The position numbers and the translations under genes are program-made. Below are positions 1 to 64,000 of a stretch of 64,000 nt of DNA, one piece after another (position 1 is the first letter of the stretch; the number at the start of each line of letters is the position of its first letter). The notes below the pieces were generated by a model. It was not told the origin of the DNA and did no database searches. It saw nothing but the letters and a program-made list of their open reading frames with translations. The DNA comes from Candidatus Altimarinota bacterium (lineage in GTDB: Bacteria; Patescibacteriota; Gracilibacteria; UBA4473): assembly GCA_020631075.1 (NCBI GenBank), contig JAHDHX010000005.1, positions 62,001-126,000 of the forward strand, written 5' to 3'.

Positions 1-471
1 CACAAACTCACTCCCGCTGTCCGCCGTCGACGAAGAGATACTGAAGTTACTCATGCTCAAAAACCGCGCATTGGTTTCGATCGCCTGCAACAGTTCAACC
101 AGCTTTTTCTTGCTCCCCGTCACCGACACAGACGTGGTGATTTCTTCCGCCCCGAGGTCACCCACTGCCCCCTCACTGAAGCTCATCCCGTCGAAAGTAA
201 ACCGACTTCCTTCCACCAGGCTTCGTACGTCATTCATCACCTGCACTTGGTTCATGTGCCGCGGCACCAGTTTCAGCAGGCGCTCTTTGTCTTCATTGGC
301 TTTGGCTTCTTTCTCTTGCAGGTTTTTCAGCTGCAATTGCTTGGTTTTTTTATTCAGTTCCTCCGTGGTGATGTCTTGTTTCACCGCTTGCAGGTCATCA
401 TATTTCGGCAGTGCCCAAAACCCCACCAGCAGGGCACTCATGACGAAGAGGACTATGGTTAAGCTTTTCAT
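1..471 (-). CDS. PilO-like type IV pilus assembly protein (3' part outside window)
   Basis: The reading frame is open from the ATG at 471 to the window edge, giving 157 codons without a stop. The product starts with a short cytoplasmic end and one membrane segment (about residues 4-21), followed by a charged helical, probably coiled-coil, stretch (about 25-60) and an alpha/beta part. This is the architecture of PilO, which pairs with PilN in the inner-membrane alignment complex of type IV pili. Its ATG overlaps the TGA of the upstream PilN-like gene (ATGA), so the two are probably translationally coupled. The family call rests on architecture and gene order; sequence identity in PilO is low across bacteria. 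Confidence 0.65.
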   Translation of the reverse strand, partial: MKSLTIVLFVMSALLVGFWALPKYDDLQAVKQDITTEELNKKTKQLQLKNLQEKEAKANEDKERLLKLVPRHMNQVQVMNDVRSLVEGSRFTFDGMSFSEGAVGDLGAEEITTSVSVTGSKKKLVELLQAIETNARFLSMSNFSISSSTADSGSEFV

Positions 472-1208
472 TGTTCGGTCGGGTTAGGAGAGGCAGTTTC
501 TGTAGTTTCAGGCGGGCTGTCGGGTTCTTCGGGTGGTTCCACCAGCGTGAAGGTCAGCTGAAACTTTACAGGGAAGTTATCTTTGGCGGTGTTGCTCCCG
601 CGCTTGCGCTCCTTGTCCTTGTCTCCGCTGACGGTACTCACAAAGGGGTTTTCCGTCTTCGGGTTCTCCACCAAGCTATCGATCATGTTGGTAACATTCT
701 CATATGACTTCGCCCCCCCACTTATGCTGATCTGCTTGTTCGGGGTCGCAGAAAAACTCTGAAACTGGATCTGATTATCGTTGTAGTCCTCGATCGCCAA
801 GACATCCGCCGCGATCACCGACCACTGCACGCGCTGCTTTTCGGCCTTTTCCATGATCTCATAGGCAATCAGCTGCTGACTGACCGCGTCCCCCGTGCGC
901 AGCTTGTTGATCGACGTCTCTATTGCCCCTGCTTCTTTTATTATTTGCGCTTTTTCCGCTTCCGCGTTTTGCACCTCGAAGTGCAAAAAGGCCGTCCCCG
1001 CCACCGCCAAGAGAAACACCACCACCCCAAGGATCGTCCCCCCGCTGATGCTCGTGCTCGTGCGCTCATCCGCAAACAGGTCGTCAGTGCTTGACCGACG
1101 TCGGGGGCCCTGGGCGGCACTGGGCTCGGGAGCTGTGCCGTCTTGCAGTGGCTCAGCCGCCTGGGCCACGGGGGCTGGTGTGGTGGGGTCGGTCAGTGGG
1201 GTGCTCAT
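468..1208 (-). CDS. PilN-like type IV pilus assembly protein
   Basis: A 246-residue bitopic membrane protein. It has a Pro/Ala/Thr-rich cytoplasmic N-terminus of about 50 residues, one membrane helix (about 54-77), a helical segment and an alpha/beta C-terminal region ending in a Pro/Glu/Thr-rich tail. Together with the overlapping PilO-like gene this fits PilN. The frame extends upstream to a TTG at 1229, but the ATG at 1208 is the better start because the TTG lies inside a CA-rich leader. A consensus promoter sits about 100 bases upstream. The acidic tail and long N-terminus are unusual for PilN, so a related pilus or secretion protein is possible. Confidence 0.6.
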   Translation of the reverse strand: MSTPLTDPTTPAPVAQAAEPLQDGTAPEPSAAQGPRRRSSTDDLFADERTSTSISGGTILGVVVFLLAVAGTAFLHFEVQNAEAEKAQIIKEAGAIETSINKLRTGDAVSQQLIAYEIMEKAEKQRVQWSVIAADVLAIEDYNDNQIQFQSFSATPNKQISISGGAKSYENVTNMIDSLVENPKTENPFVSTVSGDKDKERKRGSNTAKDNFPVKFQLTFTLVEPPEEPDSPPETTETASPNPTEQ

Positions 1209-1304
1209 GGTTTGTGTGTGTGGAAGCAATGATTGTGAGTGGCAGCGCTAAAGCGTCTCTGTTCGTCCCTACACTGAGGGGGTTTCGTTTGTGTTTATCG
1301 TTCG

Positions 1305-1334
1305 ATTATAGCATAACACACCTGACCCTGTGAA
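1305..1334 (-). promoter_or_regulatory. promoter of the pilN-pilO operon
   Basis: On the minus strand: TTCACA, 18 bases, then TATAAT preceded by TGC (extended -10). The predicted transcript has a leader of about 90 bases containing a CACACACA run and no Shine-Dalgarno motif before the ATG at 1208. Confidence 0.65.
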
Positions 1335-1352
1335 GTCATTCCCTCCTCTTCT

Positions 1353-2105
1353 ATGACGATCTTGCTCACTGGCCCTGACTACGGCGTGGTGGCGCTGGGG
1401 CGACAGCTCTGGTTGGCGGATGCCACCACTTCACTCACGCTCGTTCACACCCCAACCCAGCCCCTCCCCACTTCGTCTCACCGCCCCAGTCAACAGTTGC
1501 TCTTCCCCGCGTTGCTCGCCCACGCGGTGTCTTTGCTTACGACAGGGCGCATAGCCATTGCCGCGGGTCGTCCTTCTTTGCCAGATTTTTCTTTAGATGA
1601 GGCATTAAAAGATAAACTAGCCACTCAGTGGCAAAAACAGCAATTAAGACTTACCAAAAGGCAAAAACGCCGCCAAAGATTTACTCCAAAACTGACCGTG
1701 ACCCCGCAGGCCCTCCCCGCGCTTGACACCTTGGCTGACGAAGGACTGGCCGACTCGGTTGAGTTCCGCCGCCTCGCCCGCAGATACCTCCGCCCCCTGC
1801 GGCACGCCCACTGTCAGCTGGTGGTCTTCCCGCAGGCGATCATGGCGACGGAGGCCCCCCGCCGCCTCTTGCAGCACATCGCTGGCACCCAGTTGCAGGT
1901 CGTCACACTGGCGGACTTGCCGCCCTCCACCCTGCTCGACCACCTGCCGCAGCTCCCCACGTCGCCCGACACACCGCGTTGTCGGGTGTTTTCTGCTGAC
2001 CAGCCCCACTTTGTCCGCCAACGGTGCCAGACCATCCTGCGCACCCAGCTGGCCCAGGGCGCAGTGCAGCCGCTGACGGCCTTGCCGAGCCTTGCGCTTG
2101 CCTAA
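1353..2105 (+). CDS. glutamate racemase-like protein lacking catalytic cysteines
   Basis: A 250-residue protein divergent from the pilus operon. Its N-terminus (ILLTGPDYGVVALG) lines up with the MurI motif around DSGVGGL, and its last 110 residues follow the MurI C-terminal pattern: EFRRLARRYLRPL, then a strand where GCTHYP is expected but VVFPQA is found, then a region like the end of MurI. Both catalytic cysteines of MurI are absent, and the middle is short and carries a basic segment (KRQKRRQR, about residue 104). I infer a divergent or inactive Asp/Glu racemase-fold protein. The similarity is weak and judged by eye; it may equally be an uncharacterised protein. Confidence 0.4.
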   Translation: MTILLTGPDYGVVALGRQLWLADATTSLTLVHTPTQPLPTSSHRPSQQLLFPALLAHAVSLLTTGRIAIAAGRPSLPDFSLDEALKDKLATQWQKQQLRLTKRQKRRQRFTPKLTVTPQALPALDTLADEGLADSVEFRRLARRYLRPLRHAHCQLVVFPQAIMATEAPRRLLQHIAGTQLQVVTLADLPPSTLLDHLPQLPTSPDTPRCRVFSADQPHFVRQRCQTILRTQLAQGAVQPLTALPSLALA

Positions 2106-2157
2106 AATATCATTTCAACGCAGCTTAAAGCACTACCCGTGTCCGCTCCTTTTGTGG

Positions 2158-2169
2158 TATACTACCCCG
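2158..2169 (+). promoter_or_regulatory. extended -10 box giving a leaderless pilB transcript
   Basis: TGGTATACT (extended -10, hexamer 2158-2163) is followed by only six bases before the ATG at 2170. Transcription would start at or next to the A of the start codon. No good -35 is visible, as is common for extended -10 promoters. This site also decides the start codon, since the frame is open further upstream to a TTG. Confidence 0.65.
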
Positions 2170-3801
2170 ATGCCTCACCTTTCTGGCGCCACCGCGGGCA
2201 CCGCCGCCGACCTCGTCCAGCGCGAATTTGCCGAGCGCCACGCCCAGCAGCGCGCCCAGTCACTCGGGCTGCCCTACGTCTCGCTCCAGCGTCGCCCGCT
2301 GTCACCTGACCTGCTGCAGCTGGTGCCCTTGCCCTTGGCCCAGTCGGCGCAGGCACTCCCCACGGCGCAGTCAGGCGTGCAGGTGCAGCTCGCAGTGGTT
2401 GACCCGTCGCACCCCGCCGTGTCGGACGTGCAAGCGCACCTCACCGCCCAGCGCCTTTCGCCCATATTGGCCCTCTGTTCGCCCGAGTCCTTGCGTGAGG
2501 TTTGGCCCCAGATGGAAGCCGCCCACACGGGTAAAAAGCAGGTCATCACCCGCACCCACACCACCGAAGGCGACACACTGGAGGGCCAGCGCTCTGACTT
2601 TATCGCCCTCCAGCGGGAGCTCCCCACCCTGCACCCGCAGGCCGCCCTGGCAGAGGTCAAACTCGCCGCCCTGTCCGCCCAAGCCTCAGACATCCACCTG
2701 CAGCCTTCTGCGGCGGGGTCTACGCTGCGCTTCCGCATCGACGGCCTGCTCTACGACATCTTCACCCTCGACCACGACACCACCGCCAAGCTTCGCACTC
2801 AGATCAAGTACGAAAGCGGCCTCAGGACAAATGTTGCCAACGTACCGCAAGATGGTGCTTCCACCACTACTATAAACGGCCGATTGATTGATTTTCGCGT
2901 GGCGACTCTCCCTACCCCCCACGACGAATCCATCGTCATCCGCCTGCTCGACAGCCACAAAGCCATCAAGCCCTACACCAAGCTGGGCCTGCACCCACGC
3001 GCCTGCGCGGTGCTCGAGCAGGCCATCACCCAGCCCAACGGGCTCATCCTCGTCACGGGCCCCACGGGGTCAGGCAAGACCACCACCCTCTACTCGATCT
3101 TGTCCGAGCTCAACCAACCAGAGGTCAAACTCGTCACCCTCGAGGATCCGATCGAATACCACCTCGACGGCGTGTCACAGTCACAGATCGACGAAACGTG
3201 GGATTACAGCTTCAGCACTGGTCTGAAAGCCATCCTCCGTCATGACCCAGACGTCATCCTCGTGGGGGAGGTTCGCACCGCCGACACCGCTGCCATGGTG
3301 GTGGAGTCCGCCATGACAGGCCACCTTGTCCTCACCTCCCTTCATACCAATTCCGCGGCTGGGGCCATCACCCGCCTCCGTAATCTCGGCCTGCCTGACC
3401 ACGACATCGCCCCCACCCTGCGGGCGGTTTTTTCACAGCGACTTCTGCGGCAGGTCTGCCCTGACTGCGTCACCATGGTGCCCTACGCCCCCACGCCCGA
3501 GCAGCAAACCCTCTGGAATTCCCTCCAGTCGAAAGGTGTCCACGGAGAGGTGCCCGCCACCGTGCCCGCTGCGCAGGGGTGTGACGCTTGTTCGCACACG
3601 GGCTATCTGGGTCGGGCGGCCATCTGCGAAGCCTTCCTCGTCGACGCTGAGACAGAGCACGAACTGTTTCACGGTGCGTCAGAGGTGCAATTGCGCGAGT
3701 TTCTTTCCGCGCACAAACAATTCATTTCCCTGCGGGAGAGCGGCCTGCTGCAAGTCGCCGCGGGCCAAACCACCGTCGAAGAAGTGTGGAGAATCGCTTA
3801 A
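2170..3801 (+). CDS. pilB: type IV pilus extension ATPase PilB (GspE family)
   Basis: A hexameric secretion ATPase of 543 residues that powers pilus subunit assembly at the cytoplasmic face. A degenerate MshEN-like N-terminal domain is followed by the ATPase core: Walker A GPTGSGKTTT at about 297, an Asp box (VTLEDPIEY), Walker B (PDVILVGEVR, about 360), a His box (GHLVLTSLHT), and the four zinc cysteines typical of PilB (CPDC at about 430-433, CDAC at 471-474). The ATG at 2170 is preferred over an upstream TTG at 2092 because a TATACT box lies just before it. The gene lies close to the PilN/PilO genes but on the opposite strand and under its own promoter. Confidence 0.92.
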   Translation: MPHLSGATAGTAADLVQREFAERHAQQRAQSLGLPYVSLQRRPLSPDLLQLVPLPLAQSAQALPTAQSGVQVQLAVVDPSHPAVSDVQAHLTAQRLSPILALCSPESLREVWPQMEAAHTGKKQVITRTHTTEGDTLEGQRSDFIALQRELPTLHPQAALAEVKLAALSAQASDIHLQPSAAGSTLRFRIDGLLYDIFTLDHDTTAKLRTQIKYESGLRTNVANVPQDGASTTTINGRLIDFRVATLPTPHDESIVIRLLDSHKAIKPYTKLGLHPRACAVLEQAITQPNGLILVTGPTGSGKTTTLYSILSELNQPEVKLVTLEDPIEYHLDGVSQSQIDETWDYSFSTGLKAILRHDPDVILVGEVRTADTAAMVVESAMTGHLVLTSLHTNSAAGAITRLRNLGLPDHDIAPTLRAVFSQRLLRQVCPDCVTMVPYAPTPEQQTLWNSLQSKGVHGEVPATVPAAQGCDACSHTGYLGRAAICEAFLVDAETEHELFHGASEVQLREFLSAHKQFISLRESGLLQVAAGQTTVEEVWRIA

Positions 3802-3932
3802 TAGCGGTTTCAAGTCATTGAAATGCAATTACTATGCAAAAAATGTATTGGGGTTTTTGAGGATGGTTTTTCCCTTCTTGGGCACCACTCCGCTTGCCCG
3901 TCTGCACCCGCTGGCCCATACTCGCCCCCGAC

Positions 3933-4880
3933 ATGACCCAGCTCAAAGTTTTCTTGATCCAGATCTACATCGCTCTTGCGGGCTGGCTCGCGGGTGAGCA
4001 AGTCCTCGAAGCCCACCTCCAGACGCTTTCCCCCGCCCCCGCCGACACCCTGACCGCCCTGCAGGTCAGCCCCCCCCCTGCCCCTCCCCCCAAGGTCGAA
4101 AGCGGCCCCCCCGCCAACAACCCCCAGTTTCAGAACCATCAGGTGGCCTTCGACCACTCTGGCAAAAAACTCAACTTGATCTTTGCGCCGCACCCCGATG
4201 ACGAAACCCTCGGCTGCGCCCGCTTGATCCGCTCCGCGCTCGAGCGCGGTGAATACGTCAAAATCATCTACCTCACCAACGGCGACGCCTTTTCGAAAGA
4301 CAATCCAGACGTCTCAAAAAATTACGGCCAGACCAGAGTGCAAGAGGCCAAAACCGTCGCCCAGCGTTTAGGCCTTCAGCCTGACGACCTTGAGTTTCTC
4401 GGCTTCCCCGACGGCTACCTCACCCAGATGCTCACCGACCAGGGCACCATCACGTCGGACTTCACCCACGCCACCGCCACGCCCGAGGGGGCACGCTACG
4501 GCAACCTCCGTTACGACCTCCAGCTGTTCAAAAACACCATTAAGGTCGTCATGGGCCGCTACAAACCCGACCGCGTCTACTACACCTCGCGCTACGACCG
4601 CCACCCCGACCATCAGGCCATCGCCCAATTATTTGAGGACGACCTCCTCACCGACCCCAAAGCCTACCCCAAAACCGCCTTCTACTCCTACATCATCCAC
4701 CGCCATCGCCAACCAGGGTGGTACTCCGACACCGTCGACGAATGGAAACTCGACCTCATCCGTGAGTTCACTTCCCAGCGGCACGACCGCCAGCACGAAG
4801 TTTTCCTCGACACCTTCGCCAAGCAAAAAGAGCGCTTTACGCTGCGTCGCCCCGCTCTCTATAAGGTTCCTGAAATTTAG
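3933..4880 (+). CDS. PIG-L (LmbE-like) zinc deacetylase, membrane-anchored
   Basis: A 315-residue protein with a hydrophobic N-terminal anchor (about residues 5-25), a Pro-rich linker, and a PIG-L fold. The zinc motif is PHPDDE at about 87-92 and the second motif HPDH is near 224. Members remove acetyl groups from N-acetylglucosamine-type substrates in glycolipids, mycothiol, bacillithiol or antibiotics; the substrate here cannot be told. The predicted membrane anchor suggests a cell-envelope glycan role. The ATG at 3933 is chosen over an upstream TTG at 3894. Transcription ends at the hairpin at 4931. Confidence 0.82.
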   Translation: MTQLKVFLIQIYIALAGWLAGEQVLEAHLQTLSPAPADTLTALQVSPPPAPPPKVESGPPANNPQFQNHQVAFDHSGKKLNLIFAPHPDDETLGCARLIRSALERGEYVKIIYLTNGDAFSKDNPDVSKNYGQTRVQEAKTVAQRLGLQPDDLEFLGFPDGYLTQMLTDQGTITSDFTHATATPEGARYGNLRYDLQLFKNTIKVVMGRYKPDRVYYTSRYDRHPDHQAIAQLFEDDLLTDPKAYPKTAFYSYIIHRHRQPGWYSDTVDEWKLDLIREFTSQRHDRQHEVFLDTFAKQKERFTLRRPALYKVPEI

Positions 4881-4930
4881 GCCGAACAGTGGAATCACTC
4901 CAGCGGAACTGTACCAGTTTCGTATCATAA

Positions 4931-4959
4931 AAAACTCCTCATTTCTGAGGAGTTTTTTT
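4931..4959. terminator. bidirectional intrinsic terminator
   Basis: An 8-bp stem (ACTCCTCA / TGAGGAGT) with a 4-base loop, flanked by an A-run on the left and a T-run on the right. It sits between the convergent deacetylase and M16 peptidase genes and can serve both. Confidence 0.85.
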
Positions 4960-4980
4960 GGTTAAATGGTGAAAGTCATC

Positions 4981-6243
4981 CTACCCCAGCAACTTTTCCA
5001 GCGCCGCTTGGTCGATCGCTGGGCCTATCCCTGCCAGTCGGTAGTGCTCTGACCGAAAGATCTCCTGCGCCAGTGCCTGCACATCCGCCGTCGACACCGC
5101 TGCTATGGCTGCTTGTCGCTCGGCGTAGCTAATCGTTTTGCCGTGCAGCAGCGGGTTTTTCCCAAACCAATGCGCCACGTTTTCCGTGTCTTCCGTCCGC
5201 AGGTCTATTTTCCCGAGCAGGTAGTTTTTGGCTTTTTCCAGCTCCGCTTCCTCCACACCTTCGGCCGCCAAGTGGTCATATTCGTAGCGGATCGCCTCGA
5301 TCGCCCCCAGCACGTCGCTCAGCTTCACCCCCGCCCGTGTCACCAGCAGGCCCGTGTCGGTGTACTCATCCACCACCGTCCGAATGCTATAACACAGCCC
5401 CTTGTCTTCCCGCACATTCTGAAACATCCGCGAGCTCATATTCCCCCCCAAGATCACCCCCAGCACGATCGACGTCGCATACCGCGGGTCTTCTTCGCTG
5501 ACGGCCTGCACTCCGAGCGCTATGTGATATTGCTCAGTTTTTTTCTGGCGGATCTGTATCCGCTCCGTCGCCACACTCGGGTCATACGCACGATACGGCC
5601 GACTCTGCCTCGTCCCCCCCAGGGTGAAGTACGACTCCACCAGTTCGAGCGTGCTTTCGTCCACCGCGCCCGCCAGCGTGATCACCATGTTGTCTGGGGT
5701 GTACAGTTCTTTTTGATATGCCTGAAACTGCGCCTGCGTCACCCCTTTGATGAGCTCTTTCGTCCCGATCTGGTCCCACCCCAGGGGTTGATCACCGAAA
5801 ACCAACCGCTCAAAATCCCACGAGATCTGATACATCGGCGCATCCAGATACATCGCCATCTCTTCGAGGATTACCCCCCGCTCCTTATCGATTTCCACAG
5901 GGTCAAACCGTGAATGCAGCAACATATCTGACAGCACATCCAGCGCCTTTTCCGTATTTTTTTTGTTCGATTTCACGTAGTACCCCGCATACTCCTTGCC
6001 CGTGAAGGCATTAAATTCCCCGCCAAAACAGTCCACGGCTTCCGCCACAGCTTTGGGCGTGGTGTACTTCTTCGCCCCCTTAAAGAACATATGCTCCAAA
6101 AAGTGCGAAATCCCGCGGATTTCAGGCGTCTCATACCGCGACCCCGCCCCCACGAGGATCAGCGTCGTCACCACATTGGTGCCAGGCATTTCCACCGCCT
6201 GTATCCGTAAACCATTTTCGAGCGTTTTCGTGTGCAATTTCAT
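4981..6243 (-). CDS. M16-family zinc peptidase (processing peptidase-like)
   Basis: A 420-residue peptidase of the pitrilysin/M16B family. The inverted zinc motif is HFLEH at residues 47-51, with the third ligand in ERGVILEEM near residue 127. The rest follows the two-domain M16B pattern, including the arginine/tyrosine-containing region near YSIRTVVDEY. Length is normal for a single-chain M16B enzyme such as YmxG. It probably degrades or processes small peptides in the cytoplasm; no signal peptide is seen. A consensus TATAAT ends six bases before its ATG, so the mRNA is predicted to be leaderless. Confidence 0.88.
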   Translation of the reverse strand: MKLHTKTLENGLRIQAVEMPGTNVVTTLILVGAGSRYETPEIRGISHFLEHMFFKGAKKYTTPKAVAEAVDCFGGEFNAFTGKEYAGYYVKSNKKNTEKALDVLSDMLLHSRFDPVEIDKERGVILEEMAMYLDAPMYQISWDFERLVFGDQPLGWDQIGTKELIKGVTQAQFQAYQKELYTPDNMVITLAGAVDESTLELVESYFTLGGTRQSRPYRAYDPSVATERIQIRQKKTEQYHIALGVQAVSEEDPRYATSIVLGVILGGNMSSRMFQNVREDKGLCYSIRTVVDEYTDTGLLVTRAGVKLSDVLGAIEAIRYEYDHLAAEGVEEAELEKAKNYLLGKIDLRTEDTENVAHWFGKNPLLHGKTISYAERQAAIAAVSTADVQALAQEIFRSEHYRLAGIGPAIDQAALEKLLG

Positions 6244-6249
6244 GCCATC

Positions 6250-6255
6250 ATTATA
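6250..6255 (-). promoter_or_regulatory. -10 box (TATAAT) of the M16 peptidase, leaderless
   Basis: A perfect TATAAT on the minus strand is followed by GATGGC and then ATG. The -35 region is poor. Confidence 0.6.
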
Positions 6256-6301
6256 CGTTCACTTACAGACACTTCCTACTCTTTTTCCTTGCGAATGGCT
6301 A

Positions 6302-6329
6302 TTGACAAAATACTATAAATATATATAAA
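6302..6329 (+). promoter_or_regulatory. promoter of the PKD protein, leaderless
   Basis: A perfect TTGACA (6302-6307), a 16-base spacer and TATAAA (6324-6329), then six bases to the ATG at 6336. A second TATA-like box at 6322 overlaps. This is the clearest leaderless promoter in the window because both hexamers are good. Confidence 0.72.
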
Positions 6330-6335
6330 AAAAAT

Positions 6336-7859
6336 ATGAAAAAATTCCTCTGGCTCCTGCTGACCGTCATCCTGCTGGGCAGTGTGCTCTGGGTGGGGCG
6401 TTGGCTCTACCAGCGTTGGGGGGCTTCCACTCCTGACCCCGTGTCGACTATTTCTCTGTCTGACGACACCCAGTCCCTGTCTTTGGCGGACCGTCTCGCT
6501 GGCTGGTTCCCACAGACAGGTGCCCCCTACGGCCTGGCAGCCCGAACGGTAAGTGCCGAAGACTTTTTTGCCGACAGTATGCAAAACAGCGACTTAGGGC
6601 AATTACAGACTGAAAAAAATCAGAATACAGCCGCCACCAATTCTTCGGCCAATGACGCCACCTCCGAAAATCAACCACATTGCGATCAAGTAAGTTGTTC
6701 AGCTAATGGAGCAGATTCTACGAAAAACACCAACCCCAATATATCCGACCAGCTGCACGCCCGCTTCCCTTTTTTGCCACTCGATGGTTCACTTTTGTCG
6801 CCAGACGACATTCTTTCGGCTGACGCCCCTACCAGTCAAAACCAAACCACGCACAGTGACGCTTCCACAGGAAGCTCAGACGACAGTTCGGCCACCACTC
6901 CCCAGATCGGCGAGATTTCCCCCCCACTGTCACTGAGCGGCCAACCCTCTCCTACTCCCGACCCTAGTTCTGCCACTGACGCTCCCTCTGCAGACCAGAG
7001 TGCCACCACCTCCGCCCCATCCTCGACCGCATCTGGCAACAGCGCCACTGGCGAGCCCCCAGCCGAAGGCACGACCACCGCATCCGTGTCCGAGCTGCAG
7101 TCTCTCTTAGACCAGCGTGAGGCTGAAGCAGGTGGCAGCGGTGACACCCAACCCAGCACGGGGGAGGGGGCCAACGGCGCAGGCACCTTAGGTGACGCAC
7201 TCTCTTCACTAGGGGTTTCCCCAGCTTGGGCCACCGCGAATGGCATCAGTCCCGCTACCCCCGCCAGCCTTTCCTTGGCGGACTGGCTCTCTCGGGTCAA
7301 CCCTGGCCCGCAGTCACTCCCCATCCCAGAAGGCACCGACACGTCGCTCTCCTTGGCCGACTTCCTCTCTCGCCTAAGCCCAGGCCCCCAGTTCCAACTC
7401 CCAAACTTCTCTCCCCCCTCCAGCACGCTTACGTCCACGGCACAGGGTAGTGGAGTTTTTCAGACCGCCACCCTGCAGGAAATCTTCTTGAGTGATTCCG
7501 CCAACACCTTGCAGTTTGACGACATAGCCAATGTATCACTGGCTTCCAATGCTTCCGCTGCCCCGCAGCCAGGGGTCGGTATGCCCGTTGAGCCCATTGC
7601 CCGCGTTTTTGTCTCCCAGGCAGAGGCCGACACCCGCACCCAATTTTTCTTCGACGGCAGCCAGTCCGCTGGTTCGGGCCTGCGCTATCGGTGGCAGATC
7701 GCCGCGTGCAATTCCGCCAAATCGCGCTGGGCCACTCCCACAGTTAAGCACACCTATGCCGAATGCCCAGGCCTCAAAGCCATCTCGCTCCAGATCACCG
7801 ATCGTTACGGGCGCACCGACCAGGTCGAGTTCACCGTCAACGTGACGGATCCCGCCTAA
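6336..7859 (+). CDS. exported Ser/Thr/Pro-rich protein with SLSLAD repeats and a C-terminal PKD domain
   Basis: A 507-residue protein with an N-terminal signal anchor (about 3-22) and then a long low-complexity region rich in Ser, Thr, Pro, Asp and Gln. A short motif, SLSLAD(R/W/F)L, occurs three times: at about 48, 312 and 338. The last two copies are followed by the similar segments VNPGPQ and LSPGPQ. The C-terminal 90 residues form a PKD-like beta-sandwich (FFFDGSQSAG, YRWQIAAC, LQITDRYGRTDQVEF). PKD domains act in surface adhesion and protein-protein contacts. The protein is probably anchored in the membrane with its PKD domain outside. Its exact function is unknown. Confidence 0.72.
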   Translation: MKKFLWLLLTVILLGSVLWVGRWLYQRWGASTPDPVSTISLSDDTQSLSLADRLAGWFPQTGAPYGLAARTVSAEDFFADSMQNSDLGQLQTEKNQNTAATNSSANDATSENQPHCDQVSCSANGADSTKNTNPNISDQLHARFPFLPLDGSLLSPDDILSADAPTSQNQTTHSDASTGSSDDSSATTPQIGEISPPLSLSGQPSPTPDPSSATDAPSADQSATTSAPSSTASGNSATGEPPAEGTTTASVSELQSLLDQREAEAGGSGDTQPSTGEGANGAGTLGDALSSLGVSPAWATANGISPATPASLSLADWLSRVNPGPQSLPIPEGTDTSLSLADFLSRLSPGPQFQLPNFSPPSSTLTSTAQGSGVFQTATLQEIFLSDSANTLQFDDIANVSLASNASAAPQPGVGMPVEPIARVFVSQAEADTRTQFFFDGSQSAGSGLRYRWQIAACNSAKSRWATPTVKHTYAECPGLKAISLQITDRYGRTDQVEFTVNVTDPA

Positions 7860-7990
7860 GTTTTATTTCATGAGCGTGTGTCGCGTTTGGAGGTGTGTGC
7901 TGCCTTGATGAAAAGCCTTCTTTTTCTTCATTTGCTTTTTTAAGAAAATTATCGAGACTCAGGACTGACGCCACTACATTTGGAAACACC

Positions 7991-8362
7991 ATGGACCAAG
8001 AATTTTTCGACCACCTCATCAGCCTCATCGGCCTTCGCCGTCATTGTCCGCGCTGCAGCTGCACTGACCCAGCGGTCGTCTCTATCGACGGCTTCGTGGC
8101 CAACTCCGCTGGCGTGCTTGTCTTGGGGCATTGTCAGCAGTGCGACACCGAGATCGTCTGCGCCGGTATGCCCGTGCCCGAGTCCGCCCAGCAGCCCAAG
8201 TCCAAAAAATCCCTCTCACCCACCCCCGCCCAAGCCGCCCCGCAGCAGCGCGTCGCCAGCCTCACGGGGCAAGACGTCAGCCGCATCGCGCAGGCCGTCA
8301 CTCAGTTTCGCGGTTCAGACATCCGCACGCTGCTCGCCGACGACTCCCCTGACCACAGATGA
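7991..8362 (+). CDS. small zinc-ribbon protein, unknown function
   Basis: A 123-residue protein with two CxxC pairs (CPRC near residue 19, CQQC near 48) that likely form a zinc ribbon. A Lys/Ser/Pro/Gln-rich linker and a conserved-looking C-terminal helix (TGQDVSRIAQAVTQFRGSD) follow. The frame extends upstream to 7895, but the ATG at 7991 is the first ATG that leaves the zinc ribbon intact. Its TGA overlaps the ATG of the next gene. I do not recognise the family; the C-terminal motif could be a protein-binding helix. Confidence 0.6.
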   Translation: MDQEFFDHLISLIGLRRHCPRCSCTDPAVVSIDGFVANSAGVLVLGHCQQCDTEIVCAGMPVPESAQQPKSKKSLSPTPAQAAPQQRVASLTGQDVSRIAQAVTQFRGSDIRTLLADDSPDHR

Positions 8363-8751
8363 AACCCCTCCTCACAGGCATAATTGTTCTCATTGGCTTG
8401 GGGGTTTTCTGGCTCCACTCCCAGCCCTCAGACGGTCAGTCCACTCTCTCCGCGGTCGAAGCGTCCCCAAAAACTTCAGACAACATCACTCCACCTGAGA
8501 GCGACAGCCAAACTTCACCACTGGCGGATTACTTGCCTGATGACGTTTTTTCTGAAGCCATGGAAATAAAAACAAAAATAGAATCCCTTCAATCTGATTT
8601 GCAAGGAAAAGTGGAGATTGGCACAGAAAAATACACCGAAACCAAGGCTGAAATCGAAGCCCTCCAATCGCAACTGCAAAAACTGCAAGAAACCGCTCAG
8701 TCACTACAGCAAACCGTAATCGATGTGACCAGTTTTTTCCAGTCCCCTTGA
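8359..8751 (+). CDS. small membrane-anchored coiled-coil protein
   Basis: A 130-residue protein with an N-terminal hydrophobic segment (about 4-20), a Ser/Thr-rich spacer and a heptad-like helical region from about 70 to 120 rich in Glu, Lys, Leu and Gln. It begins with an ATGA overlap on the zinc-ribbon gene, so the two are probably made together. Function unknown. Confidence 0.6.
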   Translation: MKPLLTGIIVLIGLGVFWLHSQPSDGQSTLSAVEASPKTSDNITPPESDSQTSPLADYLPDDVFSEAMEIKTKIESLQSDLQGKVEIGTEKYTETKAEIEALQSQLQKLQETAQSLQQTVIDVTSFFQSP

Positions 8752-9137
8752 GCACACATTCGGCAATTACCTGTAACACTTTCGCTTGAATGGCGTTTTT
8801 TGTCATGTCAAAGCACCAGAGTGCCCCTTGCCCCCACGGCAAATCTCTCTACCGTTTTGGCAGACTCGTTGACTTGGGACTAGGAATCCTCTCAACGCGC
8901 CTTTATTGCTCACATCGTTGGGCATTTGGTGGAAAGAAGTCCCCCCAGATCTTTCACGCGCACCGGCCGGGAGGCGTCACGCAATGCCATTAAAGGTATT
9001 TGCCACTCTTATACTGACGCCACGCCTAGAAATATTTTTCAACTCTTATGAACGTAACTAACCCTCCTTGGAGAGCCCTGCTTTTTGTAGCCGCGCCTTC
9101 GTGAGGGATTTGCTGTTTTTTCTCACATCTTTTCAAT
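8752..9137 (+). other. 386-base gap: promoter and long leader of the S-layer gene
   Basis: No convincing gene is present. A TATACT box at 9010-9015 would give the S-layer mRNA a leader of about 115 bases. The upstream 250 bases show no gene and no strong hairpin with a T-run. Confidence 0.45.
9010..9015 (+). promoter_or_regulatory. -10 box of the S-layer gene
   Basis: TATACT. The best -35 candidates (CATTAA or TTAAAG) are weak. The resulting leader of about 115 bases is among the longest in the window. Confidence 0.4.
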
Positions 9138-12100
9138 ATGAATTTTCGAAATTTCTTTCGAAAGTCTGTTGCTTCTGTGAGCGCTCTTTCAATGTTTGCG
9201 ACTTTGTTCGCCTTCGTCCCTACGGCTGACGCGATGCTCGGATTTACCGACGACGCTGAAATCCCAAGCTGGGCCGTTGAAGCCATTGAAGAACTCATGG
9301 ATCAGGGTATTGTTAGCGGAAACGACGACGGCTCATTCGCACCTGCGCGTGCGCTCAACCGTGCTGAAGTTTCTAAAATCATCACCCTCGCTGCAGATCT
9401 TGCTATTGTAACCCCTGCAACTCCTACTTACCCAGACGTCGCGCCAGGTGCTTGGTACTTTGACTTTGTTGAGTCAATGACCACCGCTGGCCACGTTTCT
9501 GGTTACCCTGACGGCGACTTCCGACCAGAAGTCACTATCAACCGTGCCGAACTGGCCAAAATGGTAGTCAACGCCTTCGGTCTCCCGACAGACACTTCTG
9601 GCGCTGAAATGTCAGACGTTATGTCAGACCAATGGTACTACGGCTTTGTTAAATCAGCCGTCAACGCTGGTGTTATGGTTAAATTCCCAGACAACACCTT
9701 CCAACCAGGTACAGCCGTTACTCGTGCTGAAACCATTCGTGTGGTTTACGACGCCATGCTCTACGCCTACGGCAGCGGCATGACGACTGGCACCACCACA
9801 GGTACTACTACTGGTGCCACTACTCCTACTGTTGGCGTTGCCGACGGTACGCTGATGGTTGAGCTCTCGCCCAACACACCAGCTGGCATCTCTGTGCCGT
9901 TTAACTACACAGCTATGCCTTACACTACCACTACTTTCACAGCTGGTGGTGCTGACATCGAAATCGCACAAATCACCTTCACTCGTTTGGGTCTTGGTGA
10001 CAGCGACGACTTCGACAAATGTTGGATCGAAATCGACGGCTTCAAAGTTGGCAACGACCGAACGGTCACCAACGACGACACCGCCACTCTTTCCTTCACG
10101 CCTCCGGTTATCGTGCCAGCAGGTATGACTGTCGAAACAGACTTCGTTTGTTCTGCTGAATACTCCAGCAACCAAAATACAGGTTCTTCTGCTTCATCAC
10201 TCGACGACCGAAACATCGGTCACCGAAACCGCTTCGCGATCGTGTCAGACGCTGACATCATCTCAAGCGCTATCACCGTGACTGGTTCTTTCCCTATCGA
10301 AGGTGAAGAAATGCAAATCGCTGACTACGCTGTCAGCAACATCGAATTCACTGACCTCGGTACCAACTCAACTATTGAAGTGGGTGACGAATACATGGAA
10401 ATCGGTAAATTCCGCATCCTCAACGACTCAAACAGTAACAAGGATGTTGAGCTCCGCGCTATCACCTTTGAAAACATCGGTGACGCTGACCTCTACGAAA
10501 CACTCGAAAACGTTGCGCTTTACGTCAACGGTGTTGAGGTTTCACTCGAAGCCATCATCGACGGTGACTACATCACTTTTCGTCTCGACGACGGTGTGAC
10601 TGGTGGTTACATCATCGAAGACGGTGACTCACGAGTCTTCTCTATTCGTGGTGACGTGATCGCCGCTGAAGTGGGTGACTCAATCCAATTCAAGCTCGAC
10701 AACCACGAAGACGTGATCGCTATTGAGATCGGTACTTCATTCGGTGTTCGTGTACTGGACGAAAACGGAAACGACGCCGAAGACGGCAACGCAACCCTCG
10801 CCCTCTACAACATTGACGCTGGTGACCTGAACGTCTCCCGAGACCCTTCATCACCATCTACACAGCAATACGCTCCAGGTGCCAACGAAGTGTTGGCTGC
10901 TGTCGTGAAAGTAAACATCGACCAACCCCTCGAGGTTGACGGTGTGGTCTTCCACGTTATGCCTGGTTCATTCGTCGCTTCTAAAGACGGTGACACCGTC
11001 AACGACGAAATCGCAGACTTCAACGAAGCCTTCGACAACTTCCGACTCTACGTTGACGACATGCTCATCGACACCATCGACGACCTTACGATCGTTACTG
11101 GCGCCGACGGCGTAGTCGACAACTACGGTCTGGTCTTCGACACCAACTTCGACATCACGTCTAACACCACCATGAAAATTGTCATGAACGTGGAAGACGC
11201 CGCCGACTCAGGTGACAAGATTAAATTCCAAGTCGCCGCCACTGACTTTGACTCTCCGGAGTACCTCGCCAACGGTGACTCAATCCCTACCGCCAAACTT
11301 CTTGGTGTGGCTCAACTTTCAGTCGTGGAAGTGATCGAGTCTAAACTCGAAATCTACCGAACTGACGGTTACGCTTTGACAACCAACGACCTCGTCGCTG
11401 GTGAAACATCACTTGACCTCCTTGACTTCACCCTCGACAACAACGACTCAGGTGACGTCAACGTCACTTCGATCGCCGTCAAAGCTATCGCAACTGCTGG
11501 CACCCCTGCCGCAGACTTTGGCAACTACACCGCTGCCCTCTTCATGGAGACATCTCTCTCTGACGGCACCGCGCAAGTAGTCCAAATCGGTTCAAGCCGA
11601 AACTTCTCATCTACAGGTGACGCTGTCTTCAACGACATCTCAGCTGTGATTCCTTCAAACGAAGAAATCGAATTCAGTCTCGTAGTAGACACCACACAGT
11701 CTTCAGCTGTTGTTTCTACTCCAGTGACTACGGTTGTTGACCCCCTTGGTGCGCTCAGCCTCGCTGCCGACATCAAAACCAACGACCAGTTCTTCTGTCT
11801 CAACGCTTCACTCACTGACGTTGACACAATTAACGTAGACACCGCTTCTGGGACCAACCCAGGTGTCGCTGGTGGTGGTTCACCATACGGTGCAAACAGC
11901 GCTGCCTACAACGCCGCTGCTGCCGCTCTGGTTACTTACCCAACAGCCACTGGTGGTCTGCAACTTGACGGTGACATCATCACCGTTTCTACAGACGGAA
12001 CCCCGACTTCACTCGCTGCTGAGCAACGACGTGTAGTCGAAATCGTCGACGCTGGTCTGCCGTTTACTACTATGGGTACTGACCTCGCTGGTCTCCAAGG

Positions 12101-14162
12101 TGGTATCGACAACAACGCCGATGGTCTCTTTGAAACTGCCCCATGTCCTACTGGTTCATACGCAGTTCTGACCACACACGTGTTCGCGACTGACCAGTTC
12201 ACGTTCTCGAGTGGTCACACCAACTCTACGTTTGACGTCTACCGATCCAACTACACATACGCTGGACCGACCGCCAACCGATTCTACGTGGCTAACGCCG
12301 CACCATTCTTGAGCCTCATCCCAGGTTCATCCACTGTGACTGTCACTGACAGCACAGGCGCACCTGTTACTGGGTGTCTCCGTGGTATCAACTCCACCAC
12401 TCTTCCGTACTACCTCGACATCGCTCCTAACTGTACTGGTGCCCTGACTCCAATGCCAGGAACCTACAGCACGGGCTCGGTCATTACTTCCGCTGCGACT
12501 GGCTTCGGTCAAATCCGTTTCGCCGTCACCCAAGTGGAAGCTGACAACGTTGACAACGGCCAAGATGTGGCTGTCTGCAAAGGCACCCCAACTGGTGGTG
12601 ACGTTGAAATTGGTGCAACCGTCAGCGAAGCTGTCATCGGCGACGACGCCGAATGTGACCTTCAATTCGTTGGTGACACCACTATCAACCCAGGTGCGAC
12701 GCCTTCGAGCTCCGCTCCTATGTACCTCTGTGGTGCACGCTTCGACCTGACAAACTCAGGTTCACTCTACGTCGAAAGCATCATCGACACCGATGTATAC
12801 TCAGACGTGCTCGTTGCTGATCAAACTGACGCCACCGTGCTCAAGTTGAACTTCAACGCCGCCAACGACGACATTCAAATTTCTGATGTCTACCTCTTCA
12901 ACGACGTTGACGGCATCACTGGTATCGCCGACAACCTCAGCGTAAACCAACGTCTTGACTTCATGCTCTACAACGAAGCCGGGCAACTGCTTGACACTGA
13001 GTCAATGCAAACTAACGGTAAAATTCACTTCGAATTGAACCCAAGCAACTACATCGTAGTGCCAAAAGACGACAGCTACACAGTCACTGTGAAAGTTGAC
13101 GTCCGAAACATTAACGACGACCTCGAAACAGCTCGTCGTCTCCGACTTGGTCTCGACACCTCAGCTGGCTTCAGCGGTGTTGAAGCGATCACCGCTGCGA
13201 CCAACGACGACGTCCCAGGTGCAAACATCTTTGCCACTGGTACCCTCACTGGTGATGACTTCGTCATCTACCGAACCCAAATGGTAGTGAAACACGGTGC
13301 GACACAGCCGCCGTTGACCCTGCCTTCGTCAAGTTCACAAAAAGCCTACTACTTCACTGTCAGCGCTGACTCAGCCCACGACATGGACCTCGGCCGTGTG
13401 TCATTTGACCTCTCTGTCGACGGTATGGCTTCAGCCACTACCTTCACTGCAGCAGACTTCAATGTCTTCCTGCTCGACAACTCATTCAACCCGATCACCA
13501 CTTCAACTGTTGTTGAAGGCATCGACGTCATCGGTGACGGCTGTACTGCTACGGTACCAGCTACCGCCACAGACGCTTGTGTCGTGGTTGAATTCAAAGA
13601 CCAAGGCTTCGCCGCTGGTTCATCTAAGACCTACGGTCTCTTCATCAACAACACTGTTGACACGAGCGCCGCTGGTGTAGGTACCACCGACGACCGCCTC
13701 AACATTGCCATCTTCCGTGACTCTCTCTACCCACAAAGCCCTGCCTACGGTACAGACGGTAGCCAAGATGGTGCCACCGCTCACTACTTCATAGCTGGTG
13801 GTGTTGCACCTTGTACAACGCCAACCACAGGTACTGGTTGTGTTTCTGGTCTCACTACCACCGCCCCAGGTGTTGGTACAGTTGACCAATACTACCGAGC
13901 TGGTGACATCTTCACCTTCATCGACATGACTACGACTCCGTCCACTGTGTGGGCTGCTGAAGTGGTTGCTGTTGCCGGTGGTGAAGTGGAATTTATCACT
14001 CCAACTGGTGTGATGCCTCCAGGAACTGCAGTTGTTTCTCGCCCGGGTACTATCGTCTGGTCTGACGAAGCCGACCCAACACACGGTGACTACGCAACCG
14101 CTGACTGGACCAACGGTTACCTCCTGGACGTCGACACGACTCCTGAGGTTATCGCTAACTAG
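9138..14162 (+). CDS. giant S-layer protein with three N-terminal SLH domains
   Basis: A 1674-residue exported protein. A signal peptide ends near ADA (residue 32). Three SLH domains follow (about 35-75, 95-140 and 155-205; for example YPDGDFRPEVTINRAELAKM), then a Thr/Gly linker (about 215-230) and about 1400 residues of repeated beta-sandwich-like segments rich in Asp, Thr, Val and Ala. SLH domains bind cell-wall polymers, so this is probably the main surface-layer subunit. Codon use differs sharply from neighbours: Pro is CCA/CCT rather than CCC, Gly is GGT, and Arg is CGA or CGT, as expected for a very highly expressed gene. Paired cysteines occur in several segments and may form disulfides. 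A strong terminator follows. Confidence 0.9.
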   Translation: MNFRNFFRKSVASVSALSMFATLFAFVPTADAMLGFTDDAEIPSWAVEAIEELMDQGIVSGNDDGSFAPARALNRAEVSKIITLAADLAIVTPATPTYPDVAPGAWYFDFVESMTTAGHVSGYPDGDFRPEVTINRAELAKMVVNAFGLPTDTSGAEMSDVMSDQWYYGFVKSAVNAGVMVKFPDNTFQPGTAVTRAETIRVVYDAMLYAYGSGMTTGTTTGTTTGATTPTVGVADGTLMVELSPNTPAGISVPFNYTAMPYTTTTFTAGGADIEIAQITFTRLGLGDSDDFDKCWIEIDGFKVGNDRTVTNDDTATLSFTPPVIVPAGMTVETDFVCSAEYSSNQNTGSSASSLDDRNIGHRNRFAIVSDADIISSAITVTGSFPIEGEEMQIADYAVSNIEFTDLGTNSTIEVGDEYMEIGKFRILNDSNSNKDVELRAITFENIGDADLYETLENVALYVNGVEVSLEAIIDGDYITFRLDDGVTGGYIIEDGDSRVFSIRGDVIAAEVGDSIQFKLDNHEDVIAIEIGTSFGVRVLDENGNDAEDGNATLALYNIDAGDLNVSRDPSSPSTQQYAPGANEVLAAVVKVNIDQPLEVDGVVFHVMPGSFVASKDGDTVNDEIADFNEAFDNFRLYVDDMLIDTIDDLTIVTGADGVVDNYGLVFDTNFDITSNTTMKIVMNVEDAADSGDKIKFQVAATDFDSPEYLANGDSIPTAKLLGVAQLSVVEVIESKLEIYRTDGYALTTNDLVAGETSLDLLDFTLDNNDSGDVNVTSIAVKAIATAGTPAADFGNYTAALFMETSLSDGTAQVVQIGSSRNFSSTGDAVFNDISAVIPSNEEIEFSLVVDTTQSSAVVSTPVTTVVDPLGALSLAADIKTNDQFFCLNASLTDVDTINVDTASGTNPGVAGGGSPYGANSAAYNAAAAALVTYPTATGGLQLDGDIITVSTDGTPTSLAAEQRRVVEIVDAGLPFTTMGTDLAGLQGGIDNNADGLFETAPCPTGSYAVLTTHVFATDQFTFSSGHTNSTFDVYRSNYTYAGPTANRFYVANAAPFLSLIPGSSTVTVTDSTGAPVTGCLRGINSTTLPYYLDIAPNCTGALTPMPGTYSTGSVITSAATGFGQIRFAVTQVEADNVDNGQDVAVCKGTPTGGDVEIGATVSEAVIGDDAECDLQFVGDTTINPGATPSSSAPMYLCGARFDLTNSGSLYVESIIDTDVYSDVLVADQTDATVLKLNFNAANDDIQISDVYLFNDVDGITGIADNLSVNQRLDFMLYNEAGQLLDTESMQTNGKIHFELNPSNYIVVPKDDSYTVTVKVDVRNINDDLETARRLRLGLDTSAGFSGVEAITAATNDDVPGANIFATGTLTGDDFVIYRTQMVVKHGATQPPLTLPSSSSQKAYYFTVSADSAHDMDLGRVSFDLSVDGMASATTFTAADFNVFLLDNSFNPITTSTVVEGIDVIGDGCTATVPATATDACVVVEFKDQGFAAGSSKTYGLFINNTVDTSAAGVGTTDDRLNIAIFRDSLYPQSPAYGTDGSQDGATAHYFIAGGVAPCTTPTTGTGCVSGLTTTAPGVGTVDQYYRAGDIFTFIDMTTTPSTVWAAEVVAVAGGEVEFITPTGVMPPGTAVVSRPGTIVWSDEADPTHGDYATADWTNGYLLDVDTTPEVIAN

Positions 14163-14200
14163 TTTTCTCTCATCTGAGTTGAAACCCTGTTAGTCACAGG

Positions 14201-14235
14201 GCCCCCCACACGCCTTCGGCGTGTTGGGGGGCTTT
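14201..14235 (+). terminator. strong terminator of the S-layer gene
   Basis: A 14-bp GC-rich stem (GCCCCCCACACGCC with its complement, one bulged T) closed by a TTCG loop, followed by TTTT. The stability suits a very highly transcribed gene. Confidence 0.88.
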
Positions 14236-14297
14236 TGTGTGTCTGCATTTTTTGCTACCGTGCGTCTGACCGCTTCTTTTTTCCTCATTTTTTTCTC

Positions 14298-14966
14298 ATG
14301 TTTACTCGTGCATTCGCTCAAAATGCCGCTCCTACCGTCTCCCTCGACGGAGTCGACGTCCTCAATGGTTTGGAAGGTTTAGAGGGCTTAGAAGGCCTTC
14401 AGGGGCTGCAAGGTGTGCAGGGCCTCGAAGGCATTGACCCCGCCATGCTCGAAGCCCTTAATTCTGGCGCCCTTGACCCTGCTCTCGCTGGGGCCATGCC
14501 CCCCATGTTTGCCAAGTTTATGGTGTTCGCTGCCGTTGGTGGCTTGGTCTTTTACCTGATGACCGCCATCGGCCAGTTCATGCTTTCACGCACCAGGGGC
14601 CTGCCCAACAGCTGGTTTGCTTTTTTGCCCATCCTCCAGCAGGTGAATATGTTCCAGCTCGCTCACATGAACCCCTGGCTGGCAGCGCTCTTTGTGGTGC
14701 CGTCTTTGCTCAACCTCTTGGTACTCGGCGCGGCGCAGGTCAGCCCCAGCCTCGCCACCACGGTAGGCTCTGTTGTGGGCATCTTGATCCTCATCCTGTC
14801 CATCGCGCTCATCTACTTTATGATCAAAGCCCTCTACCGCATCGCAAAATCTTGCGGCTACGGCGTTGGCCTCACCATTCTGTTTTTCTTGCTCAACCCC
14901 TTCGTGTGGCTTTTCTTAGGTTTGACGTACAAAGGCACCACCGCCGTCAACACCATTGAAGCCTAG
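14298..14966 (+). CDS. DUF5684-type membrane protein with a GLEGL repeat tract
   Basis: A 222-residue membrane protein. After a short N-terminus comes a run of GLEG/GLQG triplet-like repeats (about residues 25-47), then four hydrophobic segments. The C-terminal pattern (YRIAKSCGYGVGLTILFFLL, then a segment with NPFVWLFLGL) matches the DUF5684 family, whose members are often found next to secretion genes. The ATG at 14298 is chosen over an upstream alternative start at 14235, inside the terminator tail. The leader is T-rich and has no Shine-Dalgarno motif. Function unknown. Confidence 0.7.
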   Translation: MFTRAFAQNAAPTVSLDGVDVLNGLEGLEGLEGLQGLQGVQGLEGIDPAMLEALNSGALDPALAGAMPPMFAKFMVFAAVGGLVFYLMTAIGQFMLSRTRGLPNSWFAFLPILQQVNMFQLAHMNPWLAALFVVPSLLNLLVLGAAQVSPSLATTVGSVVGILILILSIALIYFMIKALYRIAKSCGYGVGLTILFFLLNPFVWLFLGLTYKGTTAVNTIEA

Positions 14967-14988
14967 ATTTTTATAGCCCCCTCGTCCT

Positions 14989-15267
14989 ATGGCCGACCTC
15001 ATCGCCCGCGTTTTGATCGAGTTCATCCACATCGCGACGACAGTGCTCTACTACGTCATCTTCCTGTGGGTGATCATGAGCTGGCTCACCCACACCCGCA
15101 CGCGGCTCGGTCACTTGCTCGACGACATCGTCTACCCGTTGGTGCGCCCCTTCTGGTGGGCGCGCCTCGGTGGGCTTGACCTCTCACCCATCGTGGTGCT
15201 CTTTTTACTCCGCTTCATCCAGCGTCAGGCCCCTCCATTGATCCTTGCTCTCAGCCAAGCATTTTAG
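14989..15267 (+). CDS. YggT-family membrane protein
   Basis: A 92-residue protein with two membrane helices separated by a short loop (SWLTHTRTRLGHLLDDIVYP), followed by PFWWARLGGLDLSPIVVLFLL. This is the YggT (Ycf19) layout. Family members are linked to cell division, osmotic tolerance and thylakoid assembly. It starts 22 bases after the DUF5684 gene and is probably cotranscribed with it. Confidence 0.82.
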   Translation: MADLIARVLIEFIHIATTVLYYVIFLWVIMSWLTHTRTRLGHLLDDIVYPLVRPFWWARLGGLDLSPIVVLFLLRFIQRQAPPLILALSQAF

Positions 15268-15273
15268 AGGCGC

Positions 15274-15301
15274 TTGCATTGTTTTGTCACTTGGCTATAC
15301 T
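15274..15301 (+). promoter_or_regulatory. promoter of cysS
   Basis: TTGCAT, 16 bases, TATACT. The leader of about 28 bases is CA-rich (CTCACTCACACACCC) and has no Shine-Dalgarno motif. Confidence 0.6.
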
Positions 15302-15335
15302 CCCCCGATAGCTCACTCACACACCCACCTTCACA

Positions 15336-16784
15336 ATGACGTCCCCGACCGCGCCCTCGTCCCCCCTCGTCACCTTTTTCAACACCCTCGGCAAGCAAAA
15401 AATGCCCTTCACGCCGCAGACCCCAGGCCAAGTGCGGCTCTATTCGTGTGGCCCCACCGTGTACGACTTCGCCCACATCGGCAACTTCCGTTCGTTCATC
15501 ATGGCTGACACCCTCACCCGCACGTTGACGCTCGCGGGCTACACCGTCACCAAAGTCCAAAACATCACCGACGTCGGCCACCTCGTCAGCGACGCCGACG
15601 AGGGCGAAGACAAAATCATGAAAAAAGCCCGCCTCGAGCAAAAAGACCCCTACGCCATCTCCCAGTTTTTTGCTGACGCCTACCTCGAGGACGAAGCCCT
15701 CCTCCGCATCCTCCCCGCGAACCACCGCCCACGGGCGACGGACTACATCACCGAACAGATCAGCATGACTCAGGCCATAATGGAAGCAGGCTACGCCTAC
15801 GAAGCCAACGGCTCAGTCTACTTCCGCACCGCCCAGTGGGAGCGCTACGGCGAGCTGTCAGGCAACCAGATCACCGACCTCGTGGCGGGCCATCGGGTTG
15901 AGGCCCACCCCGACAAAGAAGACCCCCGCGACTTTGCTCTATGGAAGGCCGCTCCCGCCAACCACCTCATGCAGTGGGAAAGCCCCTGGGGGCGTGGTTT
16001 CCCAGGCTGGCACATCGAGTGTAGCGCCATGGGCAACGCGCTCCTCCCCGAAGGGATAGACATCCACACAGGGGGTGAAGACAACATTTTTCCTCACCAC
16101 GAGTGCGAAATCGCCCAAAACCTCGCCAGCGGCCACCCCGAGATCCCCTACTGGCTCCACGCCAAACACCTCCTCGTCGAGGGCCAAAAAATGAGCAAAT
16201 CCCTCGGCAATTTCTTCACCATCCGCGACCTCACCGGCAAAGGCTTCACGGGCCCAGAAATTCGCCTGGCCCTGCTGGCCGCGCACTACCGCACCTCGCT
16301 CAATTTCTCCACCGACGGCCTTCTGCAAGCTCGGGCCAACATCCGCCGCCTGCGTGAAGCCCACCGCCTCTTGCAAGACGTCGCCGACGCCACTACCGTC
16401 GACACCGACCACCTCGCCACACTCCAGTGGCAGTTTCGCACCGCCCTGTTTGACGACCTAAACACCGCCGCCGCCCTCGGCGTCACCTTTGAGGTCATCG
16501 CCACCGCTCTGCGCGACCGCGAGTCCCAGTCCCTTACCCCCGCCACCGCCGCCGCCGTTGTCCACTTTTTGGAGTCTGACTTCGACGCCATTTTTGCCGT
16601 CCTGCAACCCGACCAAACCCTCGACACCGACACCATCACCCACATCCAATCACTCATCGCCGACCGTGAGGCCTGCCGCCAGGCCAAAGACTGGGCTGGC
16701 GCCGACCAGATCCGTGACCAGTTGAAAGCCCTCGGCGTCACACTCAAGGATGAAGCTGGCCGAACCAGCTGGACCATGCAATAA
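15336..16784 (+). CDS. cysS: cysteinyl-tRNA synthetase
   Basis: A full-length class I synthetase of 482 residues that charges tRNA-Cys. The signature HIGN is at 47-50 and KMSKS near 286. The zinc/cysteine-binding residues are in YSCGPTVYD, WHIECSAM and HHECE. The C-terminal helical anticodon-binding region is complete. It has its own promoter and ends before a GC-rich hairpin. Confidence 0.96.
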   Translation: MTSPTAPSSPLVTFFNTLGKQKMPFTPQTPGQVRLYSCGPTVYDFAHIGNFRSFIMADTLTRTLTLAGYTVTKVQNITDVGHLVSDADEGEDKIMKKARLEQKDPYAISQFFADAYLEDEALLRILPANHRPRATDYITEQISMTQAIMEAGYAYEANGSVYFRTAQWERYGELSGNQITDLVAGHRVEAHPDKEDPRDFALWKAAPANHLMQWESPWGRGFPGWHIECSAMGNALLPEGIDIHTGGEDNIFPHHECEIAQNLASGHPEIPYWLHAKHLLVEGQKMSKSLGNFFTIRDLTGKGFTGPEIRLALLAAHYRTSLNFSTDGLLQARANIRRLREAHRLLQDVADATTVDTDHLATLQWQFRTALFDDLNTAAALGVTFEVIATALRDRESQSLTPATAAAVVHFLESDFDAIFAVLQPDQTLDTDTITHIQSLIADREACRQAKDWAGADQIRDQLKALGVTLKDEAGRTSWTMQ

Positions 16785-16805
16785 TCCCCCCGATGTTCGG
16801 GGGAT
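16784..16805 (+). terminator. GC-rich hairpin after cysS
   Basis: A stem formed by ATCCCCCCGA and TCGGGGGAT with a 3-base loop, directly at the cysS stop. No T-run follows, so termination is uncertain. Confidence 0.3.
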
Positions 16806-16825
16806 GCGCTTAGCTCACACTCGCC

Positions 16826-17737
16826 ATGATAGAATGGTTGCTCGTCGGGGGTCTCCTCCACACAGGCACTGCGGCCCCCACGGCCCAGCCAGTGGCCCCC
16901 TCCACGCAGGTCTTCCGCGAGCTCACCGTCTCGCCTCGCGCCTGGCCTGTTCAGCTCCCCAGTGCCCCCATCCCGCTCGACACCACCCGCACATCCATCA
17001 TGGTCGTCGACCCCCGTCACCAGCAGATACTCTGGGCCCAGGGCCAGCACACAGTGCGCCCTATGGCCTCTTTGACCAAGCTCATGACCGTACTCATCGC
17101 CCGTCGTGACCTGCCACTTGACGCCATGGTCCGTATCACCGCCGAAGCCGCCAGCGTCGGAGGGGCCAGCTACCAGTTGCAAGCGGGCGACACCCACACC
17201 GTGCGCGAGCTCATCACCGCCGCCATGGTCCCCAGCGCCAACGACGCCGCCACCGCACTCGCCACCCACCACAGTGGCTCTGTCTCCGCCTTTGTTGAAG
17301 AGATGAACCGCACCGCCGCCGCCTGGGGGCTTGATTCCGCCGTGTTTTATAATCCCACCGGCCTTGATCATTGGCTTGAGTCCGACGACCAACCCGGCCA
17401 GTGGGTGGGCAACAGCATCGCCCCCACCGACCTCGTCACCCTCGCGCGTTTGGCTTTGCGCGACGACTTCATCGCCCAGGCAATGCAGCTTCCAAGCATC
17501 CAGAAGCAGTCCACCGACCCAGACACTGACCCGCTGACAAAATACACCACCAATAAACTCCTCGGCGACTACGGCGTCCGCGGTCTCAAAACAGGCTACA
17601 CCGAGCTCGCAGGCGAGTGCTTTGTCGGCTGGGGCACTGGCCCCAACGGCGAAGAAGTCCTGACCATCGTCATGGGGTCTGCCGACCGCTTCGGCGAAAC
17701 CGAACGACTGCTGGACTGGGTTTGGGGCCAGTTATAG
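16826..17737 (+). CDS. D-alanyl-D-alanine carboxypeptidase (peptidase S11)
   Basis: A 303-residue penicillin-binding protein that trims D-Ala from peptidoglycan stem peptides. The three active-site motifs are intact: SLTK at 82-85, SAN at 137-139 and KTG at 255-257. A hydrophobic N-terminus (about 1-17) acts as a signal peptide. The C-terminal extension of DacA-type enzymes is missing, so it is a short form. Presence of this enzyme supports a peptidoglycan wall. Confidence 0.92.
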   Translation: MIEWLLVGGLLHTGTAAPTAQPVAPSTQVFRELTVSPRAWPVQLPSAPIPLDTTRTSIMVVDPRHQQILWAQGQHTVRPMASLTKLMTVLIARRDLPLDAMVRITAEAASVGGASYQLQAGDTHTVRELITAAMVPSANDAATALATHHSGSVSAFVEEMNRTAAAWGLDSAVFYNPTGLDHWLESDDQPGQWVGNSIAPTDLVTLARLALRDDFIAQAMQLPSIQKQSTDPDTDPLTKYTTNKLLGDYGVRGLKTGYTELAGECFVGWGTGPNGEEVLTIVMGSADRFGETERLLDWVWGQL

Positions 17738-17786
17738 CTTTCCACTTGATTTTACAATTTCATCCAGACCACAAAAAAGCCTGAAG

Positions 17787-17861
17787 TGGCTCCCGGGGGC
17801 GGATTCGAACCGCCGACCGATTGGTTAACAGCCAATTGCTCTACCACTGAGCTACCCGGGA
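17787..17861 (-). tRNA. tRNA-Asn (GTT anticodon), CCA encoded
   Basis: On the minus strand the acceptor stem is TCCCGGG paired with CCCGGGA, followed by discriminator G and an encoded CCA. The D-arm (TAGCTCAGTGGTAGAGC), the anticodon loop CTGTTAA with anticodon GTT, and the T-loop GGTTCGAATCC are all standard. A T6 run follows shortly after the CCA, with a weak stem before it, which probably ends transcription. Confidence 0.97.
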
Positions 17862-17895
17862 TCATTCTTTTCAGAGCACGTCCATTTCTATCCGT

Positions 17896-19080
17896 TCAGA
17901 TTTTTTTTGCAAGCCAGATTATCTCTCTTGCCGTGTGCGCCTCTGGCCGACTATACACATACGTCTCCTCCCCACCCAGTCCCCGCACGGGTTCATAGCC
18001 ATTTTCTCGCGCCCACCGGCGCACTTCGGCGCTCAGCGGGGCGCGGCTTTTATCATGGGCCCAGCGTGGTATGCACGCCACCACCGTGCGGATGCCACTC
18101 CCACGCATTTGCCCCAGCAGCTGCCGCCACACTCGGCCCACTTGTTGGCGACTCCGCCCGATGGCGTCTTGCGTTGGCACCTCACGGAAGTTTTGCCCCA
18201 GCCACCCTTCCGTGCACAGCACACCCTGGCGGTCACGCCAGTGGGTTTTGGTCGCGTCTGCCACGGCCCACTGGGCCAGTCCCCCCTCCAGCCGAAATTT
18301 CTCTGTCAGGTACCGCCAGTTTTCTTGCGCCCCCGCGATGTGCCCTGGCGCGAGGTCTTCGCCCACCGTCGGCACCCCGACTATTCCCGCCTCCCCGCAG
18401 ATCGTCCCACTCCCGCAAAATGGATCAAACACCGTTTCCCCTGGGCGCGGGTCGGCTATGTTAAGGATAATCTGCGCCAGCTTCGGCGGCAGCATCCCCA
18501 TATAACTATCTCGCCAAGGCTTTTGGTGGTCACGCAGTCGGTAGTTACGCAGATTTTGCACCGCCACCGTTTCCGCCACTATTATTTCCCCAGCCCGCAA
18601 GCAAATCGTGTACTCCCCTCCCCGCCGCAGAATGTTCTCGCGGAAGAGTCGCCCCGTGTTCATCGGTTGTCCGTGGGCATTCTCCGCGCGGATCAGTCCC
18701 GACTTCTCCTGCAGCGCCCCGTGCAGCTCCTTGAGGAATTCCCGCGGCACCCCCAGCCCCGACAGCACCAGTTTATACCGATGCGGCGCTCGCAGGTTCG
18801 GCTCTATCATTCGCCACAGCACCTCCAGCACCGCTGGGGGTTCAGACACTACTTTCACCACCCGCGCCAGCTTCATCACCCCGCCCATTTGGTCGAGCCA
18901 CAGTCGGTCAGGGTCTTTGGGCAACCCGCGATAATCCCGCCGCACCAGGTCGCTGAGTCCCACCACACCAGTCCCTTGGTCATACCAGTGCGTGTGGGCA
19001 TAGCGCGCCACCTCCGCCCGGCACAGGGCAGTATGGGTGCCGATCCACCCCAGATATTCCACAGCCGTATTTCTTGTCAT
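17896..19080 (-). CDS. Trm11/UPF0020-like RNA N2-guanine methyltransferase
   Basis: A 394-residue protein with an N-terminal THUMP-like region and a Rossmann methylase core: [15 protein letters not shown] before the SAM motif DPFCGSGT at 219-226, then EDL and AVADAT. This resembles archaeal-type Trm-G10/Trm11 enzymes that methylate guanine 10 of tRNA. The usual (D/N)PPY catalytic motif is replaced by CTEGWLG (about 289-295). The ATG at 19080 is chosen because a TTGATA-17-TACACA promoter ends ten bases before it; an upstream TTG at 19119 falls inside the -35 box. It lies just upstream of the tRNA-Asn gene on the same strand. Confidence 0.75.
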
Positions 19081-19090
19081 TTCACCGCTT

Positions 19091-19119
19091 TGTGTAGGCC
19101 TTTTTGTTGCCCATATCAA
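19091..19119 (-). promoter_or_regulatory. promoter of the Trm11-like gene
   Basis: TTGATA, 17 bases, TACACA, then ten bases to the ATG at 19080. It lies back to back with the tuf promoter. Confidence 0.6.
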
Positions 19120-19123
19120 ATAT

Positions 19124-19151
19124 TTGACACACCTATTGCCCTTTGTACCAT
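19124..19151 (+). promoter_or_regulatory. promoter of tuf
   Basis: A perfect TTGACA, 16 bases, TACCAT. The leader of about 30 bases is T-rich and ends TTTACAAT before the ATG, with no Shine-Dalgarno motif even though tuf is usually among the most translated genes. Confidence 0.6.
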
Positions 19152-19189
19152 CGCCCCGTAAATTTTGTTATTCTTTACGTCTTTACAAT

Positions 19190-20386
19190 ATGTCTGATAC
19201 ATTTGTCCGGACCAAGCCCCATGTAAACGTGGGTACCATTGGTCACGTCGACCACGGGAAGACCACTCTGACCGCGGCCATCACTGCTACTCTGGCTAAC
19301 CGTCTCGGTGACTTGCCAGCCAACAAAACCGTCGCCTTTAACGAGATCGACAACGCCCCCGAGGAAAAAGCGCGTGGGATCACCATCGCTACTTCGCATC
19401 AGGAGTACGAAACCGAATCACGTCACTACGCCCACGTTGACTGTCCAGGGCATGCCGACTACGTCAAAAACATGATTACTGGTGCCGCCCAGATGGACGG
19501 AGCCATCCTCGTGGTGGCCGCCACCGACGGCCCCATGCCACAGACCAAGGAGCACATCCTCCTCGCTCGCCAAGTTGGCGTTGAGAAGATCGTTGTCTTC
19601 CTCAACAAATGTGACATGGTCGACGACGAAGAAATGATCGAACTCGTCGAGATGGAAGTCCGAGAAGAACTCTCAAAGCGTGACTACGACGGTGACAACG
19701 CCGTTATCGTTCACGGTTCCGCCCTCAAAGCCCTCGAAGACCCAAGCGGCAGCTGGGGTGACAAAGTTATGGAGCTCATGGGAGCCCTCGACACCGAAAT
19801 CCCCGAACCAGTCCGCGAGATGGACAAAGACTTCCTCATGCCAGTCGAAGACGTCTTCTCGATCAAAGGTCGTGGTACTGTTGCCACTGGTCGGATCGAG
19901 CAAGGTATCATCAACACTGGTGACGAAATCGAAATCGTCGGGATTAAAGACACCCGCAAAGTTACTGTGACTGGGGTCGAGATGTTCAAAAAGACCCTCG
20001 ACGAAGGTCAAGCTGGTGACAACGTTGGTCTCCTCCTCCGTGGGATCGAACGCGACGAGATCGAACGTGGTCAAGTCATGTCAAAACCAGGCTCCATCAC
20101 TCCGCACGACGAGTTTGAAGCCGAAGTCTACATCCTCAAAAAAGAAGAAGGTGGACGACACACCCCTTTCTTCAAAGGGTACAAACCTCAGTTCTTCATC
20201 CGTACGTCTGACATCACCGGCGAGATCTTCCTCCCCGACGGTGTCGAGATGGTCATGCCAGGTGACAACGCCAAGTTTAACGTCAAACTCGGCTCACTCA
20301 TCGCCCTCAACGAAGGGACTCGCTTCGCCATCCGTGAAGGTGGCCGCACCGTTGGTGCTGGTGTCGTGACCAAGATCGTCAACTAG
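19190..20386 (+). CDS. tuf: elongation factor Tu
   Basis: A complete EF-Tu of 398 residues that delivers aminoacyl-tRNA to the ribosome. G1 is GHVDHGKTT near residues 18-26, G3 DCPGHADY, G4 NKCD. All three domains are present. The effector loop reads [13 protein letters not shown], whereas most bacterial EF-Tu have RGITINTAHVEYE or close variants, so the Asn and Val are replaced. Codon use is more biased than in neighbours. It stands alone without rpsG or fusA, and a strong terminator follows. Confidence 0.97.
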
Positions 20387-20426
20387 GTCTCCCCACGACG
20401 CGCCCTCCGTAAGGAATAACAAAAAG

Positions 20427-20458
20427 ACTCCCAGTGCTCCTCGCCTGGGAGTTTTTTT
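20427..20458 (+). terminator. terminator of tuf
   Basis: An 8-bp stem ACTCCCAG / CTGGGAGT with a 10-base loop, followed by T7. Confidence 0.9.
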
Positions 20459-20531
20459 GTGGTCCTCAGGAAATACTTGCTATTGTGATTTTTTTAATTA
20501 TTTTAATTTTGATATCCTCTCCCCCCGTCCT

Positions 20532-20906
20532 ATGAAATACCTCCACCTCATCCTCCCCGCACTACTGCTCTTCCCGTTCACAGCGTCGGCCAGTTTCTAC
20601 TCCGTCACGCCCCAGCCCACCACGGTTGACCCACTCACCACCCGCGTCACGCAGGGGCGCTTGGTGCGCTACCTCCGTGGCCAGCGCTCTCCGCTGCTCC
20701 ACGCCCGCTTCACACCGCTGACGACCATCGCCCGCCCCGTCGCCGCCCCGCGCCCGCAGACAGGCTTTGTGCGCTCCACACGGGCGACCGTCCCCCGCGC
20801 GCTGCCCCGACGGTCTGACAGTCCCACCGCCGCCCACTACCGCGCCACGCGGCAGGCCTTCCTGCGCCAGCGTGCCGCTCGCCTGCGGGCTCTGACTATG
20901 CGCTAG
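20532..20906 (+). CDS. small exported arginine-rich protein
   Basis: A 124-residue protein with a clear signal peptide (KYLHLILPALLLFPFTASA, cleavage near residue 21) and a mature part very rich in Arg, Thr, Pro and Ala with almost no acidic residues. No known domain is visible. A strongly cationic secreted protein could bind wall polymers, nucleic acid or acidic surface glycans. The ATG at 20532 is chosen because the signal peptide begins there. Confidence 0.6.
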   Translation: MKYLHLILPALLLFPFTASASFYSVTPQPTTVDPLTTRVTQGRLVRYLRGQRSPLLHARFTPLTTIARPVAAPRPQTGFVRSTRATVPRALPRRSDSPTAAHYRATRQAFLRQRAARLRALTMR

Positions 20907-20963
20907 TCCGCATTCCCCCTCTCCCTAAAAAGCCCCCCCCAATCCCACCCCTAAGGCAAAACC

Positions 20964-20994
20964 AAGAGCCCCTCTCACCGAGTGGCTCTTGTTT
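20964..20994. terminator. terminator between convergent genes
   Basis: A 7-bp stem AAGAGCC / GGCTCTT with a 13-base loop followed by GTTT. It lies between the Arg-rich protein gene and the end of thrS. Confidence 0.5.
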
Positions 20995-21015
20995 ACTTGC
21001 ACCAGCCACATCCCC

Positions 21016-22779
21016 CTACTTCGCCCCCGCGATCATTTCCACCAGTGTCGCTTGCGTCACGGTTTCGTCTTGCTTTTCACCGTACTTCCGCACCGTGACC
21101 GTGCCGTCCGCCACTTCACTATCCCCGACAATCAGCGTCAGCGGCACTTTTTGGGTCTGCGCGTTGCGCAGGCGTTTCCCTAGAGTGTCACTGGGGTCTA
21201 TCACCTCCGCCCGCCCACCGACAGTCTTTAGGGCATCACGCAAGTCATACGCCGCCTCCACGTGGCGGTCGACCACGGGGCAGATGTGCGCCTGCACAGG
21301 CGACAGCCACAGCGGGAAGGCCCCCGCAAAGTGCTCAATGATCACCGACATAAACCGCTCTAGCGACCCCGCTATCGCACGGTGGATCATTACAGGCTGC
21401 TCCTTTTCACCTTGTTCATTGATGTACGCCAACCCAAACCGCTCAGGCATCACGAAGTCCAGCTGCGCCGTGGCCAGTTGCCACTCCCGCCCGATCGCAT
21501 CTCGAAACAAAAAATCCAGCTTCGGCCCATAGAAGGCCGCCTCCCCTTCTATCCGTTCATAGTTCAGCCCCTGCTCTTCGGCCACTTCTTGCAGCATCTG
21601 CTCCGCTCGGTCCCAGTTGGCATCCAGCCCAAGGTACTTTTGCAAATTCTCTGAGTCCCGCACCGACAGCGACACCCGATATTGCCCCTCCCCAAACATC
21701 CCCAGCTTGGTGTAAAACTCCCGAATGATATTCACCACGATTGTCACCTCCGCTTTCACTTGGTCCATCCGACAAAACGTATGCCCATCATCCTGCGTAA
21801 ACCCCCGCACGCGTGACAGTCCCAGCAACTCACCGGGTTGCTCATCACGGTAACACATCGTCGTTTCCGCCAACCGCAACGGCAGATCACGGTACGACCG
21901 CGGCCGACTGGCATATATCTGCGTGTGGTGGGGGCAGTTCATCGGCTTCATCACAAATTCCGTCTGCCCCTTCCCCTTCACGTGGAAGAGATCATCTTGG
22001 TACTTCTGCCAGTGGCCCGACGTTTCATACAGGTCTTTCTTGGTAATGTGCGGGATGTGCACGGCCGTAAACCCATACCGCTCTTGGATTTCTTTGATAG
22101 TCCCCGCAATTTTCTCCCGCAAGAATGTGCCCTTCGGGGTAAAAAGCGGCAAACCACTCCCCACGATCTCACTAAAACAAAACAAATCCAGCTCTTTCCC
22201 TAGTTTGCGGTGGTCACGCTTGGCGGCTTCCTCCAGCAGCGTGAGGTACGCCCCTAAGTCTTCCTTCGTCGCGAAGGCCACGCCATAGAGCCGTGTCAGC
22301 ATCTCTCGGTCAGCGTCCCCTCGCCAATACGCCCCCGCAATTTTCATGAGCTTAAACGTTCCCACCTCCCCCGTCCGTTCGAGGTGCGGCCCCGCACACA
22401 AGTCGCTATACACCGCCTCACCCGCTTCATTCACAAAGTCATAAAAGGTCAGCTCCGCATCTTTCGCCACGAGGTCAGCTATGAGCTCCATTTTATACGG
22501 ATCATGCCCAAACTTCTCACGCGCCTCAGCCGCGGGCACCGTTCGGCGCACCACCGCGAAGTCCTTATTCACGATCCAGCGCATCTTCTTCTCTATCTTC
22601 TTAAAGTCCTTGTCCGACAGCTTCACCTCCCCCAGATCATAGTCTTGGTAAAACCCCGTTTCCGTCCACGGCCCTACCCCCATCGTCACCTCAGGGTGCA
22701 GCATTTTTACGGCCATACTCATCACATGGCTGGCCGTGTGACGGCGACAGAGTTCGTATTCAGCTTGCGGAGCACACAT
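21016..22779 (-). CDS. thrS: threonyl-tRNA synthetase, form without TGS domain
   Basis: A class II synthetase of 587 residues. The editing domain has its zinc-type HxxxH (HTASH, residues 12-16 area) and CAGPH; the catalytic core has motif 2 (CYRDEQPGELLGLSRVRGF), the zinc residues in MNCPHHTQ, and motif 3 (HRAIAGSLERF); the anticodon-binding domain is complete. The protein starts directly at the editing domain and lacks the N-terminal TGS domain of most bacterial ThrRS (about 640 residues). The frame is open further upstream to 22908, but that part has no TGS-like sequence and lies across the promoter. Confidence 0.93.
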   Translation of the reverse strand: MCAPQAEYELCRRHTASHVMSMAVKMLHPEVTMGVGPWTETGFYQDYDLGEVKLSDKDFKKIEKKMRWIVNKDFAVVRRTVPAAEAREKFGHDPYKMELIADLVAKDAELTFYDFVNEAGEAVYSDLCAGPHLERTGEVGTFKLMKIAGAYWRGDADREMLTRLYGVAFATKEDLGAYLTLLEEAAKRDHRKLGKELDLFCFSEIVGSGLPLFTPKGTFLREKIAGTIKEIQERYGFTAVHIPHITKKDLYETSGHWQKYQDDLFHVKGKGQTEFVMKPMNCPHHTQIYASRPRSYRDLPLRLAETTMCYRDEQPGELLGLSRVRGFTQDDGHTFCRMDQVKAEVTIVVNIIREFYTKLGMFGEGQYRVSLSVRDSENLQKYLGLDANWDRAEQMLQEVAEEQGLNYERIEGEAAFYGPKLDFLFRDAIGREWQLATAQLDFVMPERFGLAYINEQGEKEQPVMIHRAIAGSLERFMSVIIEHFAGAFPLWLSPVQAHICPVVDRHVEAAYDLRDALKTVGGRAEVIDPSDTLGKRLRNAQTQKVPLTLIVGDSEVADGTVTVRKYGEKQDETVTQATLVEMIAGAK

Positions 22780-22816
22780 AGGCAGGGGGAGGGGAGTGAA
22801 GAAACCAACAAAAACC

Positions 22817-22845
22817 AGTGTATCACCCCTCCCCCCTTGGCTCAA
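22817..22845 (-). promoter_or_regulatory. promoter of thrS
   Basis: TTGAGC, 17 bases, TACACT preceded by TGA (extended -10). The leader is about 30 bases and G-poor near the ATG. It overlaps the divergent promoter of the deacetylase lipoprotein. Confidence 0.6.
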
Positions 22846-22865
22846 CCCCACCTCACTGCTACCCT
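22837..22865 (+). promoter_or_regulatory. promoter of the deacetylase lipoprotein, near-leaderless
   Basis: TTGGCT, 17 bases, TACCCT, then eight bases to the ATG at 22874. It overlaps the thrS promoter on the other strand. Confidence 0.4.
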
Positions 22866-22873
22866 GCCCCCTG

Positions 22874-23806
22874 ATGAACCAGCTCTGGACCATTATCGGC
22901 CTCCTCACCCTCTGCCTCGGTGGGTGCTACTACGTCGGCTCGCGTGACTTCACCCGCCCCACCACCGCGCCCACCACCACTGACGACCGCTCTCTGGCTG
23001 ACTTACTCCCCACCACTGCCCCGATTGAGGCCCCTGAGTCCCCCGACACCACCGCTGCTATTTCTCCCACTCTGAGCATTGAGGAGCCCCCCCCCGGCCA
23101 AGCCCTCCCCCCCGCCCCCCAGCCACTCACCTCCGCCTACCTCCCTATCTTGATGTTTCACCACATCGAAGACGTCCCCGCCGACCACCCCGACGCTATC
23201 TACCGCGGTCTGGCCTACTCGCCCGAGCGCTTCCGCACCCTGTTGCAATACTGCGCCGACACAGGGGTAGAGGTCCTCACCTTCACCCAGCTCCAGCAGA
23301 TCCGCGAAGGCACCCTCCCCCTCCCCGAGCGTGCCGTCATCTTGAGTTTCGACGACGGCTACGCTAATAACTACACCAACGCCTTCCCCCTCTTGGAGGA
23401 ATACGGCTTCAAAGGCAACTTCAACATCATCACCGACAAGATCGGCGAGTCAGACTTCTATATGTCCGAAGACCAGATCGCCGACCTGGTCGCCGCTGGG
23501 CACCAGCTCTGCAGCCACACCCAAACCCACCCCGACCTCACCCAGCTCTCGGCCAACGCCCTTCGGCGGGAGCTCGGCGACTCTCGCCGCTGGCTGTCAG
23601 AGCGCTACCAGACCCCCATCAACTGTCTCGTCTACCCCGCGGGCGAGTTCAACGACACCGTTGTCGAGGTCGCCGCCGCTGACTACGTCTTCGCCCGCAC
23701 CACTCGCCCGGGCAAGACGCTCGACTTCACCACCCCCCACACGCTGCCCACCGTGCGAATGTTCCCCGAGACAGGCCTACAGAGCATTCAGCGCTGGTGG
23801 GACTAG
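22874..23806 (+). CDS. polysaccharide deacetylase (NodB family) lipoprotein
   Basis: A 310-residue lipoprotein. The N-terminus ends in a lipobox (LTLCLGGC), followed by a Thr/Pro-rich spacer (to about 90) and a NodB domain. The catalytic Asp pair is in ILSFDDGYANN and the zinc His pair in CSHTQTHPDL. The enzyme probably removes N-acetyl groups from peptidoglycan or surface sugars outside the membrane. A GTG at 22796 would extend the protein, but the ATG at 22874 places the lipoprotein signal at the N-terminus and lies next to a -10 box. Confidence 0.88.
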   Translation: MNQLWTIIGLLTLCLGGCYYVGSRDFTRPTTAPTTTDDRSLADLLPTTAPIEAPESPDTTAAISPTLSIEEPPPGQALPPAPQPLTSAYLPILMFHHIEDVPADHPDAIYRGLAYSPERFRTLLQYCADTGVEVLTFTQLQQIREGTLPLPERAVILSFDDGYANNYTNAFPLLEEYGFKGNFNIITDKIGESDFYMSEDQIADLVAAGHQLCSHTQTHPDLTQLSANALRRELGDSRRWLSERYQTPINCLVYPAGEFNDTVVEVAAADYVFARTTRPGKTLDFTTPHTLPTVRMFPETGLQSIQRWWD

Positions 23807-23964
23807 GGAGTCCTCTCAAAATGGCTTGAGAAGGAAAATCATTTTTGGTCTAAGCCAGTACAGTAATCAATCACAGTTTTTGTGGTCGCTCTGACAACAC
23901 CACCTAGACAAATCCCCCCTCCCCGTCACAATGCCCCCGATTTCTTATTTCTTTTTTTTTACTC

Positions 23965-24528
23965 ATGTTGGGCATCACAGACCTCAAAGTCGGCCGCGCC
24001 ATTCAGCTCGACGGCGTTCCGTTCGTTGTCACCTACAACCAATACTCCAAGCAGGCCCGCGGTGCAGGCGTCATGAAAACCAAACTCCGCAACCTCCTCA
24101 CTGGCCGCACGATGGAGCGCACCTTTCAGGGCGCTGAAAAAGTCGAAGAAGCCGACATCCGCTACGGTCGGGCCCAGTTTCTTTACGCCAACGCAGGCGA
24201 CTACGAGTTCATGGACCAAGAAACCTTTGAAACCGTCACCTTCACAGGCGAAGTCTTGGGTGACACCGCCCACTTCTTGCTCGAAGGCACCGACGTCGAC
24301 ATCCAATATTTCGGCGACACCCCCATTAATGTCAAAGTCCCCCCCAAGGTCACTTTCACCGTCATCGAAACCGAACCGGGTGTGAAAGGCGACACCGCCC
24401 AAGGGGGCAATAAAGACGCCACCATTGACACAGGCTACGTCCTCAAAGTCCCCCTCTTCGTCAACAAAGAAGACAAAATCGTCGTCAACACCGACACGGG
24501 TGAATACGTCGAAAGAGCCAAGTCATGA
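23965..24528 (+). CDS. efp: elongation factor P
   Basis: A complete three-domain EF-P of 187 residues that rescues ribosomes stalled at polyproline. Domain I contains YSKQARGAGVMKTKLRNLLTG; the tip residue is Arg32 where many EF-P have Lys. Arg-type EF-P can be rhamnosylated by EarP, but no earP is in the window. A polyproline helper fits this proteome, which has many Pro-rich linkers. The leader is T-rich without a Shine-Dalgarno motif. The stop overlaps a small downstream frame (ATGA). Confidence 0.95.
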   Translation: MLGITDLKVGRAIQLDGVPFVVTYNQYSKQARGAGVMKTKLRNLLTGRTMERTFQGAEKVEEADIRYGRAQFLYANAGDYEFMDQETFETVTFTGEVLGDTAHFLLEGTDVDIQYFGDTPINVKVPPKVTFTVIETEPGVKGDTAQGGNKDATIDTGYVLKVPLFVNKEDKIVVNTDTGEYVERAKS

Positions 24529-24737
24529 CCCTTTTCAGTCAAAACACGAAACACACAGGGCTCCGCACAGGGGCCCTACTTTTCTGTTTTCTTGTGGCTC
24601 TAGTCGTATTTTTGGCTTGGCCTATCCCTAAATGTTTCCCAGACACGAGTCTCGGTCGTGGCGGGATGGCACTGACAAAACCCACTTGTGTTGAGCTCCC
24701 ACGCTTTACCGTTTGGCAGATGACCTTGGTCAAATGA
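24525..24737 (+). CDS. possible small membrane protein coupled to efp
   Basis: A 70-residue frame that starts inside the efp stop (ATGA). It has one hydrophobic segment (about 17-35) and two cysteines in PKC and PTC in the part predicted after it. Overlap starts are common in this window, which favours a real gene, but the C-terminal half has unremarkable composition and no family is recognised. Confidence 0.35.
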   Translation: MTLFSQNTKHTGLRTGALLFCFLVALVVFLAWPIPKCFPDTSLGRGGMALTKPTCVELPRFTVWQMTLVK

Positions 24738-24850
24738 CAAGATTGAAATATCGAAACAGCTAGATTAGGCTTATATTTTGCGGCACGCAGCTTCATATCA
24801 GCAACGTATGCAATCGGATTAACCAGATAGCCCCCACGCCCCATCTCCGC

Positions 24851-24856
24851 TACACT
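24851..24856 (+). promoter_or_regulatory. -10 box, leaderless start of the membrane protein gene
   Basis: TACACT followed by seven bases (CCACCTG) and the ATG at 24864. The -35 region is poor. Confidence 0.45.
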
Positions 24857-24863
24857 CCACCTG

Positions 24864-25424
24864 ATGGAACTCCAACTCACGTGGAATCTCGCCCTCATCT
24901 CGGCCTTCGTGGTGCTGTTTACCTACCACTTTTTGCTGGGGCAAAACGCCACCATTAAGCTCATCCTCTCGATCTACATCGCCATCCTCACGGCGGACGG
25001 CGTCGCCCGCATTTTGAAGGAATTCGTCTTCGACATTTCCCCAGGCGTGCAGCAGCTTGTCGGCCGCTACGACGACGAGATCTTCACCACCATCCGCCTC
25101 ATCTTGTTCCTCCTCGGCATCATCTTCTTCGTGGTCAAAGGCGCCTTTCACATCGCAGTCGATCGGCACGACCACTGGCTCGCCCGCCTCACTATCCAGA
25201 TGCTCTTTTCCACCTTCTCTGCCCTCTTGTTTTTGTCCACGGTGCTCATCTACCTCTCGGGCAACAGTTTCGTCGAGGGCATGGTCTTCGCGTCTGACAT
25301 CACCATCTACAGCGAGTCCATCGTCGCCCGCATTTTGATCGACTACTACCAGTTCTGGTTCAGCCTCCCCGCCATCCTCTTTCTCGTCACCAGCTTCTTG
25401 TTTGACGAAGAGTACGTTGTCTAA
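24864..25424 (+). CDS. four-helix membrane protein, unknown function
   Basis: A 186-residue integral membrane protein with about five hydrophobic stretches (near 8-24, 32-48, 78-95, 110-130 and 163-180) and short loops. The first long loop contains acidic residues (GRYDDEIF). I do not recognise the family. A TACACT box seven bases before the ATG supports this start. Confidence 0.65.
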   Translation: MELQLTWNLALISAFVVLFTYHFLLGQNATIKLILSIYIAILTADGVARILKEFVFDISPGVQQLVGRYDDEIFTTIRLILFLLGIIFFVVKGAFHIAVDRHDHWLARLTIQMLFSTFSALLFLSTVLIYLSGNSFVEGMVFASDITIYSESIVARILIDYYQFWFSLPAILFLVTSFLFDEEYVV

Positions 25425-25456
25425 GCCCTGCCTAAGCAGTCTTCAGCTTTTTTCGC

Positions 25457-25485
25457 TTGACACCCCACCCCACTCCCCCTATCAA
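25457..25485 (+). promoter_or_regulatory. promoter of rplJ-rplL
   Basis: A perfect TTGACA, 17 bases consisting almost only of C with a few A and T, then TATCAA. Transcription would start near 25492, leaving a leader of about 215 bases. Confidence 0.72.
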
Positions 25486-25491
25486 GTGACC

Positions 25492-25708
25492 GACGGTCAA
25501 AGACAGCTGGCAGTCACGCACGGGTTCGCCCATTGCCTGACACAAGCCCAGCCGAGATCTGAGAAGCTCTTCCCGGTGATAGTGTTGGTCATTTTTGCCC
25601 CACACGCATTGCCGCCAGACCCCACCGTGCAGCACCTATACCGCACGTCTCTCAGCTCCGCTCGTACGTCTTTGGTCGCCATCTACTGCGACTTTTTTTT
25701 ATTTCTCT
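25492..25708 (+). ncRNA. candidate L10 leader RNA (autoregulatory)
   Basis: The 215-base leader between the promoter and rplJ is structured: a small hairpin TGACC/GGTCA at about 25487-25499, a stem-loop GGGTTCGCCC closed by GGCA/TGCC (25509-25540 area), and an outer pairing AGCTGGC with GCCCAGC. In many bacteria the L10-L12 complex binds such a leader and represses its own operon. The position and shape fit that element. The final 30 bases before the ATG are T-rich and unstructured. Confidence 0.5.
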
Positions 25709-26260
25709 ATGGCTACCACTAAAGCAAAAAAATCCGACCAGCTCGCCAAGTTGGAAGCATACATGCAGGCAGCAGAAGGGATCGCCTTTGCTCGGTTTGA
25801 CGCCGTGACAGTGGCGGAAGTCGAGTCATTTCGTCGGGCCCTGCGTGAGCAAGACATGACCTACACCGTCATTAAGAAAACGCTCATCGCCCTCGCCGCT
25901 AAAAACACTGGCCAGGCTGAGTTCACCGCTGGTGACCTCGCTGGTGCCGTGGCCGTCATCACTTCACCGCACGACAGCATTGCGCCTGCCGCCGCGATCA
26001 AGCAAATGAAAGCCGACCTGATGGACAAAGCCACCAAAGAGTCCCGCGTTAATTACGCAGGGGCCCTCTTTGAAGGCGAATTCCTCGACGAAGCTCGCAC
26101 CGCTCAACTGGCCGACACCCCCACCCGCGAAGAATCCCTCGCCAAGATTGTCGGCATGCTCCAGTCAGGCCCGCAAAAACTCCACGGCGTTCTGCGCTCT
26201 GGCTTGCAGTCTATGCACGCCATCATGGACCAGTCCGACAAGTTCGCGACTGCCGCCTAA
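25709..26260 (+). CDS. rplJ: ribosomal protein uL10
   Basis: A 183-residue L10 that anchors L7/L12 dimers on the large subunit. The N-terminal domain (LEAYMQAAEGIAFARFDAVT, YTVIKKTLIALAAKNT) and C-terminal L12-binding helix (EESLAKIVGMLQSGPQKL onward) are present. It forms a two-gene operon with rplL; the usual rplK-rplA upstream and rpoB downstream are absent here. Confidence 0.95.
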   Translation: MATTKAKKSDQLAKLEAYMQAAEGIAFARFDAVTVAEVESFRRALREQDMTYTVIKKTLIALAAKNTGQAEFTAGDLAGAVAVITSPHDSIAPAAAIKQMKADLMDKATKESRVNYAGALFEGEFLDEARTAQLADTPTREESLAKIVGMLQSGPQKLHGVLRSGLQSMHAIMDQSDKFATAA

Positions 26261-26293
26261 TTCATTACCCGTCTTTTTTTCTCCTTTTACACC

Positions 26294-26698
26294 ATGTCAG
26301 AAGAAACCACCGTCACCGTCGAACTCGGTAAGAACGAACAAGCTGTTGTTGACGCTATCGAAAAACTCACCGTCATCGAAGCCAACAACGTCGCCAAATA
26401 CTTCGAAGAGAAGTACGGCATCACCGCCGCTGCGCCAGTGGCTGTCGCTGCTGTGGCTGGTGGGGGCGACGCCGCCGCTGCCGAAGAAAAATCAGCCTTC
26501 ACCGTCACCCTCAAGGACTGCGGTGCCAAAAAAATCGCCACCATCAAAGTCATCCGTGAGATCACTGGTCTGGGGCTGGGTGAAGCCAAAGCCTTGGCCG
26601 AAGCAGGCGGAACTATCAAAGAAAACGTCAAGAAAGACGAAGCGGAAGAAATGAAAACAAAATTCGAAGAAGCAGGCGCGACCGTCTCTCTCGACTAG
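26294..26698 (+). CDS. rplL: ribosomal protein bL12 (L7/L12)
   Basis: A 134-residue L7/L12. The N-terminal dimerisation helix pair is followed by an Ala/Val/Gly hinge (about 45-65) and the C-terminal factor-binding domain ([20 protein letters not shown]). It recruits GTPase translation factors such as the EF-Tu encoded at 19190. The intergenic leader after rplJ is T-rich and lacks a Shine-Dalgarno motif. A terminator follows. Confidence 0.97.
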
Positions 26699-26728
26699 TT
26701 TTTAGCCCGTGCTGAAAGCAAAAAAACT

Positions 26729-26767
26729 CCCGAGCAGAACTCGCTTCTGCCTCGGGGTTTTTTCAAA
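26729..26767 (+). terminator. terminator of rplJ-rplL
   Basis: A stem CCCGAGCAGAA / TTCTG-c-CTCGGG (one bulge) with a 5-base loop, followed by T6 and preceded by an A-run. Confidence 0.85.
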
Positions 26768-26821
26768 AACACACTTCAAAAAACGCGCACAAACCGAGAG
26801 AAGGATTCACAAAAGCATTCC

Positions 26822-26992
26822 CTAAAACGTATTATCCTCACTCCACAGCCGTATTTTTATCGGCGACTCCGACAACACCTCTATCTCGGCCCCACACAGC
26901 GGACACTCTATCAGCTCCCCCTCCACGATGTCCTCTGAGTCAATTTCAAATTGACCGCGGCAGTCTGGGCAAAAAATGATAATTTCTTCCAT
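26822..26992 (-). CDS. LysW-like zinc-ribbon small protein
   Basis: A 56-residue protein with CPDC near residue 8 and CPLC near 31, strongly like the amino-group carrier proteins LysW/ArgW. The C-terminal EDWGE motif that carries the substrate in LysW is missing; the end reads WSEDNTF instead. It is therefore probably not a working amino-acid carrier. It lies 60 bases after mutS on the same strand and may be cotranscribed. The ATG at 26992 is the start that leaves a compact zinc ribbon. Confidence 0.7.
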   Translation of the reverse strand: MEEIIIFCPDCRGQFEIDSEDIVEGELIECPLCGAEIEVLSESPIKIRLWSEDNTF

Positions 26993-27051
26993 AGTCACAG
27001 CCACTTCTACCAGTTTGCCCCACAAATGCAAGCCCGCCCCACGCCGCCTTT

Positions 27052-29595
27052 TCACAGCAGCTCCCGCAATTCATACAGCAGCGCGTGGGCTTCCCGCGGT
27101 GTCAGGGCGTCTGGTTGCACCGTCCCCAGCCGCGCCATCGCGGGGTGGGGGTCGGCCGCGGCTGGAGCTTGGGAGGTCACAAAGCTCGAAAATAAATTCG
27201 GCCCCCCACTCAGCAAGCTCTCTGACTCCAGCCGCCGCAGCACCGTCGTGGCGTTGGCCACCACCGTGGCGGGCACTCCTGCCAGTTCGGCCACTTCTAT
27301 CCCCAGCGAATCCCGTATCCCCCCAGGTTTTATCTTCCGCAAAAACACCATCCCCCCCGCCGTCTGGTCGACCGCCACATGGCAGTTGATCCCCCCAGAC
27401 AAGTCACCCCCAAGGGTAATCAGCTCATGATAGTGCGTTGCAAACAGCGTCACACATTTGACTTCATCATGCAGATACTCCGTGATCGCCCACGCCAGCG
27501 CTATCCCGTCAAAAGTCGACGTCCCCCGCCCGATCTCATCCAAGATCACAAAGCTCCGCTCCGTCGCCGTGCGGAGGATGCGTGCCGTTTCCGCCATCTC
27601 GGTGTAAAAGGTCGACTGCCCACTCGCTAAGTGATCCGACGCCCCCACTCGGGTAAATATCTGGTCACACACCCCGATGGTGGCGGCCTTCGCTGGCACA
27701 TAGCTCCCCATCTGGGCCAAGATCACAATGATCGCATTTTGCCGCAGATACGTCGACTTTCCCGCCATGTTCGGCCCAGTGATCAAGTGCAACCGCCGCG
27801 TCTCGTGGTCGGTCCGCAGGTCATTGGCCACAAACCGCTCCGTCGACAGGTGCTCCACCACAGGGTGTCGCCCCGCGACTATCTCTATTTGCCCCACCTC
27901 GTCGGTCACCCGAGGGCAGCACCAGTCAGCATCCAGCGCCGTCTGGGCCAGCGTCGCCAGCGCATCGATCCGCGCCAGCGCCCCCGCCATCTGCTGCAAC
28001 GGCCCCACCATCCCCGCCAGTCGTTCCCGCAACTCGACATACAGCTGGTGCTCCCGCGCGACCGCCCGCTCGTGCGCACTCACGCTCTCCACCTCAAAGG
28101 CACTCAGTTCCTCCGTCGTGTACCGCTCCGCATTCACCAGCGTCTGCCGTCGGCTCCAGTCCGCTGGCACCTTATCTATCTGCCCTTTACTGACTTCCAG
28201 ACAATACCCAAACGTCTTCGACACCTTCACCCGCAGCGTGGCTATGCCCGTCGCTTCCTTGCACCGCGCCACATACCCCTCCAGCCACCGTTCGGCTTCT
28301 TGGCTCAGCGTCAGGGCCTCGTCTAGCGCACCGTCATACCCCCGCTGCCATATCCCCCCTTGGGTGATTTCCGTCGGCGGTGCTTCGTGCAGGTTCGTCG
28401 TGATTTCCGTGGCTATCTGCCCCAGCTGCGACGGCAGCTCCAGTTCCCCTTCCCACTCGGGCAGAGTCGCCAGCAAAGGCCCCATCACTGGCACCTGCAG
28501 CACCGACTGCCCGAGGCTCAGCACCTCCCGCGGGTTGGCCCGCCCCAGGCACACTCGCCCCGTCAGCCGTTGCAGGTCTTTCACATTGCGCAGGTGCTCC
28601 CGCAGCTCGCTCAGCACCGTCGGGTGCTCCACCAGTTGCCGTACTGCTTCCTGTCGCGCGGCTATTTCCCCACGGTCGACCAGCGGCCGCGCCAGCCACT
28701 GCCGCAGCTGCCTCGCCCCCATGCGTGAGCCACTCTTGGCAAAGACAGACACCAGCGTGCCGTCCTTTTCCCCGTGGCGCAGCGGGTGAAATACCTCCAA
28801 ATGTTGCAGTGTCAGATGATCGAGTTTCAAGGCCCCCTGCGGCAGCTGCGGCGTCAGCGTGCGGATGTGCCCCAAGCTCGTCCGCTGGGTCTCTTGCAGA
28901 TATTTCGTCACCTGCGCCGCCGCCCGCACCGTCAGGCCCAGGGCTTCCAGCCCAAACCCATCCAGCGACTGCACCCCAAAGTGCTCCGCCAGCAGCTGGT
29001 GCGCCACCTCGGTTTTGATCCCCTCTATCGGCGTCACTAGCGTCGGCGGCAGCCCCGCACACAGCGATTCGTCCGCATACAGCTCTTTCGGCAGCAACAC
29101 CTCTCTGGGCCGCAGCGTCAGCAGCTCCCCCAGCAGCGCCAGCTGCCCCCGCACTACACACGTCTTAAATTCCCCCGTCGCAGGGTCCACCCACGCCACG
29201 GCCCACTGCTCGCCCGCCTGCGCCACCGAAGCCAAATACCGCGGCCCCGCACTACTCTCACTCGCTTCCACCGCTGTCCCGGGGGTCACCACACGGGTGA
29301 TCTCCCGCGTGATCGTCCCGTCTTTGTGTTTCACTTGGTCGGCTATCGCCACGCGGTACCCCCCATCTACCAGCGCCTGAAGGTACTCCGCATGGGCCCG
29401 CAAAGGAAATCCACACATCGGCATTTCGTTGTCAGTGCCCTTGTGCCGCGCCGTCAGGGTTATCCCCAGCACACGGGCCCCTATCCGCGCATCTTCATAA
29501 AACAACTCATAAAAGTCCCCCAACTGAAAAAACAAAATCGCCTCAGCATTTTGCTGCTTCAGCGTTTGGTACTGGGCTTGCACAGGGGTAGGCAT
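27052..29595 (-). CDS. mutS: DNA mismatch repair protein MutS
   Basis: A full-length MutS1 of 847 residues. The mismatch-binding motif is in FFQLGDFYELF near the N-terminus; connector, core and clamp domains follow; the ATPase has Walker A GPNMAGKSTY (about 605-615), the DEIGRGTSTFDG motif, and FATHYHEL. It recognises base mispairs. No mutL is in the window. Confidence 0.96.
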   Translation of the reverse strand: MPTPVQAQYQTLKQQNAEAILFFQLGDFYELFYEDARIGARVLGITLTARHKGTDNEMPMCGFPLRAHAEYLQALVDGGYRVAIADQVKHKDGTITREITRVVTPGTAVEASESSAGPRYLASVAQAGEQWAVAWVDPATGEFKTCVVRGQLALLGELLTLRPREVLLPKELYADESLCAGLPPTLVTPIEGIKTEVAHQLLAEHFGVQSLDGFGLEALGLTVRAAAQVTKYLQETQRTSLGHIRTLTPQLPQGALKLDHLTLQHLEVFHPLRHGEKDGTLVSVFAKSGSRMGARQLRQWLARPLVDRGEIAARQEAVRQLVEHPTVLSELREHLRNVKDLQRLTGRVCLGRANPREVLSLGQSVLQVPVMGPLLATLPEWEGELELPSQLGQIATEITTNLHEAPPTEITQGGIWQRGYDGALDEALTLSQEAERWLEGYVARCKEATGIATLRVKVSKTFGYCLEVSKGQIDKVPADWSRRQTLVNAERYTTEELSAFEVESVSAHERAVAREHQLYVELRERLAGMVGPLQQMAGALARIDALATLAQTALDADWCCPRVTDEVGQIEIVAGRHPVVEHLSTERFVANDLRTDHETRRLHLITGPNMAGKSTYLRQNAIIVILAQMGSYVPAKAATIGVCDQIFTRVGASDHLASGQSTFYTEMAETARILRTATERSFVILDEIGRGTSTFDGIALAWAITEYLHDEVKCVTLFATHYHELITLGGDLSGGINCHVAVDQTAGGMVFLRKIKPGGIRDSLGIEVAELAGVPATVVANATTVLRRLESESLLSGGPNLFSSFVTSQAPAAADPHPAMARLGTVQPDALTPREAHALLYELRELL

Positions 29596-29763
29596 CTTCA
29601 GGCACCATAGTGCGTATTCTCACCCTGGCTGACAACCTCACACACCACCACTCGGCCAGCCCAGTGGCTGACAAAGTGATGGCGTTCACATTTCACGAGA
29701 TTTTTTTACCGTCATCGCACTGTTCTCACAGTGGGTGCTTGCGAGTGATTACTTGCCAGCGAC

Positions 29764-30135
29764 CTACGTCGGCGCTTGACCAGTCCCGATCAGCAGCACC
29801 GTGTTGACGATAGCGTATGACAGGATGATGATAATAATCCCAATAATAGCGTAGAGAATGATCTTCTTCCCTTTCTCGGCGTTGCCGTCGTCCCCGCCCG
29901 AGATAATGTAATAATACCCCCCCACAATGATCGCCAAGGTAGCTATCAGCCCAAGGAACCCGAGAAAGAAGTCAATCACGGTTAAGATCAACGCTTTGAT
30001 CCCCTGCGCTCCGTTGGTCGCCCCTTGCAGGAGTGACGGCTGGTCATTTGGCGTGATGAGCTGCGCGTCCACGCCGCCCGCCACCACCACGGCCAACGCC
30101 AGTGCGCTCAGCGCTGGTGTCAGAAATCGTTTCAT
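29764..30135 (-). CDS. TrbC/VirB2-like pilin, common in CPR genomes
   Basis: A 123-residue protein with a signal peptide (to about VDA, residue 25), a short loop, and two long membrane helices (IKALILTVIDFFLGFLGLIA onward, and IILYAIIGIIIIILSYAIVN) split by a GGDDGNAEKGKK turn. This is the VirB2/TrbC pilin layout. Such proteins form conjugation or type IV secretion pili, but in CPR genomes they often occur without the rest of the system, as here. The ATG at 30135 has a CACACAC leader and no Shine-Dalgarno motif. Confidence 0.75.
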   Translation of the reverse strand: MKRFLTPALSALALAVVVAGGVDAQLITPNDQPSLLQGATNGAQGIKALILTVIDFFLGFLGLIATLAIIVGGYYYIISGGDDGNAEKGKKIILYAIIGIIIIILSYAIVNTVLLIGTGQAPT

Positions 30136-30170
30136 GTGAAGTGTGTGTGAAAAAGTAAGAACTTCTGTGT

Positions 30171-30199
30171 ATTCTACCCCCATTTCTCCCCTCGCGCAA
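30171..30199 (-). promoter_or_regulatory. promoter of the pilin gene
   Basis: TTGCGC, 17 bases, TAGAAT, with a leader of about 28 bases containing TTCACACACACTTCAC. Confidence 0.55.
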
Positions 30200-30232
30200 G
30201 TCACTCCCGCCAGCCGACTCCACGCCTCCCCC

Positions 30233-30261
30233 TTTACGCCCCCGCCCCCAGATTTTACAAT
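30233..30261 (+). promoter_or_regulatory. promoter of recG, near-leaderless
   Basis: TTTACG, 17 bases, TACAAT, then eleven bases to the ATG at 30273, leaving a leader of only about four bases. Confidence 0.6.
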
Positions 30262-30272
30262 GAGTCCACCCC

Positions 30273-32294
30273 ATGGCGCAAGATTCCCTCGCTGACCTGC
30301 TCCACACCACGCCTGCGCACCTCAAAAAACTGCGCGAGATGGGCATCCATACCATCACCGACCTGCTGCACTACTTCCCTCGCACGCTGGAGGAAACCGC
30401 CGTCCGCCGCACCATGGCCGAGCTCACCACCGACACCAAAGTCACCCTCCTCGGTCGGCTCGAGTTTTTACGTTCGGAGCGCACCCGCTCAGGCAAGCGC
30501 CTCTTTCGCGCGGGGCTTATCCTAGAAGACGGCGCCATCGCCGTTCTGTGGTTTCGCCAGCCCTACGCCTTGCGTAATTTCACCGAAGGCACCCGCGTCT
30601 TCCTCATCGGGAAAGTCAAATACGACCATCAGGGCTACACCCTCCTCAACCCCGAGGTCCACACCCGCGCAGGCGTGCACGTCGGTGGTTTGCGCGCTAT
30701 CTACCCAGAGTCCCCCCCCATCACGTCCAAGTGGCTCCGCGAAAAGCTCAGACCCCATCTGGGCTTTTCTAAGGACATCCCCGACATCGTGCCCCCGGCC
30801 GTCCGTCAGGCCGAGGGACTCTTGCCCCTCTACCAAGCCATCCAGTTCCTCCACGCTCCCCGCTCCACCGACGAATGGACCGCCGCCCGCCGCTCAGTCG
30901 CCTTCACGGAAGTCTTCGGCATCCAGCTCAGGGTCATGCACGCCAAGGCCGCCCGCCACGAAGCCACCAGCAACCCCTACCAGTTCACCTTTGCCCCCGA
31001 CACCGTCAAGGCCGACATCGACGCCCTGCCCTTCACCCTCACCTTCGCCCAAAAAAAGGTCCTCTTCCACATCCTGTCTGACTTCGGACGTGACCGCCCC
31101 GCCCAGCGCCTCGTCCAGGGCGACGTCGGCGCAGGCAAGACCGTCGTGGCGCTCCTCGCCGCCGCCGCGATGGTGCGCGCAGGGCATCAGGTCGCCCTCA
31201 TGGCCCCGACAGAGATCCTCGCCAAACAGCACTACCGCAAAGCCCTCGAATTTTTCGACGACTCCGTCCACGTCGCCCTCCTCACGGGGTCTGTCCCCGC
31301 CGCCCAGAAGCGCAAACTCAAAGCCGCCCTCGCCACAGGGCAGGTCAGCGTGGTTGTCGGCACCCACGCCCTCCTCACGGCAGACACCACCTTCCACAGC
31401 CTCGGTTTGGCTATCATAGACGAGCAGCACCGCTTCGGTGTCCGTCAGCGCGCCCGCTTGGCGGAGTCAGGCACCCACCTCGTCGCCATGACCGCCACCC
31501 CCATCCCCCGCAGCCTCGCCCTCACCCTCTACGGCGACCAAGACATCAGCGTCATTGACGAGCTCCCCGCTGGCCGCCTCCCCATCGTCACCAAAGTCAT
31601 CGCCGACCCCCGCGCCCATACGCAAGCCGTCCGCTTCATCGCCGACCAGATCGCCAAACAGCGCGCCATCTTTTGGGTCTGTCCGCTCGTCGACGAGTCC
31701 GACGCCATCGCCGCCAAAAACGTCCTCACCCAATACGAACTCGTCCGCGACCAGCTCCTCCCAGACGCTCGGGTCGAGTTCCTGCACGGCCGCATGAAGC
31801 CCGACCAGAAAGACGACATCATGGCCCGCTTCCGCGCGGGCGAGTTCGACGTGCTCGTTTCCACCTCCGTCATCGAGGTCGGCGTCGACATCCCCCACGC
31901 CACCGTCATGGTCATCGAAAACTCCGAGCGCTTCGGCTTGTCCCAGTTGCACCAGTTCCGCGGGCGCATCGGCCGCAACGCCATGCAGAGCTACTGCTTC
32001 CTCATGGTCGGCAAGACCGAAGACAGCCACAAAGAACGCCTCCGCGCCATGGAGCAATCCAACGACGGCTTCCACCTCTCCGAAGTTGACCTCCGCCTCC
32101 GCGGCGCAGGTGACCTCTATGGCACCCGCCAGAGTGGCCTCCCTGACCTCAAGTGCGCCGACCTCACCGACACTCCTTTGCTCGAGTGCGCCCGCCGCCA
32201 CGCCGAGTCCCTCATCGAGTCCGACCCCACCCTCGCCCGTCACCCCATCCAGCACGCGTGGGTGCAGGCAGGCGAAGTCTTTTTTTCAGCCTAG
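30273..32294 (+). CDS. recG: ATP-dependent DNA helicase RecG
   Basis: A 673-residue RecG that reverses stalled replication forks and processes Holliday junctions. The N-terminal wedge/OB domain is followed by superfamily 2 helicase motifs: Walker A GDVGAGKT at about 284, DEQH near 383, TATPIPRSLALTLYGD, and the C-terminal QFRGRIGRN and GAGDLYGTRQSG. The length is normal. Confidence 0.96.
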   Translation: MAQDSLADLLHTTPAHLKKLREMGIHTITDLLHYFPRTLEETAVRRTMAELTTDTKVTLLGRLEFLRSERTRSGKRLFRAGLILEDGAIAVLWFRQPYALRNFTEGTRVFLIGKVKYDHQGYTLLNPEVHTRAGVHVGGLRAIYPESPPITSKWLREKLRPHLGFSKDIPDIVPPAVRQAEGLLPLYQAIQFLHAPRSTDEWTAARRSVAFTEVFGIQLRVMHAKAARHEATSNPYQFTFAPDTVKADIDALPFTLTFAQKKVLFHILSDFGRDRPAQRLVQGDVGAGKTVVALLAAAAMVRAGHQVALMAPTEILAKQHYRKALEFFDDSVHVALLTGSVPAAQKRKLKAALATGQVSVVVGTHALLTADTTFHSLGLAIIDEQHRFGVRQRARLAESGTHLVAMTATPIPRSLALTLYGDQDISVIDELPAGRLPIVTKVIADPRAHTQAVRFIADQIAKQRAIFWVCPLVDESDAIAAKNVLTQYELVRDQLLPDARVEFLHGRMKPDQKDDIMARFRAGEFDVLVSTSVIEVGVDIPHATVMVIENSERFGLSQLHQFRGRIGRNAMQSYCFLMVGKTEDSHKERLRAMEQSNDGFHLSEVDLRLRGAGDLYGTRQSGLPDLKCADLTDTPLLECARRHAESLIESDPTLARHPIQHAWVQAGEVFFSA

Positions 32295-32339
32295 TACATA
32301 CTAAAACAATCAAATTAAAATCAAAATAAAAATAAACAA

Positions 32340-32368
32340 TAGACACCCCTCCCCCCATTCACTACACA
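32340..32368 (+). promoter_or_regulatory. promoter of grpE
   Basis: TAGACA, 17 bases (C-rich), TACACA. The leader is about 33 bases and pyrimidine-rich. The 50 bases before it are strongly AT-rich and may act as an upstream element. No CIRCE-type heat-shock repeat is seen. Confidence 0.55.
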
Positions 32369-32408
32369 TACAGCTGACACGATTGTTTGCCTTGCCTCCC
32401 CATTGCCT

Positions 32409-32945
32409 ATGACCATCGACCCCATCCCCCCGTCAGACGACTCCACCCCAGACCCCAGCGACCTCTCCGCCGAGCTCGGCGTCGTCACCGTGCTGGAGGA
32501 GCAGATCACCACCCTCGAATCCCAACTCGAAACCCTGCAGGCCGAAGCCGCCCAGCACCAGCAGGCAGCCGTGCGCGCCCTCGCCGACCTCGAGAATGTC
32601 AAACGCCGCCAAGCCGAAGAGCGCAGCCGCTGGTCAACCATGGCCGTGCAGGGCTTCCTCACCCCCCTGCTGCCGCGCCTGCTCGAGCTGCAAAAAGGCC
32701 TCACCCACTCCACCGACACCGCTCTCACCGCCGTGGTGCAGGCTTTTTTCGCCCAGTGCGCCGAAGGCGGCCTGCAGACCATCACTCCCGACCCAGGCAC
32801 CCCCATCGACCCCGACCAGCACGAAGTCCTTATGGTCGCCCCCACAGGCGAGCCGGGCACCGTCGCCCAAACCCTCGAACCAGGCTGGATGTATCAGGGC
32901 ACCGTCATCATCCCCGCCAAAGTCAGTGGCGTCCCCCTCTCATAA
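32409..32945 (+). CDS. grpE: GrpE nucleotide exchange factor
   Basis: A 178-residue protein with an acidic N-terminus, a long coiled coil (about 25-75, ending ADLENVKRRQAEE) and a C-terminal beta domain with DPDQHEVLMV and EPGWMYQGTVIIPAKV. It releases ADP from DnaK. Neither dnaK nor dnaJ is beside it. The ATG at 32409 is chosen over a TTG two codons upstream. Confidence 0.88.
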   Translation: MTIDPIPPSDDSTPDPSDLSAELGVVTVLEEQITTLESQLETLQAEAAQHQQAAVRALADLENVKRRQAEERSRWSTMAVQGFLTPLLPRLLELQKGLTHSTDTALTAVVQAFFAQCAEGGLQTITPDPGTPIDPDQHEVLMVAPTGEPGTVAQTLEPGWMYQGTVIIPAKVSGVPLS

Positions 32946-32978
32946 TCCCTACCCTCCCCGCGTAACCCCTCCCCCCTC

Positions 32979-33086
32979 ATGTCTAAAAAGCCGTCCAACC
33001 TCCTCATGAAAATCTTCGTCATCATCGTCGCCCTCTCGATGGTCGGCGTGGCGATCTTACCCTTCTTACCATTCGCCCACTCCTAG
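32979..33086 (+). CDS. 35-residue single-helix membrane protein
   Basis: A very short frame: a Lys/Ser/Pro-containing N-terminus, then one hydrophobic segment (about residues 11-32) ending before HS. It lies between grpE and mnmA with gaps of only 33 and 10 bases on the same strand, which supports a real operon member. Function unknown. Confidence 0.5.
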   Translation: MSKKPSNLLMKIFVIIVALSMVGVAILPFLPFAHS

Positions 33087-33096
33087 GCTTTCCTCT

Positions 33097-34203
33097 ATGC
33101 CCCTCCTCCCCAGCGGCCCCGACCCCGTCGGCCGCATCGCGGTCGGGCTCAGTGGCGGGGTCGACAGTTCCGTCACCGCGCATTTACTGCACGAGGCAGG
33201 GCACGACGTCATCGGGGTCTATATGCGCAATTGGTCAGAGGCCGACCCCCTCTGCCCCTCCGCCGTTGACGCGGCCGACGCCGCCGCCGTCGCCGCCCAG
33301 ATCGGCATCCCCTTCTACACCTTTGACCTTTCACACGCCTACCACGACGAAGTCTTCCGCTACTTCCTCGCCCAAAACCGCCGCGGCCGCACCCCCAACC
33401 CCGACACTCTCTGCAATAAGCACATTAAGTTCGGCCACCTCCTCGAAGTCATCGACCAGCTCGGCTGCACCCACATCGCCACAGGGCACTACGCCCGCGT
33501 GCGCTACGCTTCTGACAGCGGCCACTACCAGCTCTGCATCCCCACCGACACCGCCAAGGACCAAACCTACTTCCTCCACCAGCTCCAACCCCACCAGTTA
33601 CAACGAGCCCTCTTTCCCTTGGCCGACCTCCCCAAGTCAGCAATTCGGCAGATAGCCACCCAGCAGGGCTTCGTCACCGCGACCAAGCGCGACTCCACCG
33701 GCATTTGCTTCATCGGCGAGCGTAATTACCGCCAGTTTTTACAGCAGCACCTCCCCACCACCCCAGGGCAGATCATCACCGCCGACAGCGGGCAAGTCGT
33801 CGGTGAGCATCAGGGCCTCGCCTACTACACCCTCGGCCAACGGCGTGACCTCCACGTCGGTGGGGTGCGCGGCTACCCCGAATCCCCATGGTTTGTCATC
33901 GCCAAGCGCGAACCCACCAACCAGCTCGTCGTTTCCCAAGACAGCACCCTGCTTGACGCCACCCGCCTCCAAGCCATCGCCCTGCACTTCACCACAGGGG
34001 TCACCCCCACCCAGCCCTTCCAGTGCACCGCCAAGGTCAGATACCGCTCAGACGCCACCCCCTGCACCGTCACCCCACTCGGCACTGACCGCCTGCAGGT
34101 TGACTTCACCGCCCCAGTCCGCGCCATCACCCCGGGGCAGTCAGTGGTGTTTTACCTCGCTGACCAATGCCTCGGCGGCGGCGAGATCGACACCGTCGGA
34201 TAA
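33097..34203 (+). CDS. mnmA: tRNA-specific 2-thiouridylase MnmA
   Basis: A 368-residue enzyme that makes 2-thiouridine at the wobble position of Lys, Glu and Gln tRNAs. The PP-loop is GLSGGVDSS near residue 18, the catalytic cysteines are in NPDTLCNKHIKFG and STGICFIGER, and the C-terminal beta-barrel is complete. It probably follows the small membrane protein in one transcript. Confidence 0.95.
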   Translation: MPLLPSGPDPVGRIAVGLSGGVDSSVTAHLLHEAGHDVIGVYMRNWSEADPLCPSAVDAADAAAVAAQIGIPFYTFDLSHAYHDEVFRYFLAQNRRGRTPNPDTLCNKHIKFGHLLEVIDQLGCTHIATGHYARVRYASDSGHYQLCIPTDTAKDQTYFLHQLQPHQLQRALFPLADLPKSAIRQIATQQGFVTATKRDSTGICFIGERNYRQFLQQHLPTTPGQIITADSGQVVGEHQGLAYYTLGQRRDLHVGGVRGYPESPWFVIAKREPTNQLVVSQDSTLLDATRLQAIALHFTTGVTPTQPFQCTAKVRYRSDATPCTVTPLGTDRLQVDFTAPVRAITPGQSVVFYLADQCLGGGEIDTVG

Positions 34204-34281
34204 TCACATCACATCCAACCCAGCCCCCCCCTGCATTTTCTACAGTCTTGATTTTGCCCTGCCCTCACAGCTTGGTGGCAT

Positions 34282-35328
34282 CTATTGAAACCACCCCGCC
34301 ATCTCGGCGGGCTTGCGACGGCGCACGACGGCTTCGCGCCGCTCGATCAGCTCACTTTTCCGTTGCCAGTGCCACCAGAGCGTCCCGAGGGTTTCTGTCT
34401 CCAGCAGGGTAATGTACACCAGCGCCCGTACCCCAAACCACCAGCGAGCCAGGGTCGCCCGCAAGCCAAAGTTATACGACCAGTTTTTCGCCACCAGCCA
34501 ACGCTGGTTACGATACGACCACTTTTGGATGTGCTTGTCCTTCAGCCAACGGTTTTGGATCATCTGCAACACCCCGTCCCCCCGCGCATGGACAGTCCGA
34601 TCGTGGTACGCCACCGCTTTGGGCGCATACCACGCTTCATACCCCGCCCATTGCAGCCGATACGCCAGATCCACATCCTCTTTATACATAAACATCGTCT
34701 CATCAAACGCCTCAGACAGCTGGCGATCATTGCGGTACGCCACATCCCGCAGCGCCGACACTCGGTACAGCACCGCCGCCCCGCTCAGCCCCCAGCGTTG
34801 GCACTCCTTCTGGTGCTGGCCCTCGTCCATCTCCCCCTGGCTGATGTCCGTCACCCGCTGCGCGTGGTCTATCTGCAACCCCACAGTATCGATATAATTC
34901 GTCTGACGGTCAACCCCTGCCTCAGGTCGGAAGTCCCACCGCTTCAGCTTCCCACTCACCGCACTGGCTTGTGGGTGGCGCTCAGCCACTTCCACCAGCT
35001 CACGGATGAAGGTCCGCTCCAGTACAATATCCACATTCAGGCACAGGTAATACGGCCCAGCCGTCGACTCACGCAGCAGACGGTTGTGCCCCTTACTAAA
35101 CCCTAGATTGTCAACACTCGGTACCACCGACACACTCGGGTAATGCTCACGGAGAAAGTGCACCGTCTGGTCATGCGAAGCATTATCAAGGATCACAATC
35201 CGCACCGCAGGGTAATCTTGAGCCAGAAGGGAATCCAAACAGCGACGCAGATACCGCTCAGAGTTATAAGTCAAGATGCCGACCGTCACGAGGGGGGCAG
35301 TGGTGGTGGGCGTCTGCGACAGGGTCAT
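34282..35328 (-). CDS. family 2 glycosyltransferase
   Basis: A 348-residue GT-A fold enzyme, likely for surface polysaccharide or glycoprotein sugars. The N-terminal nucleotide-sugar site is VTVGILTYNSERYLRRCLDS with VILDNASHD; NLGFSKGHN and the metal site LCLNVDIVLE follow; MYKEDVDLAYRLQWAGY is the ED motif region. This matches rhamnosyltransferase-like GT2 proteins. The frame is open upstream to 35460, but the ATG at 35328 gives a normal N-terminus and lies six bases from a TACTAC box. Confidence 0.9.
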   Translation of the reverse strand: MTLSQTPTTTAPLVTVGILTYNSERYLRRCLDSLLAQDYPAVRIVILDNASHDQTVHFLREHYPSVSVVPSVDNLGFSKGHNRLLRESTAGPYYLCLNVDIVLERTFIRELVEVAERHPQASAVSGKLKRWDFRPEAGVDRQTNYIDTVGLQIDHAQRVTDISQGEMDEGQHQKECQRWGLSGAAVLYRVSALRDVAYRNDRQLSEAFDETMFMYKEDVDLAYRLQWAGYEAWYAPKAVAYHDRTVHARGDGVLQMIQNRWLKDKHIQKWSYRNQRWLVAKNWSYNFGLRATLARWWFGVRALVYITLLETETLGTLWWHWQRKSELIERREAVVRRRKPAEMAGWFQ

Positions 35329-35334
35329 AAAGGC

Positions 35335-35340
35335 GTAGTA
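35335..35340 (-). promoter_or_regulatory. -10 box of the glycosyltransferase gene, leaderless
   Basis: TACTAC followed by six bases and the ATG at 35328. No good -35 is seen. Confidence 0.35.
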
Positions 35341-35551
35341 AGAATCTCGCTGCTGGCGAATGATGGTGTGTATCCCCCCAACCCCTGTGTGTGTGCGGTG
35401 CATGCGCTTTGCTGAGGCCAGTCCACGCCAGTTCCCCCATCCAAATTTCCGTGGCACCATAATGACTGTGACCCGCAGGGCGAGACAATTTTTGTGTTTT
35501 TTGTTTTTTTGGTTTCCCGCTACTCACGGTGCGTTGCTATCATCACCCAAT

Positions 35552-35579
35552 TTGCAATCCTTCCCCGAAAAGATACACA
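35552..35579 (+). promoter_or_regulatory. promoter of the lipoprotein gene
   Basis: TTGCAA, 16 bases, TACACA, with a leader of about 33 bases before the ATG at 35619. Confidence 0.5.
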
Positions 35580-35618
35580 CCATCAGATTCAATTTTTCAT
35601 GAAACCAACAGCATAGCC

Positions 35619-36230
35619 ATGCAACTTTCACGCAGTCATTTGCAGAAATTAGGAGGACTATCTCCCAAACCGCGCAACGCCGCCGCTTCCCTTTTGCTGG
35701 CTGCCTGCCTCAGTGGCTGCGTCTCTGACGTCCAGTCAGCCACCGACTCCCCCCAGTCAGCAAAAACCAAATCATTTGAAACAGGCGATTTCACCGTGCA
35801 GCAGACCCTTGACGGCCTCCAGTTCCAGTTTCAGGCAAAGCTCCTCAAGGTAGTCGGGGACACCATTTTTTTGCGCTCATACCTCCTACCAGGCGAAGCC
35901 TTCACCCCACAGGACGTCTTTACAGGGGTCAAAACCATGCCATGGGACAGCGAAACCATGATCGTCGGCGGCGCGCACCGGCAAGCCCCTAGCCACGCCG
36001 TCACCATGGCGCTGGATGAGTCTCACTCAGGCGGCCAAGTCCGACTCAACCGTGCCCAGGTCGTCATAACCGAAGACACCACCCCCCACACCATTGGGCC
36101 AGAAGTCACCGTGATCGCCACCCCTACAGGGGTGCAGGTGCAGGCACATAGCCCAGCCCAGCACCACTCACAGATCCGCCAAATGTTGTGGGAAGAAATC
36201 GAGCAAACACCCTCCAAGACCTATCTCTGA
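35619..36230 (+). CDS. predicted lipoprotein, unknown function
   Basis: A 203-residue protein with a basic N-terminus of about 24 residues and a lipobox LLLAACLSGC (modified Cys near 37). The mature part is about 165 residues, mostly beta-like, rich in Thr, Gln and Val, with no domain I recognise. An ATG at 35599 opens a frame of only five codons, so the ATG at 35619 is the start. Confidence 0.65.
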   Translation: MQLSRSHLQKLGGLSPKPRNAAASLLLAACLSGCVSDVQSATDSPQSAKTKSFETGDFTVQQTLDGLQFQFQAKLLKVVGDTIFLRSYLLPGEAFTPQDVFTGVKTMPWDSETMIVGGAHRQAPSHAVTMALDESHSGGQVRLNRAQVVITEDTTPHTIGPEVTVIATPTGVQVQAHSPAQHHSQIRQMLWEEIEQTPSKTYL

Positions 36231-36278
36231 GTTTCAAGGACGTTTGAACCTAAGATATGACGTAGCACTCCAGCACAA

Positions 36279-37211
36279 TTACCCTTGCGTCAGATAGTGC
36301 TCCGCGTCCATCGCTGCCATGCACCCCATCCCCGCCGCGGTGATCGCCTGCTGGTAACGGTGGTCCGCCACATCACCACAAACAAACACACTCGGCACGT
36401 TGGTGTGCGTGTGGGCCGTCACGTCTATGTACCCCCGCTCATCGGTGTTGATCACCCCATCCAGAAACTTCGTATTCGGCGTGTGCCCGATAGCCATAAA
36501 CAGCCCCGCAATCTCCAGCGGCGTTTCTTCCGCCGTCGTGCTGTGGCGCAGCGTCACAGACTCCAGTTTGTTTTCACCGTGCAGCTCCACCACGTTTTGC
36601 TCCCACAGCACTTCTATCTTGTCGTGCTCCAGCACCCGTTTTTGCATGGGTTTGCTGGCACGCATTTCGTCACGTCGCACCACCATGTACACCTTGTCCG
36701 CAAACCGCGTCAAAAAGTGCGCTTCCTCACACGCGCTGTCGCCCCCGCCCACCACCGCGACCGTCTGCCCGCGAAAAAACGCCCCATCACACGTCGCACA
36801 CGCCGTGTACCCCTTCCCCCAATATTTCTCTTCCCCTTGGCCGAGGTTCAGCCAGCGGGCCGTGGCCCCCGTGGCAATGATAACCGCCTCCGCCGTATAC
36901 TCCCCGTCTTCCGTTTGGAGCTTCAGCAACTTCGGGTCACTGAAATCCACCGACTCAATGTTTTTCATCACCGTCGTCGCCCCAAATTTCTGCGCTTGCG
37001 TCCGCATATCCATGATCAGCTTCGGCCCCATCACCCCGTCAGGGAACCCAGGAAAGTTCTCCACGTCCGTCGTCCCCATCAGTTGCCCCCCAGGGGCTTT
37101 CCCTTCAAATATAATCGGCGCCAGCTCCGCCCGAGCCGCATATATCCCCGCCGTCAACCCCGAAGGGCCAGAACCAAGAATCGCGAGACGAGTGTGCACA
37201 GTGTCAGCCAT
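36279..37211 (-). CDS. trxB: thioredoxin reductase
   Basis: A 310-residue flavoenzyme that reduces thioredoxin with NADPH. The FAD site is GSGPSGLTAGIYAARA (13-28), the redox pair is C138-C141 in ACATCDGAFF, the NADPH site VVGGGDSACEEA follows, and the C-terminal FAD motif is VFVCGDVAD. The leader is T/C-rich. It precedes the PrsW-like gene region on the same strand but is downstream of it. Confidence 0.95.
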   Translation of the reverse strand: MADTVHTRLAILGSGPSGLTAGIYAARAELAPIIFEGKAPGGQLMGTTDVENFPGFPDGVMGPKLIMDMRTQAQKFGATTVMKNIESVDFSDPKLLKLQTEDGEYTAEAVIIATGATARWLNLGQGEEKYWGKGYTACATCDGAFFRGQTVAVVGGGDSACEEAHFLTRFADKVYMVVRRDEMRASKPMQKRVLEHDKIEVLWEQNVVELHGENKLESVTLRHSTTAEETPLEIAGLFMAIGHTPNTKFLDGVINTDERGYIDVTAHTHTNVPSVFVCGDVADHRYQQAITAAGMGCMAAMDAEHYLTQG

Positions 37212-37349
37212 GGGTTGAAGAGTGAGGAAGAGACAAAGAGAAAACCTACTAAAGAATCAAAAGAGTCTAAGGAGAATCAGAAAAGAGTGTACGCTGACGC
37301 ACGAAATATAGCGAGCAACTCAAGTGGTTCGGTGTGGTCTGGGCTACTG

Positions 37350-38147
37350 TTACGCAGTCGCTTCTTCACGGCTCCGCTCCCCCAGCCACCACAACCCCGC
37401 CAGCGTCAGCCCCATCGTGGGGAAGAGCGCCCCGCTCGCCAGCAGCCAGTTCAGCCCCCAGTGCACCAGCGTGACAAACACCAGCACCTCCACCCACAGC
37501 GTGTTGACGGTTTCCATGGGCGTGGCGTGGCTCTGGCGCAGCAGGCACCGCAACCCACGAGCCAGCAGCACATTGCGCAGCCGATGGTTCAGGTCCAGGC
37601 TCGGCACACGGGCCGATTGCACCAGCCACAGCCGTCGCCGCAGCAGCACACCCCCCAGCGCCAGTCCCACCACCCCCGTCAGCAGCGCATGAATGAGCGA
37701 AGACACCCAAAACCGCCCCTGCCACACCAGCCAGAAATCATCCCCATACCCCCCCAGTCCATAGGTTTGCGCCAGATAGAGCATATTTTCACCCACCGCA
37801 AACCCCAGCCCCACCACCACCCCATACACCACCCCTTGGCTATGGGTGGTCAGTCGCCCGGCCAGCCCCCGCAGCATCAGCCACGCCGCCGCCGCTTTGG
37901 CGCCTTCTTCCGTGGCCGTGCTCAGCCACCCAACGATTTCGCTTGTCGGCACCAGCAACCACAGGGTTTGCACCGCGATGGCACTCCCCAGCCCCGCGAC
38001 CAGTGCACTCAGCAGCCAGTCCAGCGGCTCATTGCGGTCATCCCAACGGTCAAAATACAACGTCCAAAATCCACCCCCCAGTCCCACCAGCGGCACCACA
38101 CTCTGCCAAAAAAACGCCTCACTCAGCCAGCTCCAGCCATGGCTCAT
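37350..38147 (-). CDS. PrsW-like intramembrane protease
   Basis: A 265-residue protein with about eight hydrophobic segments. The PrsW motifs are visible: E80-E81 in TATEEGAKA, E120 with N121 in GFAVGENMLY, and H153 in SSLIHALLTG. PrsW proteases cut anti-sigma factors or other membrane proteins. No anti-sigma factor is nearby. The ATG at 38147 overlaps the TGA of a small upstream frame (ATGA), which supports this start over an ATG at 38198. Confidence 0.8.
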   Translation of the reverse strand: MSHGWSWLSEAFFWQSVVPLVGLGGGFWTLYFDRWDDRNEPLDWLLSALVAGLGSAIAVQTLWLLVPTSEIVGWLSTATEEGAKAAAAWLMLRGLAGRLTTHSQGVVYGVVVGLGFAVGENMLYLAQTYGLGGYGDDFWLVWQGRFWVSSLIHALLTGVVGLALGGVLLRRRLWLVQSARVPSLDLNHRLRNVLLARGLRCLLRQSHATPMETVNTLWVEVLVFVTLVHWGLNWLLASGALFPTMGLTLAGLWWLGERSREEATA

Positions 38148-38311
38148 ACTAGGTGAGTCTGAAGAGATGCATCCCCCATCGTCGTATGCACTAAGCACTG
38201 CACCGTCCCCGCCACGGTCTGCGTCGGGTCACTGGCAAAGATCTCATGCGCCGCAGGGGGCAACCACTTGATCGGTAAATCTTCCGCAACCGCTCGCAGC
38301 TCCGCAGGCAT
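38144..38311 (-). CDS. 55-residue protein coupled to the PrsW-like gene
   Basis: A short frame from the ATG at 38311 to a TGA that overlaps the PrsW-like ATG. A consensus TATAAT lies about 35 bases upstream. The product (about half hydrophobic residues, one Cys near 39, no membrane helix) has no recognised family. Its position between a good promoter and a coupled start suggests a real gene. Confidence 0.5.
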   Translation of the reverse strand: MPAELRAVAEDLPIKWLPPAAHEIFASDPTQTVAGTVQCLVHTTMGDASLQTHLV

Positions 38312-38346
38312 GGGCACAGGGGGTAAGGTAATACAAAAATCTGCGT

Positions 38347-38352
38347 ATTATA
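38347..38352 (-). promoter_or_regulatory. -10 box of the small gene and PrsW-like gene
   Basis: A perfect TATAAT on the minus strand. The -35 (GTGCAT at 17 bases) is weak. Confidence 0.5.
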
Positions 38353-38472
38353 CCGCTTTTCCACCCAGAATGCACTGAGAGAGCCTTGCCCTCCCCCCGC
38401 AGTGATCGTATTGTCTGACTCGTTTTGGGTTGCCGCGCCCTTCCCCCCCTTTTTTCCGTCTCTCTCTTGCGT

Positions 38473-39024
38473 ATGATCCGCAAACTCATCATCGGCGCCG
38501 ACCAGTCAGTCCTCCGCACGCCCGCCGCCCGCGTGACCGACTTCGGCCAACCCCTGCAAGACTTAGTCAGAGACTTGCATGACACCATGCTCGCCCCGCA
38601 GGCTGGCAACGTCACGGGCATCGGCCTCGCCGCCCCCCAGATCGGCATCGCTCAGCAAGTCATGCTCGTCACCCTCAATGTCGGCCACCGCCGCAAGGAG
38701 CGAAAAATCGTCACCGCCATCAACCCAGAAATCGTTGCCTACAGCACCGCCACCTGCCGCATGGAGGAAGGCTGCCTCAGCCTCCCCGACCTCTACGACC
38801 ACGTCGTGCGCCCCACCTGGGTCAAAGTCCGCTGGCAAAACCCAGCTGGCCACTGGTGCGAACGAAAATTTGACGGCTGGGACGCCCGCATCTGGCAGCA
38901 TGAGCTCGACCACCTCCACGGGCGAATGTTCATCGACTTCCTCGAAGACAAATACACCGACATCGGCGCCCTCCCCGCGCAGGCCGCCCTCGGGCCGGAC
39001 TTCGCGGGTGCCAGCCCCGCGTAA
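38473..39024 (+). CDS. def: peptide deformylase
   Basis: A 183-residue metalloenzyme that removes the N-formyl group from new proteins. All three motifs are present: GIGLAAPQIG, EEGCLSLP with the metal Cys, and QHELDHLHG with the two His ligands and catalytic Glu. The ATG at 38473 is the normal N-terminus (MIRKLIIG). The leader is T/C-rich. Confidence 0.95.
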   Translation: MIRKLIIGADQSVLRTPAARVTDFGQPLQDLVRDLHDTMLAPQAGNVTGIGLAAPQIGIAQQVMLVTLNVGHRRKERKIVTAINPEIVAYSTATCRMEEGCLSLPDLYDHVVRPTWVKVRWQNPAGHWCERKFDGWDARIWQHELDHLHGRMFIDFLEDKYTDIGALPAQAALGPDFAGASPA

Positions 39025-39060
39025 AGGGAACCCCCCTCAACGTGCAAAATTTCTCGGAGC

Positions 39061-39069
39061 TGCTATACA
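39061..39069 (+). promoter_or_regulatory. extended -10 of the ftsH operon
   Basis: TGCTATACA with a weak -35. The leader is about 35 bases. Confidence 0.4.
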
Positions 39070-39110
39070 AGGTGCCGTGACGTTTTGTGAACTCTCGTGA
39101 ACCCTCCCGC

Positions 39111-41003
39111 ATGACTCCCCCTTCCTCCAACCAAAAGCCCAAAAATTCCAAAAAGCCGCAAAAATCAAAAAAATCACCGCAGACCACCCGCCCCAACGCC
39201 ATGACGTTCGTGCTCGTTGCCTCGCTCATGCTGGCTGTGTTGGCCGTGCTGGGCCAGGGCGAAGGCTTCCTCGACTCCGCCAACACACAGGAAGTCCCCC
39301 TCTCGACCCTGCAGTCGGAGTACTCCGCAGGCAATCTTGCCAGCATCGAGGTCAAAGACACCACCTTGACGGCCGAGGCCATCGACGGCACCAAGTACCG
39401 CTCCACAAAGGAACCCGACGCCAACATCGCCGATTTAGGTTTTAACGACATCCAGCAATCCACCGAGGTCGAGATCATCGACACCACGGGGTCCAAGCTC
39501 CTGCTTAATTTCCTGTTCAGCCTCTTACCCATCTTGCTGATCATTGGCCTGTTTGTGTACTTCACCCGCAGGGCCTCTGGCGGTGCAGGGGGTGAATACG
39601 GCCCCTTTGGCTTCGGCAAGTCACGGGCCAAGGTCTACGAAGCCGACAAACACAAAACCACCTTCGCCGACGTCGCAGGTGCGCAGGAGGCTAAAGAAGA
39701 AGTCACCGAAATCGTCGACTTCCTCAAGCACCCCAAACGCTACTACGACATGGGGGCCAAGATCCCCCGTGGCATCCTCATGGTCGGCCAACCGGGCACG
39801 GGCAAGACACTCCTCGCGCGGGCCATCGCGGGCGAGGCCTCCGTCCCCTTTTTCTCAGTGTCAGGGTCAGAGTTCGTCGAGATGTTTGTCGGCGTCGGGG
39901 CCAGCCGCGTCCGCGACCTCTTTAAGCAAGCCCAACGCAACGCCCCCGCCATCATTTTTATTGACGAGATCGACGCCATCGGCAAGCAGCGCGGTCAGGG
40001 CTCTGGTGGCGGCCACGACGAACGCGAACAAACCCTCAACCAGATCTTGACCGAGATGGACGGCTTCGACGACCAGTCAGGCGTCATCGTCATCGCCGCG
40101 ACCAACCGCCCCGACGTCCTCGACAAAGCCCTCCTCCGCCCAGGGCGGTTCGACCGTCGGGTGCACATTGACATGCCCGACATGGTCGCCCGCCGACAGA
40201 TCCTCGACGTCCACGCCAACAACAAAAAATTCACCCCCGACATAAACCTCGACAAGATCGCCTCCAAAACCGTCGGTTTCAGCGGCGCCGACCTTGAGAA
40301 CGTCCTCAACGAAGCCGCCATCATGGCCGTGCGCCAGCGAGAGAAAAAAATCAGCCAAGCCCACCTCGAGGACGCCGTCGAAAAAGTCTCCATGGGGCCA
40401 GAGCGCCGCTCCCGCAAGATCACCGACAAAGAACGAGAAATAGTCGCCTACCACGAGGTCGGACACGCCCTGGCAGGGCACTTCGCCGCCGAGTGCGAAC
40501 CCGTGCACAAGATTTCCATCATCTCACGCGGCGGCGCCTTGGGGCTGACATGGTTCTTACCGGAGGAAGACACCTACCTCCGCTCCGAGCAAAAACTCAA
40601 AGACGAAATGGTCTCACTCCACGGCGGCCGCATCGCCGAAGAGCTGATCTTTGGCCAGACCACCACAGGCGCCAGCAACGACCTCGAACGCATCACCAAG
40701 ATCGCCCGCTCCATGGTCATGACCTACGGCATGGGGGGGCAAGAGGTCGGGCCAGTGGTTTTCTCCGAAAAATCCCGCTCCTTCGCTGGCATCGAATTCC
40801 ACGAGAGCGACGTCTCCCCAGACACCGCCCGCACCATCGACCTGCAAGTCCGACGCCTCGTGCTGGAGGCCGAAACCCGCTGCCGCGACATCCTCACCCA
40901 GCACATGGCCCTCCTTAAGCAGATCTCCGTCGACCTCCTCGACCGCGAAAACATCTTCCGCGAAGAATTCTTGGCCTACTTCGACTCCCCGACCCCCGCA
41001 TGA
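39111..41003 (+). CDS. ftsH: ATP-dependent zinc metalloprotease FtsH
   Basis: A 630-residue membrane AAA+ protease. A Lys/Ser/Pro-rich N-terminus (about 1-28) precedes the first membrane helix (about 30-47); an extracytoplasmic domain and a second helix (about 133-153) follow. The ATPase has Walker A GQPGTGKT (226-233) and [11 protein letters not shown]; the protease site is HEVGH (448-452). It degrades membrane and unfolded proteins. It starts at the ATG at 39111; a GTG 24 bases upstream is less likely. It forms an operon with gmk and yraN through overlapping starts. Confidence 0.96.
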
Positions 41004-41638
41004 CCACCGACCCCACCACTGCCACGCGTCCCCAGACCGACAGCGCACTAGGCAAGATCATCTTCATCTCAGGACCCTCAGGGGTGGGGAAGGGCACCCT
41101 CATCGACGCCCTGCGTCAGCGCCACCCCGACTGGGTCTTCCCCCCCAGTTGCACCACTCGGCCCCCCCGCCCGGGCGAGGTCGACGGCGAAACCTATTTT
41201 TTCATCACCCAGGCCGAGTTCGACGAAAGGATCGCCGCAGGCCAGTTTCTTGAGTACGCCGAAGTACACGGCGGCAACCGCTACGGCACCCTGCACGAGC
41301 TCCTCGTCACTGAAGGCGTCGAAGCAGGCAAAACCGTCATCCGCGAGTTTGATGTGCAAGGCTACCTACAGGCCAAAGAGCGCCTCCCGCGGGCGTACTA
41401 CGCGTCCATCTTTCTCGCCCCGGGTGAGCCCCCCGCCACCTTGGCCGAGCGCATTCGCGCTCGCGCCCCCATCACCGAAGCCGAACTCGCCAAGCGACTC
41501 GAATCCATGCAGCAGGAGCTCGCCCTCGCTGAGCACTACGACACCGTGCTCAAGAGCTACGACGGCCAGATCGACCGCCTCGTCACCGACGCCGAAACCC
41601 TCATCACCCAGCTCCTCAGCGAGTCACCCAGTCTATGA
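41000..41638 (+). CDS. gmk: guanylate kinase
   Basis: A 212-residue enzyme that phosphorylates GMP to GDP. The P-loop is SGPSGVGKGT near residue 25 and the GMP-binding region has TTRPPRPGEVDGETYFF. Its ATG overlaps the ftsH TGA and its TGA overlaps the yraN ATG. A short N-terminal extension of about 18 residues precedes the core. Confidence 0.94.
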   Translation: MTTDPTTATRPQTDSALGKIIFISGPSGVGKGTLIDALRQRHPDWVFPPSCTTRPPRPGEVDGETYFFITQAEFDERIAAGQFLEYAEVHGGNRYGTLHELLVTEGVEAGKTVIREFDVQGYLQAKERLPRAYYASIFLAPGEPPATLAERIRARAPITEAELAKRLESMQQELALAEHYDTVLKSYDGQIDRLVTDAETLITQLLSESPSL

Positions 41639-42039
41639 CCCCCACCCCCCAGCGGCAGCGGGGCGACGCGGGCGAAGACCGCGCCCTGGCCCACCTGCAA
41701 CACTTGGGGCACCAGCTCGTCACGCGCAACTTCCACGCCCAAGGTGGCGAAATAGACCTCATCACCTACGACCCCACCACCGCCGAGTACGTCTTCACCG
41801 AAGTCAAAGTCCGCCAGACTGACCACTTCGGCACGGCCGCCCAGGCCCTCACCCCACGCAAGCTCACCCGTATGCACGCCGCCACCGAGCGGTTTTTTGC
41901 CAGTCAGGTCTACGCCCACTGGCACACCCAGACCCTCCACCAGCCCGTGTCAGACGACTGGCCCTACTATCGGTTCGACCTAGTCGCCATCCAGCAGGGC
42001 GAGCTCCAGCACTACGTCGGGGTAGGCGGAGAAGAGTAG
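41635..42039 (+). CDS. yraN: YraN (UPF0102) nuclease-fold protein
   Basis: A 134-residue protein with the restriction-endonuclease-like core: RGDAGEDRALAHL, GGEIDLITYD, and VFTEVKVRQ. The family resembles Holliday-junction resolvases but its role is not settled. It is the last gene of the ftsH-gmk-yraN operon, starting by ATGA overlap. Confidence 0.88.
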   Translation: MTPTPQRQRGDAGEDRALAHLQHLGHQLVTRNFHAQGGEIDLITYDPTTAEYVFTEVKVRQTDHFGTAAQALTPRKLTRMHAATERFFASQVYAHWHTQTLHQPVSDDWPYYRFDLVAIQQGELQHYVGVGGEE

Positions 42040-42070
42040 TACTGGAGTGTGAAGCACTCTCTCCTTCACT

Positions 42071-43327
42071 TTACTCTCGCCATGCCCACACGGCCGCCAT
42101 CCCCACCAGCCCCGCCCCCACCAGCATGGGCACAGTCGCGTCCCCCCCACTGGCCAGCACCCCACCGGCAAAGGACGGCACCGCTATCCCGAGCGCCTGC
42201 AAGCCGTTGTGCACCCCCAGCACCTCGCCCTGGGCCGCGTCAGGGGCCGACCGACTCAGCAACCCAGGCAGGTTCGACGCCGCCAGTCCCACCCCCACCG
42301 CAAAGAATCCCGTCAGCACCCCCACCGCCCACAGCGACGGCATCCACAGGTGCACCACTATCCCCACCGCCACTAGCGGCAGGGTCAGGCGCAGCACAGG
42401 TCGCTCCGCATAGTGCCGCGCCACGAGGTACGTCAGCACCCCCTGCGAAAAGAAAATACACACCCCCACCCACCCAAAAAACAGACCGATTTGGGTCTGC
42501 GTCGCCCCAAACTGTTCGATAAGCCACACCCCAAAAAAAGTCGTAAAAAAAGCAAACCCAGCCTGCCACAGCAGATCCAGTTGATACACCCTCCGCAGCG
42601 GGCTCCGCGTCAGCGCCCGCCCCGTCAGGCGAAAGCTCGTCCACACACTCGGCAGGGCCCTCGGGGGCTTGTTTTTGCGTGGCGGCCGCGTTTCGGGCAG
42701 GGCCAGCCACACCCCTGTCAGTGTCAGCAGCGTCACCCCCGCCCCAAACACAAACGGCGTCTCCGCCGAAAAAAACGGCGACAGCGAAGCGTCAGACAAG
42801 AGCCCCCCCAGCGGCGGCCCCAGCACAAACCCCGCCCCCACCGCCGCCCCCAGCACCCCAAAGACCGTCGTCCGTTGTTCAGGCCGCGTCAGGTCAGACA
42901 ACACCGACTGACTCACCCCGACATTCCCACTCGTCAGCCCGTCAAACGCCCGCGCCAGAAACATCACCCCCACCCACCCTTGCCGCAGCGCCACCGCAAA
43001 GGTCAAAAACCCCACCACCGTCCCCAGCAGCGACCACAGCAGTACTGGCCGCCGCCCCACACGGTCAGACAACGCCCCCAGCACAGGCGCCGCCATAAAC
43101 TGACACAACGGAAACACCCCCAGCAAAGCCCCAAAGAGCAGGTAGCGCAGCTGCGCAGGGAAGTCAGGCGGCAAGACATACAGCGGACTACTCACATCCG
43201 TGAAATACACGGGCAGTAGCGGGATCAGCAACCCCACCCCGAGCATATTCACAAAGACCGTCAGCAGCACCACCACGGTGGCCCGCGGGGGTAGAGTAGC
43301 CGAAGCGGGTGACAGCCCTGATGTCAC
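42071..43327 (-). CDS. major facilitator superfamily transporter (Tet-like)
   Basis: A 418-residue membrane protein with twelve hydrophobic segments. The MFS loop motif is GALSDRVGRRPVLL, and the first half has VLGPPLGGLL as in drug/H+ antiporters of the TetA type. It probably exports small molecules; the substrate is unknown. It starts at a GTG that overlaps the TGA of the HflX gene (GTGA), so it is coupled to it. Confidence 0.88.
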   Translation of the reverse strand: MTSGLSPASATLPPRATVVVLLTVFVNMLGVGLLIPLLPVYFTDVSSPLYVLPPDFPAQLRYLLFGALLGVFPLCQFMAAPVLGALSDRVGRRPVLLWSLLGTVVGFLTFAVALRQGWVGVMFLARAFDGLTSGNVGVSQSVLSDLTRPEQRTTVFGVLGAAVGAGFVLGPPLGGLLSDASLSPFFSAETPFVFGAGVTLLTLTGVWLALPETRPPRKNKPPRALPSVWTSFRLTGRALTRSPLRRVYQLDLLWQAGFAFFTTFFGVWLIEQFGATQTQIGLFFGWVGVCIFFSQGVLTYLVARHYAERPVLRLTLPLVAVGIVVHLWMPSLWAVGVLTGFFAVGVGLAASNLPGLLSRSAPDAAQGEVLGVHNGLQALGIAVPSFAGGVLASGGDATVPMLVGAGLVGMAAVWAWRE

Positions 43328-44493
43328 ACCGACAGGGGACTGGCAGGCATCAGCTGCGGATACAAGTGCTGCGTGTGCGCCAGCAACAGTCGCGCTATTT
43401 CAGAGCGCAGCTCAGGCAGCCCCTCCTTCGCCCGCACAGAGATCTCCACCACAGGGTGCCGCCGCGCCCAGTGTTTTGACGCCCACAGGCTCTGGCACGC
43501 AGGGTCTATCTGGTCGAGTTTATTAAACACCATCAGCTGGGGGATGTTTTCACACCCCAGCTCCACTAATATCTCCTGCACCGTCTGCACCTTATAGTGC
43601 AGCTTTGGGTCCGCTGAATCAATCACATGGAGGAGCAAATCAGCATGCTGGGCTTCCTCCAGCGTGGTTAAAAATGACGTCACCAGCGTCGGTGGCAGAT
43701 CCCCGATAAACCCAATCGTATCCGCCAAGAAGACCGCCCGCCCCAGCTCAGGCAACCAGCATTGGCCGACCTTGGTGTCCAGCGTCGTAAAGAGCTCATC
43801 ACACGCCTTCACCCCCTCTTTTTTGGTCAACCGCTGCATCAGGCTCGACTTCCCCGCATTGGTGTACCCCACCAGCGCCACCGTCGGCAGGCCGCTTCGT
43901 CGCCGTCGGTGCAGCCGCTGCTGCGACCGCTTGGTCGTCAGACGGTCTATCTTGTCCTGCAGCTGCTTGGTCTGGGCACGGATGTGCCGCTTCTCCGCCT
44001 CGATCCCCTTCTCCCCCATCCCCCGCGTGCCTATCCCCGCCCCCGCCCGTTCAAAGAGCGTCGTCGCCTCCCGCGCATATATTTTGGGGATTTCATGCTT
44101 CAGCCTTGCCAGTTTGATCTGCAACTTCGCCAGCGCACTCTCCGCGTGCAGGTCAAATATCCCCAAGATTAAATCCACCCGATCCCACAGCTTCATCTTC
44201 GGAAACATCTTTTGCAGATGCAGGTACTGGTTCGGCTTCAGCCGCCCATTGACGATGATCAAGTTTATCCCCTCCTCTTTCGCTATCACCGACGCCTCCT
44301 CTATCTTCCCCGTCCCGAGGTACGTCTTGGCCGAAGGCCGCCCCCGCTTCTGGATGATCCGCCGCACCGTGATCCCCCCCACCGTTTTGATCAGACTCTG
44401 CAGCTCAGACAACCGCGCATCTATCCGCCGCCGTGGGAATTCAGGCGGAATGACATCAATGATGAGCGTCTGGTACGATCGGCGCTGGGGCAT
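43324..44493 (-). CDS. hflX: GTPase HflX
   Basis: A 389-residue ribosome-associated GTPase that splits stalled ribosomes. The N-terminal HflX domain (GRPSAKTYLGTGKIEE), the RGMGEKGIEAEKRHI linker helices, and the G domain with GYTNAGKSS, DTIGF and NKLD are all present. It has its own promoter, and the MFS gene follows by overlap. Confidence 0.95.
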   Translation of the reverse strand: MPQRRSYQTLIIDVIPPEFPRRRIDARLSELQSLIKTVGGITVRRIIQKRGRPSAKTYLGTGKIEEASVIAKEEGINLIIVNGRLKPNQYLHLQKMFPKMKLWDRVDLILGIFDLHAESALAKLQIKLARLKHEIPKIYAREATTLFERAGAGIGTRGMGEKGIEAEKRHIRAQTKQLQDKIDRLTTKRSQQRLHRRRRSGLPTVALVGYTNAGKSSLMQRLTKKEGVKACDELFTTLDTKVGQCWLPELGRAVFLADTIGFIGDLPPTLVTSFLTTLEEAQHADLLLHVIDSADPKLHYKVQTVQEILVELGCENIPQLMVFNKLDQIDPACQSLWASKHWARRHPVVEISVRAKEGLPELRSEIARLLLAHTQHLYPQLMPASPLSV

Positions 44494-44518
44494 GGCCTAA
44501 GGCAAAAAAATCAGCCTG

Positions 44519-44546
44519 ACTATAGCGCCTCCCCCGCCAGCTTCAA
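44519..44546 (-). promoter_or_regulatory. promoter of hflX
   Basis: TTGAAG, 16 bases, TATAGT, with a leader of about 20 bases that is T-rich and has no Shine-Dalgarno motif. Confidence 0.6.
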
Positions 44547-44590
44547 ATTTCCCCCCTCTCCCCAAAGGCAAACCTCAGCTAGCTGAAATA

Positions 44591-44619
44591 TTCGATTATT
44601 TCTGGCAAAAATTTACTAT
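44591..44619 (+). promoter_or_regulatory. promoter of the MGMT-like gene, near-leaderless
   Basis: TTCGAT, 17 bases, TACTAT, then nine bases to the ATG at 44629. An overlapping TATAAC ends six bases before the ATG. Confidence 0.5.
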
Positions 44620-44628
44620 AACCCCCCC

Positions 44629-44928
44629 ATGACCCCCTTCGCCTACAAAGTCCGCGCCGCCGTCCGCGCCATCCCACCGGGGCACACCCAGACCTACGCC
44701 CAGGTGGCCGCGGCCGCTGGGCACCCTGGCGCGGCTCGGGCGGTCGGGCGGGTCATGCGCTGGAATTTCGACCCCAGCATCCCGTGTCATCGGGTGGTGC
44801 GGGCGGGGGGGCGGCCCACCCCCTACAACCAGACCTGGTGTCGGGGCACACGGGCCGACCTCCTCGCCGCTGAGCGCGGCCAGCCCCCCCTCCCGCTTTC
44901 TGCCCCCACGGATGTAACTGTTTCCTAG
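44629..44928 (+). CDS. MGMT-like DNA repair protein, single-domain form
   Basis: A 99-residue protein that corresponds only to the C-terminal domain of O6-alkylguanine-DNA alkyltransferases. Features are IPPGHTQTYAQVAAAAGHPG, the helix-turn-helix arginine finger in ARAVGRVM, and the active-site IPCHRVV. The cysteine acceptor is kept, so it may be an active small MGMT rather than an alkyltransferase-like protein. The N-terminal domain of Ada/Ogt is absent. Confidence 0.85.
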   Translation: MTPFAYKVRAAVRAIPPGHTQTYAQVAAAAGHPGAARAVGRVMRWNFDPSIPCHRVVRAGGRPTPYNQTWCRGTRADLLAAERGQPPLPLSAPTDVTVS

Positions 44929-45031
44929 ACAAAGGCTGAAAGCCCGCCATTGCCCCCCGCGTCATTTTTCGGTAGGGTTGCGAGCGAAGCGATGTCAGTT
45001 GTTTCCCTTGTTTCTTTGGCCCACTGACCCG

Positions 45032-47149
45032 ATGACGCTCTCTGTCCACACATTCGAAACCAACCCCACCGCGGCCGACCAGGTGTTTGCCTTCTCCGAA
45101 GAGCTCGGCGAGGGTCGAAAAATGTTCTTCATCGCACGGTTTCACCCCGACACACACGCCGCCAGCCAGATCGCCGATGAAATCTTCGGCGCCGTCTACG
45201 AAGCCTGCAACCGCAGCCAAATGTCAGAGATGTACGACCAGTTTGAGGACGGCCTCAAAGGCGCCAACGCCGTCGCCCAAAAACACAAACCACACTTCCC
45301 CATGGTGCCCGAGATGGTCGTGGCCTTGTTTGATTTCAACCAGCTCTACCTCACCCAGTCTGGCGAAGCCGAGAGCTACCTCATCCGCAACGGCAACATC
45401 TCACAGATCTCCGAAGCCGCCGAACCCAGCCAAGACCTCTTCGTCAACATTCTCTCTGGTCAGGTATCGATCGGCGACATCGTCCTGCTGTCGACGCACC
45501 GCCTTCTGCGTAGCCTCACCACCCAGCAACTCAGCGACATCTTCTTGCGACAGAGCTTCGACGAAGCCGTCAAAATCTTCCGGCACGACCTCTCACTCGC
45601 GTCCGAAGTCCCCACCATCGTCTCCGCTATCGGGGTCGGGGTCCAGACCCAAGCCCAAAAAAGTGGCTGGTTTGCCGCCCCGTGGAAGAAAAAAGACACT
45701 GGCGTCAGCCAGCTCGTGCCCGCCACCAGCAGCAACACGGCTCCCCCAGCAGCCAATCCCCCCAGCGCGGACCTCCCCCCAGCCATGGCACCACCCAGCC
45801 CCGCCACCTCTACCAGCGATTACCAGTCACCCCCTGCTCCCGCTCCACGCACAGCCGCTCCTGCCCCCGCCGCCCGCCCCAGCGCCGTCAACGCCCTCGG
45901 GCAGCGCGCAGGGGCCACCCTTGGGGCCGTCGGTGGTGCCGCTGGTTCGGTGGCGGGTCGGGCACTTTCGGGAGCCAAAGGTGCTCTCAGCAAAGTCGGC
46001 GGGACCGTCGGCGGCGCGGTCGGGCCGCAGCTCGCCCAAGTCAAAAAAGCCCCCAAAGAACTCCTCTACGGCATCGGCGGCATCCTCCTCACCTTGGTGG
46101 TTGTGCTGGCTGGCCGCGCCGTGCTTAATTACGAGTCCGAAGACGAAAAAGTCCTCAAAGAACAAATCTCCATCGCGCAGGAGGCCGTCAACGCCGCCAA
46201 GAAGCAACAACAAATGGGCGAACAAGCCGAAGCGTCCCTGCGCTTGGGCCAGGCGCAGGAGGCCGTGCAAAAAGTGCTGTCGAGCCGCGCCAACGAAGAC
46301 TACCGCACTCAAGCCCAAACCATCTTGACCCAGATCCAAGAACAACAACAGATCGTCGAAAACGCCGAAAAAGCCGAGCCCATCATCTCCAGCGACCTCG
46401 GGCTCAAAGTCAACGACCTCGACGCATTAGGTATGCTCGAGCTCAACAACAGCCTCTACGTCTACGACACCTCCTCCGTGCACAAAACCATCCGCGACAT
46501 CGTCGAAAAAGGCCCCACCATCGCCCCCAATGAAACCATCGTCACGGGCCTCACCGACGTGAAAAACGACAAACTGATCTTCCTGACCGACAGCCCCCGA
46601 CTCATCGAATACAAAAACGGCGTCAACACCCCCATGCAGACCAGTGACGAAACCTGGCGCAACGGGGTCGACATCGGGCTCTACGGCAGCTTTGTCTACG
46701 TGCTCGACCCCGTCGAAAACCAGATCTGGAAATATCGCCGCCAACGGGATAACTACAGCAGCGCCTCCGCCTACAACCTCGAATCAGCCGCCGACCTCTC
46801 CCGCGCCGTCAGCCTCGCCATCGACGGGTCTATTTACGTCCTGTCAGATGATGGTTCCATCACCAAGCTCTACCAAGGCAACGAAGTCCCCTTCGAGTTC
46901 AAAGACCTCCCCTCCACCCCCATGGAAGGCCGAAACTTACAGATGTACACCGACTACAACGTCAACTTCATCTACGTCCTCGACCCAGACAACTCCCGCT
47001 TGCTGGTCTTCACCAAGGGCGAGAAATTTGCCACCTACAAAAAACAAATTTTCTATAATCTCGACGACGTCCGCGACTTCGTCATCGACACCGACGCCCA
47101 AAAGGCTTTCGTCACCACCAAAGACAAAATCTACGAGTTCCCGCTCTAG
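45032..47149 (+). CDS. membrane protein with degenerate PP2C-like domain and beta-propeller-like C-terminus
   Basis: A 705-residue protein. The N-terminal 200 residues look like a PP2C phosphatase fold (FFIARFHPDTHAASQIADEI, GDIVLLSTHRLL), but the metal-binding Asp residues of PP2C (as in DG and GD..T) are not conserved. A Pro/Ala/Ser-rich linker (about 205-310) and an Ala/Gly stretch follow, then one membrane helix (about 343-366), a Gln-rich coiled coil (about 370-445) and a C-terminal region with repeating beta units ending VYVLDP, IYVLSDDG, IYVLDPDN, which suggests a propeller. It probably senses or scaffolds across the membrane. Confidence 0.65.
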   Translation: MTLSVHTFETNPTAADQVFAFSEELGEGRKMFFIARFHPDTHAASQIADEIFGAVYEACNRSQMSEMYDQFEDGLKGANAVAQKHKPHFPMVPEMVVALFDFNQLYLTQSGEAESYLIRNGNISQISEAAEPSQDLFVNILSGQVSIGDIVLLSTHRLLRSLTTQQLSDIFLRQSFDEAVKIFRHDLSLASEVPTIVSAIGVGVQTQAQKSGWFAAPWKKKDTGVSQLVPATSSNTAPPAANPPSADLPPAMAPPSPATSTSDYQSPPAPAPRTAAPAPAARPSAVNALGQRAGATLGAVGGAAGSVAGRALSGAKGALSKVGGTVGGAVGPQLAQVKKAPKELLYGIGGILLTLVVVLAGRAVLNYESEDEKVLKEQISIAQEAVNAAKKQQQMGEQAEASLRLGQAQEAVQKVLSSRANEDYRTQAQTILTQIQEQQQIVENAEKAEPIISSDLGLKVNDLDALGMLELNNSLYVYDTSSVHKTIRDIVEKGPTIAPNETIVTGLTDVKNDKLIFLTDSPRLIEYKNGVNTPMQTSDETWRNGVDIGLYGSFVYVLDPVENQIWKYRRQRDNYSSASAYNLESAADLSRAVSLAIDGSIYVLSDDGSITKLYQGNEVPFEFKDLPSTPMEGRNLQMYTDYNVNFIYVLDPDNSRLLVFTKGEKFATYKKQIFYNLDDVRDFVIDTDAQKAFVTTKDKIYEFPL

Positions 47150-47178
47150 ACCACACATTTTTCTAAAAGTATCCCGCC

Positions 47179-47871
47179 ATGCCGTTGCCTGAAGGCACCC
47201 TCCGCCTCGACCGTGTCCACACGGTCGCCCGCGACACGCTGGAGTTTTTCTTCACCGTCACCGCCCCCACGCCCTTTGGGTTTGTCGCTGGGCAGTTTCT
47301 CAGCCTCGAGGTAAAACCAAACGTCTGGCGCGCCTACTCCATCGCCTCACTCCCGGGCGACGACCAGCTCATCTTGCTCGTGCGCATCATCCCCGAGGGC
47401 GTCGGGTCACAGGTGCTCAGCGCCGCCCAGTCGGGCGCCGAGTTTCGGTTTCGGGGGCCATTCGGCCACTTCGGGTTGAGCCCCACCCCCGACATCGGGC
47501 TGACATTCTGCGCCACTGGCACGGGCATCGCCCCCCTCCGCGCCCTCATCCTCACCGAAGCCGCCCAGCCCCACCCCCGCCCCATGCGCTTGTGGTATGG
47601 CGGCCGCGACACCGACGACATCGCCTACTTGGGCGACATCGCCCAGTGGGCCAGCACACTCGACCTCACCGTCTGCCTCTCCCGCCAGACAGCTCTCCCC
47701 GCAGGGGGCTCCTACCGCACGGGGCGCATCACCGACCTCGTCACCACCGCCCCCCTCCACGACCAAGAGTTCTACCTCTGCGGCAACGGCGACATGGTCA
47801 AGGACCTCACCGCGCGGCTCATCGCCGCAGGCGTCAGCAAAAACGCTATTAAGAAGGAACGCTTCAATTAG
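47179..47871 (+). CDS. FAD/NAD(P)-binding oxidoreductase (ferredoxin reductase family)
   Basis: A 230-residue flavoprotein. The FAD-binding RxYS motif is in VWRAYSIASLP, the NAD(P) site in CATGTGIAPLRAL, and the C-terminal YLCGNGDMVKDL motif is typical of ferredoxin-NADP reductases. It transfers electrons between NAD(P)H and a partner such as ferredoxin or a hydroxylase; no partner is adjacent. Confidence 0.88.
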   Translation: MPLPEGTLRLDRVHTVARDTLEFFFTVTAPTPFGFVAGQFLSLEVKPNVWRAYSIASLPGDDQLILLVRIIPEGVGSQVLSAAQSGAEFRFRGPFGHFGLSPTPDIGLTFCATGTGIAPLRALILTEAAQPHPRPMRLWYGGRDTDDIAYLGDIAQWASTLDLTVCLSRQTALPAGGSYRTGRITDLVTTAPLHDQEFYLCGNGDMVKDLTARLIAAGVSKNAIKKERFN

Positions 47872-47897
47872 TGTGCAAACACCACCAAGGTGAGCCC

Positions 47898-48191
47898 TCA
47901 CCCCCGATTCAGCTTTTTGTGCAAGATCACTCGCTGCATCAGCTCGATCGCCCGCACGATCAGGGCATTTTTTGCCCCCCGAAACGACCGCTGCTGGATC
48001 TGCAACTCATTGAGGTACTTCACCGCATACAGCTTCTCCACTCGGTATGCCCGCCGCAGCCGCTGCACCAGCCGCCCAAACCGCCGCCAACGTTTATCGT
48101 CGGGTTCCGCCTGCAGCAGCGCAGCATAGTCCGCCTTAATGTCCCCATACTGGCTCCGAAACCGTTCCTCCGTGATGATAGTCGTCGGCAT
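47898..48191 (-). CDS. small basic helical protein, unknown function
   Basis: A 97-residue protein rich in Arg, Lys, Gln and Leu (RWRRFGRLVQRLRRAYR near 34), probably all helical, and likely to bind nucleic acid or ribosomes. The frame is open upstream to 48419 through uvrC antisense, but the ATG at 48191 is the sensible start. It is divergent from uvrC and convergent with the oxidoreductase gene. Confidence 0.6.
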   Translation of the reverse strand: MPTTIITEERFRSQYGDIKADYAALLQAEPDDKRWRRFGRLVQRLRRAYRVEKLYAVKYLNELQIQQRSFRGAKNALIVRAIELMQRVILHKKLNRG

Positions 48192-48272
48192 AGACAAGGC
48201 GCAGAAGGGGCCATAAAGGGCTAAAGCTCGCCCAAAGAAAAACAGCCTAACTGTAGCGCGCCTCGGGCAGAG

Positions 48273-48301
48273 TGTACAGCTGCGCAGGCAGTCGTTACAC
48301 T
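48273..48301 (+). promoter_or_regulatory. promoter of uvrC
   Basis: TGTACA, 17 bases, TACACT, then 14 bases to the ATG at 48316. No LexA-type operator is recognised. Confidence 0.5.
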
Positions 48302-48315
48302 CACGTCCGAACCCC

Positions 48316-50289
48316 ATGCCCAACGCGGAACCGCCACCAGCCGACACCCCCTCAGGCCCGAGTTCGGAGCCCCCTGAGGCCGCCAGCGTGCCCGACCCCA
48401 AAGATTCCAAGGAGCCCAAAGAGCCCCCCTTCGTCTACGACCGCAAGCTCATCCCCACCGACCCAGGCTGCTACCTGTTTTATGACGCCCAAGACAAACT
48501 CCTCTACGTCGGCAAAGCCAAACACCTCCGCAAACGAGTTAATAGCTACTTCTCTCGGAGCAAAAAATCCCCCAAGACCACCCTCATGGTGCAAAAAATC
48601 CGTCGGATAGAAACGCGCGTCGTTCATAGTGAGATGGAAGCCCTCGTCCTCGAAAACAACCTCGTGAAAGAGTTTAGACCCAAATTCAACATCCTGCTCA
48701 GAGACGACAAAAACTTCCTCTACCTCCGCATCACAAATGAACCCCTCCCCCGCATCATGACCACACGGCGCATCGTGCGTGACGGCTCATTTTACGCAGG
48801 GCCCAAGACCTCCAGCCGCGCCTTCCGCCAGACCATTAAATTTTGCCAAAAAGTCTTCCGTATTCGCACCTGCAAGCTGACCATGAGCGTCGACGACGCA
48901 GGCCACGTCACCGTCGACAAAAACCCTGAAAAACGAAAACTCCCCTGTCTCGACTACCACGTCAAAAAGTGCTCAGGCCCGTGTGACGGCAGCATCAGCG
49001 TCGCGGAGTACCAGGAGCAAATTCGCCTGCTCAAGCGGTTCCTGCGCGGCGACACCAAAGAAGTCCTCGCGGGCCTGCAAGCACGGATGATGGCCCAAGC
49101 CGCCGAAAAAAAGTTTGAGGCCGCCGCCAAGACGCGCGACCTGATGGCGTCTATCACCACCAGCACCCAGAAGCAAACCGTCCAGTTCGTCGACCCCAAA
49201 CCCCGCGACTTTGTGCATTTCCACCGTGAGGGCCCCCGCGCCTACTTCGTGCGCGTGGCCTTCCGTCAGGGCAAGTTCCTCGACCAAAACGAAGTCACCT
49301 TGCACGCCCCCGAGCATGAGTCAGACGCTACGCTGGTCGGGCAATTTCTATGGCAGTTTTACCAAAAGGTCGACGCCCTCCCGCGTGAGATCTATCTCCC
49401 CACCCTCCCCCCCGACCCAGACACCTTGCTCACCGCGCTGCAGTCTACCTGTGGCGGCAAGGTCACCCTGCACCTCCCCCAGCGGGGCGAGAAACGCGCC
49501 GTACTCGCCCTCGCAGGCAAAAACGCCCAGCACTTCGCCCGCAAAGCCGCCGTCGCAGAAGTGTCCCAGTCAACGCTCTTCGCCAACGCCCTGCCCGAGC
49601 TCGGCACCGCCCTGGGGCTGACCGCCCCCCCCCGTCGGATAGAATGCTATGACATTTCCCACTGGGGTGGCACCAGCACCGTCGCCTCACAGGTCGTGTT
49701 TGTCGACGGCGTGGCGAAATCCTCCCAGTACCGCCGCTTCACCATCAGGTCGCTCGCCGACGGCCAGATCGACGACTTCGCCGCCATGGGTGAGGTGCTC
49801 AGTCGCCGCTTTGCCCGCGCAGGCGACCAGAAATTCGCCGACACCTTCCCCGACCTCATCGTCATCGACGGCGGCAAAGGCCAGCTCAGCAGCGTCATGA
49901 AAGCCGTCACGACCTTCGCCGAAACCAACACCGTCCCCACAGGGTTCGACCCCCTACGGCAGATCATCGCCCTGGCCAAACGCGAAGAACAAATTTTTCG
50001 CCCCACCACCCCCGACCCGCTGGAGCTCGACCACCACTCCGCACCCCTACGGCTGCTGCAGCGCCTGCGTGACGAAGCCCATCGGTTCGCCATCACCCAC
50101 AACCGCGCCGCCCGGCAAAAACGAGCCATCAAGTCCGTCCTCGACGAAATCGATGGCATCGGCCCCCGCACCAAGAAAAAACTCCTCCAAACCTTTGGGT
50201 CAGTGCGCGGCATCGCCGCCGCCACCGACCAGCAGCTCCGCGAAGTCGTGTCAAAAAAGCAACTCAGCGCTCTGCGGCAGACGCTCTAG
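48316..50289 (+). CDS. uvrC: excinuclease ABC subunit C
   Basis: A 657-residue UvrC that makes both incisions in nucleotide excision repair. A Pro/Glu-rich N-terminal extension (about 1-38) precedes the GIY-YIG nuclease (PGCYLFYDAQ, LLYVGKAKHLRKRV), a UVR motif (MMAQAAEKKFEAAAKTRD), the RNase H-like nuclease (IECYDISHWGGTSTVASQVV, LIVIDGGKGQL) and C-terminal helix-hairpin-helix motifs (IDGIGPRTKKKLLQTFG). The extension is unusual for UvrC. No uvrA or uvrB is in the window. Confidence 0.95.
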   Translation: MPNAEPPPADTPSGPSSEPPEAASVPDPKDSKEPKEPPFVYDRKLIPTDPGCYLFYDAQDKLLYVGKAKHLRKRVNSYFSRSKKSPKTTLMVQKIRRIETRVVHSEMEALVLENNLVKEFRPKFNILLRDDKNFLYLRITNEPLPRIMTTRRIVRDGSFYAGPKTSSRAFRQTIKFCQKVFRIRTCKLTMSVDDAGHVTVDKNPEKRKLPCLDYHVKKCSGPCDGSISVAEYQEQIRLLKRFLRGDTKEVLAGLQARMMAQAAEKKFEAAAKTRDLMASITTSTQKQTVQFVDPKPRDFVHFHREGPRAYFVRVAFRQGKFLDQNEVTLHAPEHESDATLVGQFLWQFYQKVDALPREIYLPTLPPDPDTLLTALQSTCGGKVTLHLPQRGEKRAVLALAGKNAQHFARKAAVAEVSQSTLFANALPELGTALGLTAPPRRIECYDISHWGGTSTVASQVVFVDGVAKSSQYRRFTIRSLADGQIDDFAAMGEVLSRRFARAGDQKFADTFPDLIVIDGGKGQLSSVMKAVTTFAETNTVPTGFDPLRQIIALAKREEQIFRPTTPDPLELDHHSAPLRLLQRLRDEAHRFAITHNRAARQKRAIKSVLDEIDGIGPRTKKKLLQTFGSVRGIAAATDQQLREVVSKKQLSALRQTL

Positions 50290-50359
50290 AGATTGTTCAC
50301 TCAAATCCCTCCTCATATTTCAGGATCAATCTGCTTTTTATCCAATTTGTGAACACTGC

Positions 50360-51151
50360 CTAGCGCAGCGGCAGGTCTTGCTTCGGCAACTCCGCCAGAT
50401 AAGTCTGCAGTTTCTTTGACAGGCTAAAGTCACCCAAAGCAATGTGAGCAGCACATTCAGACAGCTGCAACTCCCGCACAGGGGTGATCAGTCGCACCGC
50501 ATTGGTGTAAAAAATTTCATCAACCATGCGCAGATCAGCTACCCGCAGGCACTCGACCTCCACCCGATACCCCATTCGCGGCAAGGCACGCAGTACCAGC
50601 CCCCGCATCACCCCCGACAACACCGTCTGGCTGGGCGCCGTGGTGACCGTCTGCCCCCGACGAAAAAACACATTCGAGACATTCCCTTCCGTCACCCGCC
50701 CCCCATGGTGAAAAAAGGTCTCGTCATGGTCAGGCGACTGAAAGTGCGCATACGCAGCCGTGAGGTACTTCAGGCTGGGCGCAGGCCGTTGGTATGGGCA
50801 CATTCGCACCACCGCCCCCCCCGCAGGGGGGGGCAAGAGCGACCGAGTCTCAGCCGTCACTTTTCCCTCCTCATCCACACGCAGTTTCATCACAGAGTCT
50901 TCTCCCCCCTTGGCAGTTCCTGCAGGCGGCAGCGCCGTGGCCAAGCTTGCGCGCAGGGCAGCCACTGGCACCACAGCTCCCAAATAATGCTGCGCATTGG
51001 CCTGCAGCCGCAGCAGGTGCTCAGTCAGGGCCAGAGCCTGCCGCCCCCCCCCGAAAGTCCGAAAAGTGGTAAAAACCCCCCGCCACGGACGCAAAAACAG
51101 CGGCCCACAGCCGCTGTCTAATGATCGTGATCGGGAGTTAGGTGACAGCAC
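50360..51151 (-). CDS. class IV aminotransferase (PabC/IlvE-like)
   Basis: A 263-residue PLP enzyme. The PLP lysine is probably in PSLKYLTAAY, and VTEGNVSNVFF is the fold type IV phosphate-binding motif. It could be 4-amino-4-deoxychorismate lyase or a D- or branched-chain amino-acid transaminase; sequence alone does not decide. It starts at a GTG at 51151, 13 bases after rplY, so it is in the rplY operon. Confidence 0.8.
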   Translation of the reverse strand: MLSPNSRSRSLDSGCGPLFLRPWRGVFTTFRTFGGGRQALALTEHLLRLQANAQHYLGAVVPVAALRASLATALPPAGTAKGGEDSVMKLRVDEEGKVTAETRSLLPPPAGGAVVRMCPYQRPAPSLKYLTAAYAHFQSPDHDETFFHHGGRVTEGNVSNVFFRRGQTVTTAPSQTVLSGVMRGLVLRALPRMGYRVEVECLRVADLRMVDEIFYTNAVRLITPVRELQLSECAAHIALGDFSLSKKLQTYLAELPKQDLPLR

Positions 51152-51164
51152 TACTGGGCTGGCT

Positions 51165-51800
51165 TTACTCAGCCGCCACTTCCCCCTCAGCCGCTTCCCC
51201 TTCAGCGCCTTCTCCGTCTTCTGCTGCAGCTTTGCCGCCCCCCTTCCCAGTGATGGACACCACTACCGCCCCGGGCTCCAGCCCCATCACTTCGTGCTTC
51301 GCAGGGTCGAGCGTCAAGTCTTTAATCTGCACGTGCGCTCCCTTGTGCTTCAGCGTCGAAATATCAATCATGAACTCCGTCGGGATGTCCGCAGGCAGAC
51401 AACGGATCTGCACCGTGCGGTGCTCAACCATCAGGATCCCCCCCAAATTACGGATCGCAGGCGACACCCCCGTCGTGCGCACTGGCACCGAAGCCACGAT
51501 TTTCTCTTTCGGGTTGATAGCCATAAAGTCCACGTGCTCGATGTACTCCTTCACAGGGTGGATTTGCATCTGGTGGATCAACACCTGCGTCACCTTCCCG
51601 TCAATATCGAGGTCAATAATGCTCGCTTGTCCCGCCTTACGGTAAGTCCGCAAGATATCACTATTGTTGAGCGAGATCGCCACTGGGTCAGTCCCCTTAC
51701 CATACACCACCGCAGGCACACGGCCCGTTTGGCGGGTTTTTTTGGCAGAATTTTTAACAGACGGACGAGACTGAGCAGGCAGAGTGAAAGTGGTAGACAT
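51165..51800 (-). CDS. rplY: ribosomal protein bL25 (CTC form)
   Basis: A 211-residue two-domain L25 of the CTC type that binds 5S rRNA. The N-terminal domain has GRVPAVVYGKG and LIHQMQIHPVKEYIEHVDF; the C-terminal beta domain is followed by an acidic, Gly/Ala-rich tail (from about 185). The ATG at 51800 is chosen over a TTG two codons earlier. Its promoter and a leader hairpin lie just upstream. Confidence 0.93.
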   Translation of the reverse strand: MSTTFTLPAQSRPSVKNSAKKTRQTGRVPAVVYGKGTDPVAISLNNSDILRTYRKAGQASIIDLDIDGKVTQVLIHQMQIHPVKEYIEHVDFMAINPKEKIVASVPVRTTGVSPAIRNLGGILMVEHRTVQIRCLPADIPTEFMIDISTLKHKGAHVQIKDLTLDPAKHEVMGLEPGAVVVSITGKGGGKAAAEDGEGAEGEAAEGEVAAE

Positions 51801-51820
51801 CAGCAAAGGGGGCTAAAACA

Positions 51821-51848
51821 CTGGGCAAAGCGCACAACCGCCGCCCAG
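51821..51848 (-). promoter_or_regulatory. hairpin in the rplY leader
   Basis: A 6-bp stem CTGGGC / GCCCAG with a 16-base loop in the predicted leader of about 55 bases, followed by GTGTTTT. It may be an attenuator or a ribosomal-protein binding site. Confidence 0.35.
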
Positions 51849-51862
51849 CAAACTCACGCGCG

Positions 51863-51890
51863 ACTGTATGCACACACCGCCGACTGTCAA
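51863..51890 (-). promoter_or_regulatory. promoter of rplY
   Basis: A perfect TTGACA, 16 bases, TACAGT on the minus strand. Confidence 0.65.
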
Positions 51891-51955
51891 GCAGGACAAT
51901 TCAACCCAAGAGGAAACCGTCTGTAGGCCAGGCCACGCTGGGTGAAGCGATCGGG

Positions 51956-51984
51956 TAGACAGGTGCAGCTCGCTGGCCCATACT
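51956..51984 (+). promoter_or_regulatory. promoter of the glutamate dehydrogenase gene
   Basis: TAGACA, 17 bases, CATACT, with a pyrimidine-rich leader of about 43 bases and no Shine-Dalgarno motif. Confidence 0.5.
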
Positions 51985-52033
51985 TCACCACGAGCGTCTT
52001 CCCCCTCTTTGTACTTTCTGCCCCGCCCCATTT

Positions 52034-53320
52034 ATGAAACCCTTTGAAAACTTTTTGGCAAACCTCGACCGCGCCAGCACCGTCATGACCCTCCCCCCCG
52101 CGCACAAAGCCGCCCTCCAGACACCCGAGGCCATCCACACCACCGAAATCGAGATCCCCCTCACCGCAGGCGGCACCCAAACCGTCCCCGCCTACCGTGT
52201 CCAGCATAATTCCGCCCGCGGCCCCTATAAGGGCGGTATCCGCTTCCACCCATTGGCCGACGCCGACGAAGTCAAAACCCTCGCGTCGTTAATGACCCTT
52301 AAATGCGCCGTGGTCAATATTCCCCTCGGTGGCGGGAAGGGTGGAGTGACGGTCGACCCCAAACAGCTCGACGAAGCCGAAATCGAAGCACTCTCACGGG
52401 CCTACTTCCGCTGGGGGACAGAGGCAGGCATCTTTAGCGTAGACAAAGACATCCCCGCCCCAGACGTCTACACCAACCCCCAAATTATGAGTTATATGCT
52501 CGACGAGCACGAAAAAGTCATCGGGCACTCCAGCCCAGGGGTGATCACCGGCAAACCCATCGAGCTCGGCGGTTCATTGGGGCGATCCTACGCCACCTCA
52601 CAGGGGGGGGTGTTCGTCCTGCAGCAATACCTCGCCACCCAGGGCCAGACCCTCGCCGACGTGACCATTGCCGTGCAGGGGTACGGCAACGCAGGGGCCG
52701 AATTCGCACGGATCGTCAGCCAGCTCGGCGGCAAGATCGTCGCCGTCAGCGACTCCCGCGGTGGGCTGCAGTGTGGCAACGCTGGCTGCGACATCCCCAC
52801 CATGACCCAACGCAAACAAGCCCACGGCTCACTCAAAGGCTACTATTGCCCCGAAGACCAATGTGACACCGCCAAGCTCGCCGCCGACGACGTCCGCGTC
52901 ATCAGTAACGAAGAACTCATCGGGCTCGACGTCGACGTGCTTGTGCTCGCCGCCCTGGACGGCGCCGTCAACGAAACCAACGCCCACACCGTGCGCGCCA
53001 AAGTCGTGCTGGAGCTCGCCAACGGCCCCGTCACCGTCGAAGCCGACACCGTGCTGGAAGCCAACGGCTGCGACGTCCTGCCAGACATCTTGGCCAACGC
53101 AGGTGGCGTCACCGTCAGCTACATGGAATGGGTACAAAACCGCTCAGGCGACCGCTGGGCGGAGGACACCGTCAACGCCAAACTCAAAACCATCATGGAC
53201 CAAGCTTTCACCGACGTTAAATCCACCGCCGAGCACTACCAGACCTCCTACCGCATGGGCGCCTTCGCCCTGTCGATGGCTCGCACGCTCAAAGCCATGC
53301 AGCTACGCGGGCGAGTGTAG
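52034..53320 (+). CDS. gdhA: Glu/Leu/Phe/Val-type dehydrogenase (probable glutamate dehydrogenase)
   Basis: A 428-residue enzyme. The substrate domain has GPYKGGIRFHP, LMTLKCAVVNIPLGGGKGG with catalytic Lys and DIPAPDVYTN; the Rossmann domain has AVQGYGNAGAEFARI and VSDSRGGL. It links 2-oxoglutarate and glutamate with NAD(P)H. Between Rossmann strands there is an insert with two CxxxxC pairs (C247-C252 and C272-C277), an unusual potential metal site. Specificity for glutamate is inferred, not proven. Confidence 0.9.
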   Translation: MKPFENFLANLDRASTVMTLPPAHKAALQTPEAIHTTEIEIPLTAGGTQTVPAYRVQHNSARGPYKGGIRFHPLADADEVKTLASLMTLKCAVVNIPLGGGKGGVTVDPKQLDEAEIEALSRAYFRWGTEAGIFSVDKDIPAPDVYTNPQIMSYMLDEHEKVIGHSSPGVITGKPIELGGSLGRSYATSQGGVFVLQQYLATQGQTLADVTIAVQGYGNAGAEFARIVSQLGGKIVAVSDSRGGLQCGNAGCDIPTMTQRKQAHGSLKGYYCPEDQCDTAKLAADDVRVISNEELIGLDVDVLVLAALDGAVNETNAHTVRAKVVLELANGPVTVEADTVLEANGCDVLPDILANAGGVTVSYMEWVQNRSGDRWAEDTVNAKLKTIMDQAFTDVKSTAEHYQTSYRMGAFALSMARTLKAMQLRGRV

Positions 53321-53338
53321 AGCTGAGTAGAAAATGAG

Positions 53339-53378
53339 AGCCTATTTTTCTCTTAAGAGAGAGAATGGGCTTTTTTTT
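53339..53378 (+). terminator. terminator after the dehydrogenase gene
   Basis: A long stem of AGCCTATTTTTCTCT paired with AGAGAGAATGGGCT (small imperfections), loop TAAG, followed by T8. Confidence 0.88.
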
Positions 53379-53408
53379 ATTAGAATTTGTGTGATAAAAT
53401 AATAATAA

Positions 53409-53435
53409 TTGAAAATTCTTGAATTTTATTTTCAA
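53409..53435 (+). repeat. 8-bp inverted repeat before an AT-rich gene pair
   Basis: TTGAAAAT and ATTTTCAA are perfect arms separated by 11 bases, ending five bases before the ATG at 53441. It could be an operator or a leader hairpin. Confidence 0.4.
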
Positions 53436-53440
53436 ACTGT

Positions 53441-53767
53441 ATGAAATATTTTTTCATGTTTACGATTTTGTTCTTTTTTACGTCTTTCTGTGGAATGGTT
53501 TTATACATTATTTTAAAAGAATTAACGAGAGGTACCCCCAAAGGCTTTTGGCGGGATCTTTGGCAAATGCCCAATAAAGAAAGAGTGCAAGAATGGATAG
53601 AGGAAGAAGACCAGCGAAAACGGAGCTTAAAACATCGAGCGTTTTTCAAAGGAGTAAAACCAACGGCAATAGTTCGCCGAGCACGAAAAGAAATGCGTCA
53701 TGAGAAAAAGAAAAGAGATAAAAATTTAGACGCAAAATCACTGGTTGCACGCCCCTTCTCTGGCTAA
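53441..53767 (+). CDS. small membrane-anchored basic protein in AT-rich DNA
   Basis: A 108-residue protein with one N-terminal membrane segment (about 3-27) and a highly basic, helical C-terminal part rich in Lys and Arg (RRARKEMRHEKKKRDKN). Base composition is clearly more AT-rich than the surrounding genes. No family recognised. It lies ten bases before the next gene on the same strand. Confidence 0.55.
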   Translation: MKYFFMFTILFFFTSFCGMVLYIILKELTRGTPKGFWRDLWQMPNKERVQEWIEEEDQRKRSLKHRAFFKGVKPTAIVRRARKEMRHEKKKRDKNLDAKSLVARPFSG

Positions 53768-53776
53768 TTCTTAATA

Positions 53777-54361
53777 ATGAAAAATATTGCTTTGTATTTT
53801 TACCTTGGTTTTTTCGCCTTAACAGGTGTATGGTTGTTTTTCTGCTTACCGCTCGCACTAATCCGCAATGGAGGGCTGTCAGCCGCACGACGCCAACACA
53901 AACAAGACCAAGACGAACTGTTTGAAAATTATGGTGTCTCGCCAGTGCCTCTTTGGGCCAATGCAGCAGCAGTCATCACTCACTGGTGGGGGATGAACGG
54001 CAAAATGCTCAAGGACACAGCAGTGAGCGCCGCCCCAAAGGGCCTCGTCATAGCAGATGAAAACAGCAATCATCGAGCGATAATTATTCCTTGGTCAGCA
54101 CTAAAACACTGTCGCGACGCTCCTCACATCATCCACCAAAGAGTCCGCCCAGATCGTAGTGATGGCACATACTCATACCAAAGAGTAATGAAGGGAAGAA
54201 TAGTAGAATTACAGCTAAATTTAGGCAGAAAAGATGTCAGTATTCATCTTTGGTGTCAACAGGCTGAAAAAGCCATTTATTTACGAAGCTATTTTCCCGA
54301 TCTGGGGGTAATAGTGCCTGATTTTGTTCCGCCAAACTTTAGTTCTGACTTGATCACTTGA
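53777..54361 (+). CDS. membrane-anchored protein with PH-like segment, unknown
   Basis: A 194-residue protein with an N-terminal membrane segment (about 4-31) and a cytoplasmic part whose middle (KGLVIADENSNHRAIIIPWS) looks like a strand pair of bacterial PH-type domains. Function unknown. It is AT-rich like its neighbour and probably cotranscribed with it; the two may have been acquired together. Confidence 0.55.
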   Translation: MKNIALYFYLGFFALTGVWLFFCLPLALIRNGGLSAARRQHKQDQDELFENYGVSPVPLWANAAAVITHWWGMNGKMLKDTAVSAAPKGLVIADENSNHRAIIIPWSALKHCRDAPHIIHQRVRPDRSDGTYSYQRVMKGRIVELQLNLGRKDVSIHLWCQQAEKAIYLRSYFPDLGVIVPDFVPPNFSSDLIT

Positions 54362-54910
54362 ATTATGTAAAAAAATATTAAGGCATTAGTCCTAAACTCT
54401 TCCACCACCTCTGCCAGCCCTTCTCCATACCCAACTTTTTTTCACCTCCCACATTTTTTCTCGCTACCACACATTTCCCCACGCTACAGCTCCAAACGCC
54501 CCTTCCGCCACCCCAATTTTCTTCAAACTGTCCCAGCGTGGTTCGCTGCGCGAGTCCACCACCCCCGCTTCAATACACAGCAAAACACTACCCACTGAGC
54601 CCCGAGAACAAATACGTCGCCAGCCTGCCGTCCGACAAAAGGGAGCACAAACCGCAGCGACAGTATTTAAGCTGACTGGTTACAGCTTGCAGCTGCAGAA
54701 ATCCGAGGTGATCGCGCAACTTGGCTCATGGCCCAGCGATCGCCGAGGAAAGGTGAGCGATGAGGGAGTAGCGCGCCTTTGGGGCGACCAAGCCCCAAAA
54801 AGCCGCAGCGGACTCATCTAGCGAACCACGGTTCGCTCCCCCCCAGACTTTTTCCCAGCCTGCCAGTCGACTTTGGTGACCCTTTTTTTCGGGCGCTCAC
54901 TTTCCTGTTT
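54362..54910. other. 549-base non-coding region with clustered hairpins
   Basis: No convincing gene. Four perfect or nearly perfect stems stand in a row: AAGCTG/CAGCTT (54669-54688), GGTGATCGC/GCGATCGCC (54707-54743, one wobble), TTTGGGGC/GCCCCAAA (54778-54799), and AGCGAACC/GGTTCGCT (54820-54837). A structured RNA is possible; strand and boundaries are not clear. The left half (54362-54600) is pyrimidine-rich with no clear structure. Confidence 0.4.
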
Positions 54911-55858
54911 TCACAGCAACCCCTTCCGCCGCATATAAGACCACAGCGCCCCACTCACCATGGCCCCCAGCCCCAGCAATATCCCCGTCAAGATCCAAAA
55001 CGCATATGGGCTCCCTTCTAGGTGGTTGCGCAGGTTCACCCCATACAACCCGACGATCACCGCCAGCACCCCCAGCACCGCCGTCAGCACACTCACCACC
55101 AGGTCAAAACGGATAATCGCATTGCGCAAATTCGCCATCTTCAGGGTCAAGATTTCCTGCGTATCATCGATATTTTCATCCAGTTCATCGATCTGGTGGC
55201 TGATGTTCTCCACCTGTTCCAGCGCATTTTCCAGCACAGACTCTAGCGCCTCCAGCACGCTGTCTTCGGCTTCTGTGTGCGCATCAGGGTTTATTTTATC
55301 CAGCGTCAGGTCAGCTATTTCCGCATCATCTTTGAGAATGTCGAGCAGCGTCCCCTCCAGCTCCTCCGCATACGTTTCAATGTTGGAGAGCCGTTTTTTG
55401 ACCAGCAATAATTGCTCAAAATTCGCGTCGACCAGCTCTCCTTCGAGTTTCGCCAACGCCGCTTCTGCCAGCCGCTCCAGATCATTATACCGATCCCGCA
55501 ACTGATAGATCACATACGTCAGCGTCGCATCGAGGATAGTATGTTCAAAGAGCTGCTCCCCCCCCTCCTCACTCTCACGCTCTATCTTTAGCCGATCGAG
55601 CAGCATTGGCACAAATTCTTCTTCCACCGCCTTGTGGTCGAGCCCAAACACCAGCGCCACCTCCCGCCCGATGATGAGCTTGGCATACTTGAGGTTTAAG
55701 ATCAGGCTCCGTGACCGCCGCGTGAGGGTGATCACCTGCTTCCGCGAAAACACCGGCCGCAGGTCACGCGTGTGCACCCCAAAAGCCTCAATTATGTCCC
55801 GACGGCTCAGGCTGGCGTTGACCGTCGTGCCGTCACCATAAACCTTCAGGCTACGCAT
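54911..55858 (-). CDS. CorA/Mrs2-like divalent metal channel with GVN motif
   Basis: A 315-residue protein with a cytoplasmic alpha/beta and long helical N-terminal part and two C-terminal membrane helices (about 253-272 and 285-305). The signature GMN of CorA/Mrs2 is GVN here (273-275, in GLYGVNLRN). GVN variants exist in this superfamily and may change ion selectivity. It probably moves Mg2+ or a related ion. Confidence 0.82.
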   Translation of the reverse strand: MRSLKVYGDGTTVNASLSRRDIIEAFGVHTRDLRPVFSRKQVITLTRRSRSLILNLKYAKLIIGREVALVFGLDHKAVEEEFVPMLLDRLKIERESEEGGEQLFEHTILDATLTYVIYQLRDRYNDLERLAEAALAKLEGELVDANFEQLLLVKKRLSNIETYAEELEGTLLDILKDDAEIADLTLDKINPDAHTEAEDSVLEALESVLENALEQVENISHQIDELDENIDDTQEILTLKMANLRNAIIRFDLVVSVLTAVLGVLAVIVGLYGVNLRNHLEGSPYAFWILTGILLGLGAMVSGALWSYMRRKGLL

Positions 55859-55884
55859 AGTTTCAGAGTGTGTGTTTCAGCTCT

Positions 55885-55913
55885 ATTTTACGCTAGAAAA
55901 GCGCCCCCTGCAA
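55885..55913 (-). promoter_or_regulatory. promoter of the CorA-like gene
   Basis: TTGCAG, 17 bases, TAAAAT. The -35 lies inside the 3' end of the DUF2797 gene. The leader of about 20 bases is GAAACACACACTC-like. Confidence 0.6.
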
Positions 55914-56792
55914 CGCCGCCCCCAGCACCGTGCCCGCGGGCAAGGGCGAGAAGTCTAGCATATACCCCCGCAGATCTTTCGCGTTGAGCGCAATGATCTC
56001 CGTGTCTGTCTCGAGGAAAACAAACTGCCCCCGCAACGCCAGCACCCGCCCACTGACCGACTCATCCACCGCCAGTTTCAGCGCGTGATACGCCTTCGGG
56101 CTGCCCGCCACCCGCCCCAGTCCATAGTGCTCCCCCCACCACACATACGCACCGTCTGTCAGCTGTTCCCGCAAATGCTCAAACCCCGCCCCCAGCACAG
56201 CGGGGATGCCCTCCTGCAGGGCTTGGAGTCGCGCCTCTGCCTGCGCAGGGGTAATATCAGGCACGAGGAAAGCCCGCTTCTGCGACGCCGATATTTTATC
56301 CGCCAACCCACTCTGGCGGGCTAGCGTTTCTATCTGGCGGGCGTGCACACCGTTTTTACACTCTGCAATGTACTTCGTCGCCAGCGACCCCTGCTCTATC
56401 TGCCGCAGGCGGCTCCGTTCGGCTTTCGACACCCCTATTTTCATCATCTCATCCGTGAAGTAGGCCAAATACACCACATGGGGCACATCGAGCTTTTCCA
56501 GGTCCACCGCCGACACATGGCTGGTGTCAAACCCATCAAACACCGTGTAGATAAAACTCCCCTCCAGGCTCCGACACAGCTGGCACTTGGCGCGGGGCTC
56601 ATGGGTCACACTCTGGCACGCGCCCCAGCCACGGTCCGTCAGGTGCCCCGCACAGTGCCGCTCACCGACCACCTGCACCGACAGGTCTTGCCCCACGGCA
56701 ATGTTTTTCCGCCCAAACCGCCCCTGCGCAGTGGCTTGCCACTGGGTGGTGTGTTCATCGACCCAACGATAATCATAGAGGTGGACGTGCAT
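55893..56792 (-). CDS. DUF2797-family protein
   Basis: A 299-residue protein of the DUF2797 type. It has a cysteine cluster (CAGHL, CQSVTHEPRAKCQLC, about 47-75) likely binding zinc, then a GIY-YIG-like segment (VVYLAYFTDEMMKIGVSKAER) whose endonuclease residues are only partly kept. Biochemical function is unknown. The ATG at 56792 follows a GTG that also opens the frame. It is divergent from recJ, and the two promoters overlap. Confidence 0.75.
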   Translation of the reverse strand: MHVHLYDYRWVDEHTTQWQATAQGRFGRKNIAVGQDLSVQVVGERHCAGHLTDRGWGACQSVTHEPRAKCQLCRSLEGSFIYTVFDGFDTSHVSAVDLEKLDVPHVVYLAYFTDEMMKIGVSKAERSRLRQIEQGSLATKYIAECKNGVHARQIETLARQSGLADKISASQKRAFLVPDITPAQAEARLQALQEGIPAVLGAGFEHLREQLTDGAYVWWGEHYGLGRVAGSPKAYHALKLAVDESVSGRVLALRGQFVFLETDTEIIALNAKDLRGYMLDFSPLPAGTVLGAALQGALF

Positions 56793-56810
56793 CACCCTCG
56801 GTTGTAGCCT
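56782..56810 (+). promoter_or_regulatory. promoter of recJ, leaderless
   Basis: TGGACG, 17 bases, TAGCCT, then seven bases to the ATG at 56818. It overlaps the opposite promoter. Confidence 0.45.
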
Positions 56811-56829
56811 ATTGCCGATGACCGATCAA
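56801..56829 (-). promoter_or_regulatory. promoter of the DUF2797 gene, leaderless
   Basis: TTGATC, 17 bases, TACAAC, then eight bases to the ATG at 56792. Confidence 0.55.
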
Positions 56830-58518
56830 GCCCCTTGGCACCACTATCACTGGGCCCCCACTGACACCTACGCCACCGTGGCGCAGGCCCAGCAGGGCTT
56901 TTTGCGGCAGCGCAGCCTGGCCGCGCCCGACGCCCTCCACTCGTGGCTCCACGGCAGCCTGGCGGACCTCCCCACTCCTGCCCAGATGCACGGCCTCGTC
57001 CCCGCCGCCCAGCGCCTTTCTGACGCGATCGACGCTGGTCAGCGCATCATGGTCTACGGCGATTTCGACACCGACGGCATCACCTCCACGGCCACCTTGG
57101 TGTGGGGGCTACGGCAGCTCGGGGCCGAGGTCTCGTACCGCATCCCCGACCGCGTGCGTGACAGCCACGGCCTCCGCCACCATTTAATAGACGAGATCGC
57201 CGCCTCAGGCGCCACCGTCCTGCTCACCTGCGACTGCGGCATTAATGACCACCACGAAGTCACCTACGCCACCCAGCTCGGCCTCACCGTCATCATCACC
57301 GACCACCATCAGTCAGACCCCGCCCGCTTCCCCCACGCGGCCCACGCCGTGGTCAACCCCCACCAAGCCGCCTGCACCTACCCCGAGCAGGTTTTGGCAG
57401 GGGTGGGCGTCGCGTGGAAGCTCATCTGCGGCCTCACCCAGGTCCGCCAGCTGTCGGCCAGCCGCACCCTGCAGATCATCGAGCCCCTGCTGGAGTTCGT
57501 CGCCATCGGGCTCGTGGCCGACTGCGTGCCCCTCATCGGCGAGAACCGCATCCTCGTCAAGGCTGGCCTCGCCCAGCTCCAGCACTCTCGCTGGCCGGGC
57601 CTGCGCCAGCTCCTGCGGGAGGTTGGTGACAGCGGCCAACCCATCACCGAGGAAACCATCGGCTTCACCATCGCCCCTCGGCTCAACGCCGCCTCTCGCC
57701 TCGGCGAGGTCCAATACGCCGTCGGCCTCCTCATCGGCGACGAGTCCCGCCATCCACAGCGCGTGGCCTACCTCCAGCGGCTCAATTCCGACCGCCGCGC
57801 CCTCACGCACGAGTGCGTTACCGAAGCCCTGCTCCAGGTCGAGGATCTTAGCCACTCCGCAGGCTGCTACCTCGTCGGGGCCCCGCATTGGCCCGAGGGC
57901 ATCTTGGGGCTGGTGGCTTCCCGCCTGGTCGAGCAACTCGGGCGGCCAGTCGTGGCCCTCCGCTACGGCGAGCAAACACTCAAAGCCTCCTGCCGCGCCC
58001 CCGCTGGGTTTGACATGCACGCGGGCCTCGCGTCGGTCAGCCCGTGGCTCACCCGCTGGGGGGGGCACGCAGGGGCCGCAGGGTTCAGCGCCCCCGCCGA
58101 GCACTTCACCGACATCCGCGCTGGGCTGGCCACCCATTGGCCCGCCGACACCACCCAGACCGTCCCCGTCCAGCTCGACGCCTTCCTTACCCCCCAGTGC
58201 GACGAATCCACCCTCCTCGACTGGTTCGATCCCTTCCGCCCGTGGGGCGTGGGCAACCCCCAGCCCGTCTACGCCCACCGTCGCGTCACCCTCACCAAGG
58301 TAAAATTCATGGGCCAGCACCACAACCACCTGCGACTCGAGTGCGTCACCGACACGGGCCATCCCTTCGCCTATGTAGCGTTTTTCGCTGACCATCTCAC
58401 TCCACACTTGGTGATCGGCCACCGCTACGACGTCGCCTTCACGCTCAGCTGGAACCACTGGAACGGCACCCAATCCATCCAGCGACTCGTGCAACACATA
58501 CGTCAGGTGGGCGAATAA
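56818..58518 (+). CDS. recJ: single-stranded-DNA exonuclease RecJ
   Basis: A 566-residue DHH-family exonuclease for recombination and repair. Metal motifs are GDFDTDGITS near 81-90, DHH at 162-164, RLNAASRLGE, and the DHHA1 motif GGHAGAAG near 415; the OB domain follows. The usual DxDxDG order is kept (DFDTDG). The ATG at 56818 is chosen over a TTG two codons upstream because of the TAGCCT box seven bases before it. Confidence 0.94.
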   Translation: MTDQAPWHHYHWAPTDTYATVAQAQQGFLRQRSLAAPDALHSWLHGSLADLPTPAQMHGLVPAAQRLSDAIDAGQRIMVYGDFDTDGITSTATLVWGLRQLGAEVSYRIPDRVRDSHGLRHHLIDEIAASGATVLLTCDCGINDHHEVTYATQLGLTVIITDHHQSDPARFPHAAHAVVNPHQAACTYPEQVLAGVGVAWKLICGLTQVRQLSASRTLQIIEPLLEFVAIGLVADCVPLIGENRILVKAGLAQLQHSRWPGLRQLLREVGDSGQPITEETIGFTIAPRLNAASRLGEVQYAVGLLIGDESRHPQRVAYLQRLNSDRRALTHECVTEALLQVEDLSHSAGCYLVGAPHWPEGILGLVASRLVEQLGRPVVALRYGEQTLKASCRAPAGFDMHAGLASVSPWLTRWGGHAGAAGFSAPAEHFTDIRAGLATHWPADTTQTVPVQLDAFLTPQCDESTLLDWFDPFRPWGVGNPQPVYAHRRVTLTKVKFMGQHHNHLRLECVTDTGHPFAYVAFFADHLTPHLVIGHRYDVAFTLSWNHWNGTQSIQRLVQHIRQVGE

Positions 58519-58550
58519 AAAAATCCTAGAGCGTTTTTCAGCTCTAGGAT
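58516..58550 (-). terminator. terminator of the AT-rich gene pair
   Basis: A perfect 10-bp stem ATCCTAGAGC / GCTCTAGGAT with an 8-base loop. On the minus strand it is followed by T7; on the plus strand no tight T-run follows. It also lies just after recJ. Confidence 0.75.
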
Positions 58551-58575
58551 GTACGATATTTTTGATAATTCGGGG

Positions 58576-59784
58576 TTACATATACATATTCAAGGCTTCA
58601 AATCGTTCATTACTTAGGAATGTGATTTGCTGATAAATTTGATTCATCAGTTCATCAATTGTTTCAATACTATAATCAATTTTATAAAATATAGAATCGA
58701 GTAATGTATTAGAAAATCTGCTATTTCTATTTAGGGGATAACCCATAGTGTCAAATTTGCCAAAGCTACATAAGAAGATGCTGGTGGGATATTCTGCCAA
58801 TTTAACTATGTGACACTCTAAATCATACGTCAGGTCTCCATCATTTCTTTTCAATGCTAGTAGAGCTCCAGAAAGTCTGTATTTATGAACAAACTGTTCT
58901 TCAAACGCTACATATTGAAAGTTAAGTACTCTACTTGCTCGTTTTTCTGGCTTAATCTTTTCATGATAAAGATTTAGAGATTTGAAGTTAAATAACTCAA
59001 TTCCTTTTGAAAGCACTGTTGGGTACTCTTTGAGTACTACTTCTTCCTCTTCATTTTCATCTTTTTCTTCAACCAGTTGAATTACATTTTTGGGTTTTTC
59101 GACCATGAATGGAGTGAAACGAAGGTCATAAATTCTGCGGTTATACCCCTCGCACGATACTACTTGTACGGATTGTTCATCGGTTCCTCTTACCTTTTCG
59201 ATTTTTACATGAGAGGGGTCAATCAATTTCCCATGGTTAAATGAAAACCATTTATTTTTTTCTATCTCTAAATAAAGCTTATTTAGCTCTATTGAAATAT
59301 AATTAAGTATAAACTGCGTAAATTCATTGCAGGACACAGAACTAAGTACCTCGTTATTTGTAATTTTAACCTGTATATTACTTTTTTTCTCTTTAAACTT
59401 TAAGAAAGAGCTTGGGCAGTGTGTAGTACTGTCCCATTCATTCTTATAGTGCAAAGAGATTTCATATTCTTCACATTCAATCTCAATGGCTTTACCAGTC
59501 TTATACGCTAAATAGTGACCGCGAAGATTCCATTTTGAGAATTTTTGACCTTTAAAGACATCGTACTTTAGGCTAGATAAATTTCTAGCAAGCACGTAAA
59601 ATCCGTCTTCTAATCTGTGAATAAAGTCAAACGTATTCCTAGATTTGTATTTACGAAAGGCATGTAATTTTTTAATATCAATTTGAGGTTTTTCTGAAAA
59701 AATATCTAATGATATATTTTTCTTTTTAGCGTAATTAAATCTCTCTTTGAGATTCATGTCTTTAATTTGTTTTTGATTAGTCAT
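58576..59784 (-). CDS. AT-rich gene for a protein of unknown function
   Basis: A 402-residue protein rich in Lys, Glu, Ile, Asn and Phe, with no membrane segment and no known motif. A highly acidic stretch (DENEEEE) occurs near the middle. Composition and codon use differ strongly from the GC-rich neighbours, which suggests recent acquisition. It overlaps the upstream gene by 8 bases and ends at a terminator. Confidence 0.6.
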   Translation of the reverse strand: MTNQKQIKDMNLKERFNYAKKKNISLDIFSEKPQIDIKKLHAFRKYKSRNTFDFIHRLEDGFYVLARNLSSLKYDVFKGQKFSKWNLRGHYLAYKTGKAIEIECEEYEISLHYKNEWDSTTHCPSSFLKFKEKKSNIQVKITNNEVLSSVSCNEFTQFILNYISIELNKLYLEIEKNKWFSFNHGKLIDPSHVKIEKVRGTDEQSVQVVSCEGYNRRIYDLRFTPFMVEKPKNVIQLVEEKDENEEEEVVLKEYPTVLSKGIELFNFKSLNLYHEKIKPEKRASRVLNFQYVAFEEQFVHKYRLSGALLALKRNDGDLTYDLECHIVKLAEYPTSIFLCSFGKFDTMGYPLNRNSRFSNTLLDSIFYKIDYSIETIDELMNQIYQQITFLSNERFEALNMYM

Positions 59785-60313
59785 TTTTTTGGTTTTTTTC
59801 CAAGTAATTTAAATAAGATTTAAGAATTATATTCGTTGATATATTAATAAGTTTAAGCATATCAACGACTTTTGAATGATTAATAAATACGTCACTGATC
59901 TTGCCTGAGTCAGTACCGCCGATTTGATTGGGGGCGTCTTCGAGGTAGCACTCATCTGGCGCAAAGTTACAAAGTTCTTTTGCCAAGGCACGGTAAGTGC
60001 CGTCTGATTCTCTGGTGATAGTGAGCTCCTTCATGCCATGTATGGCAAGGGAGACACCAGTGATACTCATTGTTTGCATGCACAGTTGGTCTGCATTCTG
60101 AGTGAATGTGACCGTGTAATCCAAACTATAAGCGTGCTTATCAGGTTGCCAGAGAAACCAAACATTCTTGGTCATCTGCTTACCATCAACCGCTGAAATC
60201 TTGAGTTTGTTTCTGTCGATTTCATCCAGATTAATGAGTTTCCAAAATTCGTCTGGGAATTCATGTTCGAGCCAGCCCTTTTTGGTATAACTTTTAATTT
60301 TAATTTTTTTCAT
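59777..60313 (-). CDS. AT-rich gene for a small protein of unknown function
   Basis: A 178-residue protein with mixed alpha/beta character and a Lys-rich basic N-terminus; no family recognised. It is the first gene of the pair and its stop overlaps the next start by 8 bases. No clear promoter is seen in the strongly AT-rich upstream stretch. Confidence 0.6.
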   Translation of the reverse strand: MKKIKIKSYTKKGWLEHEFPDEFWKLINLDEIDRNKLKISAVDGKQMTKNVWFLWQPDKHAYSLDYTVTFTQNADQLCMQTMSITGVSLAIHGMKELTITRESDGTYRALAKELCNFAPDECYLEDAPNQIGGTDSGKISDVFINHSKVVDMLKLINISTNIILKSYLNYLEKNQKND

Positions 60314-60346
60314 AAAATAATTAATTTTGTTTTTAATTGAATAATA

Positions 60347-60402
60347 ATTTCTGAAATGCTCACTAAGCTCCGTAATTCAAGCACAGGGAGCATTCCAGAA
60401 AT
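60347..60402. repeat. 15-bp inverted repeat at the edge of the AT-rich segment
   Basis: ATTTCTGAAATGCTC (60347-60361) and GAGCATTCCAGAAAT (60388-60402) pair with one mismatch around a 26-base loop. There is no T-run, so it does not look like a simple terminator. It marks the border between AT-rich and GC-rich DNA. Confidence 0.6.
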
Positions 60403-60473
60403 CTATCCCCGAATCTGTCAAAGAACATCTGCTCAGTGACCAAGGATTGAGAGCCAGAATCTGGCCGTCAGAC

Positions 60474-60503
60474 TTGTCAGCTAAGACATTCTCGTTTTAC
60501 AAT
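60474..60503 (+). promoter_or_regulatory. promoter of the TrmB-type regulator
   Basis: TTGTCA, 18 bases, TACAAT. The leader of about 45 bases holds the palindrome at 60536. Confidence 0.6.
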
Positions 60504-60535
60504 GTATTTGCGAGTGGCAAACGTCACCACGTGGT

Positions 60536-60545
60536 AACACTTAGC
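60536..60545 (+). promoter_or_regulatory. palindromic operator candidate
   Basis: ACCACGTGGT is a perfect 10-bp palindrome in the leader of the regulator gene, about 20 bases before its ATG. It could be an autoregulatory binding site of the TrmB protein. Confidence 0.4.
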
Positions 60546-60554
60546 ACCATATTA

Positions 60555-61346
60555 ATGTTTGAGCCTTTACTGCAGCAGCTTGGCCTGTCCAAAAACGAAG
60601 CCATTATCTACGAAGCCCTCCTGCAGCAGGGGCAGTCTAGCGTGGCCCAGATCTGCCGCGTCACCCAGATCCATCGCCGCAACGCTTACGACTCCCTAAA
60701 ACGTTTAAGCGAACGAGGAGTCGTGTTTGAAGTCTTAGCAGGACGAGAACATCATTATCAGGCCGTTCATCCGCAGAAATTCCAAGAATTTCTGCAAGAG
60801 AAGCAAACTCGTCTGCAGCGAGCCCTCCCACATATGATTTCCCTGTACGACACCACGCCTCACCCCAACGAAGTCTACATCTACAAAGGCACAGAAGGCT
60901 GGAAAAACTATCTCAGCGACATCCTGCGAGTAGGACAGCCTTTTTATTCGCTCGGCGCCAAGGGCTGCTGGCTTGACCAGCGTGTCTCACATTTTTATCC
61001 CCATTTTCAATCAGAGTTTCAGCGTCTCGCTCTTCCCGCCTATCACCTCTTTGACACCGAAGTCAGCACCAAGTGCCCAGAAATTCTAACCCAGGTCGGG
61101 CCCAATTTTCGCCTTTTGCCACCACACGCCAGCACCAGTTGCTGCGTTGACGTCTTTGGTGACCACGTGGTGCTGCTGTCTTCGGCTGTCCCAGGCGGGT
61201 TTGAGCATGACTTTTCTTTCAGCGTCGTCATCAACCCACAGATCGCCACGGCCATGCGCACATGGTTTCATTTGCTCTATGACTCACTCCCCCCTCACAG
61301 CTCCAACGGCAACGCCGTCGGCACGATCACCCCTTCTCCCAGCTGA
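60555..61346 (+). CDS. TrmB-type transcriptional regulator
   Basis: A 263-residue regulator. The N-terminal winged helix (LGLSKNEAIIYEALLQQG, VAQICRVTQIHRRNAYDSLKRL) is typical of TrmB; the C-terminal part is a PLD-like sensor region (EVYIYKGTEGWKNYLSDILR), where the ligand is unknown. The ATG at 60555 is the normal start. Its last 17 codons are antisense to the end of aroB (52-base convergent overlap). Confidence 0.82.
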   Translation: MFEPLLQQLGLSKNEAIIYEALLQQGQSSVAQICRVTQIHRRNAYDSLKRLSERGVVFEVLAGREHHYQAVHPQKFQEFLQEKQTRLQRALPHMISLYDTTPHPNEVYIYKGTEGWKNYLSDILRVGQPFYSLGAKGCWLDQRVSHFYPHFQSEFQRLALPAYHLFDTEVSTKCPEILTQVGPNFRLLPPHASTSCCVDVFGDHVVLLSSAVPGGFEHDFSFSVVINPQIATAMRTWFHLLYDSLPPHSSNGNAVGTITPSPS

Positions 61347-62329
61347 CGGTAAAGCACGAGGTTCAGATGATCCCCATCCTTTTTCTTGTCGCGCATCATG
61401 GTTTCGGCCAGCTCCGCTGGGGCATAGGGGCAGACAGTCGGCAGCCCAAACCGCTCTAGCAGCTCCGTCAACCACTCGGCCGACGCCGCCGTGCACATCC
61501 CCGTCCGCACCCCATACTGCGCCGCCATCACCATCCCCATGGCGACGGCCTGCCCGTGCGGCACGGCAAATTCACTCAGCCACTCCACCGCGTGCCCAAA
61601 GGTATGCCCAAAGTTCAGCAGCATCCGCTGGTTTGACTCACGCGTGTCCACCTCCACGATTGCTTTTTTAATGTGAATAGACTCTCCCAGCAACCCCGCC
61701 AACGCCCGCAAGTCAGGCGTCGGGCTGGCTATCTCCGCTAAACGTTCCAGGTGCCCCCGCGACGCCACCACCCCGTGCTTGACCATCTCCGCAATCCCGT
61801 TTTGCACCTCGGTCACGGGCAACGACTGCAGAAATTCCGCACACGTCAGCACCACCTCAGGCTGGTGAAACGTCCCCACGAGGTTTTTCCCTTGGAAATC
61901 AATCCCCGTTTTCCCCCCCACAGACGCATCCACCATCGACAGCACCGTGGTCGGCACCTGCACAAACCCCACCCCACGGAGGAAGATCGACGCCGCAAAC
62001 CCCGTCATATCCCCGATCACCCCGCCCCCCACCGCGACAAACACACTCCGACGGTCGAGCCCGTCGTCCATCGCCCGCAGGATGATCCGCTGCACCGAGT
62101 CAAAATTCTTATATTGCTCCCCAGGCGGCATCACCAGCACAGACTCAGGCGCGATCCCCGCAAAAAACCCCGAAGACTGATACACATTTTCGTCCGTCAC
62201 TATCAGGTGCCGTCGGTCAGCGATCTGCGTCAGCAGCTGGGCTTTGACAGCCGCAAAGTCAGGCAAGAGGTGAATGTTATACGAAACCGTTTTTTCCGCG
62301 AGTGACACATTGATCGAAGAGCCAGACAT
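61295..62329 (-). CDS. aroB: 3-dehydroquinate synthase
   Basis: A 344-residue enzyme, the second step of the shikimate pathway. NAD and zinc motifs are GEQYKNFDSV, AVGGGVIGDMTGFAAS, PTTVLSMVDASVGGKTG and NFGHTFGHAVE. No other aro gene is in the window. Such a gene can also belong to aminocyclitol synthesis, but the motifs fit AroB. The leader shows no clear promoter. Confidence 0.93.
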   Translation of the reverse strand: MSGSSINVSLAEKTVSYNIHLLPDFAAVKAQLLTQIADRRHLIVTDENVYQSSGFFAGIAPESVLVMPPGEQYKNFDSVQRIILRAMDDGLDRRSVFVAVGGGVIGDMTGFAASIFLRGVGFVQVPTTVLSMVDASVGGKTGIDFQGKNLVGTFHQPEVVLTCAEFLQSLPVTEVQNGIAEMVKHGVVASRGHLERLAEIASPTPDLRALAGLLGESIHIKKAIVEVDTRESNQRMLLNFGHTFGHAVEWLSEFAVPHGQAVAMGMVMAAQYGVRTGMCTAASAEWLTELLERFGLPTVCPYAPAELAETMMRDKKKDGDHLNLVLYRQLGEGVIVPTALPLEL

Positions 62330-62451
62330 GGGCAGGAAAAGGCAAAAAGGTAGGCAGAATCTATAATTACTTTGCGTTACCTTAGGGCTCTGCCCGTGAG
62401 AATGCTACCCCAGTTTCACCGTTCTGACTCGCCCTGCGACGACCCACCCGC

Positions 62452-62457
62452 TACTAT
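62452..62457 (+). promoter_or_regulatory. -10 box of the DnaQ-like gene, leaderless
   Basis: TACTAT followed by seven bases and the ATG at 62465. The -35 is poor. Confidence 0.4.
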
Positions 62458-62464
62458 CAGCCCA

Positions 62465-64000
62465 ATGAAACTCTGCTTCCTCGACCTCGAAACCACTGGC
62501 TTTGACCCACACAAAGACTCCATTATCGAGATTTCTTTCATCATCCGCGAGGGTGAGGCCGTCACCACCACCTTCGATCGGGTCGTTACCCCTGACAAAT
62601 CCCTCCTCAGCCCAGAAGTCACCAGCATCACAGGCATCACCCAGTCGGAGCTCGACACCCACGGCGTGCCGTTCACTCAGCTGCAGGCCGAGGTCAACAC
62701 CCTCCTGACAGACTGCGTCATCGTCGGGCATAATATCAACTTCGACCTGCAGTTCCTCCGCGCCAACGGCGTCCCCCTCACAGACGCTCATTACCTAGAC
62801 ACCCACCAGCTCGCCCGCATCCTCTTGCTGGAGGAACCCAGCTACTCACTCGAGGCGCTCAGCCAGCGGTACGGCTTCACCCACACCGCCGCCCACCGTG
62901 CTTTGAGCGACGTCCACGCCTCCGCCCAGCTCTATGACCATTTGCTGGCCATTTTGCCGACCCTCCCAGCCGAGTTTTTCCGCCAGCTGCAGCAGCTCAG
63001 CACCCCGCATCACTGGTTCGCGTGGTCATTGTTTGTCGGGCAGAGCGGCCAGTCCGACATCCCGCCCTACCAGTCGCCCACGCTCTCCCTCCCGACAGAC
63101 CTCCCCCCCGCCCCACCCGCTCTTTTGCGCGCCCTCACCACGACAGCAGGCACCCCCGCCCCCGCTATTCTTACCCCCCAGACGCAGCAGGCCGTCACCG
63201 TGCCCCAGTGGCTCGCCCTCGCCCAAGCCCTCGCCGCTCAGGGGCAACCAGTGGCTATTGTCTCCCCCCACCTTGACTTCTGGGCAGGGGTGCCCCTCAT
63301 CCCCACCCCGGAGGTCCTCCTCGACCCCCAGCGACTCTTGGCCTGGCCCGCCCAGCACACCAGCTTGTCTGACGACCAGCTCTGCTTCTACCTCCAGTGC
63401 CTGCACCGTCACCTGCGGGGCTACCGCGGCCAGCACTACTTTGGGCTCTATATGCACCAGCGACAGTGGTGGAGCGAGATTTGCCAAACCGACATCGACA
63501 CCCCCGAGTTTCAGGCTTTGCTCACCACCAAAGCCTCCCTTGACATCGTCGCCCTCAGTTCGCGGGCTTTCTGGCGGCTGCGGGGCACCAGCGTGCTGGC
63601 GGGGCGCACATTGCTCATCGACGAAGGCGAACTCTTCGCCCAGCACCTCCTCCACCAGCCCGAGCATCGGTTTGACCTCAGTCCCCTCATGGACGACCCC
63701 ACCACCAGCACCGCCGCCCAGTTTTGGGTGTCAGGCTTCGTGCGTGACGTCATCGAAACGCAGCTCGGCCACGCGGTCGGGCATTTCCCCGCCAAAGTCG
63801 CCCTACCCGCTGGGCGGGCCTACACCGCTGAAGCCAAAGCCCTCAAAGCAATCGACCCCACGGCGGTCGTCTGGGCCAGGCAACTGGCAGAACCCGACCC
63901 AGGCACGCACCGCTGGGCGGAGTTCCACCCACGTTTCGGCCGCTTGACCCTCCACCGCTGGGCCCAGTCTGACTGGCTCGCCCTCCAGCATGAGCTCACC
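62465..64000 (+). CDS. DnaQ-like exonuclease fused to a degenerate DinG-like region (3' end outside window)
   Basis: The frame runs 512 codons to the window edge without a stop. The first 170 residues are a DEDDh exonuclease: D7 and E9 in FLDLETTG, H89 to D94 in GHNINFDLQFL, and H144 to D149 in HRALSDVH. The rest follows a DinG-type layout but lacks its hallmarks: where Walker A is expected there is TPQTQQAVTVPQ, and the DEAH box reads DEGE (386-389, in LLIDEGELFA). No Fe-S cysteine cluster is seen. It resembles DnaQ-DinG fusions in Gram-positive bacteria, but the helicase part is probably inactive or very divergent. Confidence 0.75.
   Translation, partial: MKLCFLDLETTGFDPHKDSIIEISFIIREGEAVTTTFDRVVTPDKSLLSPEVTSITGITQSELDTHGVPFTQLQAEVNTLLTDCVIVGHNINFDLQFLRANGVPLTDAHYLDTHQLARILLLEEPSYSLEALSQRYGFTHTAAHRALSDVHASAQLYDHLLAILPTLPAEFFRQLQQLSTPHHWFAWSLFVGQSGQSDIPPYQSPTLSLPTDLPPAPPALLRALTTTAGTPAPAILTPQTQQAVTVPQWLALAQALAAQGQPVAIVSPHLDFWAGVPLIPTPEVLLDPQRLLAWPAQHTSLSDDQLCFYLQCLHRHLRGYRGQHYFGLYMHQRQWWSEICQTDIDTPEFQALLTTKASLDIVALSSRAFWRLRGTSVLAGRTLLIDEGELFAQHLLHQPEHRFDLSPLMDDPTTSTAAQFWVSGFVRDVIETQLGHAVGHFPAKVALPAGRAYTAEAKALKAIDPTAVVWARQLAEPDPGTHRWAEFHPRFGRLTLHRWAQSDWLALQHELT

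Follow-up and report, generated by a model that had tools for sequence, protein, structure and literature searches.

Putative leaderless promoters at start codons and loss of Shine-Dalgarno signals in a family of Patescibacteria

Genes and putative promoter boxes of the window

The window analysed here is a stretch of 64,000 nucleotides (G000:C22:62001-126000) from an assembly of 1.46 Mb in 50 contigs that is 96% complete. Many of its genes have a -10-like hexamer that ends just a few bases ahead of their start codon. An initial annotation had listed nine such boxes with their spacings, and all nine were present when re-read from the sequence; the gene names that it gave to pilB, M16, recG, recJ, DUF2797 and MGMT are backed by Pfam. 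On the forward strand, pilB (2170..3801; T2SSE ATPase, Pfam T2SSE E=1.8e-104) has an open reading frame from 2170 and is preceded by a putative extended -10 element, TGG-TATACT (2155..2163), that ends 6 nt before its ATG. Box and spacing had been described correctly; position 2158, with which the listed range opens, marks where the hexamer begins, the ATG lying at 2170. The M16 peptidase gene (4981-6243, reverse strand) has TATAAT (6250..6255) 6 nt before its ATG, and the same spacing occurs on the forward strand at a PKD-type protein with ATG 6336, which is preceded by TTGACA-16-TATAAA (6302..6329) and for which a Pfam search gave no match. A spacing of 7 nt is found at three further forward-strand genes, encoding a membrane protein (TACACT, 24851..24856; ATG 24864), recJ (TAGCCT, 56805..56810; ATG 56818) and a DnaQ-like protein (TACTAT, 62452..62457; ATG 62465).

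The spacings are wider at recG (TACAAT, 30256..30261, forward; 11 nt before ATG 30273) and at the MGMT-like gene (TACTAT, 44614..44619, forward; 9 nt before ATG 44629). Here the proposal of the initial annotation that the mRNA begins at or near the start codon predicts a leader only a few bases long, short at recG and near-leaderless at the MGMT-like gene. The weak box of DUF2797 (TACAAC, 56801..56806, reverse) had been assigned a spacing of 8, which is true to the ATG (56792) and becomes 5 if counted to the GTG (56795). Two forward-strand candidates lie outside the original list: TACCCT (22860..22865), 8 nt before ATG 22874, and TAGGCT (33084..33089), 7 nt before ATG 33097. GC skew is negative across the whole window (1-64000), ranging from -0.16 to -0.27 in 4-kb steps, which is a strong strand bias.

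TANNNT spacing, promoter elements and conservation

The recurrence of these boxes across unrelated genes had been taken to make chance unlikely. Within the window alone that argument fails: of 59 called genes, 7 have TANNNT at a spacing of 6-8 nt and 10 have it at 6-11 nt, with 4-8 genes in the other six-base bins, and the counts do not reach significance. It holds at genome scale, where a sharp TANNNT peak at 6-8 bases, the check proposed at the outset, was found in 627 kb of sampled stretches that include the window and cover ~43% of the genome. All in-frame ATGs close to where called genes begin were counted there, the starts not being picked by motif, and TANNNT ended 6, 7 and 8 nt before them 20, 28 and 24 times vs ~9.3 expected per position, for a total of 72 vs 27.8 (Poisson p=2e-12). 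Among 64 xyNNNz patterns TANNNT ranked first for enrichment at 6-8 nt. Before out-of-frame ATGs in the same 627 kb its profile is nearly flat, and the difference between in-frame and out-of-frame ATGs has p=6e-6 in this genome and 1e-15 in the family.

The same signal extends beyond this genome. In relatives from the window's family, TANNNT at 6-8 nt occurs 93 times vs 35 expected (p=3e-16) and is again top among the 64 patterns; it also holds first place at 6-8 nt in the class's other families (p=1e-5) and in the phylum's other classes (67 vs 33.7, p=3e-7; L173-L191), and leaderless genes may be phylum-wide. In those other classes the enrichment coexists with a clear Shine-Dalgarno (SD) signal. 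The same 64-pattern test in E. coli gave no peak at 6-8 nt and placed TANNNT at rank 38, and a D. deserti plasmid, used as a positive control, showed a TANNNT peak at 5-7 nt. The estimated excess of strictly matching genes is 9% in this genome, 20% in family relatives and none in E. coli, and these leaderless fractions are lower bounds, exact TANNNT alone having been counted. The boxes are thus widespread, as had been claimed, without being universal, and visible TANNNT at 6-8 nt leaves most genes of this genome unexplained.

De novo motif searches recovered TAaaaT at 6-9 nt in the family relatives; in this genome a C-rich motif came first under a Markov background, and with a position-specific background the -10 signal was absorbed, leaving composition motifs that were uninformative. 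The pattern test likewise shows a second enrichment at 6-8 nt in this genome, of the C-rich ACNNNC (67 vs 31.7), which lies outside the top five patterns in relatives. At genes starting ≤20 nt behind another gene, boxes at 6-8 nt number 8 vs 2.5 expected in this genome and 13 vs 5.5 in the family, an excess inside apparent operons that could mean internal leaderless promoters.

Further promoter elements accompany the boxes: a TTGACA-like -35 element at 16-18 bp is found with 40% of the boxes at 6-8 nt vs 21% of other TANNNT (p=6e-4). The boxes next to ATG codons are very probably promoters, and the strongest support for this is comparative and comes from the sequence upstream of pilB. There, a box lies 6-7 nt before the ATG in 15/16 family genes, exactly 6 in 14 of them; all 15 boxed genes carry the extended -10 TGN, and 14 of the 15 have TTGN at exactly 17 bp in the -35 position, an element absent from the copy in this genome. 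A search for named relatives with chosen pilB peptides gave no match, and a 16S-tail pattern typical of the family, used in its place, did match other MAGs. Upstream of three pilB genes (L223, L224, L229) the 6-nt gap between box and ATG reads AAGGAG, abutting the ATG, which is too close for normal SD action.

Orthologs of the other genes keep their boxes to differing degrees. The recG gene has TANNNT at 6-12 nt in 16/16 family genes, and recJ has it at 3-13 nt in 17/18, mostly at 7-8 and exactly at 7 in 11; the weak-looking TAGCCT of recJ in the window is rescued because most family copies keep TANNNT at 7-8 nt. At the DnaQ-like gene TANNNT lies at 6-9 nt in 12/16 family loci, the window's own included, and M16 keeps its box in part (3-13 nt in 11/17 orthologs, mostly 7-9). 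The gene at 24864 has three orthologs in which TATACT lies at exactly 7 nt, although their upstream DNA is otherwise only 33-40% identical. Across ortholog pairs the presence of a box at 5-9 nt is correlated, with an odds ratio of 3.1 and a p value of 9e-5 that is optimistic, since pairs within one gene family are not independent; at a control spacing the odds ratio was 1.35 and not significant.

Shine-Dalgarno motifs and the 16S rRNA tail

SD motifs are depleted in this genome: at -17..-4 they precede 2.1% of ATG genes in general vs 7.9% of control stretches farther from the start, and the G content of the last 20 nt before starts is 7-16%. In relatives of the class the SD share is 3.6-3.8%, not above control stretches, and the same pipeline gave 57% in E. 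coli, 50% in the D. deserti sample and 24% in other classes of the phylum. The possibility that the SD had shifted to match the altered anti-SD was considered and rejected, as GGCG/GCGA/AGGC occurs at 5.2% vs 11.4% in controls and GGCGA/AGGCG at 0 vs 1%. A search for S21 as a correlate gave weak matches, mostly below the curated cut-off, and almost every genome of the class has a shorter S1-like protein, whose presence does not discriminate between them.

The 16S rRNA tail of this genome has lost the anti-SD core, reading GGATTATCGCC in place of the canonical GGATCACCTCC; the 16S 3' end at the start of the window's contig reads GGATTATCGCCTTTTACAGAGGC and is the one such end found in this genome, a second copy of which may be missing from the assembly. 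CCUCC is absent in 10/12 family genomes with a readable tail, this one included, which carry CCGCC, TCGCC or CTGCC instead, and is retained in one genus of the family (G010, G016). Elsewhere in the class CCUCC is mostly intact, apart from scattered changes. Divergent tails found beyond the family or at its margin, in L207 (DOLZORAL124_38_8), L140 (G020), L141 (G022) and L132 (G032), read GGAAACTCCTTTG, GGACCACCCCTT, GGAATACCTCTT and GGACTATCTCC, pointing to repeated anti-SD decay within the class. That SD is absent class-wide while most families still carry CCUCC suggests that SD use was dropped first and that the anti-SD decays afterwards.

The tail can also pair, as judged by eye, with bases just downstream of it: GCCT/AGGC in this genome, CTCC/GGAG in the canonical form and GCCA/TGGC in G001. 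The stem is seemingly kept via compensating changes (GCCT/AGGC, GCCA/TGGC, TCCT/AGGA) at G000:C22:1-60, which is L192 and lies outside the window, and at the family 16S loci L122-L131, L142 and L193-L211. This by-eye stem suggests that selection at the 16S tail may keep precursor pairing and not SD pairing.

Probable leaderless initiation and its relation to known systems

The leaderless or near-leaderless reading of the initial annotation gains support from the motif and its spacing peak, the -35 and extended -10 elements, conservation in orthologs, SD depletion and the altered 16S anti-SD, all of which are read from the sequence, and from them we infer the transcription start and the route of translation. 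We consider it very probable that these genes have ordinary sigma70-type promoters whose -10 box lies 6-8 nt before the start codon and gives a leaderless mRNA. At the usual distance between the -10 hexamer and +1, a spacing of 6 nt puts +1 on the A of the ATG and spacings of 7-8 put it within 1-2 bases. RNA polymerase would then start at the A of the ATG or 1-2 bases off it, yielding a leaderless mRNA, and spacings of 9-12 nt would yield leaders of a few bases. Leaderless mRNAs in other bacteria are initiated through the 5'-terminal AUG together with initiator tRNA, and leave no room for an SD. By analogy with that work, the ribosome with initiator tRNA would recognise the 5'-terminal AUG directly. 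Such initiation would belong to a wider abandonment of SD initiation: nowhere in the class are SD motifs enriched before genes, and in the family CCUCC has mostly given way to CGCC or a similar sequence. For genes outside the peak, some other SD-independent route must serve.

Other accounts of the boxes fare poorly. They might instead act in leadered mRNAs as an A/T-rich, SD-independent ribosome-binding element of the kind proposed for Flavobacteria or for S1 binding, and this lineage does lack SD motifs and has an S1-like protein, and A/T-rich elements have been described from other bacteria poor in SD (PMC3522020, PMC5397173); such an element would have no reason to keep the 17-bp -35 and the TGN that nearly all family members show at the pilB box, and we regard this account as quite improbable. 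A still slimmer likelihood attaches to misassigned start codons, with the true starts elsewhere and mRNAs that have normal leaders or other extents. The start calls are computational, and in several orthologs the nearest ATG is a few codons off the position predicted by alignment, but the peak is restricted to in-frame ATGs, the same ATG and spacing recur in orthologs whose proteins are ~36-69% identical, and no SD motif is present for such leaders to use. That chance or the composition of AT-rich upstream DNA produces the pattern is scarcely credible and already largely refuted: this account agrees with the counts in the window, which are compatible with chance, but not with the difference between in-frame and out-of-frame ATGs, with the first rank of TANNNT among 64 patterns or with boxes conserved in orthologs despite little upstream identity.

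Earlier work established leaderless genes with TANNNT promoters for Actinobacteria and Deinococcus-Thermus (Zheng et al. 2011, PMC3160421; Zhong et al. 2025, PMC12340547). The putative promoters described here resemble the TA-led genes of those groups, having TANNNT a few bases before the start, an optional -35 and no room for an SD, but Deinococcus-Thermus and Actinobacteria keep SD for many other genes, as the D. deserti sample illustrates, whereas here SD is depleted and the anti-SD altered. Flavobacteria, insect symbionts and hemotropic Mycoplasma are in turn established cases of the loss of both anti-SD and SD (Lim et al. 2012, PMC3522020), and CPR bacteria listed as SD-scarce and lacking the anti-SD comprise Ca. 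Peribacter, SR1 and two other CPR lineages (PMC10783764). The family shares with these bacteria a 16S rRNA without CCUCC and a scarcity of SD motifs; in most of them, however, the replacement signal is not known or consists of A-rich leaders, whereas here a conserved ATG-adjacent putative promoter is available for part of the genes. Archaea such as Nanoarchaeia also combine leaderless transcription with a lost anti-SD core (PMC10783764), a pairing that the family would share if its transcripts are leaderless as predicted, although archaeal promoters have a TATA box about 25-30 bp upstream and those proposed here a sigma70-type -10 at 6-8 nt.

The new element is the combination, in one bacterial family, of putative leaderless TANNNT promoters at the ATG with SD and anti-SD loss; a limited literature search, not proof of absence, found no report of leaderless genes in Patescibacteria, the one gracilibacterium paper with both topics naming them only in the titles that it cites. 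In a broader reading, which we offer tentatively as plausible though not quite probable, SD/anti-SD pairing would be extinct in the family, leaderless or near-leaderless initiation would, as in some archaea, provide the principal defined signal for starts, and the 16S tail would persist only as one strand of a precursor-processing stem, the lost anti-SD bases being balanced by compensating downstream changes. The family offers an uncultivated bacterial lineage in which to study the ribosome without the SD interaction. Gene finders that rely on SD may misplace starts in these genomes, and TGA is read through in some relatives of the same class.
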